A stretch of 64,000 bases of DNA from assembly GCA_037783545.1 (NCBI GenBank), contig JBBELK010001439.1:102134-166133 (forward strand), in the 5' to 3' direction. Shown in pieces: positions 1 through 64,000 of the stretch (positions within the stretch are counted from its first letter, which is position 1; the number at the start of each line of letters is the position of its first letter). The translations under genes were made by a program, and so were the position numbers. This DNA is from Henricia sp. BOLD:AAB3569 (lineage: Eukaryota > Echinodermata > Asteroidea > Spinulosida > Echinasteridae). A model generated the notes under the pieces. It searched no databases, was not told where the DNA came from, and saw nothing but the letters and a program-made list of their open reading frames with translations.

Positions 1-88
1 CTTCAAATTTGGCATGCCCTAAACTCTCTATATTGCGCACTTGTCATAAAAAATTGACAGACTTTCGCCGGGAAATGGCAGAGAAATT
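1..88. repeat. Partial monomer at left edge
   Basis: The window opens inside a unit, in 'cttcaaatttggcatgccc'. The T to G change (ttggc for tttgc) matches the unit at 684-980, so the array continues to the left and the local pattern is likely three units long. Confidence 0.9.
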
Positions 89-980
89 TCAAAGTTTAGA
101 AAAAACTGGGTTGAGGCTTCCTGACTGCTCTCGCGCAAACCGTGGCTGTCTTTACACACCTCTTTGGGGTACTCCTGAGTTGTGCGCATGCTCAGTCATT
201 CGGACTGTCGTTAACGCACCGCAGTTTGGCTCGGCAATTTGGTCAAAGTGTGGTCCAAACGTCGGCAAATTTGGAGGTCGAAAAATGTTCCGACGAACTT
301 CAAATTTTGCATGCCCTAAACTCTCTATATTGCGCACTTGTCATAAAAAAATTGACAGACTTTCGCCGGGAAATGGCAGAGAAATTTCAAAGTTTAGAAA
401 AAACTGGGTTGAGGCTTCCTGACTGCTCTCGCGCAAACCGTGGCTGTCTGTACACACCTCTTTGGGGTACTCCTGAGTTGTGCGCATGCTCAGTCATTCG
501 GACTGTCGTTAACGCACCGCAGTTTGGCTCGGCAATTTGGTCAAAGTGTGGTCCAAACGTCGGCAAATTTGGAGGTCGAAAAATGTTCCGACGAACTTCA
601 AATTTTGCATGCCCTAAACTCTCTATATTGCGCACTTGTCATAAAAAAATGACAGACTTTCGCCGGGAAATGGCAGAGAAATTTCAAAGTTTAGAAAAAA
701 CTGGGTTGAGGCTTCCTGACTGCTCTCGCGCAAACCGTAGCTGTCTGTACACACCTCTTTGGGGTACTCCTGAGTTGTGCGCATGCTCAGTCATTCGGAC
801 TGTCGTTAACGCACCGCAGTTTGGCTCGGCAATTTAGTCAAAGTGTGGTCCAAACGTCGGCAAATTTGGAGGTCGAAAAATGTTCTGACGAACTTCAAAT
901 TTGGCATGCCCTAAACTCTCTATATTGCGCACTTGTCATAAAAAATTGACAGACTTTCGCCGGGAAATGGCAGAGAAATT
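89..980. repeat. 3-unit higher-order pattern (892 bp)
   Basis: Units begin at 89, 387 and 684. The unit at 89 carries 'ctttacaca' in place of 'ctgtacaca' and recurs at 981. The 'ttggcatg' variant before 89 recurs before 981. Unit 89 is 298 bp because of a seventh A after 'cat'. The 'ctttaca' change removes the BsrGI site in those units. Confidence 0.7.
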
Positions 981-1575
981 TCAAAGTTTAGAAAAAACTG
1001 GGTTGAGGCTTCCTGACTGCTCTCGCGCAAACCGTGGCTGTCTTTACACACCTCTTTGGGGTACTCCTGAGTTGTGCGCATGCTCAGTCATTCGGACTGT
1101 CGTTAACGCACCGCAGTTTGGCTCGGCAATTTGGTCAAAGTGTGGTCCAAACGTCGGCAAATTTGGAGGTCGAAAAATATTCCGACGAACTTCAAATTTT
1201 GCATGCCCTAAACTCTCTATATTGCGCACTTGTCATAACAAATTGACAGACTTTCGCCGGGAAATGGCAGAGAAATTTCAAAGTTTAGAAAAAAACTGGG
1301 TTGAGGCTTCCTGATTGCTCTCGCGCAAACCGTGGCTGTCTGTACACACCTCTTTGGGGTACTCCTGAGTTGTGCGCATGCTCAGTCATTCGGACTGTCG
1401 TTAACGCACCGCAGTTTGGCTCGGCAATTTGGTCAAAGTGTGGTCCAAACGTCGGCAAATTTGGAGGTCGAAAAATGTTCCGACGAACTTCAAATTTTGC
1501 AAGCCCTAAACTCTCTATATTGCGCACTTGTCATAAAACATTGACAGACTTTCGCCGGGAAATGGCAGAGAAATT
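981..1575. repeat. Two satellite units, transition region
   Basis: The unit at 981 repeats the 'ctttacaca' type. The unit at 1278 is 298 bp (seven A before 'ctggg') and introduces 'gcaagccc' and 'cataaaacattg', markers of the following 4-unit block. No gene-like content is visible. Confidence 0.85.
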
Positions 1576-2311
1576 TTAAAGTTTAGAAAAAACTGGGTTG
1601 AGGCTTCCTGACTGCTCTCGCGCAAACCGTGGCTGTCTGTACACACCTCTTTGGGGTACTCCTGAGTTGTGCGCATGCTCAGTCATTCGGACTGTCGTTA
1701 ACGCACCGCAGTTTGGCTCGGCAATTTGGTCAAAGTGTGGTCCAAACGTCGGAAAATTTGGAGGTCGAAAAATGTTCCGACGAACTTCAAATTTTGCAAG
1801 CCCTAAACTCTCTATATTGCGCACTTGTCATAAAACATTGACAGACTTTCGCCGGGAAATGGAAGAGAAATTTCAAAGTTTAGAAAAAACTGGGTTGAGG
1901 CTTCCTGACTGCTCTCGCGCAAACCGTGGCTGTCTGTACACACCTCTTTGGGGTACTCCTGAGTTGTGCGCATGCTCAGTCATTCGGACTGTCGTTAACG
2001 CACCGCAGTTTGGCTCGGCAATTTGGTCAAAGTGTGGTCCAAACGTCGGCAAATTTGGAGGTCGAAAAATGTTCCGACGAACTTCAAATTTTGCATGCCC
2101 TAAACTCTCTATATTGCGCACTTGTCATAAAAAATTGACAGACTTTCGCCAGGAAATGGCAGAGAAATTTCAAAGTTTAGAAAAAACTGGGTTGAGGCTT
2201 CCTGACTGCTCTCGCGCAAACCGTGGCTGTCTGTACACACCTCTTTGGGGTACTCCTGAGTTGTGCGCATGCTCAGTCATTCGGACTGTCGTTAACGCAC
2301 CGCAGTTTGGC

Positions 2312-2355
2312 TCGGCAATTTGGTCAAAGTGTGGTCCAAACGTCGGCAAATTTGG
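2312..2355. repeat. Internal 31-bp-offset direct repeat within the monomer
   Basis: TCGGCAATTTGG at 2312-2323 recurs as TCGGCAAATTTGG at 2343-2355, offset 31 bp and differing by one A. The pair is present in essentially every unit. It may be a trace of a shorter ancestral subrepeat, but similarity outside these 12-13 bases is weak. Confidence 0.6.
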
Positions 2356-2376
2356 AGGTCGAAAAATGTTCCGACG
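2341..2376. other. Short dyad symmetry in the monomer (CGTCGG ... CCGACG)
   Basis: CGTCGG at 2341-2346 is the reverse complement of CCGACG at 2371-2376, with a 24-nt loop, and is repeated in nearly every unit. Other short dyads are ACAGAC with GTCTGT, and GTGCGCA with TGCGCAC across most of the unit. Short dyads are common by chance, so a structural role is only inference. Confidence 0.4.
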
Positions 2377-2763
2377 AACTTCAAATTTTGCATGCCCTAA
2401 ACTCTCTATATTGCGCACTTGTCATAAAAAATTGACAGACTTTCGCCGGGAAATGGCAGAGAAATTTCAAAGTTTAGAAAAAAATGGGTTGAGGCTTCCT
2501 GACTGCTCTCGCGCAAACCGTGGCTGTCTGTACACACCTCTTTGGGGTACTCCTGAGTTGTGCGCATGCTCAGTCATTCGGACTGTCGTTAACGCACCGC
2601 AGTTTGGCTCGGCAATTTGGTCAAAGTGTGGTCCAAACGTCGGCAAATTTGGAGGTCGAAAAATGTTCCGACGAACTTCAAATTTTGCATGCCCTAAACT
2701 CTCTATATTGCGCACTTGTCATAAAAAATTGACAGACTTTCGCCGGGAAATGGCAGAGAAATT

Positions 2764-3951
2764 TCAAAGTTTAGAAAAAAATGGGTTGAGGCTTCCTGAC
2801 TGCTCTCGCGCAAACCGTGGCTGTCTGTACACACCTCTTTGGGGTACTCCTGAGTTGTGCGCATGCTCAGTCATTCGGACTGTCGTTAACGCACCGCAGT
2901 TTGGCTCGGCAATTTGGTCAAAGTGTGGTCCAAACGTCGGAAAATTTGGAGGTCGAAAAATGTTCCGACGAACTTCAAATTTTGCAAGCCCTAAACTCTC
3001 TATATTGCGCACTTGTCATAAAACATTGACAGACTTTCGCCGGGAAATGGAAGAGAAATTTCAAAGTTTAGAAAAAACTGGGTTGAGGCTTCCTGACTGC
3101 TCTCGCGCAAACCGTGGCTGTCTGTACACACCTCTTTGGGGTACTCCTGAGTTGTGCGCATGCTCAGTCATTCGGACTGTCGTTAACGCACCGCAGTTTG
3201 GCTCGGCAATTTGGTCAAAGTGTGGTCCAAACGTCGGCAAATTTGGAGGTCGAAAAATGTTCCGACGAACTTCAAATTTTGCATGCCCTAAACTCTCTAT
3301 ATTGCGCACTTGTCATAAAAAATTGACAGACTTTCGCCAGGAAATGGCAGAGAAATTTCAAAGTTTAGAAAAAACTGGGTTGAGGCTTCCTGACTGCTCT
3401 CGCGCAAACCGTGGCTGTCTGTACACACCTCTTTGGGGTACTCCTGAGTTGTGCGCATGCTCAGTCATTCGGACTGTCGTTAACGCACCGCAGTTTGGCT
3501 CGGCAATTTGGTCAAAGTGTGGTCCAAACGTCGGCAAATTTGGAGGTCGAAAAATGTTCCGACGAACTTCAAATTTTGCATGCCCTAAACTCTCTATATT
3601 GCGCACTTGTCATAAAAAATTGACAGACTTTCGCCGGGAAATGGCAGAGAAATTTCAAAGTTTAGAAAAAAATGGGTTGAGGCTTCCTGACTGCTCTCGC
3701 GCAAACCGTGGCTGTCTGTACACACCTCTTTGGGGTACTCCTGAGTTGTGCGCATGCTCAGTCATTCGGACTGTCGTTAACGCACCGCAGTTTGGCTCGG
3801 CAATTTGGTCAAAGTGTGGTCCAAACGTCGGCAAATTTGGAGGTCGAAAAATGTTCCGACGAACTTCAAATTTTGCATGCCCTAAACTCTCTATATTGCG
3901 CACTTGTCATAAAAAATTGACAGACTTTCGCCGGGAAATGGCAGAGAAATT
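2764..3951. repeat. 4-unit HOR, copy 2 (1,188 bp)
   Basis: Units 2764, 3061, 3358 and 3655 repeat the variant order of 1576-2763. Shared variants include 'gcaagccc', 'aaaacattg', 'ggaagag', 'cgccagg' and 'aaaaaatggg'. The main difference is that its first unit begins with 'aaaaaatggg', as expected if it joined behind a unit of that type. Confidence 0.85.
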
Positions 3952-6900
3952 TCAAAGTTTAGAAAAAAATGGGTTGAGGCTTCCTGACTGCTCTCGCGCA
4001 AACCGTGGCTGTCTGTACACACCTCTTTGGGGTACTCCTGAGTTGTGCGCATGCTCAGTCATTCGGACTGTCGTTAACGCACCGCAGTTTGGCTCGGCAA
4101 TTTGGTCAAAGTGTGGTCCAAACGTCGGCAAATTTGGAGGTCGAAAAATGTTCCGACGAACTTCAAATTTTGCATGCCCTAAACTCTCTATATTGCGCAC
4201 TTGTCATAAAAAATTGACAGACTTTCGCCGGGAAATGGCAGAGAAATTTCAAAGTTTAGAAAAAAATGGGTTGAGGCTTCCTGACTGCTCTCGCGCAAAC
4301 CGTGGCTGTCTGTACACACCTCTTTGGGGTACTCCTGAGTTGTGCGCATGCTCAGTCATTCGGACTGTCGTTAACGCACCGCAGTTTGGCTCGGCAATTT
4401 GGTCAAAGTGTGGTCCAAACGTCGGCAAATTTGGAGGTCGAAAAATGTTCCGACGAACTTCAAATTTTGCATGCCCTAAACTCTCTATATTGCGCACTTG
4501 TCATACAAAATTGACAGACTTTCGCCAGGAAATGGCAGAGAAATTTCAAAGTTTAGAAAAAACTGGGTTGAGGCTTCCTGACTGCTCTCGCGCAAACCGT
4601 GACTGTCTGTACACACCTCTTTGGGGTACTCCTGAGTTGTGCGCATGCTCAGTCATTCGGACTGTCGTTAACGCACCGCAGTTTGGCTCGGCAATTTGGT
4701 CAAAGTGTGGTCCAAACGTCGGCAAATTTGGAGGTCGAAAAATGTTCCGACCAACTTCAAATTTTGCATGCCCTAAACTCTCTATATTGCGCACTTGTCA
4801 TAAAAAATTGACAGACTTTCGCCGGGAATGGCAGAGAAATTTCAAAGTTTAGAAAAAACTGGGTTGAGGCTTCCTGACTGCTCTCGCGCAAACCGTGGCT
4901 GTCTGTACACACCTCTTTGGGGTACTCCTGAGTTGTGCGCATGCTCAGTCATTCGGACTGTCGTTAACGCACCGCAGTTTGGCTCGGCAATTTGGTCAAA
5001 GTGTGGTCCAAACGTCGGCAAATTTGGAGGTCGAAAAATGTTCCGACGAACTTCAAATTTTGCATGCCCTAAACTCTCTATATTGCGCACTTGTCATACA
5101 AAATTGACAGACTTTCGCCGGGAAATGGCAGAGAAATTTCAAAGTTTAGAAAAAAATGGGTTGAGGCTTCCTGACTGCTCTCGCGCAAACCGTGGCTGTC
5201 TGTACACACCTCTTTGGGGTACTCCTGAGTTGTGCGCATGCTCAGTCATTCGGACTGTCGTTAACGCACCGCAGTTTGGCTCGGCAATTTGGTCAAAGTG
5301 TGGTCCAAACGTCGGCAAATTTGGAGGTCGAAAAATGTTCCGACGAACTTCAAATTTTGCATGCCCTAAACTCTCTATATTGCGCACTTGTCATACAAAA
5401 TTGACAGACTTTCGCCGGGAAATGGCAGAGAAATTTCAAAGTTTAGAAAAAACTGGGTTGAGGCTTCCTGACTGCTCTCGCGCAAACCGTGGCTGTCTGT
5501 ACACACCTCTTTGGGGTACTCCTGAGTTGTGCGCATGCTCAGTCATTCGGACTGTCGTTAACGCACCGCAGTTTGGCTCGGCAATTTGGTCAAAGTGTGG
5601 TCCAAACGTCGGCAAATTTGGAGGTCGAAAAATGTTCCGACGAACTTCAAATTTTGCATGCCCTAAACTCTCTATATTGCGCACTTGTCATAAAAAATTG
5701 ACAGACTTTCGCCGGGAAATGGCAGAGAAATTTCAAAGTTTAGAAAAAACTGGGTTGAGGCTTCCTGACTGCTCTCGCGCAAACCGTGGCTGTCTGTACA
5801 CACCTCTTTGGGGTACTCCTGAGTTGTGCGCATGCTCAGTCATTCGGACTGTCGTTAACGCACCGCAGTTTGGCTCGGCAATTTGGTCAAAGTGTGGTCC
5901 AAACGTCGGCAAATTTGGAGGTCGAAAAATGTTCCGACGAACTTCAAATTTTGCATGCCCTAAACTCTCTATATTGCGCACTTGTCATAAAAAATTGACA
6001 GACTTTCGCCGGGAAATGGCAGAGAAATTTCAAAGTTTAGAAAAAACTGGGTTGAGGCTTCCTGACTGCTCTCGCGCAAACCGTGGCTGTCTGTACACAC
6101 CTCTTTGGGGTACTCCTGAGTTGTGCGCATGCTCAGTCATTCGGACTGTCGTTAACGCACCGCAGTTTGGCTCGGCAATTTGGTCAAAGTGTGGTCCAAA
6201 CGTCGGCAAATTTGGAGGTCGAAAAATGTTCCGACGAACTTCAAATTTTGCATGCCCTAAACTCTCTATATTGCGCACTTGTCATAAAAAATTGACAGAC
6301 TTTCGCCGGGAAATGGCAGAGAAATTTCAAAGTTTAGAAAAAACTGGGTTGAGGCTTACTGACTGCTCTCGCGCAAACCGTGGCTGTCTGTACACACCTC
6401 TTTGGGGTACTCCTGAGTTGTGCGCATGCTCAGTCATTCGGACTGTCGTTAACGCACCGCAGTTTGGCTCGGCAATTTGGTCAAAGTGTGGTCCAAACGT
6501 CGGCAAATTTGGAAGTCGAAAAATGTTCCGACGAACTTCAAATTTTGCATGCCCTAAACTCTCTATATTGCGCACTTGTCATAAAAAATTGACAGACTTT
6601 CGCCGGGAAATGGCAGAGACATTTCAAAGTTTAGAAAAAACTGGGTTGAGGCTTCCTGACTGCTCTCGCGCAAACCGTGGCTGTCTGTACACGCCTCTTT
6701 GGGGTACTCCTGAGTTGTGCGCATGCTTAGTCATTCGGACTGTCGTTAACGCACCGCAGTTTGGCTCGGCAATTTGGTCAAAGTGTGGTCCAAACGTCGG
6801 CAAATTTGGAGGTCGAAAAATGTTCCGACGAACTTCAAATTTTGCATGCCCTAAACTCTCTATATTGCGCACTTGTCATAAAAAATTGACAGACTTTCGC

Positions 6901-7217
6901 CGGGAAATGGCAGAGAAATTTCAAAGTTTAGAAAAAACTGGGTTGAGGCTTCCTGACTGCTCTCGCGCAAACCGTGGCTGTCTGTACACACCTCTTTGGG
7001 GTACTCCTGAGTTGTGCGCATGCTCAGACATTCGGACTGTCGTTAACGCACCGCAGTTTGGCTCGGCAATTTGGTCAAAGTGTGGTCCAAACGTCGGCAA
7101 ATTTGGAGGTCGAAAAATGTTCCGACGAACTTCAAATTTTGCATGCCCTAAACTCTCTATATTGCGCACTTGTCATAAAAAATTGACAGACTTTCGCCGG
7201 GAAATGGCAGAGAAATT
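3952..7217. repeat. Mixed near-consensus satellite units
   Basis: Eleven units. Those at 3952, 4249 and 5139 carry 'aaaaaatggg'. Those at 4249, 4842 and 5139 end with 'catacaaaattg'. The unit at 4546 is 296 bp because one A is missing in 'gggaaatgg' near 4827. Units 5436, 5733 and 6030 are at or near exact consensus. Units 6327-6921 carry private changes such as 'ggcttactg', 'acacgcctc' and 'tcagacatt'. No other content is seen. Confidence 0.9.
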
Positions 7218-7498
7218 TCAAAGTTTAGAAAAAACTGGGTTGAGGCTTCCTGACTGCTCTCGCGCAAACCGTGGCTGTCTGTACACACCTCTTTGGGGGT
7301 ACTCCTGAGTTGTGCGCATGTCGTTAACGCACCGCAGTTTGGCTCGGCAATTTGGTCAAAGTGTGGTCCAAACGTCGGCAAATTTGGAGGTCGAAAAATG
7401 TTCCGACGAACTTCAAATTTTGCATGCCCTAAACTCTCTATATTGCGCACTTGTCATAAAAAATTGACAGACTTTCGCCGGGAAATGGCAGAGAAATT
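7218..7498. repeat. 281-bp deletion variant of the monomer, copy 1
   Basis: The deletion joins 7320 to 7321, removing 17 bp (ctcagtcattcggactg). A 2-nt TG microhomology flanks the lost segment. One G is gained in 'ttgggggtac', giving a net change of -16. Confidence 0.9.
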
Positions 7499-8389
7499 TC
7501 AAAGTTTAGAAAAAACTGGGTAAAGGCTTCCTGACTGCTCTCGCGCAAACCGTGGCTGTCTGTACACACCTCTTTGGGGTACTCCTGAGTTGTGCGCATG
7601 CTCAGTCATTCGGACTGTCGTTAACGCACCGCAGTTTGGCTCGGCAATTTAGTCAAAGTGTGGTCCAAACGTCGGCAAATTTGGAGGTCGAAAAATGTTC
7701 CGACGAACTTCAAATTGTGCATGCCCTAAACTCTCTATATTGCGCACTTGTCATAAAAAATTGACAGACTTTCGCCGGGAAATGGCAGAGAAATTTCAAA
7801 GTTTAGAAAAAACTGGGTTGAGGCTTCCTGACTGCTCTCGCGCAAACCGTGGCTGTCTGTACACACCTCTTTGGGGTACTCCTGAGTTGTGCGCATGCTC
7901 AGACATTCGGACTGTCGTTAACGCACCGCAGTTTGGCTCGGCAATTTGGTCAAAGTGTGGTCCAAACGTCGGCAAATTTGGAGGTCGAAAAATGTTCCGA
8001 CGAACTTCAAATTGTGCATGCCCTAAACTCTCTATATTGCGCACTTGTCATAACAAATTGACAGACTTTCGCCGGGAAATGGAAGAGAAATTTCAAAGTT
8101 TAGAAAAAACTGGGTTGAGGCTTCCTGACTGCTCTCGCGCAAACCGTGGCTGTCTGTACACACCTCTTTGGGGTACTCCTGAGTTGTGCGCATGCTCAGT
8201 CATTCGGACTGTCGTTAACGCACCGCAGTTTGGCTCGGCAATTTGGTCAAAGTGTGGTCCAAACGTCGGCAAATTTGGAGGTCGAAAAATGTTCCGACGA
8301 ACTTCAAATTTTGCATGCCCTAAACTCTCTATATTGCGCACTTGTCATAAAAAATTGACAGACTTTCGCCGGGAAATGGCAGAGAAATT
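7218..8389. repeat. 4-unit HOR with truncated unit, copy 1 (1,172 bp)
   Basis: Units 7218 (281 bp), 7499, 7796 and 8093. Markers are 'gggggtac' plus a 17-bp deletion; then 'aatttagtc' and 'aaattgtgc'; then 'tcagacatt' and 'aaattgtgc'; then consensus. The order is repeated from 8390. Confidence 0.9.
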
Positions 8390-8670
8390 TCAAAGTTTAG
8401 AAAAAACTGGGTTGAGGCTTCCTGACTGCTCTCGCGCAAACCGTGGCTGTCTGTACACACCTCTTTGGGGGTACTCCTGAGTTGTGCGCATGTCGTTAAC
8501 GCACCGCAGTTTGGCTCGGCAATTTGGTCAAAGTGTGGTCCAAACGTCGGCAAATTTGGAGGTCGAAAAATGTTCCGACGAACTTCAAATTTTGCATGCC
8601 CTAAACTCTCTATATTGCGCACTTGTCATAAAAAATTGACAGACTTTCGCCGGGAAATGGCAGAGAAATT
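8390..8670. repeat. 281-bp deletion variant of the monomer, copy 2
   Basis: Same 17-bp deletion (junction 8492/8493) and same extra G as at 7218, so it is a copy of one event and not a second deletion. Confidence 0.9.
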
Positions 8671-9561
8671 TCAAAGTTTAGAAAAAACTGGGTTAAGGCT
8701 TCCTGACTGCTCTCGCGCAAACCGTGGCTGTCTGTACACACCTCTTTGGGGTACTCCTGAGTTGTGCGCATGCTCAGTCATTCGGACTGTCGTTAACGCA
8801 CCGCAGTTTGGCTCGGCAATTTAGTCAAAGTGTGGTCCAAACGTCGGCAAATTTGGAGGTCGAAAAATGTTCCGACGAACTTCAAATTGTGCATGCCCTA
8901 AACTCTCTATATTGCGCACTTGTCATAAAAAATTGACAGACTTTCGCCGGGAAATGGCAGAGAAATTTCAAAGTTTAGAAAAAACTGGGTTGAGGCTTCC
9001 TGACTGCTCTCGCGCAAACCGTGGCTGTCTGTACACACCTCTTTGGGGTACTCCTGAGTTGTGCGCATGCTCAGACATTCGGACTGTCGTTAACGCACCG
9101 CAGTTTGGCTCGGCAATTTGGTCAAAGTGTGGTCCAAACGTCGGCAAATTTGGAGGTCGAAAAATGTTCCGACGAACTTCAAATTGTGCATGCCCTAAAC
9201 TCTCTATATTGCGCACTTGTCATAAAAAATTGACAGACTTTCGCCGGGAAATGGCAGAGAAATTTCAAAGTTTAGAAAAAACTGGGTTGAGGCTTCCTGA
9301 CTGCTCTCGCGCAAACCGTGGCTGTCTGTACACACCTCTTTGGGGTACTCCTGAGTTGTGCGCATGCTCAGTCATTCGGACTGTCGTTAACGCACCGCAG
9401 TTTGGCTCGGCAATTTGGTCAAAGTGTGGTCCAAACGTCGGCAAATTTGGAGGTCGAAAAATGTTCCGACGAACTTCAAATTTTGCATGCCCTAAACTCT
9501 CTATATTGCGCACTTGTCATAAAAAATTGACAGACTTTCGCCGGGAAATGGCAGAGAAATT
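8390..9561. repeat. 4-unit HOR with truncated unit, copy 2 (1,172 bp)
   Basis: Units 8390 (281 bp), 8671, 8968 and 9265 match copy 1 in variant order and in total length. Small differences ('ttaagg' against 'taaagg'; loss of 'aacaaatt' and 'ggaagag') show later divergence. Confidence 0.9.
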
Positions 9562-10733
9562 TCAAAGTTTAGAAAAAACTGGGTTGAGGCTTCCTGACTG
9601 CTCTCGCGCAAACCGTGGCTGTCTGTACACACCTCTTTGGGGTACTCCTGAGTTGTGCGCATGCTCAGTCATTCAGACTGTCGTTAACGCACCGCAGTTT
9701 GGCTCGGCAATTTGGTCAAAGTGTGGTCCAAACGTCGGCAAATTTGGAGGTCGAAAAATGTTCCGACGAACTTCAAATTTTGCATGCCCTAAACTCTCTA
9801 TATTGCGCACTTGTCATAAAAAATTGACAGACTTTCGCCGGGAAATGGCAGAGAAATTTCAAAGTTTAGAAAAAACTGGGTTGAGGCTTCCTGACTGCTC
9901 TCGCGCAAACCGTGGCTGTCTGTACACACCTCTTTGGGGTACTCCTGAGTTGTGCGCATGCTCAGTCATTCGGACTGTCGTTAACGCACCGCAGTTTGGC
10001 TCGGCAATTTGGTCAAAGTGTGGTCCAAACGTCGGCAAATTTGGAGGTCGAAAAATGTTCCGACGAACTTCAAATTTTGCATGCCCTAAACTCTCTATAT
10101 TGCGCACTTGTCATAAAAAATTGACAGACTTTCGCCGGGAAATGGCAGAGAAATTTCAAAGTTTAGAAAAAACTGGGTTGAGGCTTCCTGACTGCTCTCG
10201 CGCAAACCGTGGCTGTCTGTACACACCTCTTTGGGGTACTCCTGAGTTGTGCGCATGCTCAGTCATTCAGACTGTCGTTAACGCACCGCAGTTTGGCTCG
10301 GCAATTTGGTCAAAGTGTGGTCCAAACGTCGGCAAATTTGGAGGTCGAAAAATGTTCCGACGAACTTCAAATTTTGCATGCCCTAAACTCTCTATATTGC
10401 GCACTTGTCATAAAAAATTGACAGACTTTCGCCGGGAAATGGCAGAGAAATTTCAAAGTTTAGAAAAAACTGGGTTGAGGCTTCCTGACTGCTCTCGCGC
10501 AAACCGTGGCTGTCTGTACACACCTCTTTGGGGGTACTCCTGAGTTGTGCGCATGTCGTTAACGCACCGCAGTTTGGCTCGGCAATTTGGTCAAAGTGTG
10601 GTCCAAACGTCGGCAAATTTGGAGGTCGAAAAATGTTCCGACGAACTTCAAATTTTGCATGCCCTAAACTCTCTATATTGCGCACTTGTCATAAAAAATT
10701 GACAGACTTTCGCCGGGAAATGGCAGAGAAATT
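9562..10733. repeat. Dimer pattern with third truncated unit
   Basis: Units 9562 and 10156 carry 'cattcagac' (G to A) and alternate with near-consensus units at 9859 and 10453. The partner at 10453 is the third 281-bp deletion unit. The 'cattcagac' type returns at 11031. Confidence 0.8.
10453..10733. repeat. 281-bp deletion variant of the monomer, copy 3
   Basis: Junction at 10555/10556, with the identical 17-bp loss and extra G. It lies seven units after copy 2 and in a different neighbour context, so it was moved by exchange after the 4-unit block formed. Confidence 0.9.
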
Positions 10734-12814
10734 TCAAAGTTTAGAAAAAACTGGGTTGAGGCTTCCTGACTGCTCTCGCGCAAACCGTGGCTGTCTGTAC
10801 ACACCTCTTTGGGGTACTCCTGAGTTGTGCGCATGCTCAGTCATTCGGACTGTCGTTAACGCACCGCAGTTTGGCTCGGCAATTTGGTCAAAGTGTGGTC
10901 CAAACGTCGGCAAATTTGGAGGTCGAAAAATGTTCCGACGAACTTCAAATTTTGCATGCCCTAAACTCTCTATATTGCGCACTTGTCATAACAAATTGAC
11001 AGACTTTCGCCGGGAAATGGCAGAGAAATTTCAAAGTTTAGAAAAAACTGGGTTGAGGCTTCCTGACTGCTCTCGCGCAAACCGTGGCTGTCTGTACACA
11101 CCTCTTTGGGGTACTCCTGAGTTGTGCGCATGCTCAGTCATTCAGACTGTCGTTAACGCACCGCAGTTTGGCTCGGCAATTTGGTCAAAGTGTGGTCCAA
11201 ACGTCGGCAAATTTGGAGGTCGAAAAATGTTCCGACGAACTTCAAATTTTGCATGCCCTAAACTCTCTATATTGCGCACTTGTCATAAAAAATTGACAGA
11301 CTTTCGCCGGGAAATGGCAGAGAAATTTCAAAGTTTAGAAAAAACTGGGTTGAGGCTTCCTGACTGCTCTCGCGCAAACCGTGGCTGTCTGTACACGCCT
11401 CTTTGGGGTACTCCTGAGTTGTGCGCATGCTCAGTCATTCGGACTGTCGTTAACGCACCGCAGTTTGGCTCGGCAATTTGGTCAAAGTGTGGTCCAAACG
11501 TCGGCAAATTTGGAGGTCGAAAAATGTTCCGACGAACTTCAAATTTTGCATGCCCTAAACTCTCTATATTGCGCACTTGTCATAAAAAAATTGACAGACT
11601 TTCGCCGGGAAATGGCAGAGAAATTTCAAAGTTTAGAAAAAACTGGGTTGAGGCTTCCTGACTGCTCTCGCGCAAACCGTGGCTGTCTGTACACACCTCT
11701 TTGGGGTACTCCTGAGTTGTGCGCATGCTCAGTCATTCGGACTGTCGTTAACGCACCGCAGTTTGGCTCGGCAATTTGGTCAAAGTGTGGTCCAAACGTC
11801 GGCAAATTTGGAGGTCGAAAAATGTTCCGACGAACTTCAAATTTTGCATGCCCTAAACTCTCTATATTGCGCACTTGTCATAAAAAATTGACAGACTTTC
11901 GCCGGGAAATGGCAGAGAAATTTCAAAGTTTAGAAAAAACTGGGTTGAGGCTTCCTGACTGCTCTCGCGCAAACCGTGGCTGTCTGTACACACCTCTTTG
12001 GGGTACTCCTGAGTTGTGCGCATGCTCAGTCATTCGGACTGTCGTTAACGCACCGCAGTTTGGCTCGGCAATTTGGTCAAAGTGTGGTCCAAACGTCGGC
12101 AAATTTGGAGGTCGAAAAATGTTCCGACGAACTTCAAATTTTGCATGCCCTAAACTCTCTATATTGCGCACTTGTCATAAAAAAATTGACAGACTTTCGC
12201 CGGGAAATGGCAGAGAAATTTCAAAGTTTAGAAAAAACTGGGTTGAGGCTTCCTGACTGCTCTCGCGCAAACCGTGGCTGTCTGTACACACCTCTTTGGG
12301 GTACTCCTGAGTTGTGCGCATGCTCAGTCATTCGGACTGTCGTTAACGCACCGCAGTTTGGCTCGGCAATTTGGTCAAAGTGTGGTCCAAACGTCGGCAA
12401 ATTTGGAGGTCGAAAAATGTTCCGACGAACTTCAAATTTTGCATGCCCTAAACTCTCTATATTGCGCACTTGTCATAACAAATTGACAGACTTTCGCCGG
12501 GAAATGGAAGAGAAATTTCAAAGTTTAGAAAAAACTGGGTTGAGGCTTCCTGACTGCTCTCGCGCAAACCGTGGCTGTCTGTACACACCTCTTTGGGGTA
12601 CTCCTGAGTTGTGCGCATGCTCAGTCATTCGGACTGTCGTTAACGCACCGCAGTTTGGCTCGGCAATTTGGTCAAAGTGTGGTCTAAACGTCGGCAAATT
12701 TGGAGGTCGAAAAATGTTCCGACGAACTTCAAATTTTGCATGCCCTAAACTCTCTATATTGCGCACTTGTCATAAAAAATTGACAGACTTTCGCCGGGAA
12801 ATGGCAGAGAAATT
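10734..12814. repeat. Satellite units before the first anchor unit
   Basis: Units 10734 ('aacaaattg'), 11031 ('cattcagac'), 11328 ('acacgcctc', 298 bp), 11626, 11923 (298 bp), 12221 ('ggaagag') and 12518 ('ggtctaaac'). The run 11031-12814 resembles 14597-16083, which is one unit shorter. Confidence 0.8.
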
Positions 12815-15800
12815 TCAAAGTTTACAAAAAACTGGGTTGAGGCTTCCTGACTGCTCTCGCGCAAACCGTGGCTGTCTGTACACACCTCTTTGGGGTACTC
12901 CTGAGTTGTGCGCATGATCAGTCATTCGGACTGTCGTTAACGCACCGCAGTTTGGCTCGGCAATTTGGTCAAAGTGTGGTCCAAACGTCGGCAAATTTGA
13001 AGGTCGAAAAATGTTCCGACGAACTTCAAATTTTGCATGCCCTAAACTCTCTATATTGCGCACTTGTCATACAAAATTGACAGACTTTCGCCGGGAAATG
13101 GCAGAGAAATTTCAAAGTTTAGAAAAAACTGGGTTGAGGCTTCCTGACTGCTCTCGCGCAAACCGTGGCTGTCTGTACACACCTCTTTGGGGTACTCCTG
13201 AGTTGTGCGCATGCTCAGTCATTCGGACTGTCGTTAACGCACCGCAGTTTGGCTCGGCAATTTGGTCAAAGTGTGGTCCAAACGTCGGCAAATTTGGAGG
13301 TCGAAAAATGTTCCGACGAACTTCAAATTTTGCATGCCCTAAACTCTCTATATTGCGCACTTGTCATAAAAAATTGACAGACTTTCGCCGGGAAATGGCA
13401 GAGAAATTTCAAAGTTTAGAAAAAAATGGGTTGAGGCTTCCTGACTGCTCTCGCGCAAACCGTGGCTGTCTGTACACACCTCTTTGGGGTACTCCTGAGC
13501 TGTGCGCATGCTCAGTCATTCGGACTGTCGTTAACGCACCGCAGTTTGGCTCGGCAATTTGGTCAAAGTGTGGTCCAAACGTCGGCAAATTTGGAGGTCG
13601 AAAAATGTTCCGACGAACTTCAAATTTTGCATGCCCTAAACTCTCTATATTGCGCACTTGTCATAAAAAATTGACAGACTTTCGCCGGGAAATGGCAGAG
13701 AAATTTCAAAGTTTAGAAAAAACTGGGTTGAGGCTTCCTGACTGCTCTCGCGCAAACCGTGGCTGTCTGTACACACCTCTTTGGGGTACTCCTGAGTTGT
13801 GCGCATGCTCAGTCATTCGGACTGTCGTTAACGCACCGCAGTTTGGCTCGGCAATTTGGTCAAAGTGTGGTCCAAACGTCGGCAAATTTGGAGGTCGAAA
13901 AATGTTCCGACGAACTTCAAATTTTGCATGCCCTAAACTCTCTATATTGCGCACTTGTCATACAAAATTGACAGACTTTCGCCGGGAAATGGCAGAGAAA
14001 TTTCAAAGTTTAGAAAAAACTGGGTTGAGGCTTCCTGACTGCTCTCGCGCGAACCGTGGCTGTCTGTACACACCTCTTTGGGGTACTCCTGAGTTGTGCG
14101 CATGCTCAGTCTTTCGGACTGTCGTTAACGCACAGCAGTTTGGCTCGGCAATTTGGTCAAAGTGTGGTCCAAACGTCGGCAAATTTGGAGGTCGAAAAAT
14201 GTTCCGACGAACTTCAAATTTTGCATGCCCTAAACTCTCTATATTGCGCACTTGTCATAAAAAATTGACAGACTTTCGCCGGGAAATGGCAGAGAAATTT
14301 CAAAGTTTAGAAAAAACTGGGTTGAGGCTTCCTGACTGCTCTCGCGCAAACCGTGGCTGTCTGTACACACCTCTTTGGGGTACTCCTGAGTTGTGCGCAT
14401 GCTCAGTCATTCGGACTGTCGTTAACGCACCGCAGTTTGGCTCGGCAATTTGGTCAAAGTGTGGTCCAAACGTCGGCAAATTTGGAGGTCGAAAAATGTT
14501 CCGACGAACTTCAAATTTTGCATGCCCTAAACTCTCTATATTGCGCACTTGTCATAAAAAATTGACAGACTTTCGCCGGGAAATGGCAGAGAAATTTCAA
14601 AGTTTAGAAAAAACTGGGTTGAGGCTTCCTGACTGCTCTCGCGCAAACCGTGGCTGTCTGTACACACCTCTTTGGGGTACTCCTGAGTTGTGCGCATGCT
14701 CAGTCATTCAGACAGTCGTTAACGCACCGCAGTTTGGCTCGGCAATTTGGTCAAAGTGTGGTCCAAACGTCGGCAAATTTGGAGGTCGAAAAATGTTCCG
14801 ACGAACTTCAAATTTTGCATGCCCTAAACTCTCTATATTGCGCACTTGTCATAAAAAATTGACAGACTTTCGCCGGGAAATGGCAGAGAAATTTCAAAGT
14901 TTAGAAAAAACTGGGTTGAGGCTTCCTGACTGCTCTCGCGCAAACCGTGGCTGTCTGTACACGCCTCTTTGGGGTACTCCTGAGTTGTGCGCATGCTCAG
15001 TCATTCGGACTGTCGTTAACGCACCGCAGTTTGGCTCGGCAATTTGGTCAAAGTGTGGTCCAAACGTCGGCAAATTTGGAGGTCGAAAAATGTTCCGACG
15101 AACTTCAAATTTTGCATGCCCTAAACTCTCTATATTGCGCACTTGTCATAAAAAAATTGACAGACTTTCGCCGGGAAATGGCAGAGAAATTTCAAAGTTT
15201 AGAAAAAACTGGGTTGAGGCTTCCTGACTGCTCTCGCGCAAACCGTGGCTGTCTGTACACACCTCTTTGGGATACTCCTGAGTTGTGCGCATGCTCAGTC
15301 ATTCGGACTGTCGTTAACGCACCGCAGTTTGGCTCGGCAATTTGGTCAAAGTGTGGTCCAAACGTCGGCAAATTTGGAGGTCGAAAAATGTTCCGACGAA
15401 CTTCAAATTTTGCATACCCTAAACTCTCTATATTGCGCACTTGTCATAAAAAAATTGACAGACTTTCGCCGGGAAATGGCAAAGAAATTTCAAAGTTTAG
15501 AAAAAACTGGGTTGAGGCTTCCTGACTGCTCTCGCGCAAACCGTGGCTGTCTGTACACACCTCTTTGGGGTACTCCTGAGTTGTGCGCATGCTCAGTCAT
15601 TCGGACTGTCGTTAACGCACCGCAGTTTGGCTCGGCAATTTGGTCAAAGTGTGGTCCAAACGTCGGCAAATTTGGAGGTCGAAAAATGTTCCGACGAACT
15701 TCAAATTTTGCATGCCCTAAACTCTCTATATTGCGCACTTGTCATAAAAAATTGACAGACTTTCGCCGGGAAATGGAAGAGAAATTTCAAAGTTTAGAAA

Positions 15801-16083
15801 AAACTGGGTTGAGGCTTCCTGACTGCTCTCGCGCAAACCGTGGCTGTCTGTACACACCTCTTTGGGGTACTCCTGAGTTGTGCGCATGCTCAGTCATTCG
15901 GACTGTCGTTAACGCACCGCAGTTTGGCTCGGCAATTTGGTCAAAGTGTGGTCCAAACGTCGGCAAATTTGGAGGTCGAAAAATGTTCCGACGAACTTCA
16001 AATTTTGCATGCCCTAAACTCTCTATATTGCGCACTTGTCATAAAAAATTGACAGACTTTCGCCGGGAAATGGCAGAGAAATT
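12815..16083. repeat. 11-unit HOR period (3,269 bp)
   Basis: It starts with an anchor unit carrying 'tttacaaaa', 'gcgcatgatcag', 'aaatttgaagg' and 'catacaaaattg'. Following units have 'aaaaaatggg' with 'gagctgtgcg' (13409), 'gcgcgaacc' (14003), 'cattcagacag' (14597) and 'acacgcctc' (14894). The anchor recurs at 16084. Confidence 0.85.
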
Positions 16084-17570
16084 TCAAAGTTTACAAAAAA
16101 CTGGGTTGAGGCTTCCTGACTGCTCTCGCGCAAACCGTGGCTGTCTGTACACACCTCTTTGGGGTACTCCTGAGTTGTGCGCATGATCAGTCATTCGGAC
16201 TGTCGTTAACGCACCGCAGTTTGGCTCGGCAATTTGGTCAAAGTGTGGTCCAAACGTCGGCAAATTTGAAGGTCGAAAAATGTTCCGACGAACTTCAAAT
16301 TTTGCATGCCCTAAACTCTCTATATTGCGCACTTGTCATACAAAATTGACAGACTTTCGCCGGGAAATGGCAGAGAAATTTCAAAGTTTAGAAAAAACTG
16401 GGTTGAGGCTTCCTGACTGCTCTCGCGCAAACCGTGGCTGTCTGTACACACCTCTTTGGGGTACTCCTGAGTTGTGCGCATGCTCAGTCATTCGGACTGT
16501 CGTTAACGCACCGCAGTTTGGCTCGGCAATTTGGTCAAAGTGTGGTCCAAACGTCGGCAAATTTGGAGGTCGAAAAATGTTCCGACGAACTTCAAATTTT
16601 GCATGCCCTAAACTCTCTATATTGCGCACTTGTCATAAAAAAATTGACAGACTTTCGCCGGGAAATGGCAGAGAAATTTCAAAGTTTAGACAAAACTGGG
16701 TTGAGGCTTCCTGACTGCTCTCGCGCAAACCGTGGCTGTCTGTACACACCTCTTTGGGGTACTCCTGAGTTGTGCGCATGCTCAGTCATTCGGACTGTCG
16801 TTAACGCACCGCAGTTTGGCTCGGCAATTTGGTCAAAGTGTGGTCCAAACGTCGGCAAATTTGGAGGTCGAAAAATGTTCCGACGAACTTCAAATTTTGC
16901 ATGCCCTAAACTCTCTATATTGCGCACTTGTCATAAAAAATTGACAGACTTTCGCCGGGAAATGGCAGAGAAATTTCAAAGTTTAGAAAAAACTGGGTTG
17001 AGGCTTCCTGACTGCTCTCGCGCAAACCGTGGCTGTCTGTACACACCTCTTTGGGGTACTCCTGAGTTGTGCGCATGCTCAGTCATTCGGACTGTCGTTA
17101 ACGCACCGCAGTTTGGCTCGGCAATTTGGTCAAAGTGTGGTCCAAACGTCGGCAAATTTGGAGGTCGAAAAATGTTCCGACGAACTTCAAATTTTGCATG
17201 CCCTAAACTCTCTATATTGCGCACTTGTCATAAAAAAATTGACAGACTTTCGCCGGGAAATGGCAGAGAAATTTCAAAGTTTAGAAAAAACTGGGTTGAG
17301 GCTTCCTGACTGCTCTCGCGCAAACCGTGGCTGTCTGTACACACCTCTTTGGGGTACTCCTGAGTTGTGCGCATGCTCAGTCATTCGGACTGTCGTTAAC
17401 GCACCGCAGTTTGGCTCGGCAATTTGGTCAAAGTGTGGTCCAAACGTCGGCAAATTTGGAGGTCGAAAAATGTTCCGACGAACTTCAAATTTTGCATGCC
17501 CTAAACTCTCTATATTGCGCACTTGTCATAAAAAATTGACAGACTTTCGCCGGGAAATGGCAGAGAAATT
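16084..17570. repeat. 5-unit HOR period (1,487 bp)
   Basis: Anchor unit at 16084, then units 16381 (298 bp), 16679 ('gacaaaactggg'), 16976 (298 bp) and 17274. The next anchor is at 17571, so the same anchor is spaced 11 and then 5 units. Confidence 0.85.
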
Positions 17571-19649
17571 TCAAAGTTTAGAAAAAACTGGGTTGAGGCT
17601 TCCTGACTGCTCTCGCGCAAACCGTGGCTGTCTGTACACACCTCTTTGGGGTACTCCTGAGTTGTGCGCATGATCAGTCATTCGGACTGTCGTTAACGCA
17701 CCGCAGTTTGGCTCGGCAATTTGGTCAAAGTGTGGTCCAAACGTCGGCAAATTTGAAGGTCGAAAAATGTTCCGACGAACTTCAAATTTTGCATGCCCTA
17801 AACTCTCTATATTGCGCACTTGTCATACAAAATTGACAGACTTTCGCCGGGAAATGGCAGAGAAATTTCAAAGTTTAGAAAAAACTGGGTTGAGGCTTCC
17901 TGACTGCTCTCGCGCAAACCGTGGCTGTCTGTACACACCTCTTTGGGGTACTCCTGAGTTGTGCGCATGCTCAGTCATTCGGACTGTCGTTAACGCACCG
18001 CAGTTTGGCTCGGCAATTTGGTCAAAGTGTGGTCCAAACGTCGGCAAATTTGGAGGTCGAAAAATGTTCCGACGAACTTCAAATTTTGCATGCCCTAAAC
18101 TCTCTATATTGCGCACTTGTCATAAAAAATTGACAGACTTTCGCCGGGAAATGGCAGAGAAATTTCAAAGTTTAGAAAAAAATGGGTTGAGGCTTCCTGA
18201 CTGCTCTCGCGCAAACCGTGGCTGTCTGTACACACCTCTTTGGGGTACTCCTGAGCTGTGCGCATGCTCAGTCATTCGGACTGTCGTTAACGCACCGCAG
18301 TTTGGCTCGGCAATTTGGTCAAAGTGTGGTCCAAACGTCGGCAAATTTGGAGGTCGAAAAATGTTCCGACGAACTTCAAATTTTGCATGCCCTAAACTCT
18401 CTATATTGCGCACTTGTCATAAACAATTGACAGACTTTCGCCGGGAAATGGCAGAGAAATTTCAAAGTTTAGAAAAAACTGGGTTGAGGCTTCCTGACTG
18501 CTCTCGCGCAAACCGTGGCTGTCTGTACACACCTCTTTGGGGTACTCCTGAGTTGTGCGCATGCTCAGTCATTCGGACTGTCGTTAACGCACCGCAGTTT
18601 GGCTCGGCAATTTGGTCAAAGTGTGGTCCAAACGTCGGCAAATTTGGAGGTCGAAAAATGTTCCGACGAACTTCAAATTTTGCATGCCCTAAACTCTCTA
18701 TATTGCGCACTTGTCATACAAAATTGACAGACTTTCGCCGGGAAATGGCAGAGAAATTTCAAAGTTTAGAAAAAACTGGGTTGAGGCTTCCTGACTGCTC
18801 TCGCGCGAACCGTGGCTGTCTGTACACACCTCTTTGGGGTACTCCTGAGTTGTGCGCATGCTCAGTCATTCGGACTGTCGTTAACGCACCGCAGTTTGGC
18901 TCGGCAATTTGGTCAAAGTGTGGTCCAAACGTCGGCAAATTTGGAGGTCGAAAAATGTTCCGACGAACTTCAAATTTTGCATGCCCTAAACTCTCTATAT
19001 TGCGCACTTGTCATACAAAATTGACAGACTTTCGCCGGGAAATGGCAGAGAAATTTCAAAGTTTAGAAAAAACTGGGTTGAGGCTTCCTGACTGCTCTCG
19101 CGCGAACCGTGGCTGTCTGTACACACCTCTTTGGGGTACTCCTGAGTTGTGCGCATGCTCAGTCATTCGGACTGTCGTTAACGCACCGCAGTTTGGCTCG
19201 GCAATTTGGTCAAAGTGTGGTCCAAACGTCGGCAAATTTGGAGGTCGAAAAATGTTCCGACGAACTTCAAATTTTGCATGCCCTAAACTCTCTATATTGC
19301 GCACTTGTCATAAAAAATTGACAGACTTTCGCCGGGAAATGGCAGAGAAATTTCAAAGTTTAGAAAAAACTGGGTTGAGGCTTCCTGACTGCTCTCGCGC
19401 AAACCGTGGCTGTCTGTACACACCTCTTTGGGGTACTCCTGAGTTGTGCGCATGCTCAGTCATTCGGACTGTCGTTAACGCACCGCAGTTTGGCTCGGCA
19501 ATTTGGTCAAAGTGTGGTCCAAACGTCGGCAAATTTGGAGGTCGAAAAATGTTCCGACGAACTTCAAATTTTGCATGCCCTAAACTCTCTATATTGCGCA
19601 CTTGTCATAAAAAATTGACAGACTTTCGCCGGGAAATGGCAGAGAAATT
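17571..19649. repeat. Third anchor and following units
   Basis: Units 17571, 17868, 18165 and 18462 match 12815-14002 in order: anchor, consensus, 'aaaaaatggg' with 'gagctgtgcg', and 'catacaaa'. Units 18759 and 19056 both carry 'gcgcgaacc', suggesting one duplicated unit. Unit 19353 is near consensus. Confidence 0.85.
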
Positions 19650-20244
19650 TCAAAGTTTAGAAAAAAACTGGGTTGAGGCTTCCTGACTGCTCTCGCGCAA
19701 ACCGTGGCTGTCTGTACACACCTCTTTGGGGTACTCCTGAGTTGTGCGCATGCTCAGTCATTCGGACTGTCGTTAACGCACCGCAGTTTGGCTCGGCAAT
19801 TTGGTCAAAGTGTGGTCCAAACGTCGGCAAATTTGGAGGTCGAAAAATGTTCCGACGAACTTCAAATTTTGCATGCCCTAAACTCTCTATATTGCGCACT
19901 TGTCATAAAAAATTGACAGACTTTCGCCGGGAAATGGCAGAGAAATTTCAAAGTTTAGAAAAAACTGGGTTGAGGCTTCCTGACTGCTCTCGCGCAAACT
20001 GTGGCTGTCTGTACACACCTCTTTGGGGTACTCCTGAGTTGTGCGCATGCTCAGTCATTCGGACTGTCGTTAACGCACCGCAGTTTGGCTCGGCAATTTG
20101 GTCAAAGTGTGGTCCAAACGTCGGCAAATTTGGAGGTCGAAAAATGTTCCGACGAACTTCAAATTTTGCATGCCCTAAACTCTCTATATTGCGCACTTGT
20201 CATAAAAAATTGACAGACTTTCGCCGGGAAATGGCAGAGAAATT

Positions 20245-20564
20245 TCAAAGTTTAGAAAAAACTGGGTTGAGGTTCCTGACTGCTCTCGCGCAAACCGTGG
20301 CTGTCTGTACACACCTTTTTGGGGGTACTCCTGAGTTGTGCGCATGTCGTTAACGCACCGCAGTTTGGCTCGGCAATTTCGGACTGTCGTTAACGCACCG
20401 CAGTTTGGCTCGGCAATTTGGTCAAAGTGTGGTCCAAACGTCGGCAAATTTGGAGGTCGAAAAATGTTCCGACGAACTTCAAATTTTGCATGCCCTAAAC
20501 TCTCTATATTGCGCACTTGTCATAAAAAATTGACAGACTTTCGCCGGGAAATGGCAGAGAAATT
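20245..20564. repeat. 320-bp rearranged monomer, copy 1
   Basis: It has the 17-bp deletion and extra G of the 281-bp class. It also has a 40-bp-offset tandem duplication, with the same 35 bp at 20345-20379 and 20385-20419, and loss of one C in 'gaggttcc' for 'gaggcttcc'. 'acacctttttg' replaces 'acacctctttg'. The net length is 281 + 40 - 1 = 320. Confidence 0.9.
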
Positions 20565-21456
20565 TCAAAGTTTAGAACAAAACTGGGTTGAGGCTTCCTG
20601 ACTGCTCTCGCGCAAACCGTGGCTGTCTGTACACACCTCTTTGGGGTACTCCTGAGTTGTGCGCATGCTCAGTCATTCGGACTGTCGTTAACGCACCGCA
20701 GTTTGGCTCGGCAATTTGGTCAAAGTGTGGTCCAAACGTCGGCAAATTTGGAGGTCGAAAAATGTTCCGACGAACTTCAAATTTTGCATGCCCTAAACTC
20801 TCTATATTGCGCACTTGTCATAAAAAATTGACAGACTTTCGCCGGGAAATGGCAGAGAAATTTCAAAGTTTAGAAAAAACTGGGTTGAGGCTTCCTGACT
20901 GCTCTCGCGCAAACTGTGGCTGTCTGTACACACCTCTTTGGGGTACTCCTGAGTTGTGCGCATGCTCAGTCATTCGGACTGTCGTTAACGCACCGCAGTT
21001 TGGCTCGGCAATTTGGTCAAAGTGTGGTCCAAACGTCGGCAAATTTGGAGGTCGAAAAATGTTCCGACGAACTTCAAATTTTGCATGCCCTAAACTCTCT
21101 ATATTGCGCACTTGTCATAAAAAATTGACAGACTTTCGCCGGGAAATGGCAGAGAAATTTCAAAGTTTAGAAAAAACTGGGTTGAGGCTTCCTGACTGCT
21201 CTCGCGCAAACCGTGGCTGTCTGTACACACCTCTTTGGGGTACTCCTGAGTTGTGCGCATGCTCAGTCATTCGGACTGTCGTTAACGCACCGCACTTTGG
21301 CTCGGCAATTTGGTCAAAGTGTGGTCCAAACGTCGGCAAATTTGGAGGTCGAAAAATGTTCCGACGAACTTCAAATTTTGCATGCCCTAAACTCTCTATA
21401 TTGCGCACTTGTCATAAAAAAATGACAGACTTTCGCCGGGAAATGGCAGAGAAATT

Positions 21457-21776
21457 TCAAAGTTTAGAAAAAACTGGGTTGAGGTTCCTGACTGCTCTCG
21501 CGCAAACCGTGGCTGTCTGTACACACCTTTTTGGGGGTACTCCTGAGTTGTGCGCATGTCGTTAACGCACCGCAGTTTGGCTCGGCAATTTCGGACTGTC
21601 GTTAACGCACCGCAGTTTGGCTCGGCAATTTGGTCAAAGTGTGGTCCAAACGTCGGCAAATTTGGAGGTCGAAAAATGTTCCGACGAACTTCAAATTTTG
21701 CATGCCCTAAACTCTCTATATTGCGCACTTGTCATAAAAAATTGACAGACTTTCGCCGGGAAATGGCAGAGAAATT
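21457..21776. repeat. 320-bp rearranged monomer, copy 2
   Basis: The same rearrangement, with the duplicated 35 bp at 21557-21591 and 21597-21631. It is preceded by the 'cgcactttgg' unit and followed by a 'gaacaaaactgg' unit. Confidence 0.9.
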
Positions 21777-23263
21777 TCAAAGTTTAGAACAAAACTGGGT
21801 TGAGGCTTCCTGACTGCTCTCGCGCAAACCGTGGCTGTCTGTACACACCTCTTTGGGGTACTCCTGAGTTGTGCGCATGCTCAGTCATTCGGACTGTCGT
21901 TAACGCACCGCAGTTTGGCTCGGCAATTTGGTCAAAGTGTGGTCCAAACGTCGGCAAATTTGGAGGTCGAAAAATGTTCCGACGAACTTCAAATTTTGCA
22001 TGCCCTAAACTCTCTATATTGCGCACTTGTCATAAAAAATTGACAGACTTTCGCCGGGAAATGGCAGAGAAATTTCAAAGTTTAGAAAAAACTGGGTTGA
22101 GGCTTCCTGACTGCTCTCGCGCAAACCGTGGCTGTCTGTACACACCTCTTTGGGGTACTCCTGAGTTGTGCGCATGCTCAGTCATTCGGACTGTCGTTAA
22201 CGCACCGCAGTTTGGCTCGGCAATTTGGTCAAAGTGTGGTCCAAACGTCGGCAAATTTGGAGGTCGAAAAATGTTCCGACGAACTTCAAATTTTGCATGC
22301 CCTAAACTCTCTATATTGCGCACTTGTCATACAAAATTGACAGACTTTCGCCGGGAAATGGCAGAGAAATTTCAAAGTTTAGAAAAAACTGGGTTGAGGC
22401 TTCCTGACTGCTCTCGCGCAAACCGTGGCTGTCTGTACACACCTCTTTGGGGTACTCCTGAGTTGTGCGCATGCTCAGTCATTCGGACTGTCGTTAACGC
22501 ACCGCAGTTTGGCTCGGCAATTTGGTCAAAGTGTGGTCCAAACGTCGGCAAATTTGGAGGTCGAAAAATGTTCCGACGAACTTCAAATTTTGCATGCCCT
22601 AAACTCTCTATATTGCGCACTTGTCATAAAAAATTGACAGACTTTCGCCGGGAAATGGCAGAGAAATTTCAAAGTTTAGAACAAAACTGGGTTGAGGCTT
22701 CCTGACTGCTCTCGCGCAAACCGTGGCTGTCTGTACACACCTCTTTGGGGTACTCCTGAGTTGTGCGCATGCTCAGTCATTCGGACTGTCGTTAACGCAC
22801 CGCAGTTTGGCTCGGCAATTTGGTCAAAGTGTGGTCCAAACGTCGGCAAATTTGGAGGTCGAAAAATGTTCCGACGAACTTCAAATTTTGCATGCCCTAA
22901 ACTCTCTATATTGCGCACTTGTCATAAAAAATTGACAGACTTTCGCCGGGAAATGGCAGAGAAATTTCAAAGTTTAGAAAAAACTGGGTTGAGGCTTCCT
23001 GACTGCTCTCGCGCAAACCGTGGCTGTCTGTACACACCTCTTTGGGGTACTCCTGAGTTGTGCGCATGCTCAGTCATTCGGACTGTCGTTAACGCACCGC
23101 AGTTTGGCTCGGCAATTTGGTCAAAGTGTGGTCCAAACGTCGGCAAATTTGGAGGTCGAAAAATGTTCCGACGAACTTCAAATTTTGCATGCCCTAAACT
23201 CTCTATATTGCGCACTTGTCATAAAAAATTGACAGACTTTCGCCGGGAAATGGCAGAGAAATT

Positions 23264-24451
23264 TCAAAGTTTAGAAAAAACTGGGTTGAGGCTTCCTGAC
23301 TGCTCTCGCGCGAACCGTGGCTGTCTGTACACACCTCTTTGGGGTACTCCTGAGTTGTGCGCATGCTCAGTCATTCGGACTGTCGTTAACGCACCGCAGT
23401 TTGGCTCGGCAATTTGGTCAAAGTGTGGTCCAAACGTCGGCAAATTTGGAGGTCGAAAAATGTTCCGACGAACTTCAAATTGTGCATGCCCTAAACTCTC
23501 TATATTGCGCACTTGTCATAAAAAATTGACAGACTTTCGCCGGGAAATGGCAGAGAAATTTCAAAGTTTAGAAAAAACTGGGTTGAGGCTTCCTGACTGC
23601 TCTCGCGCAAACCGTGGCTGTCTGTACACACCTCTTTGGGGTACTCCTGAGTTGTGCGCATGCTCAGTCATTCGGACTGTCGTTAACGCACCGCAGTTTG
23701 GCTCGGCAATTTGGTCAAAGTGTGGTCCAAACGTCGGCAAATTTGGAGGTCGAAAAATGTTCCGACGAACTTCAAATTTTGCATGCCCTAAACTCTCTAT
23801 ATTGCGCACTTGTCATAAAAAATTGACAGACTTTCGCCGGGAAATGGCAGAGAAATTTCAAAGTTTAGAAAAAACTGGGTTGAGGCTTCCTGACTGCTCT
23901 CGCGCGAACCGTGGCTGTCTGTACACACCTCTTTGGGGTACTCCTGAGTTGTGCGCATGCTCAGTCATTCGGACTGTCGTTAACGCACCGCAGTTTGGCT
24001 CGGCAATTTGGTCAAAGTGTGGTCCAAACGTCGGCAAATTTGGAGGTCGAAAAATGTTCCGACGAACTTCAAATTGTGCATGCCCTAAACTCTCTATATT
24101 GCGCACTTGTCATAAAAAATTGACAGACTTTCGCCGGGAAATGGCAGAGAAATTTCAAAGTTTAGAAAAAACTGGGTTGAGGCTTCCTGACTGCTCTCGC
24201 GCAAACCGTGGCTGTCTGTACACACCTCTTTGGGGTACTCCTGAGTTGTGCGCATGCTCAGTCATTCGGACTGTCGTTAACGCACCGCAGTTTGGCTCGG
24301 CAATTTGGTCAAAGTGTGGTCCAAACGTCGGCAAATTTGGAGGTCGAAAAATGTTCCGACGAACTTCAAATTTTGCATGCCCTAAACTCTCTATATTGCG
24401 CACTTGTCATAAAAAATTGACAGACTTTCGCCGGGAAATGGCAGAGAAATT
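23264..24451. repeat. Duplicated dimer (2 x 594 bp)
   Basis: 23264-23857 and 23858-24451 each consist of a 'gcgcgaacc' plus 'aaattgtgc' unit followed by a consensus unit. The two dimers look the same in the variants I checked. Confidence 0.85.
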
Positions 24452-26852
24452 TCAAAGTTTAGAAAAAACTGGGTTGAGGCTTCCTGACTGCTCTCGCGCA
24501 AACTGTGGCTGTCTGTACACACCTCTTTGGGGTACTCCTGAGTTGTGCGCATGCTCAGTCATTCGGACTGTCGTTAACGCACCGCAGTTTGGCTCGGCAA
24601 TTTGGTCAAAGTGTGGTCCAAACGTCGGCAAATTTGGAGGTCGAAAAATGTTCCGACGAACTTCAAATTTTGCATGCCCTAAACTCTCTATATTGCGCAC
24701 TTGTCATAAAAAATTGACAGACTTTCGCCGGGAAATGGCAGAGAAATTTCAAAGTTTAGAAAAAACTGGGTTGAGGCTTCCTGACTGCTCTCGCGCAAAC
24801 CGTGGCTGTCTGTACACACCTCTTTGGGGTACTCCTGAGTTGTGCGCATGCTCAGTCATTCGGACTGTCGTTAACGCACCGCACTTTGGCTCGGCAATTT
24901 GGTCAAAGTGTGGTCCAAACGTCGGCAAATTTGGAGGTCGATAAATTTTCCGACGAACTTCAAATTTTGCATGCCCTAAACTCTCTATATTGCGCACTTG
25001 TCATAAAAAATTGACAGACTTTCGCCGGGAAATGGCAGAGAAATTTCAAAGTTTAGAAAAAACTGGGTTGAGGTTCCTGACTGCTCTCGCGCAAACCGTG
25101 GCTGTCTGTACACACCTTTTTGGGGGTACTCCTGAGTTGTGCGCATGTCGTTAACGCACCGCAGTTTGGCTCGGCAATTTCGGACTGTCGTTAACGCACC
25201 GCAGTTTGGCTCGGCAATTTGGTCAAAGTGTGGTCCAAACGTCGGCAAATTTGGAGGTCGAAAAATGTTCCGACGAACTTCAAATTTTGCATGCCCTAAA
25301 CTCTCTATATTGCGCACTTGTCATACAAAATTGACAGACTTTCGCCGGGAAATGGCAGAGAAATTTCAAAGTTTAGAACAAAACTGGGTTGAGGCTTCCT
25401 GACTGCTCTCGCGCAAACCGTGGCTGTCTGTACACACCTCTTTGGGGTACTCCTGAGTTGTGCGCATGCTCAGTCATTCGGACTGTCGTTAACGCACCGC
25501 AGTTTGGCTCGGCAATTTGGTCAAAGTGTGGTCCAAACGTCGGCAAATTTGGAGGTCGAAAAATGTTCCGACGAACTTCAAATTTTGCATGCCCTAAACT
25601 CTCTATATTGCGCACTTGTCATAAAAAATTGACAGACTTTCGCCGGGAAATGGCAGAGAAATTTCAAAGTTTAGAAAAAACTGGGTTGAGGCTTCCTGAC
25701 TGCTCTCGCGCAAACCGTGGCTGTCTGTACACACCTCTTTGGGGTACTCCTGAGTTGTGCGCATGCTCAGTCATTCGGACTGTCGTTAACGCACCGCAGT
25801 TTGGCTCGGCAATTTGGTCAAAGTGTGGTCCAAACGTCGGCAAATTTGGAGGTCGAAAAATGTTCCGACGAACTTCAAATTTTGCATGCCCTAAACTCTC
25901 TATATTGCGCACTTGTCATAAAAAATTGACAGACTTTCGCCGGGAAATGGCAGAGAAATTTCAAAGTTTAGAAAAAACTGGGTTGAGGCTTCCTGACTGC
26001 TCTCGCGCAAACCGTGGCTGTCTGTACACACCTCTTTGGGGTACTCCTGAGTTGTGCGCATGCTCAGTCATTCGGACTGTCGTTAACGCACCGCAGTTTG
26101 GCTCGGCAATTTGGTCAAAGTGTGGTCCAAACGTCGGCAAATTTGGAGGTCGAAAAATGTTCCGACGAACTTCAAATTTTGCATGCCCTAAACTCTCTAT
26201 ATTGCGCACTTGTCATACAAAATTGACAGACTTTCGCCGGGAAATGGCAGAGAAATTTCAAAGTTTAGAAAAAACTGGGTTGAGGCTTCCTGACTGCTCT
26301 CGCGCAAACCTTGGCTGTCTGTACACACCTCTTTGGGGTACTCCTGAGTTGTGCGCATGCTCAGTCATTCGGACTGTCGTTAACGCACCGCAGTTTGGCT
26401 CGGCAATTTGGTCAAAGTGTGGTCCAAACGTCGGCAAATTTGGAGGTCGAAAAATGTTCCGACGAACTTCAAATTTTGCATGCCCTAAACTCTCTATATT
26501 GCGCACTTGTCATAAAAAATTGACAGACTTTCGCCGGGAAATGGCAGAGAAATTTCAAAGTTTAGAAAAAAACTGGGTTGAGGCTTCCTGACTGCTCTCG
26601 CGCAAACCGTGGCTGTCTGTACACACCTCTTTGGGGTACTCCTGAGTTGTGCGCATGCTCAGTCATTCGGACTGTCGTTAACGCACCGCAGTTTGGCTCG
26701 GCAATTTGGTCAAAGTGTGGTCCAAACGTCGGCAAATTTGGAGGTCGAAAAATGTTCCGACGAACTTCAAATTTTGCATGCCCTAAACTCTCTATATTGC
26801 GCACTTGTCATAAAAAATTGACAGACTTTCGCCGGGAAATGGCAGAGAAATT
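24452..26852. repeat. HOR region around the third 320-bp unit
   Basis: Units 24452 ('gcaaactgtgg'), 24749 ('cgcactttgg', with private 'cgataaattttcc'), 25046 (320 bp), 25366 ('gaacaaaactgg'), 25664, 25961 ('catacaaa'), 26258 ('gcaaaccttgg') and 26555 (298 bp). The first four repeat the context of 20863-21777. Confidence 0.85.
25046..25365. repeat. 320-bp rearranged monomer, copy 3
   Basis: Same rearrangement, with the duplicated 35 bp at 25146-25180 and 25186-25220. It lies twelve units after copy 2 and ends with 'catacaaaattg', unlike copies 1 and 2. Confidence 0.9.
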
Positions 26853-28931
26853 TCAAAGTTTAGAAAAAACTGGGTTGAGGCTTCCTGACTGCTCTCGCGC
26901 AAACCGTGGCTGTCTGTACACACCTCTTTGGGGTACTCCTGAGTTGTGCGCATGCTCAGTCATTCGGACTGTCGTTAACGCACCGCAGTTTGGCTCGGCA
27001 ATTTGGTCAAAGTGTGGTCCAAACGTTGGCAAATTTGGAGGTCGAAAAATGTTCCGACGAACTTCAAATTTTGCATGCCCTAAACTCTCTATATTGCGCA
27101 CTTGTCATAAAAAATTGACAGACTTTCGCCGGGAAATGGCGGAGAAATTTCAAAGTTTAGAAAAAACTGGGTTGAGGCTTCCTGACTGCTCTCGCGCAAA
27201 CCGTGGCTGTCTGTACACACCTCTTTGGGGTACTCCTGAGTTGTGCGCATGCTCAGTCATTCGGACTGTCGTTAACGCACCGCAGTTTGGCTCGGCAATT
27301 TGGTCAAAGTGTGGTCCAAACGTCGGCAAATTTGGAGGTCGAAAAATGTTCCGACGAACTTCAAATTTTGCATGCCCTAAACTCTCTATATTGCGCACTT
27401 GTCATAAAAAATTGACAGACTTTCGCCGGGAAATGGCAGAGAAATTTCAAAGTTTAGAAAAAACTGGGTTGAGGCTTCCTGACTGCTCTCGCGCAAACCG
27501 TGGCTGTCTGTACACACCTCTTTGGGGTACTCCTGAGTTGTGCGCATGCTCAGTCATTCGGACTGTCGTTAACGCACCGCAGTTTGGCTCGGCAATTTGG
27601 TCAAAGTGTGGTCCAAACGTCGGCAAATTTGGAGGTCGAAAAATGTTCCGACGAACTTCAAATTTTGCATGCCCTAAACTCTCTATATTGCGCACTTGTC
27701 ATAAAAAATTGACAGACTTTCGCCGGGAAATGGCAGAGAAATTTCAAAGTTTAGAAAAAAATGGGTTGAGGCTTCCTGACTGCTCTCGCGCAAACCGTGG
27801 CTGTCTGTACACACCTCTTTGGGGTACTCCTGAGTTGTGCGCATGCTCAGTCATTCGGACTGTCGTTAACGCACCGCAGTTTGGCTCGGCAATTTGGTCA
27901 AAGTGTGGTCCAAACGTCGGCAAATTTGGAGGTCGAAAAATGTTCCGACGAACTTCAAATTTTGCATGCCCTAAACTCTCTATATTGCGCACTTGTCATA
28001 AAAAATTGACAGACTTTCGCCGGGAAATGGCGGAGAAATTTCAAAGTTTAGAAAAAAATGGGTTGAGGCTTCCTGACTGCTCTCGCGCAAACCGTGGCTG
28101 TCTGTACACACCTCTTTGGGGTACTCCTGAGTTGTGCGCATGCTCAGTCATTCGGACTGTCGTTAACGCACCGCAGTTTGGCTCGGCAATTTGGTCAAAG
28201 TGTGGTCCAAACGTCGGCAAATTTGGAGGTCGAAAAATGTTCCGACGAACTTCAAATTTTGCATGCCCTAAACTCTCTATATTGCGCACTTGTCATAAAA
28301 AATTGACAGACTTTCGCCGGGAAATGGCAGAGAAATTTCAAAGTTTAGAAAAAACTGGGTTGAGGCTTCCTGACTGCTCTCGCGCAAACCGTGGCTGTCT
28401 GTACACACCTCTTTGGGGTACTCCTGAGTTGTGCGCATGCTCAGTCATTCGGACTGTCGTTAACGCACCGCAGTTTGGCTCGGCAATTTGGTCAAAGTGT
28501 GGTCCAAACGTCGGCAAATTTGGAGGTCGAAAAATGTTCCGACGAACTTCAAATTTTGCATGCCCTAAACTCTCTATATTGCGCACTTGTCATAAAAAAT
28601 TGACATACTTTCGCCGGGAAATGGCGGAGAAATTTCAAACTTTAGAAAAAACTGGGTTGAGGCTTCCTGACTGCTCTCGCGCAAACCGTGGCTGTCTGTA
28701 CACACCTCTTTGGGGTACTCCTGAGTTGTGCGCATGCTCAGTCATTCGGACTGTCGTTAACGCACCGCAGTTTGGCTCGGCAATTTGGTCAAAGTGTGGT
28801 CCAAACGTCGGCAAATTTGGAGGTCGAAAAATGTTCCGACGAACTTCAAATTTTGCATGCCCTAAACTCTCTATATTGCGCACTTGTCATAAAAAATTTA
28901 CAGACTTTCGCCGGGAAATGGCAGAGAAATT
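26853..28931. repeat. Near-consensus satellite units
   Basis: Seven units. Sparse variants are 'aaacgttgg' (26853), 'ggcggagaa' at the ends of 26853, 27744 and 28338, 'aaaaaatggg' (27744, 28041), 'gacatactt' (end of 28338) and 'aaatttacag' (end of 28635). The 'ggcggag' spacing hints at a weak 2-3 unit pattern. Confidence 0.85.
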
Positions 28932-30119
28932 TCAAAGTTTAGAAAAAACTGGGTTGAGGCTTCCTGACTGCTCTCGCGCAAACCGTGGCTGTCTGTACAC
29001 ACCTATTTGGGGTACTCCTGAGTTGTGCGCATGCTCAGTCATTCGGACTGTCGTTAGCGCACCGCAGTTTGGCTCGGCAATTTGGTCAAAGTGTGGTCCA
29101 AACGTCGGCGAATTTGGAGGTCGAAAAATGTTCCGACGAACTTCAAATTTTGCATGCCCTAAACTCTCTATATTGCGCACTTGTCATAAGAAATTGACAG
29201 ACTTTCGCCGGGAAATGGCAGAGAAATTTCAAAGTTTAGAAAAAACTGGGTTGAGGCTTCCTGACTGCTCTCGCGCAAACCGTGGCTGTCTGTACACACC
29301 TCATTGGGGTACTCCTGAGTTGTGCGCATGCTCAGTCAGTCGGACTGTCGTTAACGCACCGCAGTTTGGCTCGGCAATTTGGTCAAAGTGTGGTCCAAAC
29401 GTCGGCAAATTTGGAGGTCGAAAAATGTTCCGACGAACTTCAAATTTTGCATGCCCTAAACTCTCTATATTGCGCACTTGTCATAAAAAATTGACAGACT
29501 TTCGCCGGGAAATGGCAGAGAAATTTCAAAGTTTAGAAAAAACTGGGTTGAGGCTTCCTGACTGCTCTCGCGCAAACCGTGGCTGTCTGTACACACCTCT
29601 TTGGGGTACTCCTGAGTTGTGCGCATGCTCAGTCATTCGGACTGTCGTTAACGCAACGCAGTTTGGCTCGGCAATTTGGTCAAAGTGTGGTCCAAACGTC
29701 GGCGAATTTGGAGGTCGAAAAATGTTCCGACGAACTTCAAATTTTGCATGCCCTAAACTCTCTATATTGCGCACTTGTCATAAGAAATTGACAGACTTTC
29801 GCCGGGAAATGGCAGAGAAATTTAAAAGTTTAGAAAAAACTGGGTTGAGGCTTCCTGACTGCTCTCGCGCAAACCGTGGCTGTCTGTACACACCTCATTG
29901 GAGTACTCCTGAGTTGTGCGCATGCTCAGTCATTCGGACTGTCGTTAACGCACCGCAGTTTGGCTCGGCAATTTGGTCAAAGTGTGGTCCAAACGTCGGC
30001 AAATTTGGAGGTCGAAAAATGTTCCGACGAACTTCAAATTTTGCATGCCCTAAACTCTCTATATTGCGCACTTGTCATAAAAAATTGACAGACTTTCGCC
30101 GGGAAATGGCAGAGAAATT
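28932..30119. repeat. Duplicated dimer (2 x 594 bp)
   Basis: 28932-29525 and 29526-30119 each hold a unit with 'ggcgaatttgg' and 'cataagaaattg' followed by a unit with 'acctcattgg'. Each copy also has private changes (gttagcgc; aacgcaacg; gagtactcc; tttaaaagt), so the duplication is not very recent. Confidence 0.85.
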
Positions 30120-31604
30120 TCAAAGTTTAGAAAAAACTGGGTTGAGGCTTCCTGACTGCTCTCGCGCAAACCGTGGCTGTCTGTACACACCTCTTTGGGG
30201 TACTCCTGAGTTGTGCGCATGCTCAGTCATTCGGACTGTCGTTAACGCACCGCAGTTTGGCTCGGCAATTTGGTCAAAGTGTGGTCCAAACGTCGGAAAA
30301 TTTGGAGGTCGAAAAATGTTCCGACGAACTTCAAATTTTGCATGCCCTAAACTCTCTATATTGCGCACTTGTCATAAAAAATTGACAGACTTTCGCCGGG
30401 AAATGGCAGAGAAATTTCAAAGTTTAGAAAAAACTGGGTTGAGGCTTCCTGACTGCTCTCGCGCAAACCGTGGCTGTCTGTACACACCTCTTTGGGGTAC
30501 TCCTGAGTTGTGCGCATGCTCAGTCATTCGGACTGTCGTTAACGCACCGCAGTTTGGCTCGGCAATTTGGTCAAAGTGTGGTCCAAACGTCGGCAAATTT
30601 GGAGGTCGAAAAATGTTCCGACGAACTTCAAATTTTGCATGCCCTAAACTCTCTATATTGCGCACTTGTCATAAAAAATTGACAGACTTTCGCCGGGAAA
30701 TGGCAGAGAAATTTCAAAGTTTAGAAAAAACTGGGTTGAGGCTTCCTGACTGCTCTCGCGCAAACCGTGGCTGTCTGTACACACCTCTTTGGGGTACTCC
30801 TGAGTTGTGCGCATGCTCAGTCATTCGGACTGTCGTTAACGCACCGCAGTTTGGCTCGGCAATTTGGTCAAAGTGTGGTCCAAACGTCGGCAAATTTGGA
30901 GGTCGAAAAATGTTCCGACGAACTTAAAATTTTGCATGCCCTAAACTCTCTATATTGCGCACTTGTCATAAAAAATTGACAGACTTTCGCCGGGAAATGG
31001 CAGAGAAATTTCAAAGTTTAGAAAAAACTGGGTTGAGGCTTCCTGACTGCTCTCGCGCAAACCGTGGCTGTCTGTACACACCTCTTTGGGGTACTCCTGA
31101 GTTGTGCGCATGCTCAGTCATTCGGACTGTCGTTAACGCACCGCAGTTTGGCTCGGCAATTTGGTCAAAGTGTGGTCCAAACGTCGGAAAATTTGGAGGT
31201 CGAAAAATGTTCCGACGAACTTCAAATTTTGCATGCCCTAAACTCTCTATATTGCGCACTTGTCATAAAAAATTGACAGACTTTCGCCGGGAAATGGCAG
31301 AGAAATTTCAAAGTTTAGAAAAAACTGGGTTGAGGCTTCCTGACTGCTCTCGCGCAAACCGTGGCTGTCTGTACACACCTCTTTGGGGTACTCCTGAGTT
31401 GTGCGCATGCTCAGTCATTCGGACTGTCGTTAACGCACCGCAGTTTGGCTCGGCAATTTGGTCAAAGTGTGGTCCAAACGTCGGCAAATTTGGAGGTCGA
31501 AAAATGTTCCGACGAACTTCAAATTTTGCATGCCCTAAACTCTCTATATTGCGCACTTGTCATAAAAAATTGACAGACTTTCGCCGGGAAATGGCAGATA
31601 AATT
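30120..31604. repeat. Units with 3-unit spacing of a shared variant
   Basis: 'ggaaaatttgg' occurs in units 30120 and 31011, 891 bp (three units) apart. Unit 30714 has 'acttaaaatttt'. Unit 31308 ends 'gcagataaa'. Confidence 0.75.
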
Positions 31605-33983
31605 TCAAAGTTTAGAAAAAAATGGGTTGAGGCTTCCTGACTGCTCTCGCGCAAACCGTGGCTGTCTGTACACACCTATTTGGGGTACTCCTGAGTTGTG
31701 CGCATGCTCAGTCATTCGGACTGTCGTTAACGCACCGCAGTTTGGCTCGGCAATTTGGTCAAAGTGTGGTCCAAACGTCGGCGAATTTGGAGGTCGAAAA
31801 ATGTTCCGACGAACTTCAAATTTTGCATGCCCTAAACTCTCTATATTGCGCACTTGTCATAAGAAATTGACAGACTTTCGCCGGGAAATGGCAGAGAAAT
31901 TTCAAAGTTTAGAAAAAACTGGGTTGAGGCTTCCTGACTGCTCTCGCGCAAACCGTGGCTGTCTGTACACACCTCTTTGGGGTACTCCTGAGTTGTGCGC
32001 ATGCTCAGTCATTCGGACTATCGTTAACGCACCGCAGTTTGGCTCGGCAATTTGGTCAAAGTGTGGTCCAAACTTCGGCAAATTTGGAGGTTGAAAAATG
32101 TTCCGACGAACTTCAAATTTTGCATGCCCTAAACTCTCTATATTGCGCACTTGTCATAACAAATTGACAGACTTTCGCCGGGAAATGGCAGAGAAATTTC
32201 AAAGTTTAGAAAAAACTGGGTTGAGGCTTCCTGACTGCTCTCGCGCAAACCGTGGCTGTCTGTACACACCTCTTTGGGGTACTCCTGAGTTGTGCGCATG
32301 CTCAGTCATTCGGACTGTCGTTAACGCACCGCAGTTTGGCTCGGCAATTTGGTCAAAGTGTGGTCCAAACGTCGGCAAATTTGGAGGTCGAAAAATGTTC
32401 CGACGAACTTCAAATTTTGCATGCCCTAAACTCTCTATATTGCGCACTTGTCATAAAAATTTGACAGACTTTCGCCGGGAAATGGCAGAGAAATTTCAAA
32501 GTTTAGAAACAAACTGGGTTGAGGCTTCCTGACTGCTCTCGCGCAAACCGTGGCTGTCTGTACACACCTCTTTGGGGTACTCCTGAGTTGTGCGCATGCT
32601 CAGTCATTCGGACTGTCGTTAACGCACCGCAGTTTGGCTCGGCAATTTGGTCAAAGTGTGGTCCAAACGTCGGCAAATTTGGAGGTCGAAAAATGTTCCG
32701 ACGAACTTCAAATTTTGCATGCCCTAAACTCTTTATATTGCGCACTTGTCATAAAAAAAATTGACATACTTTCGCCGGGAAATGGCAGAGAAATTTCAAA
32801 GTTTAGAAAAAACTGGGTTGAGGCTTCCTGACTGCTCTCGCGCAAACCGTGGCTGTCTGTACACACCTCTTTGGGGTACTCCTGAGTTGTGCGCATGCTC
32901 AGTCATTCGGACTGTCGTTAACGCACCGCAGTTTGGCTCGGCAATTTGGTCAAAGTGTGGTCCAAACGTCGGCAAATTTGGAGGTCGAAAAATGTTCCGA
33001 CGAACTTCAAATTTTGCATGCCCTAAACTCTCTATATTGCGCACTTGTCATAAAAAATTGACAGACTTTCGCCGGGAAATGGCAGAGAAATTTCAAAGTT
33101 TAGAAAAAACTGGGTTGAGGCTTCCTGACTGCTCTCGCGCAAACCGTGGCTGTCTGTACACACCTATTTGGGGTACTCCTGAGTTGTGCGCATGCTCAGT
33201 CATTCGGACTGTCGTTAACGCACCGCAGTTTGGCTCGGCAATTTGGTCAAAGTGTGGTCCAAACGTCGGCGAATTTGGAGGTCGAAAAATGTTCCGACGA
33301 ACTTCAAATTTTGCATGCCCTAAACTCTCTATATTGCGCACTTGTCATAAGAAATTGACAGACTTTCGCCGGGAAATGGCAGAGAAATTTCAAAGTTTAG
33401 AAAAAACTGGGTTGAGGCTTCCTGACTGCTCTCGCGCAAACCGTGGCTGTCTGTACACACCTCTTTGGGGTACTCCTGAGTTGTGCGCATGCTCAGTCAT
33501 TCGGACTATCGTTAACGCACCGCAGTTTGGCTCGGCAATTTGGTCAAAGTGTGGTCCAAACTTCGGCAAATTTGGAGGTTGAAAAATGTTCCGACGAACT
33601 TCAAATTTTGCATGCCCTAAACTCTCTATATTGCGCACTTGTCATAACAAATTGACAGACTTTCGCCGGGAAATGGCAGAGAAATTTCAAAGTTTAGAAA
33701 AAACTGGGTTGAGGCTTCCTGACTGCTCTCGCGCAAACCGTGGCTGTCTGTACACACCTCTTTGGGGTACTCCTGAGTTGTGCGCATGCTCAGTCATTCG
33801 GACTGTCGTTAACGCACCGCAGTTTGGCTCGGCAATTTGGTCAAAGTGTGGTCCAAACGTCGGCAAATTTGGAGGTCGAAAAATGTTCCGACGAACTTCA
33901 AATTTTGCATGCCCTAAACTCTCTATATTGCGCACTTGTCATAAAAAATTGACAGACTTTCGCCGGGAAATGGCAGAGAAATT

Positions 33984-35177
33984 TCAAAGTTTAGAAAAAA
34001 CTGGGTTGAGGCTTCCTGACTGCTCTCGCGCAAACCGTGGCTGTCTGTACACACCTCTTTGGGGTACTCCTGAGTTGTGCGCATGCTCAGTCATTCGGAC
34101 TGTCGTTAACGCACCGCAGTTTGGCTCGGCAATTTGGTCAAAGTGTGGTCCAAACGTCGGCAAATTTGGAGGTCGAAAAATGTTCCGACGAACTTCAAAT
34201 TTTGCATGCCCTAAACTCTCTATATTGCGCACTTGTCATAAAAATTTGACAGACTTTCGCCGGGAAATGGCAGAGAAATTTCAAAGTTTAGAAACAAACT
34301 GGGTTGAGGCTTCCTGACTGCTCTCGCGCAAACCGTGGCTGTCTGTACACACCTCTTTGGGGTACTCCTGAGTTGTGCGCATGCTCAGTCATTCGGACTG
34401 TCGTTAACGCACCGCAGTTTGGCTCGGCAATTTGGTCAAAGTGTGGTCCAAACGTCGGCAAATTTGGAGGTCGAAAAATGTTCCGACGAACTTCAAATTT
34501 TGCATGCCCTAAACTCTTTATATTGCGCACTTGTCATAAAAAAAATTGACATACTTTCGCCGGGAAATGGCAGAGAAATTTCAAAGTTTAGAAAAAACTG
34601 GGTTGAGGCTTCCTGACTGCTCTCGCGCAAACCGTGGCTGTCTGTACACACCTCTTTGGGGTACTCCTGAGTTGTGCGCATGCTCAGTCATTCGGACTGT
34701 CGTTAACGCACCGCAGTTTGGCTCGGCAATTTGGTCAAAGTGTGGTCCAAACGTCGGCAAATTTGGAGGTCGAAAAATGTTCCGACGAACTTCAAATTTT
34801 GCATGCCCTAAACTCTCTATATTGCGCACTTGTCATAAAAATTTGACAGACTTTCGCCGGGAAATGGCAGAGAAATTTCAAAGTTTAGAAACAAACTGGG
34901 TTGAGGCTTCCTGACTGCTCTCGCGCAAACCGTGGCTGTCTGTACACACCTCTTTGGGGTACTCCTGAGTTGTGCGCATGCTCAGTCATTCGGACTGTCG
35001 TTAACGCACCGCAGTTTGGCTCGGCAATTTGGTCAAAGTGTGGTCCAAACGTCGGCAAATTTGGAGGTCGAAAAATGTTCCGACGAACTTCAAATTTTGC
35101 ATGCCCTAAACTCTTTATATTGCGCACTTGTCATAAAAAAAATTGACATACTTTCGCCGGGAAATGGCAGAGAAATT
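33984..35177. repeat. Tandem duplication of a 597-bp dimer
   Basis: 33984-34580 and 34581-35177 each consist of a 297-bp unit ending 'cataaaaatttg...' and a 300-bp unit starting 'gaaacaaactgg'. At the two other sites (32496, 37855) the 300-bp unit is single, so this is a local dimer gain. Confidence 0.85.
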
Positions 35178-35474
35178 TCAAAGTTTAGAAAAAACTGGGT
35201 TGAGGCTTCCTGACTGCTCTCGCGCAAACCGTGGCTGTCTGTACACACCTCTTTGGGGTACTCCTGAGTTGTGCGCATGCTCAGTCATTCGGACTGTCGT
35301 TAACGCACCGCAGTTTGGCTCGGCAATTTGGTCAAAGTGTGGTCCAAACGTCGGCAAATTTGGAGGTCGAAAAATGTTCCGACGAACTTCAAATTTTGCA
35401 TGCCCTAAACTCTCTATATTGCGCACTTGTCATAAAAAATTGACAGACTTTCGCCGGGAAATGGCAGAGAAATT

Positions 35475-35773
35475 TCAAAGTTTAGAAAAAACTGGGTTGA
35501 GGCTTCCTGACTGCTCTCGCGCAAACCGTGGCTGTCTGTACACACCTATTTGGGGTACTCCTGAGTTGTGCGCATGCTCAGTCATTCGGACTGTCGTTAA
35601 CGCACCGCAGTTTGGCTCGGCAATTTGGTCAAAGTGTGGTCCAAACGTCGGCAAATTTGGAGGTCGAAAAATGTTCCGACGAACTTCAAATTTTGCATGC
35701 CCTAAACTCTTTATATTGCGCACTTGTCATAAAAAAAATTGACATACTTTCGCCGGGAAATGGCAGAGAAATT
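35475..35773. repeat. Chimeric monomer (299 bp)
   Basis: The first part carries 'acctatttgg', the mark of the 31605/33093/36667 type. The last part carries 'ctttatat', eight A and 'ttgacatac', the mark of the 300-bp type. It lacks 'ggcgaatttgg', so the switch lies between about 35550 and 35710. This looks like a crossover or conversion product. Confidence 0.8.
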
Positions 35774-38154
35774 TCAAAGTTTAGAAAAAACTGGGTTGAG
35801 GCTTCCTGACTGCTCTCGCGCAAACCGTGGCTGTCTGTACACACCTCTTTGGGGTACTCCTGAGTTGTGCGCATGCTCAGTCATTCGGACTGTCGTTAAC
35901 GCACCGCAGTTTGGCTCGGCAATTTGGTCAAAGTGTGGTCCAAACGTCGGCAAATTTGGAGGTCGAAAAATGTTCCGACGAACTTCAAATTTTGCATGCC
36001 CTAAACTCTCTATATTGCGCACTTGTCATAAAAATTTGACAGACTTTCGCCGGGAAATGGCAGAGAAATTTCAAAGTTTAGAAACAAACTGGGTTGAGGC
36101 TTCCTGACTGCTCTCGCGCAAACCGTGGCTGTCTGTACACACCTCTTTGGGGTACTCCTGAGTTGTGCGCATGCTCAGTCATTCGGACTGTCGTTAACGC
36201 ACCGCAGTTTGGCTCGGCAATTTGGTCAAAGTGTGGTCCAAACGTCGGCAAATTTGGAGGTCGAAAAATGTTCCGACGAACTTCAAATTTTGCATGCCCT
36301 AAACTCTCTATATTGCGCACTTGTCATAAAAATTTGACAGACTTTCGCCGGGAAATGGCAGAGAAATTTCAAAGTTTAGAAACAAACTGGGTTGAGGCTT
36401 CCTGACTGCTCTCGCGCAAACCGTGGCTGTCTGTACACACCTCTTTGGGGTACTCCTGAGTTGTGCGCATGCTCAGTCATTCGGACTGTCGTTAACGCAC
36501 CGCAGTTTGGCTCGGCAATTTGGTCAAAGTGTGGTCCAAACGTCGGCAAATTTGGAGGTCGAAAAATGTTCCGACGAACTTCAAATTTTGCATGCCCTAA
36601 ACTCTCTATATTGCGCACTTGTCATAAAAAATTGACAGACTTTCGCCGGGAAATGGCAGAGAAATTTCAAAGTTTAGAAAAAACTGGGTTGAGGCTTCCT
36701 GACTGCTCTCGCGCAAACCGTGGCTGTCTGTACACACCTATTTGGGGTACTCCTGAGTTGTGCGCATGCTCAGTCATTCGGACTGTCGTTAACGCACCGC
36801 AGTTTGGCTCGGCAATTTGGTCAAAGTGTGGTCCAAACGTCGGCGAATTTGGAGGTCGAAAAATGTTCCGACGAACTTCAAATTTTGCATGCCCTAAACT
36901 CTCTATATTGCGCACTTGTCATAAGAAATTGACAGACTTTCGCCGGGAAATGGCAGAGAAATTTCAAAGTTTAGAAAAAACTGGGTTGAGGCTTCCTGAC
37001 TGCTCTCGCGCAAACCGTGGCTGTCTGTACACACCTCTTTGGGGTACTCCTGAGTTGTGCGCATGCTCAGTCATTCGGACTATCGTTAACGCACCGCAGT
37101 TTGGCTCGGCAATTTGGTCAAAGTGTGGTCCAAACTTCGGCAAATTTGGAGGTTGAAAAATGTTCCGACGAACTTCAAATTTTGCATGCCCTAAACTCTC
37201 TATATTGCGCACTTGTCATAACAAATTGACAGACTTTCGCCGGGAAATGGCAGAGAAATTTCAAAGTTTAGAAAAAACTGGGTTGAGGCTTCCTGACTGC
37301 TCTCGCGCAAACCGTGGCTGTCTGTACACACCTCTTTGGGGTACTCCTGAGTTGTGCGCATGCTCAGTCATTCGGACTGTCGTTAACGCACCGCAGTTTG
37401 GCTCGGCAATTTGGTCAAAGTGTGGTCCAAACGTCGGCAAATTTGGAGGTCGAAAAATGTTCCGACGAACTTCAAATTTTGCATGCCCTAAACTCTCTAT
37501 ATTGCGCACTTGTCATAAAAAATTGACAGACTTTCGCCGGGAAATGGCAGAGAAATTTCAAAGTTTAGAAAAAACTGGGTTGAGGCTTCCTGACTGCTCT
37601 CGCGCAAACCGTGGCTGTCTGTACACACCTCTTTGGGGTACTCCTGAGTTGTGCGCATGCTCAGTCATTCGGACTGTCGTTAACGCACCGCAGTTTGGCT
37701 CGGCAATTTGGTCAAAGTGTGGTCCAAACGTCGGCAAATTTGGAGGTCGAAAAATGTTCCGACGAACTTCAAATTTTGCATGCCCTAAACTCTCTATATT
37801 GCGCACTTGTCATAAAAATTTGACAGACTTTCGCCGGGAAATGGCAGAGAAATTTCAAAGTTTAGAAACAAACTGGGTTGAGGCTTCCTGACTGCTCTCG
37901 CGCAAACCGTGGCTGTCTGTACACACCTCTTTGGGGTACTCCTGAGTTGTGCGCATGCTCAGTCATTCGGACTGTCGTTAACGCACCGCAGTTTGGCTCG
38001 GCAATTTGGTCAAAGTGTGGTCCAAACGTCGGCAAATTTGGAGGTCGAAAAATGTTCCGACGAACTTCAAATTTTGCATGCCCTAAACTCTTTATATTGC
38101 GCACTTGTCATAAAAAAAATTGACATACTTTCGCCGGGAAATGGCAGAGAAATT

Positions 38155-39642
38155 TCAAAGTTTAGAAAAAACTGGGTTGAGGCTTCCTGACTGCTCTCGC
38201 GCAAACCGTGGCTGTCTGTACACACCTCTTTGGGGTACTCCTGAGTTGTGCGCATGCTCAGTCATTCGGACTGTCGTTAACGCACCGCAGTTTGGCTCGG
38301 CAATTTGGTCAAAGTGTGGTCCAAACGTCGGCAAATTTGGAGGTCGAAAAATGTTCCGACGAACTTCAAATTTTGCATGCCCTAAACTCTCTATATTGCG
38401 CACTTGTCATAAAAAATTGACAGACTTTCGCCGGGAAATGGCAGAGAAATTTCAAAGTTTAGAAAAAACTGGGTTGAGGCTTCCTGACTGCTCTCGCGCA
38501 AACCGTGGCTGTCTGTACACACCTCTTTGGGGTACTGCTGAGTTGTGCGCATGCTCAGTAATTCGGACTGTCGTTAACGCACCGCAGTTTGGCTCGGCAA
38601 TTTGGTCAAAGTGTGGTCCAAACGTCGGCAAATTTGGAGGTCGAAAAATGTTCCGACGAACTTCAAATTTTGCATGCCCTAAACTCTCTATATTGCGCAC
38701 TTGTCATAAAAAATTGACAGACTTTCGCCGGGAAATGGCAGAGAAATTTCAAAGTTTAGAAAAAACTGGGTTGAGGCTTCCTGACTGCTCTCGCGCAAAC
38801 CGTGGCTATCTGTACACACCTCTTTGGGGTACTCCTGAGTTGTGCGCATGCTCAGTCATTCGGACTGTCGTTAACGCACCGCAGTTTGGCTCGGCAATTT
38901 GGTCAAAGTGTGGTCCAAACGTCGGCAAATTTGGAGGTCGAAAAATGTTCCGACGAACTTCAAATTTTGCATGCCCTAAACTCTCTATATTGCGCACTTG
39001 TCATAAAAAAATTGACAGACTTTCGCCGGGAAATGGCAGAGAAATTTCAAAGTTTAGAAAAAACTGGGTTGAGGCTTCCTGACTGCTCTCGCGCAAACCG
39101 TGGCTGTCTGTACACACCTCTTTGGGGTACTCCTGAGTTGTGCGCATGCTCAGTCATTCGGACTGTCGTTAACGCACCGCAGTTTGGCTCGGCAATTTGG
39201 TCAAAGTGTGGTCCAAACGTCGGCAATTTTGGAGGTCGAAAAATTTTCCGACGAACTTCAAATTTTGCATGCCCTAAACTCTCTATATTGCGCACTTGTC
39301 ATAACAAATTGACAGACTTTCGCCGGGAAATGGCAGAGAAATTTCAAAGTTTAGAAAAAAACTGGGTTGAGGCTTCCTGACTGCTCTCGCGCAAACCGTG
39401 GCTGTCTGTACACACCTCTTTGGGGTACTCCTGAGTTGTGCGCATGCTCAGTCATTCGGACTGTCGTTAACGCACCGCAGTTTGGCTCGGCAATTTGGTC
39501 AAAGTGTGGTCCAAACGTCGGCAAATTTGGAGGTCGAAAAATGTTCCGACGAACTTCAAATTTTGCATGCCCTAAACTCTCTATATTGCGCACTTGTCAT
39601 AAACAAATTGACAGACTTTCGCCGGGAAATGGCAGAGAAATT
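38155..39642. repeat. Transition units
   Basis: Unit 38155 is near consensus. Unit 38452 introduces 'gtactgctgag' and 'cagtaattc'. Unit 38749 has 'ggctatctg'. Unit 39047 has 'ggcaattttgg' with 'gaaaaattttcc'. Unit 39344 is 299 bp (A gains at two runs). Confidence 0.85.
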
Positions 39643-42020
39643 TCAAAGTTTAGAAAAAACTGGGTTGAGGCTTCCTGACTGCTCTCGCGCAAACCGTGGC
39701 TGTCTGTACACACCTCTTTGGGGTACTCCTGAGTTGAGCGCATGCTCAGTAATTCGGACTGTCGTTAACGCACCGCAGTTTGGCTCGGCAATTTGGTCAA
39801 AGTGTGGTCCAAACGTCGGCAAATTTGGAGGTCGAAAAATGTTCCGACGAACTTCAAATTTTGCATGCCCTAAACTCTCTATATTGCGCACTTGTCATAA
39901 AAAATTTACAGACTTTCGCCGGGAAATGGCAGAGAAATTTCAAAGTTTAGACAAAACTGGGTTGAGGCTTCCTGACTGCTCTCGCGCAAACCGTGGCTGT
40001 CTGTACACACCTCTTTGGGGTACTCCTGAGTTGTGCGCATGCTCAGTAATTCGGACTGTCGTTAACGCACCGCAGTTTGGCTCGGCAATTTGGTCAAAGT
40101 GTGGTCCAAACGTCGGCAAATTTGGAGGTCGAAAAATGTTCCGACGAACTTCAAATTTTGCATGCCCTAAACTCTCTATATTGCGCACTTGTCATAAAAA
40201 ATTGACAGACTTTCGCCGGGAAATGGCAGAGAAATTTCAAAGTTTAGAAAAAACTGGGTTGAGGCTTCCTGACTGCTCTCGCGCAAACCGTGGCTGTCTG
40301 TACACACCTCTTTGGGGTACTCCTGAGTTGTGCGCATGCTCAGTCATTCGGACTGTCGTTAACGCACCGCAGTTTGGCTCGGCAATTTGGTCAAAGTGTG
40401 GTCCAAACGTCGGCAAATTTGGAGGTCGAAAAATGTTCCGACGAACTTCAAATTTTGCATGCCCTAAACTCTCTATATTGCGCACTTGTCATAACAAATT
40501 GACAGACTTTCGCCGGGAAATGGCAGAGAAATTTCAAAGTTTAGAAAAAACTGGGTTGAGGCTTCCTGACTGCTCTCGCGCAAACCGTGGCTGTCTGTAC
40601 ACACCTCTTTGGGGTACTCCTGAGTTGTGCGCATGCTCAGTAATTCGGACTGTCGTTAACGCACCGCAGTTTGGCTCGGCAATTTGGTCAAAGTGTGGTC
40701 CAAACGTCGGCAAATTTGGAGGTCGAAAAATGTTCCGACGAACTTCAAATTTTGCATGCCCTAAACTCTCTATATTGCGCACTTGTCATAAAAAATTGAC
40801 AGACTTTCGCCGGGAAATGGCAGAGAAATTTCAAAGTTTAGAAAAAACTGGGTTGAGGCTTCCTGACTGCTCTCGCGCAAACCGTGGCTGTCTGTACACA
40901 CCTCTTTGGGGTACTCCTGAGTTGTGCGCATGCTCAGTCATTCGGACTGTCGTTAACGCACCGCAGTTTGGCTCGGCAATTTGGTCAAAGTGTGGTCCAA
41001 ACGTCGGCAAATTTGGAGGTCGAAAAATGTTCCGACGAACTTCAAATTTGGCATGCCCTAAACTCTCTATATTGCGCACTTGTCATAAAAAAATTGACAG
41101 ACTTTCGCCGGGAAATGGCAGAGAAATTTCAAAGTTTAGAAAAAACTGGGTTGAGGCTTCCTGACTGCTCTCGCGCAAACCGTGGCTGTCTGTACACACC
41201 TCTTTGGGGTACTCCTGAGTTGTGCGCATGCTCAGTCATTCGGACTGTCGTTAACGCACCGCAGTTTGGCTCGGCAATTTGGTCAAAGTGTGGTCCAAAC
41301 GTCGGCAAATTTGGAGGTCGAAAAATGTTCCGACGAACTTCAAATTTTGCATGCCCTAAACTCTCTATATTGCGCACTTGTCATAAAAAATTGACAGACT
41401 TTCGCCGGGAAATGGCAGAGAAATTTCAAAGTTTAGAAAAAACTGGGTTGAGGCTTCCTGACTGCTCTCGCGCAAACCGTGGCTGTCTGTACACACCTCT
41501 TTGGGGTACTCCTGAGTTGTGCGCATGCTCAGTCATTCGGACTGTCGTTAACGCACCGCAGTTTGGCTCGGCAATTTGGTCAAAGTGTGGTCCAAACGTC
41601 GGCAATTTTGGAGGTCGAAAAATTTTCCGACGAACTTCAAATTTTGCATGCCCTAAACTCTCTATATTGCGCACTTGTCATAAAAAATTGACAGACTTTC
41701 GCCGGGAAATGGCAGAGAAATTTCAAAGTTTAGAAAAAACTGGGTTGAGGCTTCCTGACTGCTCTCGCGCAAACCGTGGCTGTCTGTACACACCTCTTTG
41801 GGGTACTCCTGAGTTGTGCGCATGCTCAGTCATTCGGACTGTCGTTAACGCACCGCAGTTTGGCTCGGCAATTTGGTCAAAGTGTGGTCCAAACGTCGGC
41901 AAATTTGGAGGTCGAAAAATGTTCCGACGAACTTCAAATTTTGCATGCCCTAAACTCTCTATATTGCGCACTTGTCATAAAAAAATTGACAGACTTTCGC
42001 CGGGAAATGGCAGAGAAATT
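39643..42020. repeat. HOR, 8-unit version (2,378 bp)
   Basis: It starts with a unit carrying 'gagttgagcg', 'cagtaattc' and 'aaatttacag', then 'gacaaaactggg' (39940), then alternating consensus and 'cagtaattc' units. A 'ttggcatgcc' unit (40831, 298 bp) and a 'ggcaattttgg' unit (41426) follow. The first marker returns at 42021. Confidence 0.9.
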
Positions 42021-45000
42021 TCAAAGTTTAGAAAAAACTGGGTTGAGGCTTCCTGACTGCTCTCGCGCAAACCGTGGCTGTCTGTACACACCTCTTTGGG
42101 GTACTCCTGAGTTGAGCGCATGCTCAGTAATTCGGACTGTCGTTAACGCACCGCAGTTTGGCTCGGCAATTTGGTCAAAGTGTGGTCCAAACGTCGGCAA
42201 ATTTGGAGGTCGAAAAATGTTCCGACGAACTTCAAATTTTGCATGCCCTAAACTCTCTATATTGCGCACTTGTCATAAAAAATTTACAGACTTTCGCCGG
42301 GAAATGGCAGAGAAATTTCAAAGTTTAGACAAAACTGGGTTGAGGCTTCCTGACTGCTCTCGCGCAAACCGTGGCTGTCTGTACACACCTCTTTGGGGTA
42401 CTCCTGAGTTGTGCGCATGCTCAGTAATTCGGACTGTCGTTAACGCACCGCAGTTTGGCTCGGCAATTTGGTCAAAGTGTGGTCCAAACGTCGGCAAATT
42501 TGGAGGTCGAAAAATGTTCCGACGAACTTCAAATTTTGCATGCCCTAAACTCTCTATATTGCGCACTTGTCATAAAAAATTGACAGACTTTCGCCGGGAA
42601 ATGGCAGAGAAATTTCAAAGTTTAGAACAAACTGGGTTGAGGCTTCCTGACTGCTCTCGCGCAAACCGTGGCTGTCTGTACACACCTCTTTGGGGTACTC
42701 CTGAGTTGTGCGCATGCTCAGTAATTCGGACTGTCGTTAACGCACCGCAGTTTGGCTCGGCAATTTGGTCAAAGTGTGGTCCAAACGTCGGCAAATTTGG
42801 AGGTCGAAAAATGTTCCGACGAACTTCAAATTTTGCATGCCCTAAACTCTCTATATTGCGCACTTGTCATAAAAAATTGACAGACTTTCGCCGGGAAATG
42901 GCAGAGAAATTTCAAAGTTTAGAAAAAACTGGGTTGAGGCTTCCTGACTGCTCTCGCGCAAACCGTGGCTGTCTGTACACACCTCTTTGGGGTACTCCTG
43001 AGTTGTGCGCATGCTCAGTCATTCGGACTGTCGTTAACGCACCGCAGTTTGGCTCGGCAATTTGGTCAAAGTGTGGTCCAAACGTCGGCAAATTTGGAGG
43101 TCGAAAAATGTTCCGACGAACTTCAAATTTTGCATGCCCTAAACTCTCTATATTGCGCACTTGTCATAAAAAATTGACAGACTTTCGCCGGGAAATGGCA
43201 GAGAAATTTCAAAGTTTAGAAAAAACTGGGTTGAGGCTTCCTGACTGCTCTCGCGCAAACCGTGGCTGTCTGTACACACCTCTTTGGGGTACTCCTGAGT
43301 TGTGCGCATGCTCAGTAATTCGGACTGTCGTTAACGCACCGCAGTTTGGCTCGGCAATTTGGTCAAAGTGTGGTCCAAACGTCGGCAAATTTGGAGGTCG
43401 AAAAATGTTCCGACGAACTTCAAATTTTGCATGCCCTAAACTCTCTATATTGCGCACTTGTCATAAAAAATTGACAGACTTTCGCCGGGAAATGGCAGAG
43501 AAATTTCAAAGTTTAGAAAAAACTGGGTTGAGGCTTCCTGACTGCTCTCGCGCAAACCGTGGCTGTCTGTACACACCTCTTTGGGGTACTCCTGAGTTGT
43601 GCGCATGCTCAGTCATTCGGACTGTCGTTAACGCACCGCAGTTTGGCTCGGCAATTTGGTCAAAGTGTGGTCCAAACGTCGGCAAATTTGGAGGTCGAAA
43701 AATGTTCCGACGAACTTCAAATTTTGCATGCCCTAAACTCTCTATATTGCGCACTTGTCATAAAAAATTGACAGACTTTCGCCGGGAAATGGCAGAGAAA
43801 TTTCAAAGTTTAGAAAAAACTGGGTTGAGGCTTCCTGACTGCTCTCGCGCAAACCGTGGCTGTCTGTACACACCTCTTTGGGGTACTCCTGAGTTGTGCG
43901 CATGCTCAGTAATTCGGACTGTCGTTAACGCACCGCAGTTTGGCTCGGCAATTTGGTCAAAGTGTGGTCCAAACGTCGGCAAATTTGGAGGTCGAAAAAT
44001 GTTCCGACGAACTTCAAATTTTGCATGCCCTAAACTCTCTATATTGCGCACTTGTCATAAAAAATTGACAGACTTTCGCCGGGAAATGGCAGAGAAATTT
44101 CAAAGTTTAGAAAAAACTGGGTTGAGGCTTCCTGACTGCTCTCGCGCAAACCGTGGCTGTCTGTACACACCTCTTTGGGGTACTCCTGAGTTGTGCGCAT
44201 GCTCAGTCATTCGGACTGTCGTTAACGCACCGCAGTTTGGCTCGGCAATTTGGTCAAAGTGTGGTCCAAACGTCGGCAAATTTGGAGGTCGAAAAATGTT
44301 CCGACGAACTTCAAATTTGGCATGCCCTAAACTCTCTATATTGCGCACTTGTCATAAAAAAATTGACAGACTTTCGCCGGGAAATGGCAGAGAAATTTCA
44401 AAGTTTAGAAAAAACTGGGTTGAGGCTTCCTGACTGCTCTCGCGCAAACCGTGGCTGTCTGTACACACCTCTTTGGGGTACTCCTGAGTTGTGCGCATGC
44501 TCAGTCATTCGGACTGTCGTTAACGCACCGCAGTTTGGCTCGGCAATTTGGTCAAAGTGTGGTCCAAACGTCGGCAAATTTGGAGGTCGAAAAATGTTCC
44601 GACGAACTTCAAATTTTGCATGCCCTAAACTCTCTATATTGCGCACTTGTCATAAAAAATTGACAGACTTTCGCCGGGAAATGGCAGAGAAATTTCAAAG
44701 TTTAGAAAAAAACTGGGTTGAGGCTTCCTGACTGCTCTCGCGCAAACCGTGGCTGTCTGTACACACCTCTTTGGGGTACTCCTGAGTTGTGCGCATGCTC
44801 AGTCATTCGGACTGTCGTTAACGCACCGCAGTTTGGCTCGGCAATTTGGTCAAAGTGTGGTCCAAACGTCGGCAATTTTGGAGGTCGAAAAATTTTCCGA
44901 CGAACTTCAAATTTTGCATGCCCTAAACTCTCTATATTGCGCACTTGTCATAAAAAATTGACAGACTTTCGCCGGGAAATGGCAGAGAAATTTCAAAGTT

Positions 45001-45290
45001 TAGAAAAAACTGGGTTGAGGCTTCCTGACTGCTCTCGCGCAAACCGTGGCTGTCTGTACACACCTCTTTGGGGTACTCCTGAGTTGTGCGCATGCTCAGT
45101 CATTCGGACTGTCGTTAACGCACCGCAGTTTGGCTCGGCAATTTGGTCAAAGTGTGGTCCAAACGTCGGCAAATTTGGAGGTCGAAAAATGTTCCGACGA
45201 ACTTCAAATTTTGCATGCCCTAAACTCTCTATATTGCGCACTTGTCATAAAAAAATTGACAGACTTTCGCCGGGAAATGGCAGAGAAATT
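42021..45290. repeat. HOR, 11-unit version (3,270 bp)
   Basis: Same start, same 'ttggcatgcc' unit (44100) and same 'ggcaattttgg' unit (44695) as the 8-unit version. The middle has alternating 'cagtaattc' and consensus units at 42615-44397, three dimers long, so three more units than the 8-unit version. Confidence 0.9.
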
Positions 45291-46776
45291 TCAAAGTTTA
45301 GAAAAAACTGGGTTGAGGCTTCCTGACTGCTCTCGCGCAAACCGTGGCTGTCTGTACACACCTCTTTGGGGTACTCCTGAGTTGAGCGCATGCTCAGTAA
45401 TTCGGACTGTCGTTAACGCACCGCAGTTTGGCTCGGCAATTTGGTCAAAGTGTGGTCCAAACGTCGGCAAATTTGGAGGTCGAAAAATGTTCCGACGAAC
45501 TTCAAATTTGGCATGCCCTAAACTCTCTATATTGCGCACTTGTCATAAAAAATTTACAGACTTTCGCCGGGAAATGGCAGAGAAATTTCAAAGTTTAGAC
45601 AAAACTGGGTTGAGGCTTCCTGACTGCTCTCGCGCAAACCGTGGCTGTCTGTACACACCTCTTTGGGGTACTCCTGAGTTGTGCGCATGCTCAGTAATTC
45701 GGACTGTCGTTAACGCACCGCAGTTTGGCTCGGCAATTTGGTCAAAGTGTGGTCCAAACGTCGGCAAATTTGGAGGTCGAAAAATGTTCCGACGAACTTC
45801 AAATTTTGCATGCCCTAAACTCTCTATATTGCGCACTTGTCATAAAAAATTGACAGACTTTCGCCGGGAAATGGCAGAGAAATTTCAAAGTTTAGAAAAA
45901 ACTGGGTTGAGGCTTCCTGACTGCTCTCGCGCAAACCGTGGCTGTCTGTACACACCTCTTTGGGGTACTCCTGAGTTGTGCGCATGCTCAGTCATTCGGA
46001 CTGTCGTTAACGCACCGCAGTTTGGCTCGGCAATTTGGTCAAAGTGTGGTCCAAACGTCGGCAAATTTGGAGGTCGAAAAATGTTCCGACGAACTTCAAA
46101 TTTTGCATGCCCTAAACTCTCTATATTGCGCACTTGTCATAAAAAATTGACAGACTTTCGCCGGGAAATGGCAGAGAAATTTCAAAGTTTAGAAAAAACT
46201 GGGTTGAGGCTTCCTGACTGCTCTCGCGCAAACCGTGGCTGTCTGTACACACCTCTTTGGGGTACTCCTGAGTTGTGCGCATGCTCAGTAATTCGGACTG
46301 TCGTTAACGCACCGCAGTTTGGCTCGGCAATTTGGTCAAAGTGTGGTCCAAACGTCGGCAAATTTGGAGGTCGAAAAATGTTCCGACGAACTTCAAATTT
46401 TGCATGCCCTAAACTCTCTATATTGCGCACTTGTCATAAAAAATTGACAGACTTTCGCCGGGAAATGGCAGAGAAATTTCAAAGTTTAGAAAAAACTGGG
46501 TTGAGGCTTCCTGACTGCTCTCGCGCAAACCGTGGCTGTCTGTACACACCTCTTTGGGGTACTCCTGAGTTGTGCGCATGCTCAGTCATTCGGACTGTCG
46601 TTAACGCACCGCAGTTTGGCTCGGCAATTTGGTCAAAGTGTGGTCCAAACGTCGGCAAATTTGGAGGTCAAAAAATGTTCCGACGAACTTCAAATTTGGC
46701 ATGCCCTAAACTCTCTATATTGCGCACTTGTCATAAAAAAATTGACAGACTTTCGCCGGGAAATGGCAGAGAAATT
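45291..46776. repeat. HOR, 5-unit partial version (1,486 bp)
   Basis: Units 45291, 45588, 45885, 46182 and 46479 match 39643-41128 in order and in exact total length, including the 'gagttgagcg' start and the 298-bp 'ttggcatgcc' end. The pattern then breaks off. 46479 has a private 'ggtcaaaaaatg'. Confidence 0.85.
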
Positions 46777-49700
46777 TCAAAGTTTAGAAAAAACTGGGTT
46801 GAGGCTTCCTGACTGCTCTCGCGCAAACCGTGGCTGTCTGTACACACCTCTTTGGGGTACTCCTGAGTTGTGCGCATGCTCAGTCATTCGGACTGTCGTT
46901 AACGCACCGCAGTTTGGCTCGGCAATTTGGTCAAAGTGTGGTCCAAACGTCGGCAAATTTGGAGGTCGAAAAATGTTCCGACGAACTTCAAATTTTGCAT
47001 GCCCTAAACTCTCTATATTGCGCACTTGTCATAAAAAAATTGACAGACTTTCGCCGGGAAATGGCAGAGAAATTTCAAAGTTTAGAAAAAACTGGGTTGA
47101 GGCTTCCTGACTGCTCTCGCGCAAACCGTGGCTGTCTGTACACACCTCTTTGGGGTACTCCTGAGTTGTGCGCATGCTCAGTCATTCGGACTGTCGTTAA
47201 CGCACCGCAGTTTGGCTCGGCAATTTGGTCAAAGTGTGGTCCAAACGTCGGCAAATTTGGAGGTCGAAAAATGTTCCGACGAACTTCAAATTTTGCATGC
47301 CCTAAACTCTCTATATTGCGCACTTGTCATAAAGAATTGACAGACTTTCGCCGGGAAATGGCAGAGAAATTTCAAAGTTTAGAAAAAACTGGGTTGAGGC
47401 TTCCTGACTGCTCTCGCGCAAACCGTGGCTGTCTGTACACACCTCTTTGGGGTACTCCTGAGTTGTGCGCATGCTCAGTCATTCGGACTGTCGTTAACGC
47501 ACCGCAGTTTGGCTCGGCAATTTGGTCAAAGTGTGGTCCAAACGTCGGCAAATTTGGAGGTCGAAAAATGTTCCGACGAACTTCAAATTTTGCATGCCCT
47601 AAACTCTCTATATTGCGCACTTGTCATAAAAAATTGACAGACTTTCGCCGGGAAATGGCAGAGAAATTTCCAAGTTTAGAAAAAACTGGGTTGAGGCTTC
47701 CTGACTGCTCTCGCGCAAACCGTGGCTGTCTGTACACACCTCTTTGGGGTACTCCTGAGTTGTGCGCATGCTCAGTCATTCGGACTGTCGTTAACGCACC
47801 GTAGTTTGGCTCGGCAATTTGGTCAAAGTGTGGTCCAAACGTCGGCAAATTTGGAGGTCGAAAAATGTTCCGACGAACTTCAAATTTTGCATGCCCTAAA
47901 CTCTCTATATTGCGCACTTGTCATACAAAATTGACAGACTTTCGCCGGGAAATGGCAGAGAAATTTCAAAGTTTAGAAAAAACTGGGTTGAGGCTTCCTG
48001 ACTGCTCTCGCGCAAACCGTGGCTGTCTGTACACACCTCTTTGGGGTACTCCTGAGTTGTGCGCATGCTCAGTCATTCGGACTGTCGTTAACGCACCGCA
48101 GTTTGGCTCGGCAATTTGGTCAAAGTGTGGTCCAAACGTCGGCAATTTTGGAGGTCGAAAAAATTTCCGACGAACTTCAAATTTTGCATGCCCTAAACTC
48201 TCTATATTGCGCACTTGTCATAAAAAAATTGACAGACTTTCGCTGGGAAATGGCAGAGAAATTTCAAAGTTTAGAAAAAACTGGGTTGAGGCTTCCTGAC
48301 TGCTCTCGCGCAAACCGTGGCTGTCTGTACACACCTCTTTAGGGTACTGCTGAGTTGTGCGCATGCTCAGTAATTCGGACTGTCGTTAACGCACCGCAGT
48401 TTGGCTCGGCAATTTGGTCAAAGTGTGGTCCAAACGTCGGCAAATTTGGAGGTCGAAAAATGTTCCGACGAACTTCAAATTTTGCATGCCCTAAACTCTC
48501 TATATTGCGCACTTGTCATAAAAAATTGACAGACTTTCGCCGGGAAATGGCAGAGAAATTTCAAAGTTTAGAAAAAACTGGGTTGAGGCTTCCTGACTGC
48601 TCTCGCGCAAACCGTGGCTGTCTGTACACACCTCTTTGGGGTACTCCTGAGTTGTGCGCATGCTCAGTCATTCGGACTGTCGTTAACGCACCGCAGTTTG
48701 GCTCGGCAATTTGGTCAAAGTGTGGTCCAAACGTCGGCAATTTTGGAGGTCGAAAAATTTTCCGACGAACTTCAAATTTTGCATTCCCTAAACTCTCTAT
48801 ATTGCGCACTTGTCATAAAAAATTGACAGACTTTCGCCGGGAAATGGCAGAGAAATTTCAAAGTTTAGAAAAAACTGGGTTGAGGCTTCCTGACTGCTCT
48901 CGCGCAAACCGTGGCTGTCTGTACACACCTCTTTGGGGTACTGCTGAGTTGTGCGCATGCTCAGTAATTCGGACTGTCGTTAACGCACCGCAGTTTGGCT
49001 CGGCAATTTGGTCAAAGTGTGGTCCAAACGTCGGCAAATTTGGAGGTCGAAAAATGTTCCGACGAACTTCAAATTTTGCATGCCCTAAACTCTCTATATT
49101 GCGCACTTGTCATAAAAAATTGACAGACTTTCGCCGGGAAATGGCTGAGAAATTTCAAAGTTTAGAAAAAACTGGGTTGAGGCTTCCTGACTGCTCTCGC
49201 GCAAACCGTGGCTGTCTGTACACACCTCTTTGGGGTACTCCTGAGTTGTGCGCATGCTCAGTAATTCGGACTGTCGTTAACGCACCGCAGTTTGGCTCGG
49301 CAATTTGGTCAAAGTGTGGTCCAAACGTCGGCAAATTTGGAGGTCGAAAAATGTTCCGACGAACTTCAAATTTTGCATGCCCTAAACTCTCTATATTGCG
49401 CACTTGTCATAAAAAATTGACAGACTTTCGCCGGGAAATGGCAGAGAAATTTCAAAGTTTAGAAAAAACTGGGTTGAGGCTTCCTGACTGCTCTCGCGCA
49501 AACCGTGGCTGTCTGTACACACCTCTTTGGGGTACTCCTGAGTTGTGCGCATGCTCAGTCATTCGGACTGTCGTTAACGCACCGCAGTTTGGCTCGGCAA
49601 TTTGGTCAAAGTGTGGTCCAAACGTCGGCAAATTTGGAGGTCGAAAAATGTTCCGACGAACTTCAAATTTTGCATGCCCTAAACTCTCTATATTGCGCAC

Positions 49701-50046
49701 TTGTCATAAAAAATTGACAGACTTTCGCCGGGAAATGGCAGAGAAATTTCAAAGTTTAGAAAAAACTGGGTTGAGGCTTCCTGACTGCTCTCGCGCAAAC
49801 CGTGGCTGTCTGTACACACCTCTTTGGGGTACTCCTGAGTTGTGCGCATGCTCAGTCATTCGGACTGTCGTTAACGCACCGCAGTTTGGCTCGGCAATTT
49901 GGTCAAAGTGTGGTCCAAACGTCGGAAAATTTGGAGGTCGAAAAATGTTCCGACGAACTTCAAATTTTGCATGCCCTAAACTCTTTATATTGCGCACTTG
50001 TCATAACAAAATTGACATACTTTCGCCGGGAAATGGCAGAGAAATT
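46777..50046. repeat. Mixed satellite units
   Basis: Eleven units. Variants include 'aaagaattg' (47075), 'caccgtagttt' (47669), 'ggcaattttgg' (47966, 48561), 'gtactgctgag' (48264, 48858) and 'cagtaattc' (48264, 48858, 49155). Unit 49749 has 'ggaaaatttgg', 'ctttatat' and 'gacatac', like the block at 32-38 kb. Confidence 0.85.
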
Positions 50047-52427
50047 TCAAAGTTTAGAAAAAAACTGGGTTGAGGCTTCCTGACTGCTCTCGCGCAAACC
50101 GTGGCTGTCTGTACACACCTCTTTGGGGTACTCCTGAGTTGTGCGCATGCTCAGTCATTCGGACTGTCGTTAACGCACCGCAGTTTGGCTCGGCAATTTG
50201 GTCAAAGTGTGGTCCAAACGTCGGCAAATTTGGAGGTCGAAAAATGTTCCGACGAACTTCAAATTTTGCATGCCCTAAACTCTCTATATTGCGCACTTGT
50301 CATAAAAATTTGACAGACTTTCGCCGGGAAATGGCAGAGAAATTTCAAAGTTTAGAACAAAAATGGGTTGAGGCTTCCTGACTGCTCTCGCGCAAACCGT
50401 GGCTGTCTGTACACACCTCTTTGGGGTACTCCTGAGTTGTGCGCATGCTCAGTCATTCGGACTGTCGTTAACGCACCGCAGTTTGGCTCGGCAATTTGGT
50501 CAAAGTGTGGTCCAAACGTCGGAAAATTTGGAGGTCGAAAAATGTTCCGACGAACTTCAAATTTTGCATGCCCTAAACTCTCTATATTGCGCACTTGTCA
50601 TAAAAAATTGACAGACTTTCGCCGGGAAATGGCAGAGAAATTTCAAAGTTTAGAAAAAACTGGGTTGAGGCTTCCTGACTGCTCTCGCGCAAACCGTGGC
50701 TGTCTGTACACACCTCTTTGGGGTACTCCTGAGTTGTGCGCATGCTCAGTCATTCGGACTGTCGTTAACGCACCGCAGTTTGGCTCGGCAATTTGGTCAA
50801 AGTGTGGTCCAAACGTCGGCAAATTTGGAGGTCGAAAAATGTTCCGACGAACTTCAAATTTTGCATGCCCTAAACTCTCTATATTGCGCACTTGTCATAA
50901 AAAATTGACAGACTTTCGCCGGGAAATGGCAGAGAAATTTCAAAGTTTAGAAAAAACTGGGTTGAGGCTTCCTGACTGCTCTCGCGCAAACCGTGGCTGT
51001 CTGTACACACCTCTTTGGGGTACTCCTGAGTTGTGCGCATGCTCAGTCATTCGGACTGTCGTTAACGCACCGCAGTTTGGCTCGGCAATTTGGTCAAAGT
51101 GTGGTCCAAACGTCGGCAAATTTGAAGGTCGAAAAATGTTCCGACGAACTTCAAATTTTGCATGCCCTAAACTCTTTATATTGCGCACTTGTCATAAAAA
51201 AATTGACATACTTTCGCCGGGAAATGGCAGAGAAATTTCAAAGTTTAGAAAAAACTGGGTTGAGGCTTCCTGACTGCTCTCGCGCAAACCGTGGCTGTCT
51301 GTACACACCTCTTTGGGGTACTCCTGAGTTGTGCGCATGCTCAGTCATTCGGACTGTCGTTAACGCACCGCAGTTTGGCTCGGCAATTTGGTCAAAGTGT
51401 GGTCCAAACGTCGGCAAATTTGGAGGTCGAAAAATGTTCCGACGAACTTCAAATTTTGCATGCCCTAAACTCTCTATATTGCGCACTTGTCATAAAAAAT
51501 TGACAGACTTTCGCCGTGAAATGGCAGAGAAATTTCAAAGTTTAGAAAAAACTGGGTTGAGGCTTCCTGACTGCTCTCGCGCAAACCGTGGCTGTCTGTA
51601 CACACCTCTTTGGGGTACTCCTGAGTTGTGCGCATGCTCAGTCATTCGGACTGTCGTTAACGCACCGCAGTTTGGCTCGGCAATTTGGTCAAAGTGTGGT
51701 CCAAACGTCGGCAAATTTGGAGGTCGAAAAATGTTCCGACGAACTTCAAATTTTGCATGCCCTAAACTCTCTATATTGCGCACTTGTCATAAAAAATTGA
51801 CAGACTTTCGCCGGGAAATGGCAGAGAAATTTCAAAGTTTAGAAAAAAACTGGGTTGAGGCTTCCTGACTGCTCTCGCGCAAACCGTGGCTGTCTGTACA
51901 CACCTCTTTGGGGTACTCCTGAGTTGTGCGCATGCTCAGTCATTCGGACTGTCGTTAACGCACCGCAGTTTGGCTCGGCAATTTGGTCAAAGTGTGGTCC
52001 AAACGTCGGCAAATTTGGAGGTCGAAAAATGTTCCGACGAACTTCAAATTTTGCATGCCCTAAACTCTCTATATTGCGCACTTGTCATAAAAAAATTGAC
52101 AGACTTTCGCCGGGAAATGGCAGAGAAATTTCAAAGTTTAGAAAAAACTGGGTTGAGGCTTCCTGACTGCTCTCGCGCAAACCGTGGCTGTCTGTACACA
52201 CCTCTTTGGGGTACTGCTGAGTTGTGCGCATGCTCAGTAATTCGGACTGTCGTTAACGCACCGCAGTTTGGCTCGGCAATTTGGTCAAAGTGTGGTCCAA
52301 ACGTCGGAAAATTTGGAGGTCGAAAAATGTTCCGACGAACTTCAAATTTTGCATGCCCTAAACTCTCTATATTGCGCACTTGTCATAAAAAATTGACAGA
52401 CTTTCGCCGGGAAATGGCAGAGAAATT
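50047..52427. repeat. Mixed satellite units
   Basis: Eight units. Unit 50047 has an extra A and ends 'cataaaaatttg'. Unit 50345 starts 'gaacaaaaatggg'. Unit 50940 has 'aaatttgaagg', 'ctttatat' and 'gacatac'. Unit 51832 is 299 bp. Unit 52131 has 'gtactgctgag', 'cagtaattc' and 'ggaaaatttgg'. Confidence 0.85.
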
Positions 52428-53615
52428 TCAAAGTTTAGAAAAAACTGGGTTGAGGCTTCCTGACTGCTCTCGCGCAAACCGTGGCTGTCTGTACAGACCT
52501 ATTTGGGGTACTCCTGAGTTGTGCGCATGCTCAGTCATTCGGACTGTCGTTAACGCACCGCAGTTTGGCTCGGCAATTTGGTCAAAGTGTGGTCCAAACG
52601 TCGGCAAATTTGGAGGTCGAAAAATGTTCCGACGAACTTCAAATTTTGCATGCCCTAAACTCTCTATATTGCGCACTTGTCATAAAAAATTGACAGACTT
52701 TCGCCGGGAAATGGCAGAGAAATTTCAAAGTTTAGAAAAAACTGGGTTGAGGCTTCCTGACTGCTCTCGCGCAAACCGTGGCTGTCTGTACACACCTCTT
52801 TGGGGTACTCCTGAGTTGTGCGCATGCTCAGTCATTCGGACTGTCGTTAACGCACCGCAGTTTGGCTCGGCAATTTGGTCAAAGTGTGGTCCAAACGTCG
52901 GCAAATTTGGAGGTCGACAAATGTTCCGACGAACTTCAAATTTTGCATGCCCTAAACTCTCTATATTGCGCACTTTTCATAAAAAATTGACAGACTTTCG
53001 CCGGGAAATGGCAGAGAAATTTCAAAGTTTAGAAAAAAATGGGTTGAGGCTTCCTGACTGCTCTCGCGCAAACCGTGGCTGTCTGTACACACCTCTTTGG
53101 GGTACTCCTGAGTTGTGCGCATGCTCAGTAATTCGGACTGTCGTTAACGCACCGCAGTTTGGCTCGGCAATTTGGTCAAAGTGTGGTCCAAACGTCGGAA
53201 AATTTGGAGGTCGAAAAATGTTCCGACGAACTTCAAATTTTGCATGCCCTAAACTCTCTATATTGCGCACTTGTCATAAAAAATTGACAGACTTTCGCCG
53301 GGAAATGGCAGAGAAATTTCAAAGTTTAGAAAAAACTGGGTTGAGGCTTCCTGACTGCTCTCGCGCAAACCGTGGCTGTCTGTACACACCTCTTTGGGGT
53401 ACTCCTGAGTTGTGCGCATGCTCAGTAATTCGGACTGTCGTTAACGCACCGCAGTTTGGCTCGGCAATTTGGTCAAAGTGTGGTCCAAACGTCGGCAAAT
53501 TTGGAGGTCGAAAAATGTTCCGACGAACTTCAAATTTTGCATGCCCTAAACTCTCTATATTGCGCACTTGTCATAAAAAATTGACAGACTTTCGCCGGGA
53601 AATGGCAGAGAAATT
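52428..53615. repeat. 4-unit HOR, copy 1 (1,188 bp)
   Basis: Units 52428 ('gtacagacctatttgg'), 52725 ('ggtcgacaaatg' and 'cacttttcat'), 53022 ('aaaaaatggg', 'cagtaattc') and 53319 ('cagtaattc'). The first two are repeated exactly 1,188 bp later. Confidence 0.85.
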
Positions 53616-54803
53616 TCAAAGTTTAGAAAAAACTGGGTTGAGGCTTCCTGACTGCTCTCGCGCAAACCGTGGCTGTCTGTACAGACCTATTTGGGGTACT
53701 CCTGAGTTGTGCGCATGCTCAGTCATTCGGACTGTCGTTAACGCACCGCAGTTTGGCTCGGCAATTTGGTCAAAGTGTGGTCCAAACGTCGGCAAATTTG
53801 GAGGTCGAAAAATGTTCCGACGAACTTCAAATTTTGCATGCCCTAAACTCTCTATATTGCGCACTTGTCATAAAAAATTGACAGACTTTCGCAGGGAAAT
53901 GGCAGAGAAATTTCAAAGTTTAGAAAAAACTGGGTTGATGCTTCCTGACTGCTCTCGCGCAAACCGTGGCTGTCTGTACACACCTCTTTGGGGTACTCCT
54001 GAGTTGTGCGCATGCTCAGTCATTCGGACTGTCGTTAACGCACCGCAGTTTGGCTCGGCAATTTGGTCAAAGTGTGGTCCAAACGTCGGCAAATTTGGAG
54101 GTCGACAAATGTTCCGACGAACTTCAAATTTTGCATGCCCTAAACTCTCTATATTGCGCACTTTTCATAAAAAATTGACAGACTTTCGCCGGGAAATGGC
54201 AGAGAAATTTCAAAGTTTAGAAAAAACTGGGTTGAGGCTTCCTGACTGCTCTCGCGCAAACCGTGGCTGTCTGTACACACCTCTTTGGGGTACTCCTGAG
54301 TTGTGCGCATGCTCAGTAATTCGGACTGTCGTTAACGCACCGCAGTTTGGCTCGGCAATTTGGTCAAAGTGTGGTCCAAACGTCGGCAAATTTGGAGGTC
54401 GAAAAATGTTCCGACGAACTTCAAATTTTGCATGCCCTAAACTCTCTATATTGCGCACTTGTCTTAAAAAATTGACAGACTTTCGCCGGGAAATGGCAGA
54501 GAAATGTCAAAGTTTAGAAAAAACTGGGTTGAGGCTTCCTGACTGCTCTCGCGCAAACCGTGGCTGTCTGTACACACCTCTTTGGGGTACTCCTGAGTTG
54601 TGCGCATGCTCAGTCATTCGGACTGTCGTTAACGCACCGCAGTTTGGCTCGGCAATTTGGTCAAAGTGTGGTCCAAACGTCGGCAATTTTGGAGGTCGAA
54701 ACATTTTCCGACGAACTTAAAATTGTGCATGCCCTAAACTCTCTATATTGCGCACTTGTCATAAAAAATTGACAGACTTTCGCCGGGAAATGGCTGAGAA
54801 ATT
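53616..54803. repeat. 4-unit HOR, copy 2 (1,188 bp)
   Basis: Units 53616 and 53913 repeat the markers of 52428 and 52725. 54210 carries 'cagtaattc' and a new 'cttgtcttaaa'. 54507 differs, with 'ggcaattttgg', 'gaaacattttcc' and 'acttaaaattgtgc', so copy 2 is joined to the next HOR type. Confidence 0.8.
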
Positions 54804-55992
54804 TCAAAGTTTAGAAAAAACTGGGTTGAGGCTTCCTGACTGCTCTCGCGCAAACCGTGGCTGTCTGTACACACCTCTTTGGGGTACTCCTGAGTTGTGC
54901 GCATGCTCAGTCATTCGGACTGTCGTTAACGCACCGCAGTTTGGCTCGGCAATTTGGTCAAAGTGTGGTCCAAACGTCGGCAAATTTGGAGGTCGAAAAA
55001 TGTTCCGACGAACTTCAAATTTTGCATGCCCTAAACTCTCTATATTGCGCACTTGTCATAAAAAATTGACAGACTTTCGCCGGGAAATGGCTGAGAAATT
55101 TCAAAGTTTAGAAAAAACTGGGTTGAGGCTTCCTGACTGCTCTCGCGCAAACCGTGGCTGTCTGTACACACCTCTTTGGGGTACTCCTGAGTTGTGCGCA
55201 TGCTCAGTCATTCGGACTGTCGTTAACGCACCGCAGTTTGGCTCGGCAATTTGGTCAAAGTGTGGTCCAAACGTCGGCAAATTTGGAGGTCGAAAAATGT
55301 TCCGACGAACTTCAAATTTTGCATGCCCTAAACTCTCTATATTGCGCACTTGTCATAAAAAAATTGACAGACTTTCGCCGGGAAATGGCAGAGAAATTTC
55401 AAAGTTTAGAAAAAACTGGGTTGAGGCTTCCTGACTGCTCTCGCGCAAACCGTGGCTGTCTGTACACACCTCTTTGGGGTACTCCTGAGTTGTGCGCATG
55501 CTCAGTCATTCGGACTGTCGTTAACGCACCGCAGTTTGGCTCGGCAATTTGGTCAAAGTGTGGTCCAAACGTCGGCAAATTTGGAGGTCGAAAAATGTTC
55601 CGACGAACTTCAAATTTTGCATGCCCTAAACTCTCTATATTGCGCACTTGTCATAAAAAATTGACAGACTTTCGCCGGGAAATGGCAGAGAAATTTCAAA
55701 GTTTAGAAAAAACTGGGTTGAGGCTTCCTGACTGCTCTCGCGCAAACCGTGGCTGTCTGTACACACCTCTTTGGGGTACTCCTGAGTTGTGCGCATGCTC
55801 AGTCATTCGGACTGTCGTTAACGCACCGCAGTTTGGCTCGGCAATTTGGTCAAAGTGTGGTCCAAACGTCGGCAATTTTGGAGGTCGAAAAATTTTCCGA
55901 CGAACTTCAAATTTTGCATGCCCTAAACTCTCTATATTGCGCACTTGTCATAAAAAATTGACAGACTTTCGCCGGGAAATGGCAGAGAAATT
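54210..55992. repeat. 6-unit HOR period (1,783 bp)
   Basis: The pair 54210 ('cttgtcttaaa') and 54507 ('gaaacattttcc', 'acttaaaattgtgc') recurs at 55993 and 56290. Between them are near-consensus units, one of 298 bp (55101) and one with 'ggcaattttgg' (55696). This period overlaps the 4-unit HOR at its left end. Confidence 0.8.
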
Positions 55993-58370
55993 TCAAAGTT
56001 TAGAAAAAACTGGGTTGAGGCTTCCTGACTGCTCTCGCGCAAACCGTGGCTGTCTGTACACACCTCTTTGGGGTACTGCTGAGTTGTGCGCATGCTCAGT
56101 AATTCGGACTGTCGTTAACGCACCGCAGTTTGGCTCGGCAATTTGGTCAAAGTGTGGTCCAAACGTCGGCAAATTTGGAGGTCGAAAAATGTTCCGACGA
56201 ACTTCAAATTTTGCATGCCCTAAACTCTCTATATTGCGCACTTGTCTTAAAAAATTGACAGACTTTCGCCGGGAAATGGCAGAGAAATTTCAAAGTTTAG
56301 AAAAAACTGGGTTGAGGCTTCCTGACTGCTCTCGCGCAAACCGTGGCTGTCTGTACACACCTCTTTGGGGTACTCCTGAGTTGTGCGCATGCTCAGTCAT
56401 TCGGACTGTCGTTAACGCACCGCAGTTTGGCTCGGCAATTTGGTCAAAGTGTGGTCCAAACGTCGGCAATTTTGGAGGTCGAAACATTTTCCGACGAACT
56501 TAAAATTGTGCATGCCCTAAACTCTCTATATTGCGCACTTGTCATAAAAAATTGACAGACTTTCGCCGGGAAATGGCTGAGAAATTTCAAAGTTTAGAAA
56601 AAACTGGGTTGAGGCTTCCTGACTGCTCTCGCGCAAACCGTGGCTGTCTGTACACACCTCTTTGGGGTACTCCTGAGTTGTGCGCATGCTCAGTCATTCG
56701 GACTGTCGTTAACGCACCGCAGTTTGGCTCGGCAATTTGGTCAAAGTGTGGTCCAAACGTCGGCAAATTTGGAGGTCGAAAAATGTTCCGACGAACTTCA
56801 AATTTTGCATGCCCTAAACTCTCTATATTGCGCACTTGTCATACAAAATTGACAGACTTTCGCCGGGAAATGGCTGAGAAATTTCAAAGTTTAGAAAAAA
56901 CTCGGTTGAGGCTTCCTGACTGCTCTCGCGCAAACCGTGGCTGTCTGTACACACCTCTTTGGGGTACTCCTGAGTTGTGCGCATGCTCAGTCATTCGGAC
57001 TGTCGTTAACGCACCGCAGTTTGGCTCGGCAATTTGGTCAAAGTGTGGTCCAAACGTCGGCAAATTTGGAGGTCGAAAAATGTTCCGACGAACTTCAAAT
57101 TTTGCATGCCCTAAACTCTCTATATTGCGCACTTGTCATACAAAATTGACAGACTTTCGCCGGGAAATGGCTGATAAATTTCAAAGTTTAGAAAAAACTG
57201 GGTTGAGGCTTCCTGACTGCTCTCGCGCAAACCGTGGCTGTCTGTACACACCTCTTTGGGGTACTCCTGAGTTGTGCGCATGCTCAGTCATTCGGACTGT
57301 CGTTAACGCACCGCAGTTTGGCTCGGCAATTTGGTCAAAGTGTGGTCCAAACGTCGGCAAATTTGGAGGTCGAAAAATGTTCTGACGAACTTCAAATTTT
57401 GCATGCCCTAAACTCTCTATATTGCGCACTTGTCATAAAAAAATTGACAGACTTTCGCCGGGAAATGGCAGAGAAATTTCAAAGTTTAGAAAAAACTGGG
57501 TTGAGGCTTCCTGACTGCTCTCGCGCAAACCGTGGCTGTCTGTACACACCTCTTTGGGGTACTCCTGAGTTGTGCGCATGCTCAGTCATTCGGACTGTCG
57601 TTAACGCACCGCAGTTTGGCTCGGCAATTTGGTCAAAGTGTGGTCCAAACGTCGGCAAATTTGGAGGTCGAAAAATGTTCCGACGAACTTCAAATTTTGC
57701 ATGCCCTAAACTCTCTATATTGCGCACTTGTCATAAAAAATTGACAGACTTTCGCCGGGAAATGGCAGAGAAATTTCAAAGTTTAGAAAAAACTGGGTTG
57801 AGGCTTCCTGACTGCTCTCGCGCAAACCGTGGCTGTCTGTACACACCTCTTTGGGGTACTCCTGAGTTGTGCGCATGCTCAGTCATTCGGACTGTCGTTA
57901 ACGCACCGCAGTTTGGCTCGGCAATTTGGTCAAAGTGTGGTCCAAACGTCGGCAATTTTGGAGGTCGAAACATGTTCCGACGAACTTCAAATTTTGCATG
58001 CCCTAAACTCTCTATATTGCGCACTTGTCATAAAAAATTGACAGACTTTCGCCGGGAAATGGCTGAGAAATTTCAAAGTTTAGAAAAAACTGGGTTGAGG
58101 CTTCCTGACTGCTCTCGCGCAAACCGTGGCTGTCTGTACACACCTCTTTGGGGTACTCCTGAGTTGTGCGCATGCTCAGTCATTCGGACTGTCGTTAACG
58201 CACCGCAGTTTGGCTCGGCAATTTGGTCAAAGTGTGGTCCAAACGTCGGCAAATTTGGAGGTCGAAAAATGTTCCGACGAACTTCAAATTTTGCATGCCC
58301 TAAACTCTCTATATTGCGCACTTGTCATAAAAAAATTGACAGACTTTCGCCGGGAAATGGCAGAGAAATT
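55993..58370. repeat. Second copy of the 6-unit start, then mixed units
   Basis: 55993 and 56290 repeat 54210 and 54507. 'aaatggctgag' marks the ends of 56290 and 56587. Units 56587 and 56884 share 'catacaaa'. Unit 56884 has 'ctcggttg' and ends 'ggctgataaa'. Unit 57181 has 'ttctgacg'. Unit 57776 has 'ggcaattttgg' with 'gaaacatg'. Confidence 0.8.
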
Positions 58371-61300
58371 TCAAAGTTTAGAAAAAACTGGGTTGAGGCT
58401 TCCTGACTGCTCTCGCGCAAACCGTGGCTGTCTGTACACACCTCTTTGGGGTACTCCTGAGTTGTGCGCATGCTCAGTCATTCGGACTGTCGTTAACGCA
58501 CCGCAGTTTGGCTCGGCAATTTGGTCAAAGTGTGGTCCAAACGTCGGCAAATTTGGAGGTCGAAAAATGTTCCGACGAACTTCAAATTTTGCATGCCCTA
58601 AACTCTCTATATTGCGCACTTGTCATAAAAAAATTGACAGACTTTCGCCGGGAAATGGCAGAGAAATTTAAAGTTTAGAAAAAACTGGGTTGAGGCTTCC
58701 TGACTGCTCTCGCGCAAACCGTGGCTGTCTGTACACACCTCTTTGGGGTACTCCTGAGTTGTGCGCATGCTCAGTCATTCGGACTGTCGTTAACGCACCG
58801 CAGTTTGGCTCGGCAATTTGGTCAAAGTGTGGTCCAAACGTCGGCAAATTTGGAGGTCGAAAAATGTTCCGACGAACTTCAAATTGTGCATGCCCTAAAC
58901 TCTCTATATTGCGCACTTGTCATAAAAAATTGACAGACTTTCGCCGGGAAATGGCAGAGAAATTTCAAAGTTTAGAAAAAACTGGGTTGAGGCTTCCTGA
59001 CTGCTCTCGCGCAAACCGTGGCTGTCTGTACACACCTCTTTGGGGTACTCCTGAGTTGTGCGCATGCTCAGTCATTCGGACTGTCGTTAACGCACCGCAG
59101 TTTGGCTCGGCAATTTGGTCAAAGTGTGGTCCAAACGTCGGCAAATTTGGAGGTCGAAAAATGTTCCGACGAACTTCAAATTTTGCATGCCCTAAACTCT
59201 CTATATTGCGCACTTGTCATAAAAAATTGACAGACTTTCGCCGGGAAATGGCAGAGAAATTTCAAAGTTTAGAAAAAACTGGGTTGAGGCTTCCTGACTG
59301 CTCTCGCGCAAACCGTGGCTGTCTGTACACACCTCTTTGGGGTACTCCTGAGTTGTGCGCATGCTCAGTAATTCGGACTGTCGTTAACGCACCGCAGTTT
59401 GGCTCGGCAATTTGGTCAAAGTGTGGTCCAAACGTCGGCAAATTTGGAGGTCGAAAAATGTTCCGACGAACTTCAAATTTTGCATGCCCTAAACTCTCTA
59501 TATTGCGCACTTGTCTTAAAAAATTGACAGACTTTCGCCGGGAAATGGCAGAGAAATTTCAAAGTTTAGAAAAAACTGGGTTGAGGCTTCCTGACTGCTC
59601 TCGCGCAAACCGTGGCTGTCTGTACACACCTCTTTGGGGTACTCCTGAGTTGTGCGCATGCTCAGTCATTCGGACTGTCGTTAACGCACCGCAGTTTGGC
59701 TCGGCAATTTGGTCAAAGTGTGGTCCAAACGTCGGCAAATTTGGAGGTCGAAAAATTTTCCGACGAACTTCAAATTTTGCATGCCCTAAACTCTCTATAT
59801 TGCGCACTTGTCATAAAAAATTGACAGACTTTCGCCGGGAAATGGCAGAGAAATTTCAAAGTTTAGAAAAAACTGGGTTGAGGCTTCCTGACTGCTCTCG
59901 CGCAAACCGTGGCTGTCTGTACACACCTCTTTGGGGTACTCCTGAGTTGTGCGCATGCTCAGTCATTCGGACTGTCGTTAACGCACCGCAGTTTGGCTCG
60001 GCAATTTGGTCAAAGTGTGGTCCAAACGTCGGCAAATTTGGAGGTCGAAAAATGTTCCGACGAACTTCAAATTTTGCATGCCCTAAACTCTCTATATTGC
60101 GCACTTGTCATAAAAAAATTGACAGACTTTCGCCGGGAAATGGCAGAGAAATTTCAAAGTTTAGAAAAAACTGGGTTGAGGCTTCCTGACTGCTCTCGCG
60201 CAAACCGTGGCTGTCTGTACACACCTCTTTGGGGTACTCCTGAGTTGTGCGCATGCTCAGTCATTCGGACTGTCGTTAACGCACCGCAGTTTGGCTCGGC
60301 AATTTGGTCAAAGTGTGGTCCAAACGTCGGCAAATTTGGAGGTCGAAAAATGTTCCGACGAACTTCAAATTTTGCATGCCCTAAACTCTCTATATTGCGC
60401 ACTTGTCATAAAAAAATTGACAGACTTTCGCCGGGAAATGGCAGAGAAATTTCAAAGTTTAGAAAAAACTGGGTTGAGGCTTCCTGACTGCTCTCGCGCA
60501 AACCGTGGCTGTCTGTACACACCTCTTTGGGGTACTCCTGAGTTGTGCGCATGCTCAGTCATTCGGACTGTCGTTAACGCACCGCAGTTTGGCTCGGCAA
60601 TTTGGTCAAAGTGTGGTCCAAACGTCGGCAAATTTGGAGGTCGAAAAATGTTCCGACGAACTTCAAATTGTGCATGCCCTAAACTCTCTATATTGCGCAC
60701 TTGTCATAAAAAATTGACAGACTTTCGCCGGGAAATGGCAGAGAAATTTCAAAGTTTAGAAAAAACTGGGTTGAGGCTTCCTGACTGCTCTCGCGCAAAC
60801 CGTGGCTGTCTGTACACACCTCTTTGGGGTACTCCTGAGTTGTGCGCATGCTCAGTAATTCGGACTGTCGTTAACGCACCGCAGTTTGGCTCGGCAATTT
60901 GGTCAAAGTGTGGTCCAAACGTCGGCAAATTTGGAGGTCGAAAAATGTTCCGACGAACTTCAAATGTTGCATGCCCTAAACTCTCTATATTGCGCACTTG
61001 TCATAAAAAATTGACAGACTTTCGCCGGGAAATGGCAGAGAAATTTCAAAGTTTAGAAAAAACTGGGTTGAGGCTTCCTGACTGCTCTCGCGCAAACCGT
61101 GGCTGTCTGTACACACCTCTTTGGGGTACTCCTGAGTTGTGCGCATGCTCAGTCATTCGGACTGTCGTTAACGCACCGCAGTTTGGCTCGGCAATTTGGT
61201 CAAAGTGTGGTCCAAACGTCGGCAAATTTGGAGGTCGAAAAATGTTCCGACGAACTTCAAATTTTGCATGCCCTAAACTCTCTATATTGCGCACTTGTCA

Positions 61301-62234
61301 TAAAAAAATTGACAGACTTTCGCCGGGAAATGGCAGAGAAATTTCAAAGTTTAGAAAAAACTGGGTTGAGGCTTCCTGACTGCTCTCGCGCAAACCGTGG
61401 CTGTCTGTACACACCTCTTTGGGGTACTCCTGAGTTGTGCGCATGCTCAGTCATTCGGACTGTCGTTAACGCACCGCAGTTTGGCTCGGCAATTTGGTCA
61501 AAGTGTGGTCCAAACGTCGGCAAATTTGGAGGTCGAAAAATGTTCCGACGAACTTCAAATTTTGCATGCCCTAAACTCTCTATATTGCGCACTTGTCATA
61601 AAAAATTGACAGACTTTCGCCGGGAAATGGCAGAGAAATTTCAAAGTTTAGAAAAAACTGGGTTGAGGCTTCCTGACTGCTCTCGCGCAAACCGTGGCTG
61701 TCTGTACACACCTCTTTGGGGTACTCCTGAGTTGTGCGCATGCTCAGTCATTCGGACTGTCGTTAACGCACCGCAGTTTGGCTCGGCAATTTGGTCAAAG
61801 TGTGGTCCAAACGTCGGCAAATTTGGAGGTCGAAAAATGTTCCGACGAACTTCAAATTTTGCATGCCCTAAACTCTCTATATTGCGCACTTGTCATAAAA
61901 AATTGACAGACTTTCGCCGGGAAATGGCAGAGAAATTTCAAAGTTTAGAAAAAACTGGGTTGAGGCTTCCTGACTGCTCTCGCGCAAACCGTGGCTGTCT
62001 GTACACACCTCTTTGGGGTACTCCTGAGTTGTGCGCATGCTCAGTAATTCGGACTGTCGTTAACGCACCGCAGTTTGGCTCGGCAATTTGGTCAAAGTGT
62101 GGTCCAAACGTCGGCAAATTTGGAGGTCGAAAAATGTTCCGACGAACTTCAAATTTTGCATGCCCTAAACTCTCTATATTGCGCACTTGTCATAAAAAAT
62201 TGACAGACTTTCGCCGGGAAATGGCAGAGAAATT
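58371..62234. repeat. Loosely patterned satellite units
   Basis: Thirteen units. 'aaattgtgc' marks 58668 and 60452. 'cagtaattc' marks 59262, 60749 and 61938. 'cttgtcttaaa' marks 59262. 'aaatgttgc' marks 60749. Units 59856, 60154 and 61046 are 298 bp. At about 58669 one C is missing in 'aaatttaaag'. Confidence 0.85.
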
Positions 62235-62530
62235 TCAAAGTTTAGAAAAAACTGGGTTGAGGCTTCCTGACTGCTCTCGCGCAAACCGTGGCTGTCTGTA
62301 CACACCTCTTTGGGGTACTCCTGAGTTGTGCGCATGCTCAGTCATTCGGACTGTCGTTAACGCACCGCAGTTTGGCTCGGCAATTTGGTCAAAGTGTGGT
62401 CCAAACGTCGGCAATTTGGAGGTCGAAACATGTTCCGACGAACTTCAAATTTTGCATGCCCTAAACTCTCTATATTGCGCACTTGTCATAAAAAATTGAC
62501 AGACTTTCGCCGGGAAATGGCAGAGAAATT
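62235..62530. repeat. 296-bp monomer with one-base loss
   Basis: It reads 'ggcaatttggagg' with 'gaaacatg'. The closest relative (57776) reads 'ggcaattttggagg', so one T has been lost near 62415. This may be real or a homopolymer call error. Confidence 0.75.
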
Positions 62531-63720
62531 TCAAAGTTTAGAAAAAACTGGGTTGAGGCTTCCTGACTGCTCTCGCGCAAACCGTGGCTGTCTGTACACA
62601 CCTCTTTGGGGTACTCCTGAGTTGTGCGCATGCTCAGTCATTCGGACTGTCGTTAACGCACCGCAGTTTGGCTCGGCAATTTGGTCAAAGTGTGGTCCAA
62701 ACGTCGGCAAATTTGGAGGTCGAAAAATGTTCCGACGAACTTCAAATTTTGCATGCCCTAAACTCTCTATATTGCGCACTTGTCATAAAAAAATTGACAG
62801 ACTTTCGCCGGGAAATGGCAGAGAAATTTCAAAGTTTAGAAAAAACTGGGTTGAGGCTTCCTGACTGCTCTCGCGCAAACCGTGGCTGTCTGTACACACC
62901 TCTTTGGGGTACTCCTGAGTTGTGCGCATGCTCAGTCATTCGGACTGTCGTTAACGCACCGCAGTTTGGCTCGGCAATTTGGTCAAAGTGTGGTCCAAAC
63001 GTCGGCAAATTTGGAGGTCGAAAAATGTTCCGACGAACTTCAAATTTTGCATGCCCTAAACTCTCTATATTGCGCACTTGTCATAAAAAAATTGACAGAC
63101 TTTCGCCGGGAAATGGCAGAGAAATTTCAAAGTTTAGAAAAAACTGGGTTGAGGCTTCCTGACTGCTCTCGCGCAAACCGTGGCTGTCTGTACACACCTC
63201 TTTGGGGTACTCCTGAGTTGTGCGCATGCTCAGTCATTCGGACTGTCGTTAACGCACCGCAGTTTGGCTCGGCAATTTGGTCAAAGTGTGGTCCAAACGT
63301 CGGCAAATTTGGAGGTCGAAAAATGTTCCGACGAACTTCAATTTTTGCATGCCCTAAACTCTCTATATTGCGCACTTGTCATAAAAAATTGACAGACTTT
63401 CGCCGGGAAATGGCAGAGAAATTTCAAAGTTTAGAAAAAACTGGGTTGAGGCTTCCTGACTGCTCTCGCGCAAACCGTGGCTGTCTGTACACACCTCTTT
63501 GGGGTACTCCTGAGTTGTGCGCATGCTCAGTAATTCGGACTGTCGTTAACGCACCGCAGTTTGGCTCGGCAATTTGGTCAAAGTGTGGTCCAAACGTCGG
63601 CAAATTTGGAGGTCGAAAAATGTTCCGACGAACTTCAAATGTTGCATGCCCTAAACTCTCTATATTGCGCACTTGTCATAAAAAATTGACAGACTTTCGC
63701 CGGGAAATGGCAGAGAAATT
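62531..63720. repeat. Last complete satellite units
   Basis: Units 62531 (298 bp), 62829 (298 bp), 63127 ('caatttttgc') and 63424 ('cagtaattc', 'aaatgttgc'). The last resembles 60749, nine units upstream. Confidence 0.9.
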
Positions 63721-64000
63721 TCAAAGTTTAGAAAAAACTGGTTGAGGCTTCCTGACTGCTCTCGCGCAAACCGTGGCTGTCTGTACACACCTCTTTGGGG
63801 TACTCCTGAGTTGTGCGCATGCTCAGTAATTCGGACTGTCGTTAACGCACCGCAGTTTGCTCGGCAATTTGGTCAAAGTGTGGTCCAAACGTCGGCAAAT
63901 TTGGAGGTCGAAAAATGTTCCGACGAACTTCAAATGTTGCATGCCCTAAACTCTCTATATGCGCACTTGTCATAAAAAATTGACAGACTTTCGCGCGGAA
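63721..64000. repeat. Terminal partial monomer with clustered indels
   Basis: It shares 'cagtaattc' and 'aaatgttgc' with the unit before it. It has three single-base deletions: one G in 'aactggttg' (about 63740), one G in 'agtttgctcgg' (about 63859) and one T in 'tctatatgcgc' (about 63960). 'tcgcgcggaa' replaces 'tcgccgggaa' in the last ten bases. No other unit has this density of indels. Confidence 0.85.

What the first reader, a model, noticed from the sequence alone, without database searches (positions are those of the whole stretch)
1..64000. 64 kb of a single uninterrupted 297-bp satellite with no insertion or inversion
I can follow 214 complete units in one orientation without a transposon, gap or foreign base. 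I do not recognise the monomer from known satellite families, so it may be undescribed. The purity suggests an actively homogenised array core and not an eroded edge.
Basis: partly seen in the sequence, partly recalled or inferred. Interest (0 to 1): 0.7.

Follow-up and report, generated by a model that had tools for sequence, protein, structure and literature searches.

The report
Satellite DNA targeted by mobile element
The stretch is an ordinary-looking tandem satellite, probably of a sea star, but elsewhere in that genome the same satellite is repeatedly invaded, at one position of its repeat unit, by a short mobile element that behaves like the retroelements of ribosomal RNA genes.

Summary
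In detail: the 64 kb are one head-to-tail 297-bp satellite, 214 whole units, one strand, no foreign base. By itself this is an ordinary noncoding satellite, homogenised by local duplication without a regular higher-order repeat. Mitochondrial gene order suggests a sea star (order recalled).

"No insertion" is true of the window only. The window ends a 166-kb contig that also holds a second subfamily and two copies of a 678-bp insert. Genome-wide, 835 exact copies of the insert's 3' end join the satellite at one site, plus 24 with a two-base variant. Two copies identical over 700 bases sit in flanks differing at 33 of 349. Three 5' junction types were seen, one a 23-bp duplication of upstream satellite; two copies carry donor-type flank ending between -17 and -32. 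Site-specific target-primed reverse transcription, as described for R2, would leave such marks. I infer a short, nonautonomous, satellite-specific retroelement. No autonomous partner was found (none was properly searched for), and no HDV-like ribozyme. Centromeric function is untested.

The parts
1..64000 (+). Satellite array, subfamily A, 297-bp unit, 214 complete units, no insert
2170..2466 (+).
221..242 (+). First whole example in the window of the (here empty) insertion site, GCAGTTTGG-CTC-GGCAATTTGG; present once per intact unit
   Evidence: sequence; site defined
7246..7526 (+). 281-bp unit with a 17-bp deletion about 44 bp upstream of the site; two similar units start at 8418 and 10481
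20272..20593 (+). 322-bp unit with the same breakpoint plus a duplication that repeats the site; two more start at 21484 and 25073

Best explanation
The window is a noncoding satellite array, probably of a sea star, kept uniform by unequal exchange that duplicates blocks of a few units. The satellite is also the target of a short (about 0.5-0.7 kb) nonautonomous retroelement that inserts in one orientation at one position of the unit (GCAGTTTGG-CTC-GGCAATTTGG). Shown: one nearly constant 3' junction with a rare two-base variant, three 5' junction types, near-identical elements in strongly diverged satellite subfamilies, and donor-type upstream flank carried along in two copies. Inferred: an RNA that starts about 23 nt upstream in the satellite is reverse transcribed from a nick at the site (target-primed reverse transcription) by the protein of an unseen autonomous non-LTR element, probably of an R2-like, site-specific kind. 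The 23 nt either anneal to the new target (clean junction) or are added as a duplication. Unequal exchange then multiplies filled units together with the satellite. The window is a stretch with no filled unit.
For: Site: 835 exact tail-plus-satellite junctions (399 forward, 436 reverse), 24 with TCGG kept and 796 exact 5' junctions, against 1037 exact tails in all (the patterns differ, so 1037 is not a strict superset). In 25 of 25 primary copies read from the satellite (20, brought in by a satellite copy as query; 5, chosen by the 3' junction itself) the satellite continues at the same monomer position. Mobility: L042 against L025 element 0 of 700 differences, upstream flank 33 of 349; L040 against L025 1 of 700 and 29 of 343. 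L012 against L014 element 99.85%, flank 98.2%, no better than random in-phase window satellite (mean 98.47%, sd 1.1). 5' junctions: of the 20 copies, 14 carry the 23-bp upstream duplication and 6 are clean with CTC missing; of the 5, 4 are clean and one (L039) lacks about 30 bp of upstream target. Flank co-transfer: in L031 8 of 8 empty neighbours have subfamily letters at -17 and -9, while the filled unit has the A letters there and the local letter at -32; L042 likewise, with only one empty neighbour. R2 leaves similar junctions: 2-4 bp target deletions and 24-26 bp upstream duplications (PMC3774820, section 10 and passages).
Against: No reverse transcriptase or autonomous relative was found; none was searched for by family. 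No HDV-like ribozyme: Rfam has none and my descriptor scan gives nothing above the best shuffles. The start of the template RNA at -23 is inferred from the duplication, not measured. Many copies are clearly multiplied with the satellite and not inserted anew (L012/L013, L027/L028, L021/L024). Three of three isolated tails that I fetched lie outside the satellite, so the tail alone is not satellite-bound. Three of the five copies in diverged subfamilies (L040, L041, L043) carry local-type flank, which the model allows but which is not diagnostic. Gene conversion is not formally excluded.
Confidence: 0.78

Rival explanations
1. Passive spread: one ancient insertion, multiplied and dispersed together with the satellite by unequal exchange; no targeted transposition.
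For: Local duplicates exist: L012/L013, L027/L028, L021/L023/L024 share element and flank at 99.9-100%; the two inserts of C1439 lie in a duplicated block.
Against: Elements 0-4 of 700 apart in flanks 6-10% apart (L040-L043 against L025, L027, L029); three 5' and two 3' junction types; element and flank identity barely correlate over 190 pairs (r = 0.16).
Confidence: 0.07
2. Gene conversion: filled units are copied into other arrays as short tracts by homology of the flanks, without a reverse transcriptase.
For: Tandem satellites convert readily; conversion could carry a little flank, as in L031 and L042.
Against: Does not by itself make the 23-bp duplication, the L039 deletion or the second 3' end; tract ends in L031 and L042 fall in the same narrow interval, -17 to -32; 3' flank ends abruptly at the element.
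Confidence: 0.1
3. A rolling-circle (Helitron or Helentron-like) or other DNA element with site preference.
For: The 3' end has a hairpin about 10 nt from the terminus, and relatives lie within MITE-like repeats.
Against: The terminus is not the CTRR end of Helitrons (recalled); upstream flank travels with the 5' end; variable 5' and fixed 3' ends are the pattern of reverse transcription.
Confidence: 0.05

Closest known systems
R2 non-LTR retrotransposons of 28S rRNA genes and their Short Internally Deleted Elements, SIDEs (PMC3774820: abstract, passages, section 10; PMC3414825: abstract and outline)
   Same: One insertion site in a tandem array, fixed 3' end, variable 5' end, 2-4 bp target deletions, 24-26 bp duplications of upstream target, short nonautonomous copies spread by a presumed partner.
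   Different: The target is a noncoding satellite, not 28S rDNA; no HDV-like ribozyme detected; no partner seen; an internal 67-bp repeat changes the element's length in steps.
R2NS-1_PMi of the bat star Patiria miniata (PMC5035012: passages)
   Same: An R2-lineage family of a sea star without a proven 28S target, so a possible kind of partner.
   Different: Its boundaries and target are unknown; no sequence of it was compared here.
YURE elements of sea squirts, occasionally inserted in the U2-derived satellite U2_sat (PMC4640811: passages)
   Same: Non-LTR elements found inserted in a satellite.
   Different: That satellite derives from a U2 gene and insertion is called occasional; here the satellite has no Rfam match and hundreds of copies share one site.
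SINEs with a central domain and a LINE-derived 3' tail (recalled class)
   Same: Dispersed relatives share a core (73-84% over 74-159 bp) and the 3' tail.
   Different: No tRNA head found and no Rfam family; the satellite copies have a 5' part not seen in the three dispersed loci. No SINE library was available.

Membership tests
Satellite DNA | Long head-to-tail array of near-identical units | tested here: met
Satellite DNA | Noncoding | tested here: met
   One frame of the consensus is open, but 100 distinct substitutions are 16 synonymous, 74 nonsynonymous, 10 stop against 22.6, 71.5, 5.9 expected; an open frame arises in 3,146 of 20,000 simulated units
Satellite DNA | High copy number in the genome | tested here: inconclusive
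   Inserts joined to satellite on 31 contigs among 106 listed places; the count of the satellite itself did not complete, and the DNA search skips common words
Centromeric satellite | Binds CENH3 / CENP-A | not testable with these tools
   needs CUT&RUN or ChIP
Higher-order-repeat satellite | Regular multi-unit period | tested here: not met
   Mean identity is nearly flat over lags 1-59 (0.985-0.988); only local block duplications
R2-like site-specific retroelement | One target site with nearly constant 3' junction | tested here: met
R2-like site-specific retroelement | Variable 5' junction with upstream target duplication or small deletion | tested here: met
R2-like site-specific retroelement | HDV-like ribozyme at the 5' end | tested here: not met
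R2-like site-specific retroelement | Autonomous copy with reverse transcriptase and restriction-like endonuclease | not tested
   No reverse transcriptase search was run; pairing of listed ends and 5 of 25 unpaired ends showed only short elements
R2 proper | Inserts in 28S rRNA genes | tested here: not met
   The 25 copies read lie in the 297-bp satellite, which has no Rfam match; copies in rDNA were not sought

The most novel reading that the evidence does not exclude
A whole retroelement system that lives in a satellite as R2 lives in rDNA: an autonomous satellite-specific non-LTR element, a short nonautonomous rider, and a transcribed satellite that supplies the 5' end of the template RNA, so that the satellite serves as a safe harbour and, through repeated nicking at one site, may itself be stirred into exchange.
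Probability: 0.35. Interest if true: 0.75.

Novelty: new variant of a known kind. Interest (0 to 1): 0.57.

Why it matters
Strict site specificity for a long noncoding satellite would extend the known safe harbours of such elements (rDNA, snRNA genes, telomeric repeats, microsatellites). Satellites are mostly thought to pick up mobile elements passively; here insertion and array exchange can be told apart, because the element keeps time separately from its flanks and because co-transferred flank marks the donor. That makes the link between nicking, insertion and satellite turnover testable within one genome.

Tried and rejected
Coding satellite: rejected. CENP-B box: none with one mismatch or fewer; three sites with two mismatches. 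Regular higher-order repeat: rejected. RNA gene or tRNA in the window: none. HDV-like ribozyme at the element's 5' end: not supported. The satellite in phage records, or by exact pattern in prokaryote genomes and viral contigs: none. Indel hotspot as a nick footprint: all five indel rows of 4 bp or more in 467 A units lie within 44 bp upstream of the site, but 128 units of other contigs gave none, and the one deletion seen there (25 bp, L022) lies outside this region; it is post hoc and short direct repeats are an alternative, so it is not used as evidence. A first flank comparison slipped by whole units and was replaced. The unpaired 3' ends (25 of the 106 listed) were hoped to be long partners; 5 of the 25 were fetched and all 5 were short elements with other 5' flanks. 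For one search I left out 9 of the 100 listed 5' places and 18 of the 24 TCGG places, because they lie beyond the end of the listed 3' places. The tail identity of the dispersed loci is partly by selection, since an exact tail pattern brought them in.
Full report
Check of the observation. The 64 kb are a single array of a 297-bp unit: TRF gives one row, 215.2 copies, 98% matches; an anchor search gives 214 complete units, 109 distinct, none on the minus strand. No foreign base lies in the window. Rfam and tRNA scans of the window are empty, as are a blastn search of the phage records and exact-pattern scans of prokaryote genomes and viral contigs.

Where it lies. The window is G000:C1439:102134-166133, the very end of a 166,133-bp contig of a 740.7-Mb assembly in 2,104 contigs. 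The mitochondrial contig C2104 is 16,221 bp; a 4.3-kb part of it, read, has COX1-trnR-ND4L-COX2-trnK under the echinoderm code, and the tRNA cluster lies beside COX1, mostly on the other strand.

The satellite itself. Mean pairwise identity in the window is 98.6%. Identical units, the three commonest types left out, lie near each other (92 pairs, median 12 units apart; shuffles about 64), and blocks of up to seven units are duplicated in the contig. There is no fixed higher-order period. One reading frame is open through the consensus but shows no constraint: fewer synonymous and more stop changes than expected. Contig bases 1 to about 25,000 belong mostly to a second subfamily, consensus 296 bp, about 12% diverged (78 units analysed, mean identity 97.6%). 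The change from one to the other occurs inside a unit, and a junction was duplicated with a lag of 11,249 bp. All this is ordinary satellite behaviour.

The insert. The only foreign stretches of the contig are two identical 678-bp inserts at C1439:34568-35245 and 37031-37708, lying in a duplicated block. A search with the insert gave 45 matches; 40 of 1,247 first-look candidates were scored. In the 20 loci cut out, satellite lies on both sides and continues at the same monomer position (the output was cut, one search shows the junctions of all 20). Exact patterns count 835 plus 24 satellite 3' junctions and 796 satellite 5' junctions, against 1037 exact tails. Each long answer lists only the first 100 places. 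Of 106 listed 3' ends, 81 pair with a listed 5' end at 496-701 bp; lengths differ in steps of about 33 and 67 bp, and 67 bp is the period of the internal repeat.

Junctions. The clean type reads GCAGTTTGG|element|GGCAATTTGG, with CTC lost. The duplication type reads GGCTCG|GTCGTTAACGCACCGCAGTTTGG|element, so that 23 bp of upstream satellite are repeated and the target is complete. Of 20 primary copies 14 are of the duplication type and 6 clean. A second 3' end (TCGG kept) occurs. L039 has a third 5' junction with about 30 bp of upstream target gone. Locus L020 holds one copy of each main type.

Mobility against passive spread. In L040-L043 the element is 0-4 of 700 bases from the copies in L025, L027 and L029 while the upstream flanks differ by 6-10%. 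L012 and L014 share an element at 99.85% in flanks no more alike than random in-phase satellite. Over 190 pairs element and flank identity barely correlate (r = 0.16). Local duplicates exist too, so both processes act. In L031 the filled unit has A-type letters at -17 and -9 where 8 of 8 empty neighbours have other letters, and it has the local letter at -32; L042 shows the same with one empty neighbour. The transferred flank thus ends in the interval that contains -23, the start of the duplication. L040, L041 and L043 carry local letters.

Relatives. Three isolated tails in large contigs (L036-L038) lie outside the satellite, amid repeats with TTAACACC motifs, and share a core at 73-84% over 74-159 bp and the tail. 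The element thus belongs to a dispersed short family of which one branch sits in the satellite. No tRNA was found in them.

Mechanism. R2 elements leave the same kind of marks: silkmoth junctions have 2-3 bp deletions and about 10% have 24-25 bp upstream duplications, one jewel wasp has 26 bp in 70%, sow bug a 4-bp deletion with a 24-bp duplication; the explanation there is RNA cleaved upstream within the co-transcript, up to 36 nt from the junction (PMC3774820, abstract, section 10 and passages). Short riders of R2 (SIDEs) exist (PMC3414825, abstract). I infer the same route here. Shown: site, junctions, recent movement, flank transfer in two copies. Inferred: RNA intermediate, partner protein, co-transcription, start at -23. 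Not met: an HDV-like ribozyme. Not tested: a reverse transcriptase partner.

Literature. Those on satellites of starfish, sea stars and echinoderms and on site-specific insertion into satellites listed no paper that describes this element or, by title and abstract start, this satellite; PMC10153287 (passages) analysed satellites of one starfish and was not compared. An R2-lineage family of a sea star without known target, R2NS-1_PMi, is reported (PMC5035012, passages), and YURE elements lie occasionally in a U2-derived satellite (PMC4640811, passages).

Verdict. The finding as given is a correct description of an ordinary satellite and would score about 0.2. What makes it worth a second look lies outside its coordinates: the satellite is the site-specific target of a short, recently mobile element.

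Noticed in passing
contig C1439, about 13.5-25.2 kb (upstream of the window): A subfamily junction inside one satellite unit is itself duplicated with a lag of 11,249 bp, a clear footprint of unequal exchange.
   Followed up: partly
contig C955 (48,576 bp), loci L032-L034: Three copies of the mitochondrial COX1 at a spacing of exactly 16,221 bp, the length of the separate mitochondrial contig C2104: a head-to-tail triple of mtDNA, probably an assembly of the circle.
   Followed up: no
contig C120, 609397-612678: Six copies of the element's tail at a spacing of about 608-675 bp on one strand, absent from the listed satellite junctions: the dispersed relative may form a small tandem array of its own.
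   Followed up: no
window units at 7246, 8418, 10481, 20272, 21484, 25073; contig C1439 67305-88891: All indel rows of 4 bp or more among 467 A units lie within 44 bp upstream of the insertion site; one deletion elsewhere, in L022, does not.
   Followed up: partly
L037 464-860: Two partial copies of the dispersed relative side by side, amid repeats with TTAACACC motifs.
   Followed up: no
L013 about 1495-1540: The element's first bases can pair with the 23 bp of satellite in front of it, giving a predicted hairpin whose base is the start of the duplicated flank; not tested against chance.
   Followed up: no
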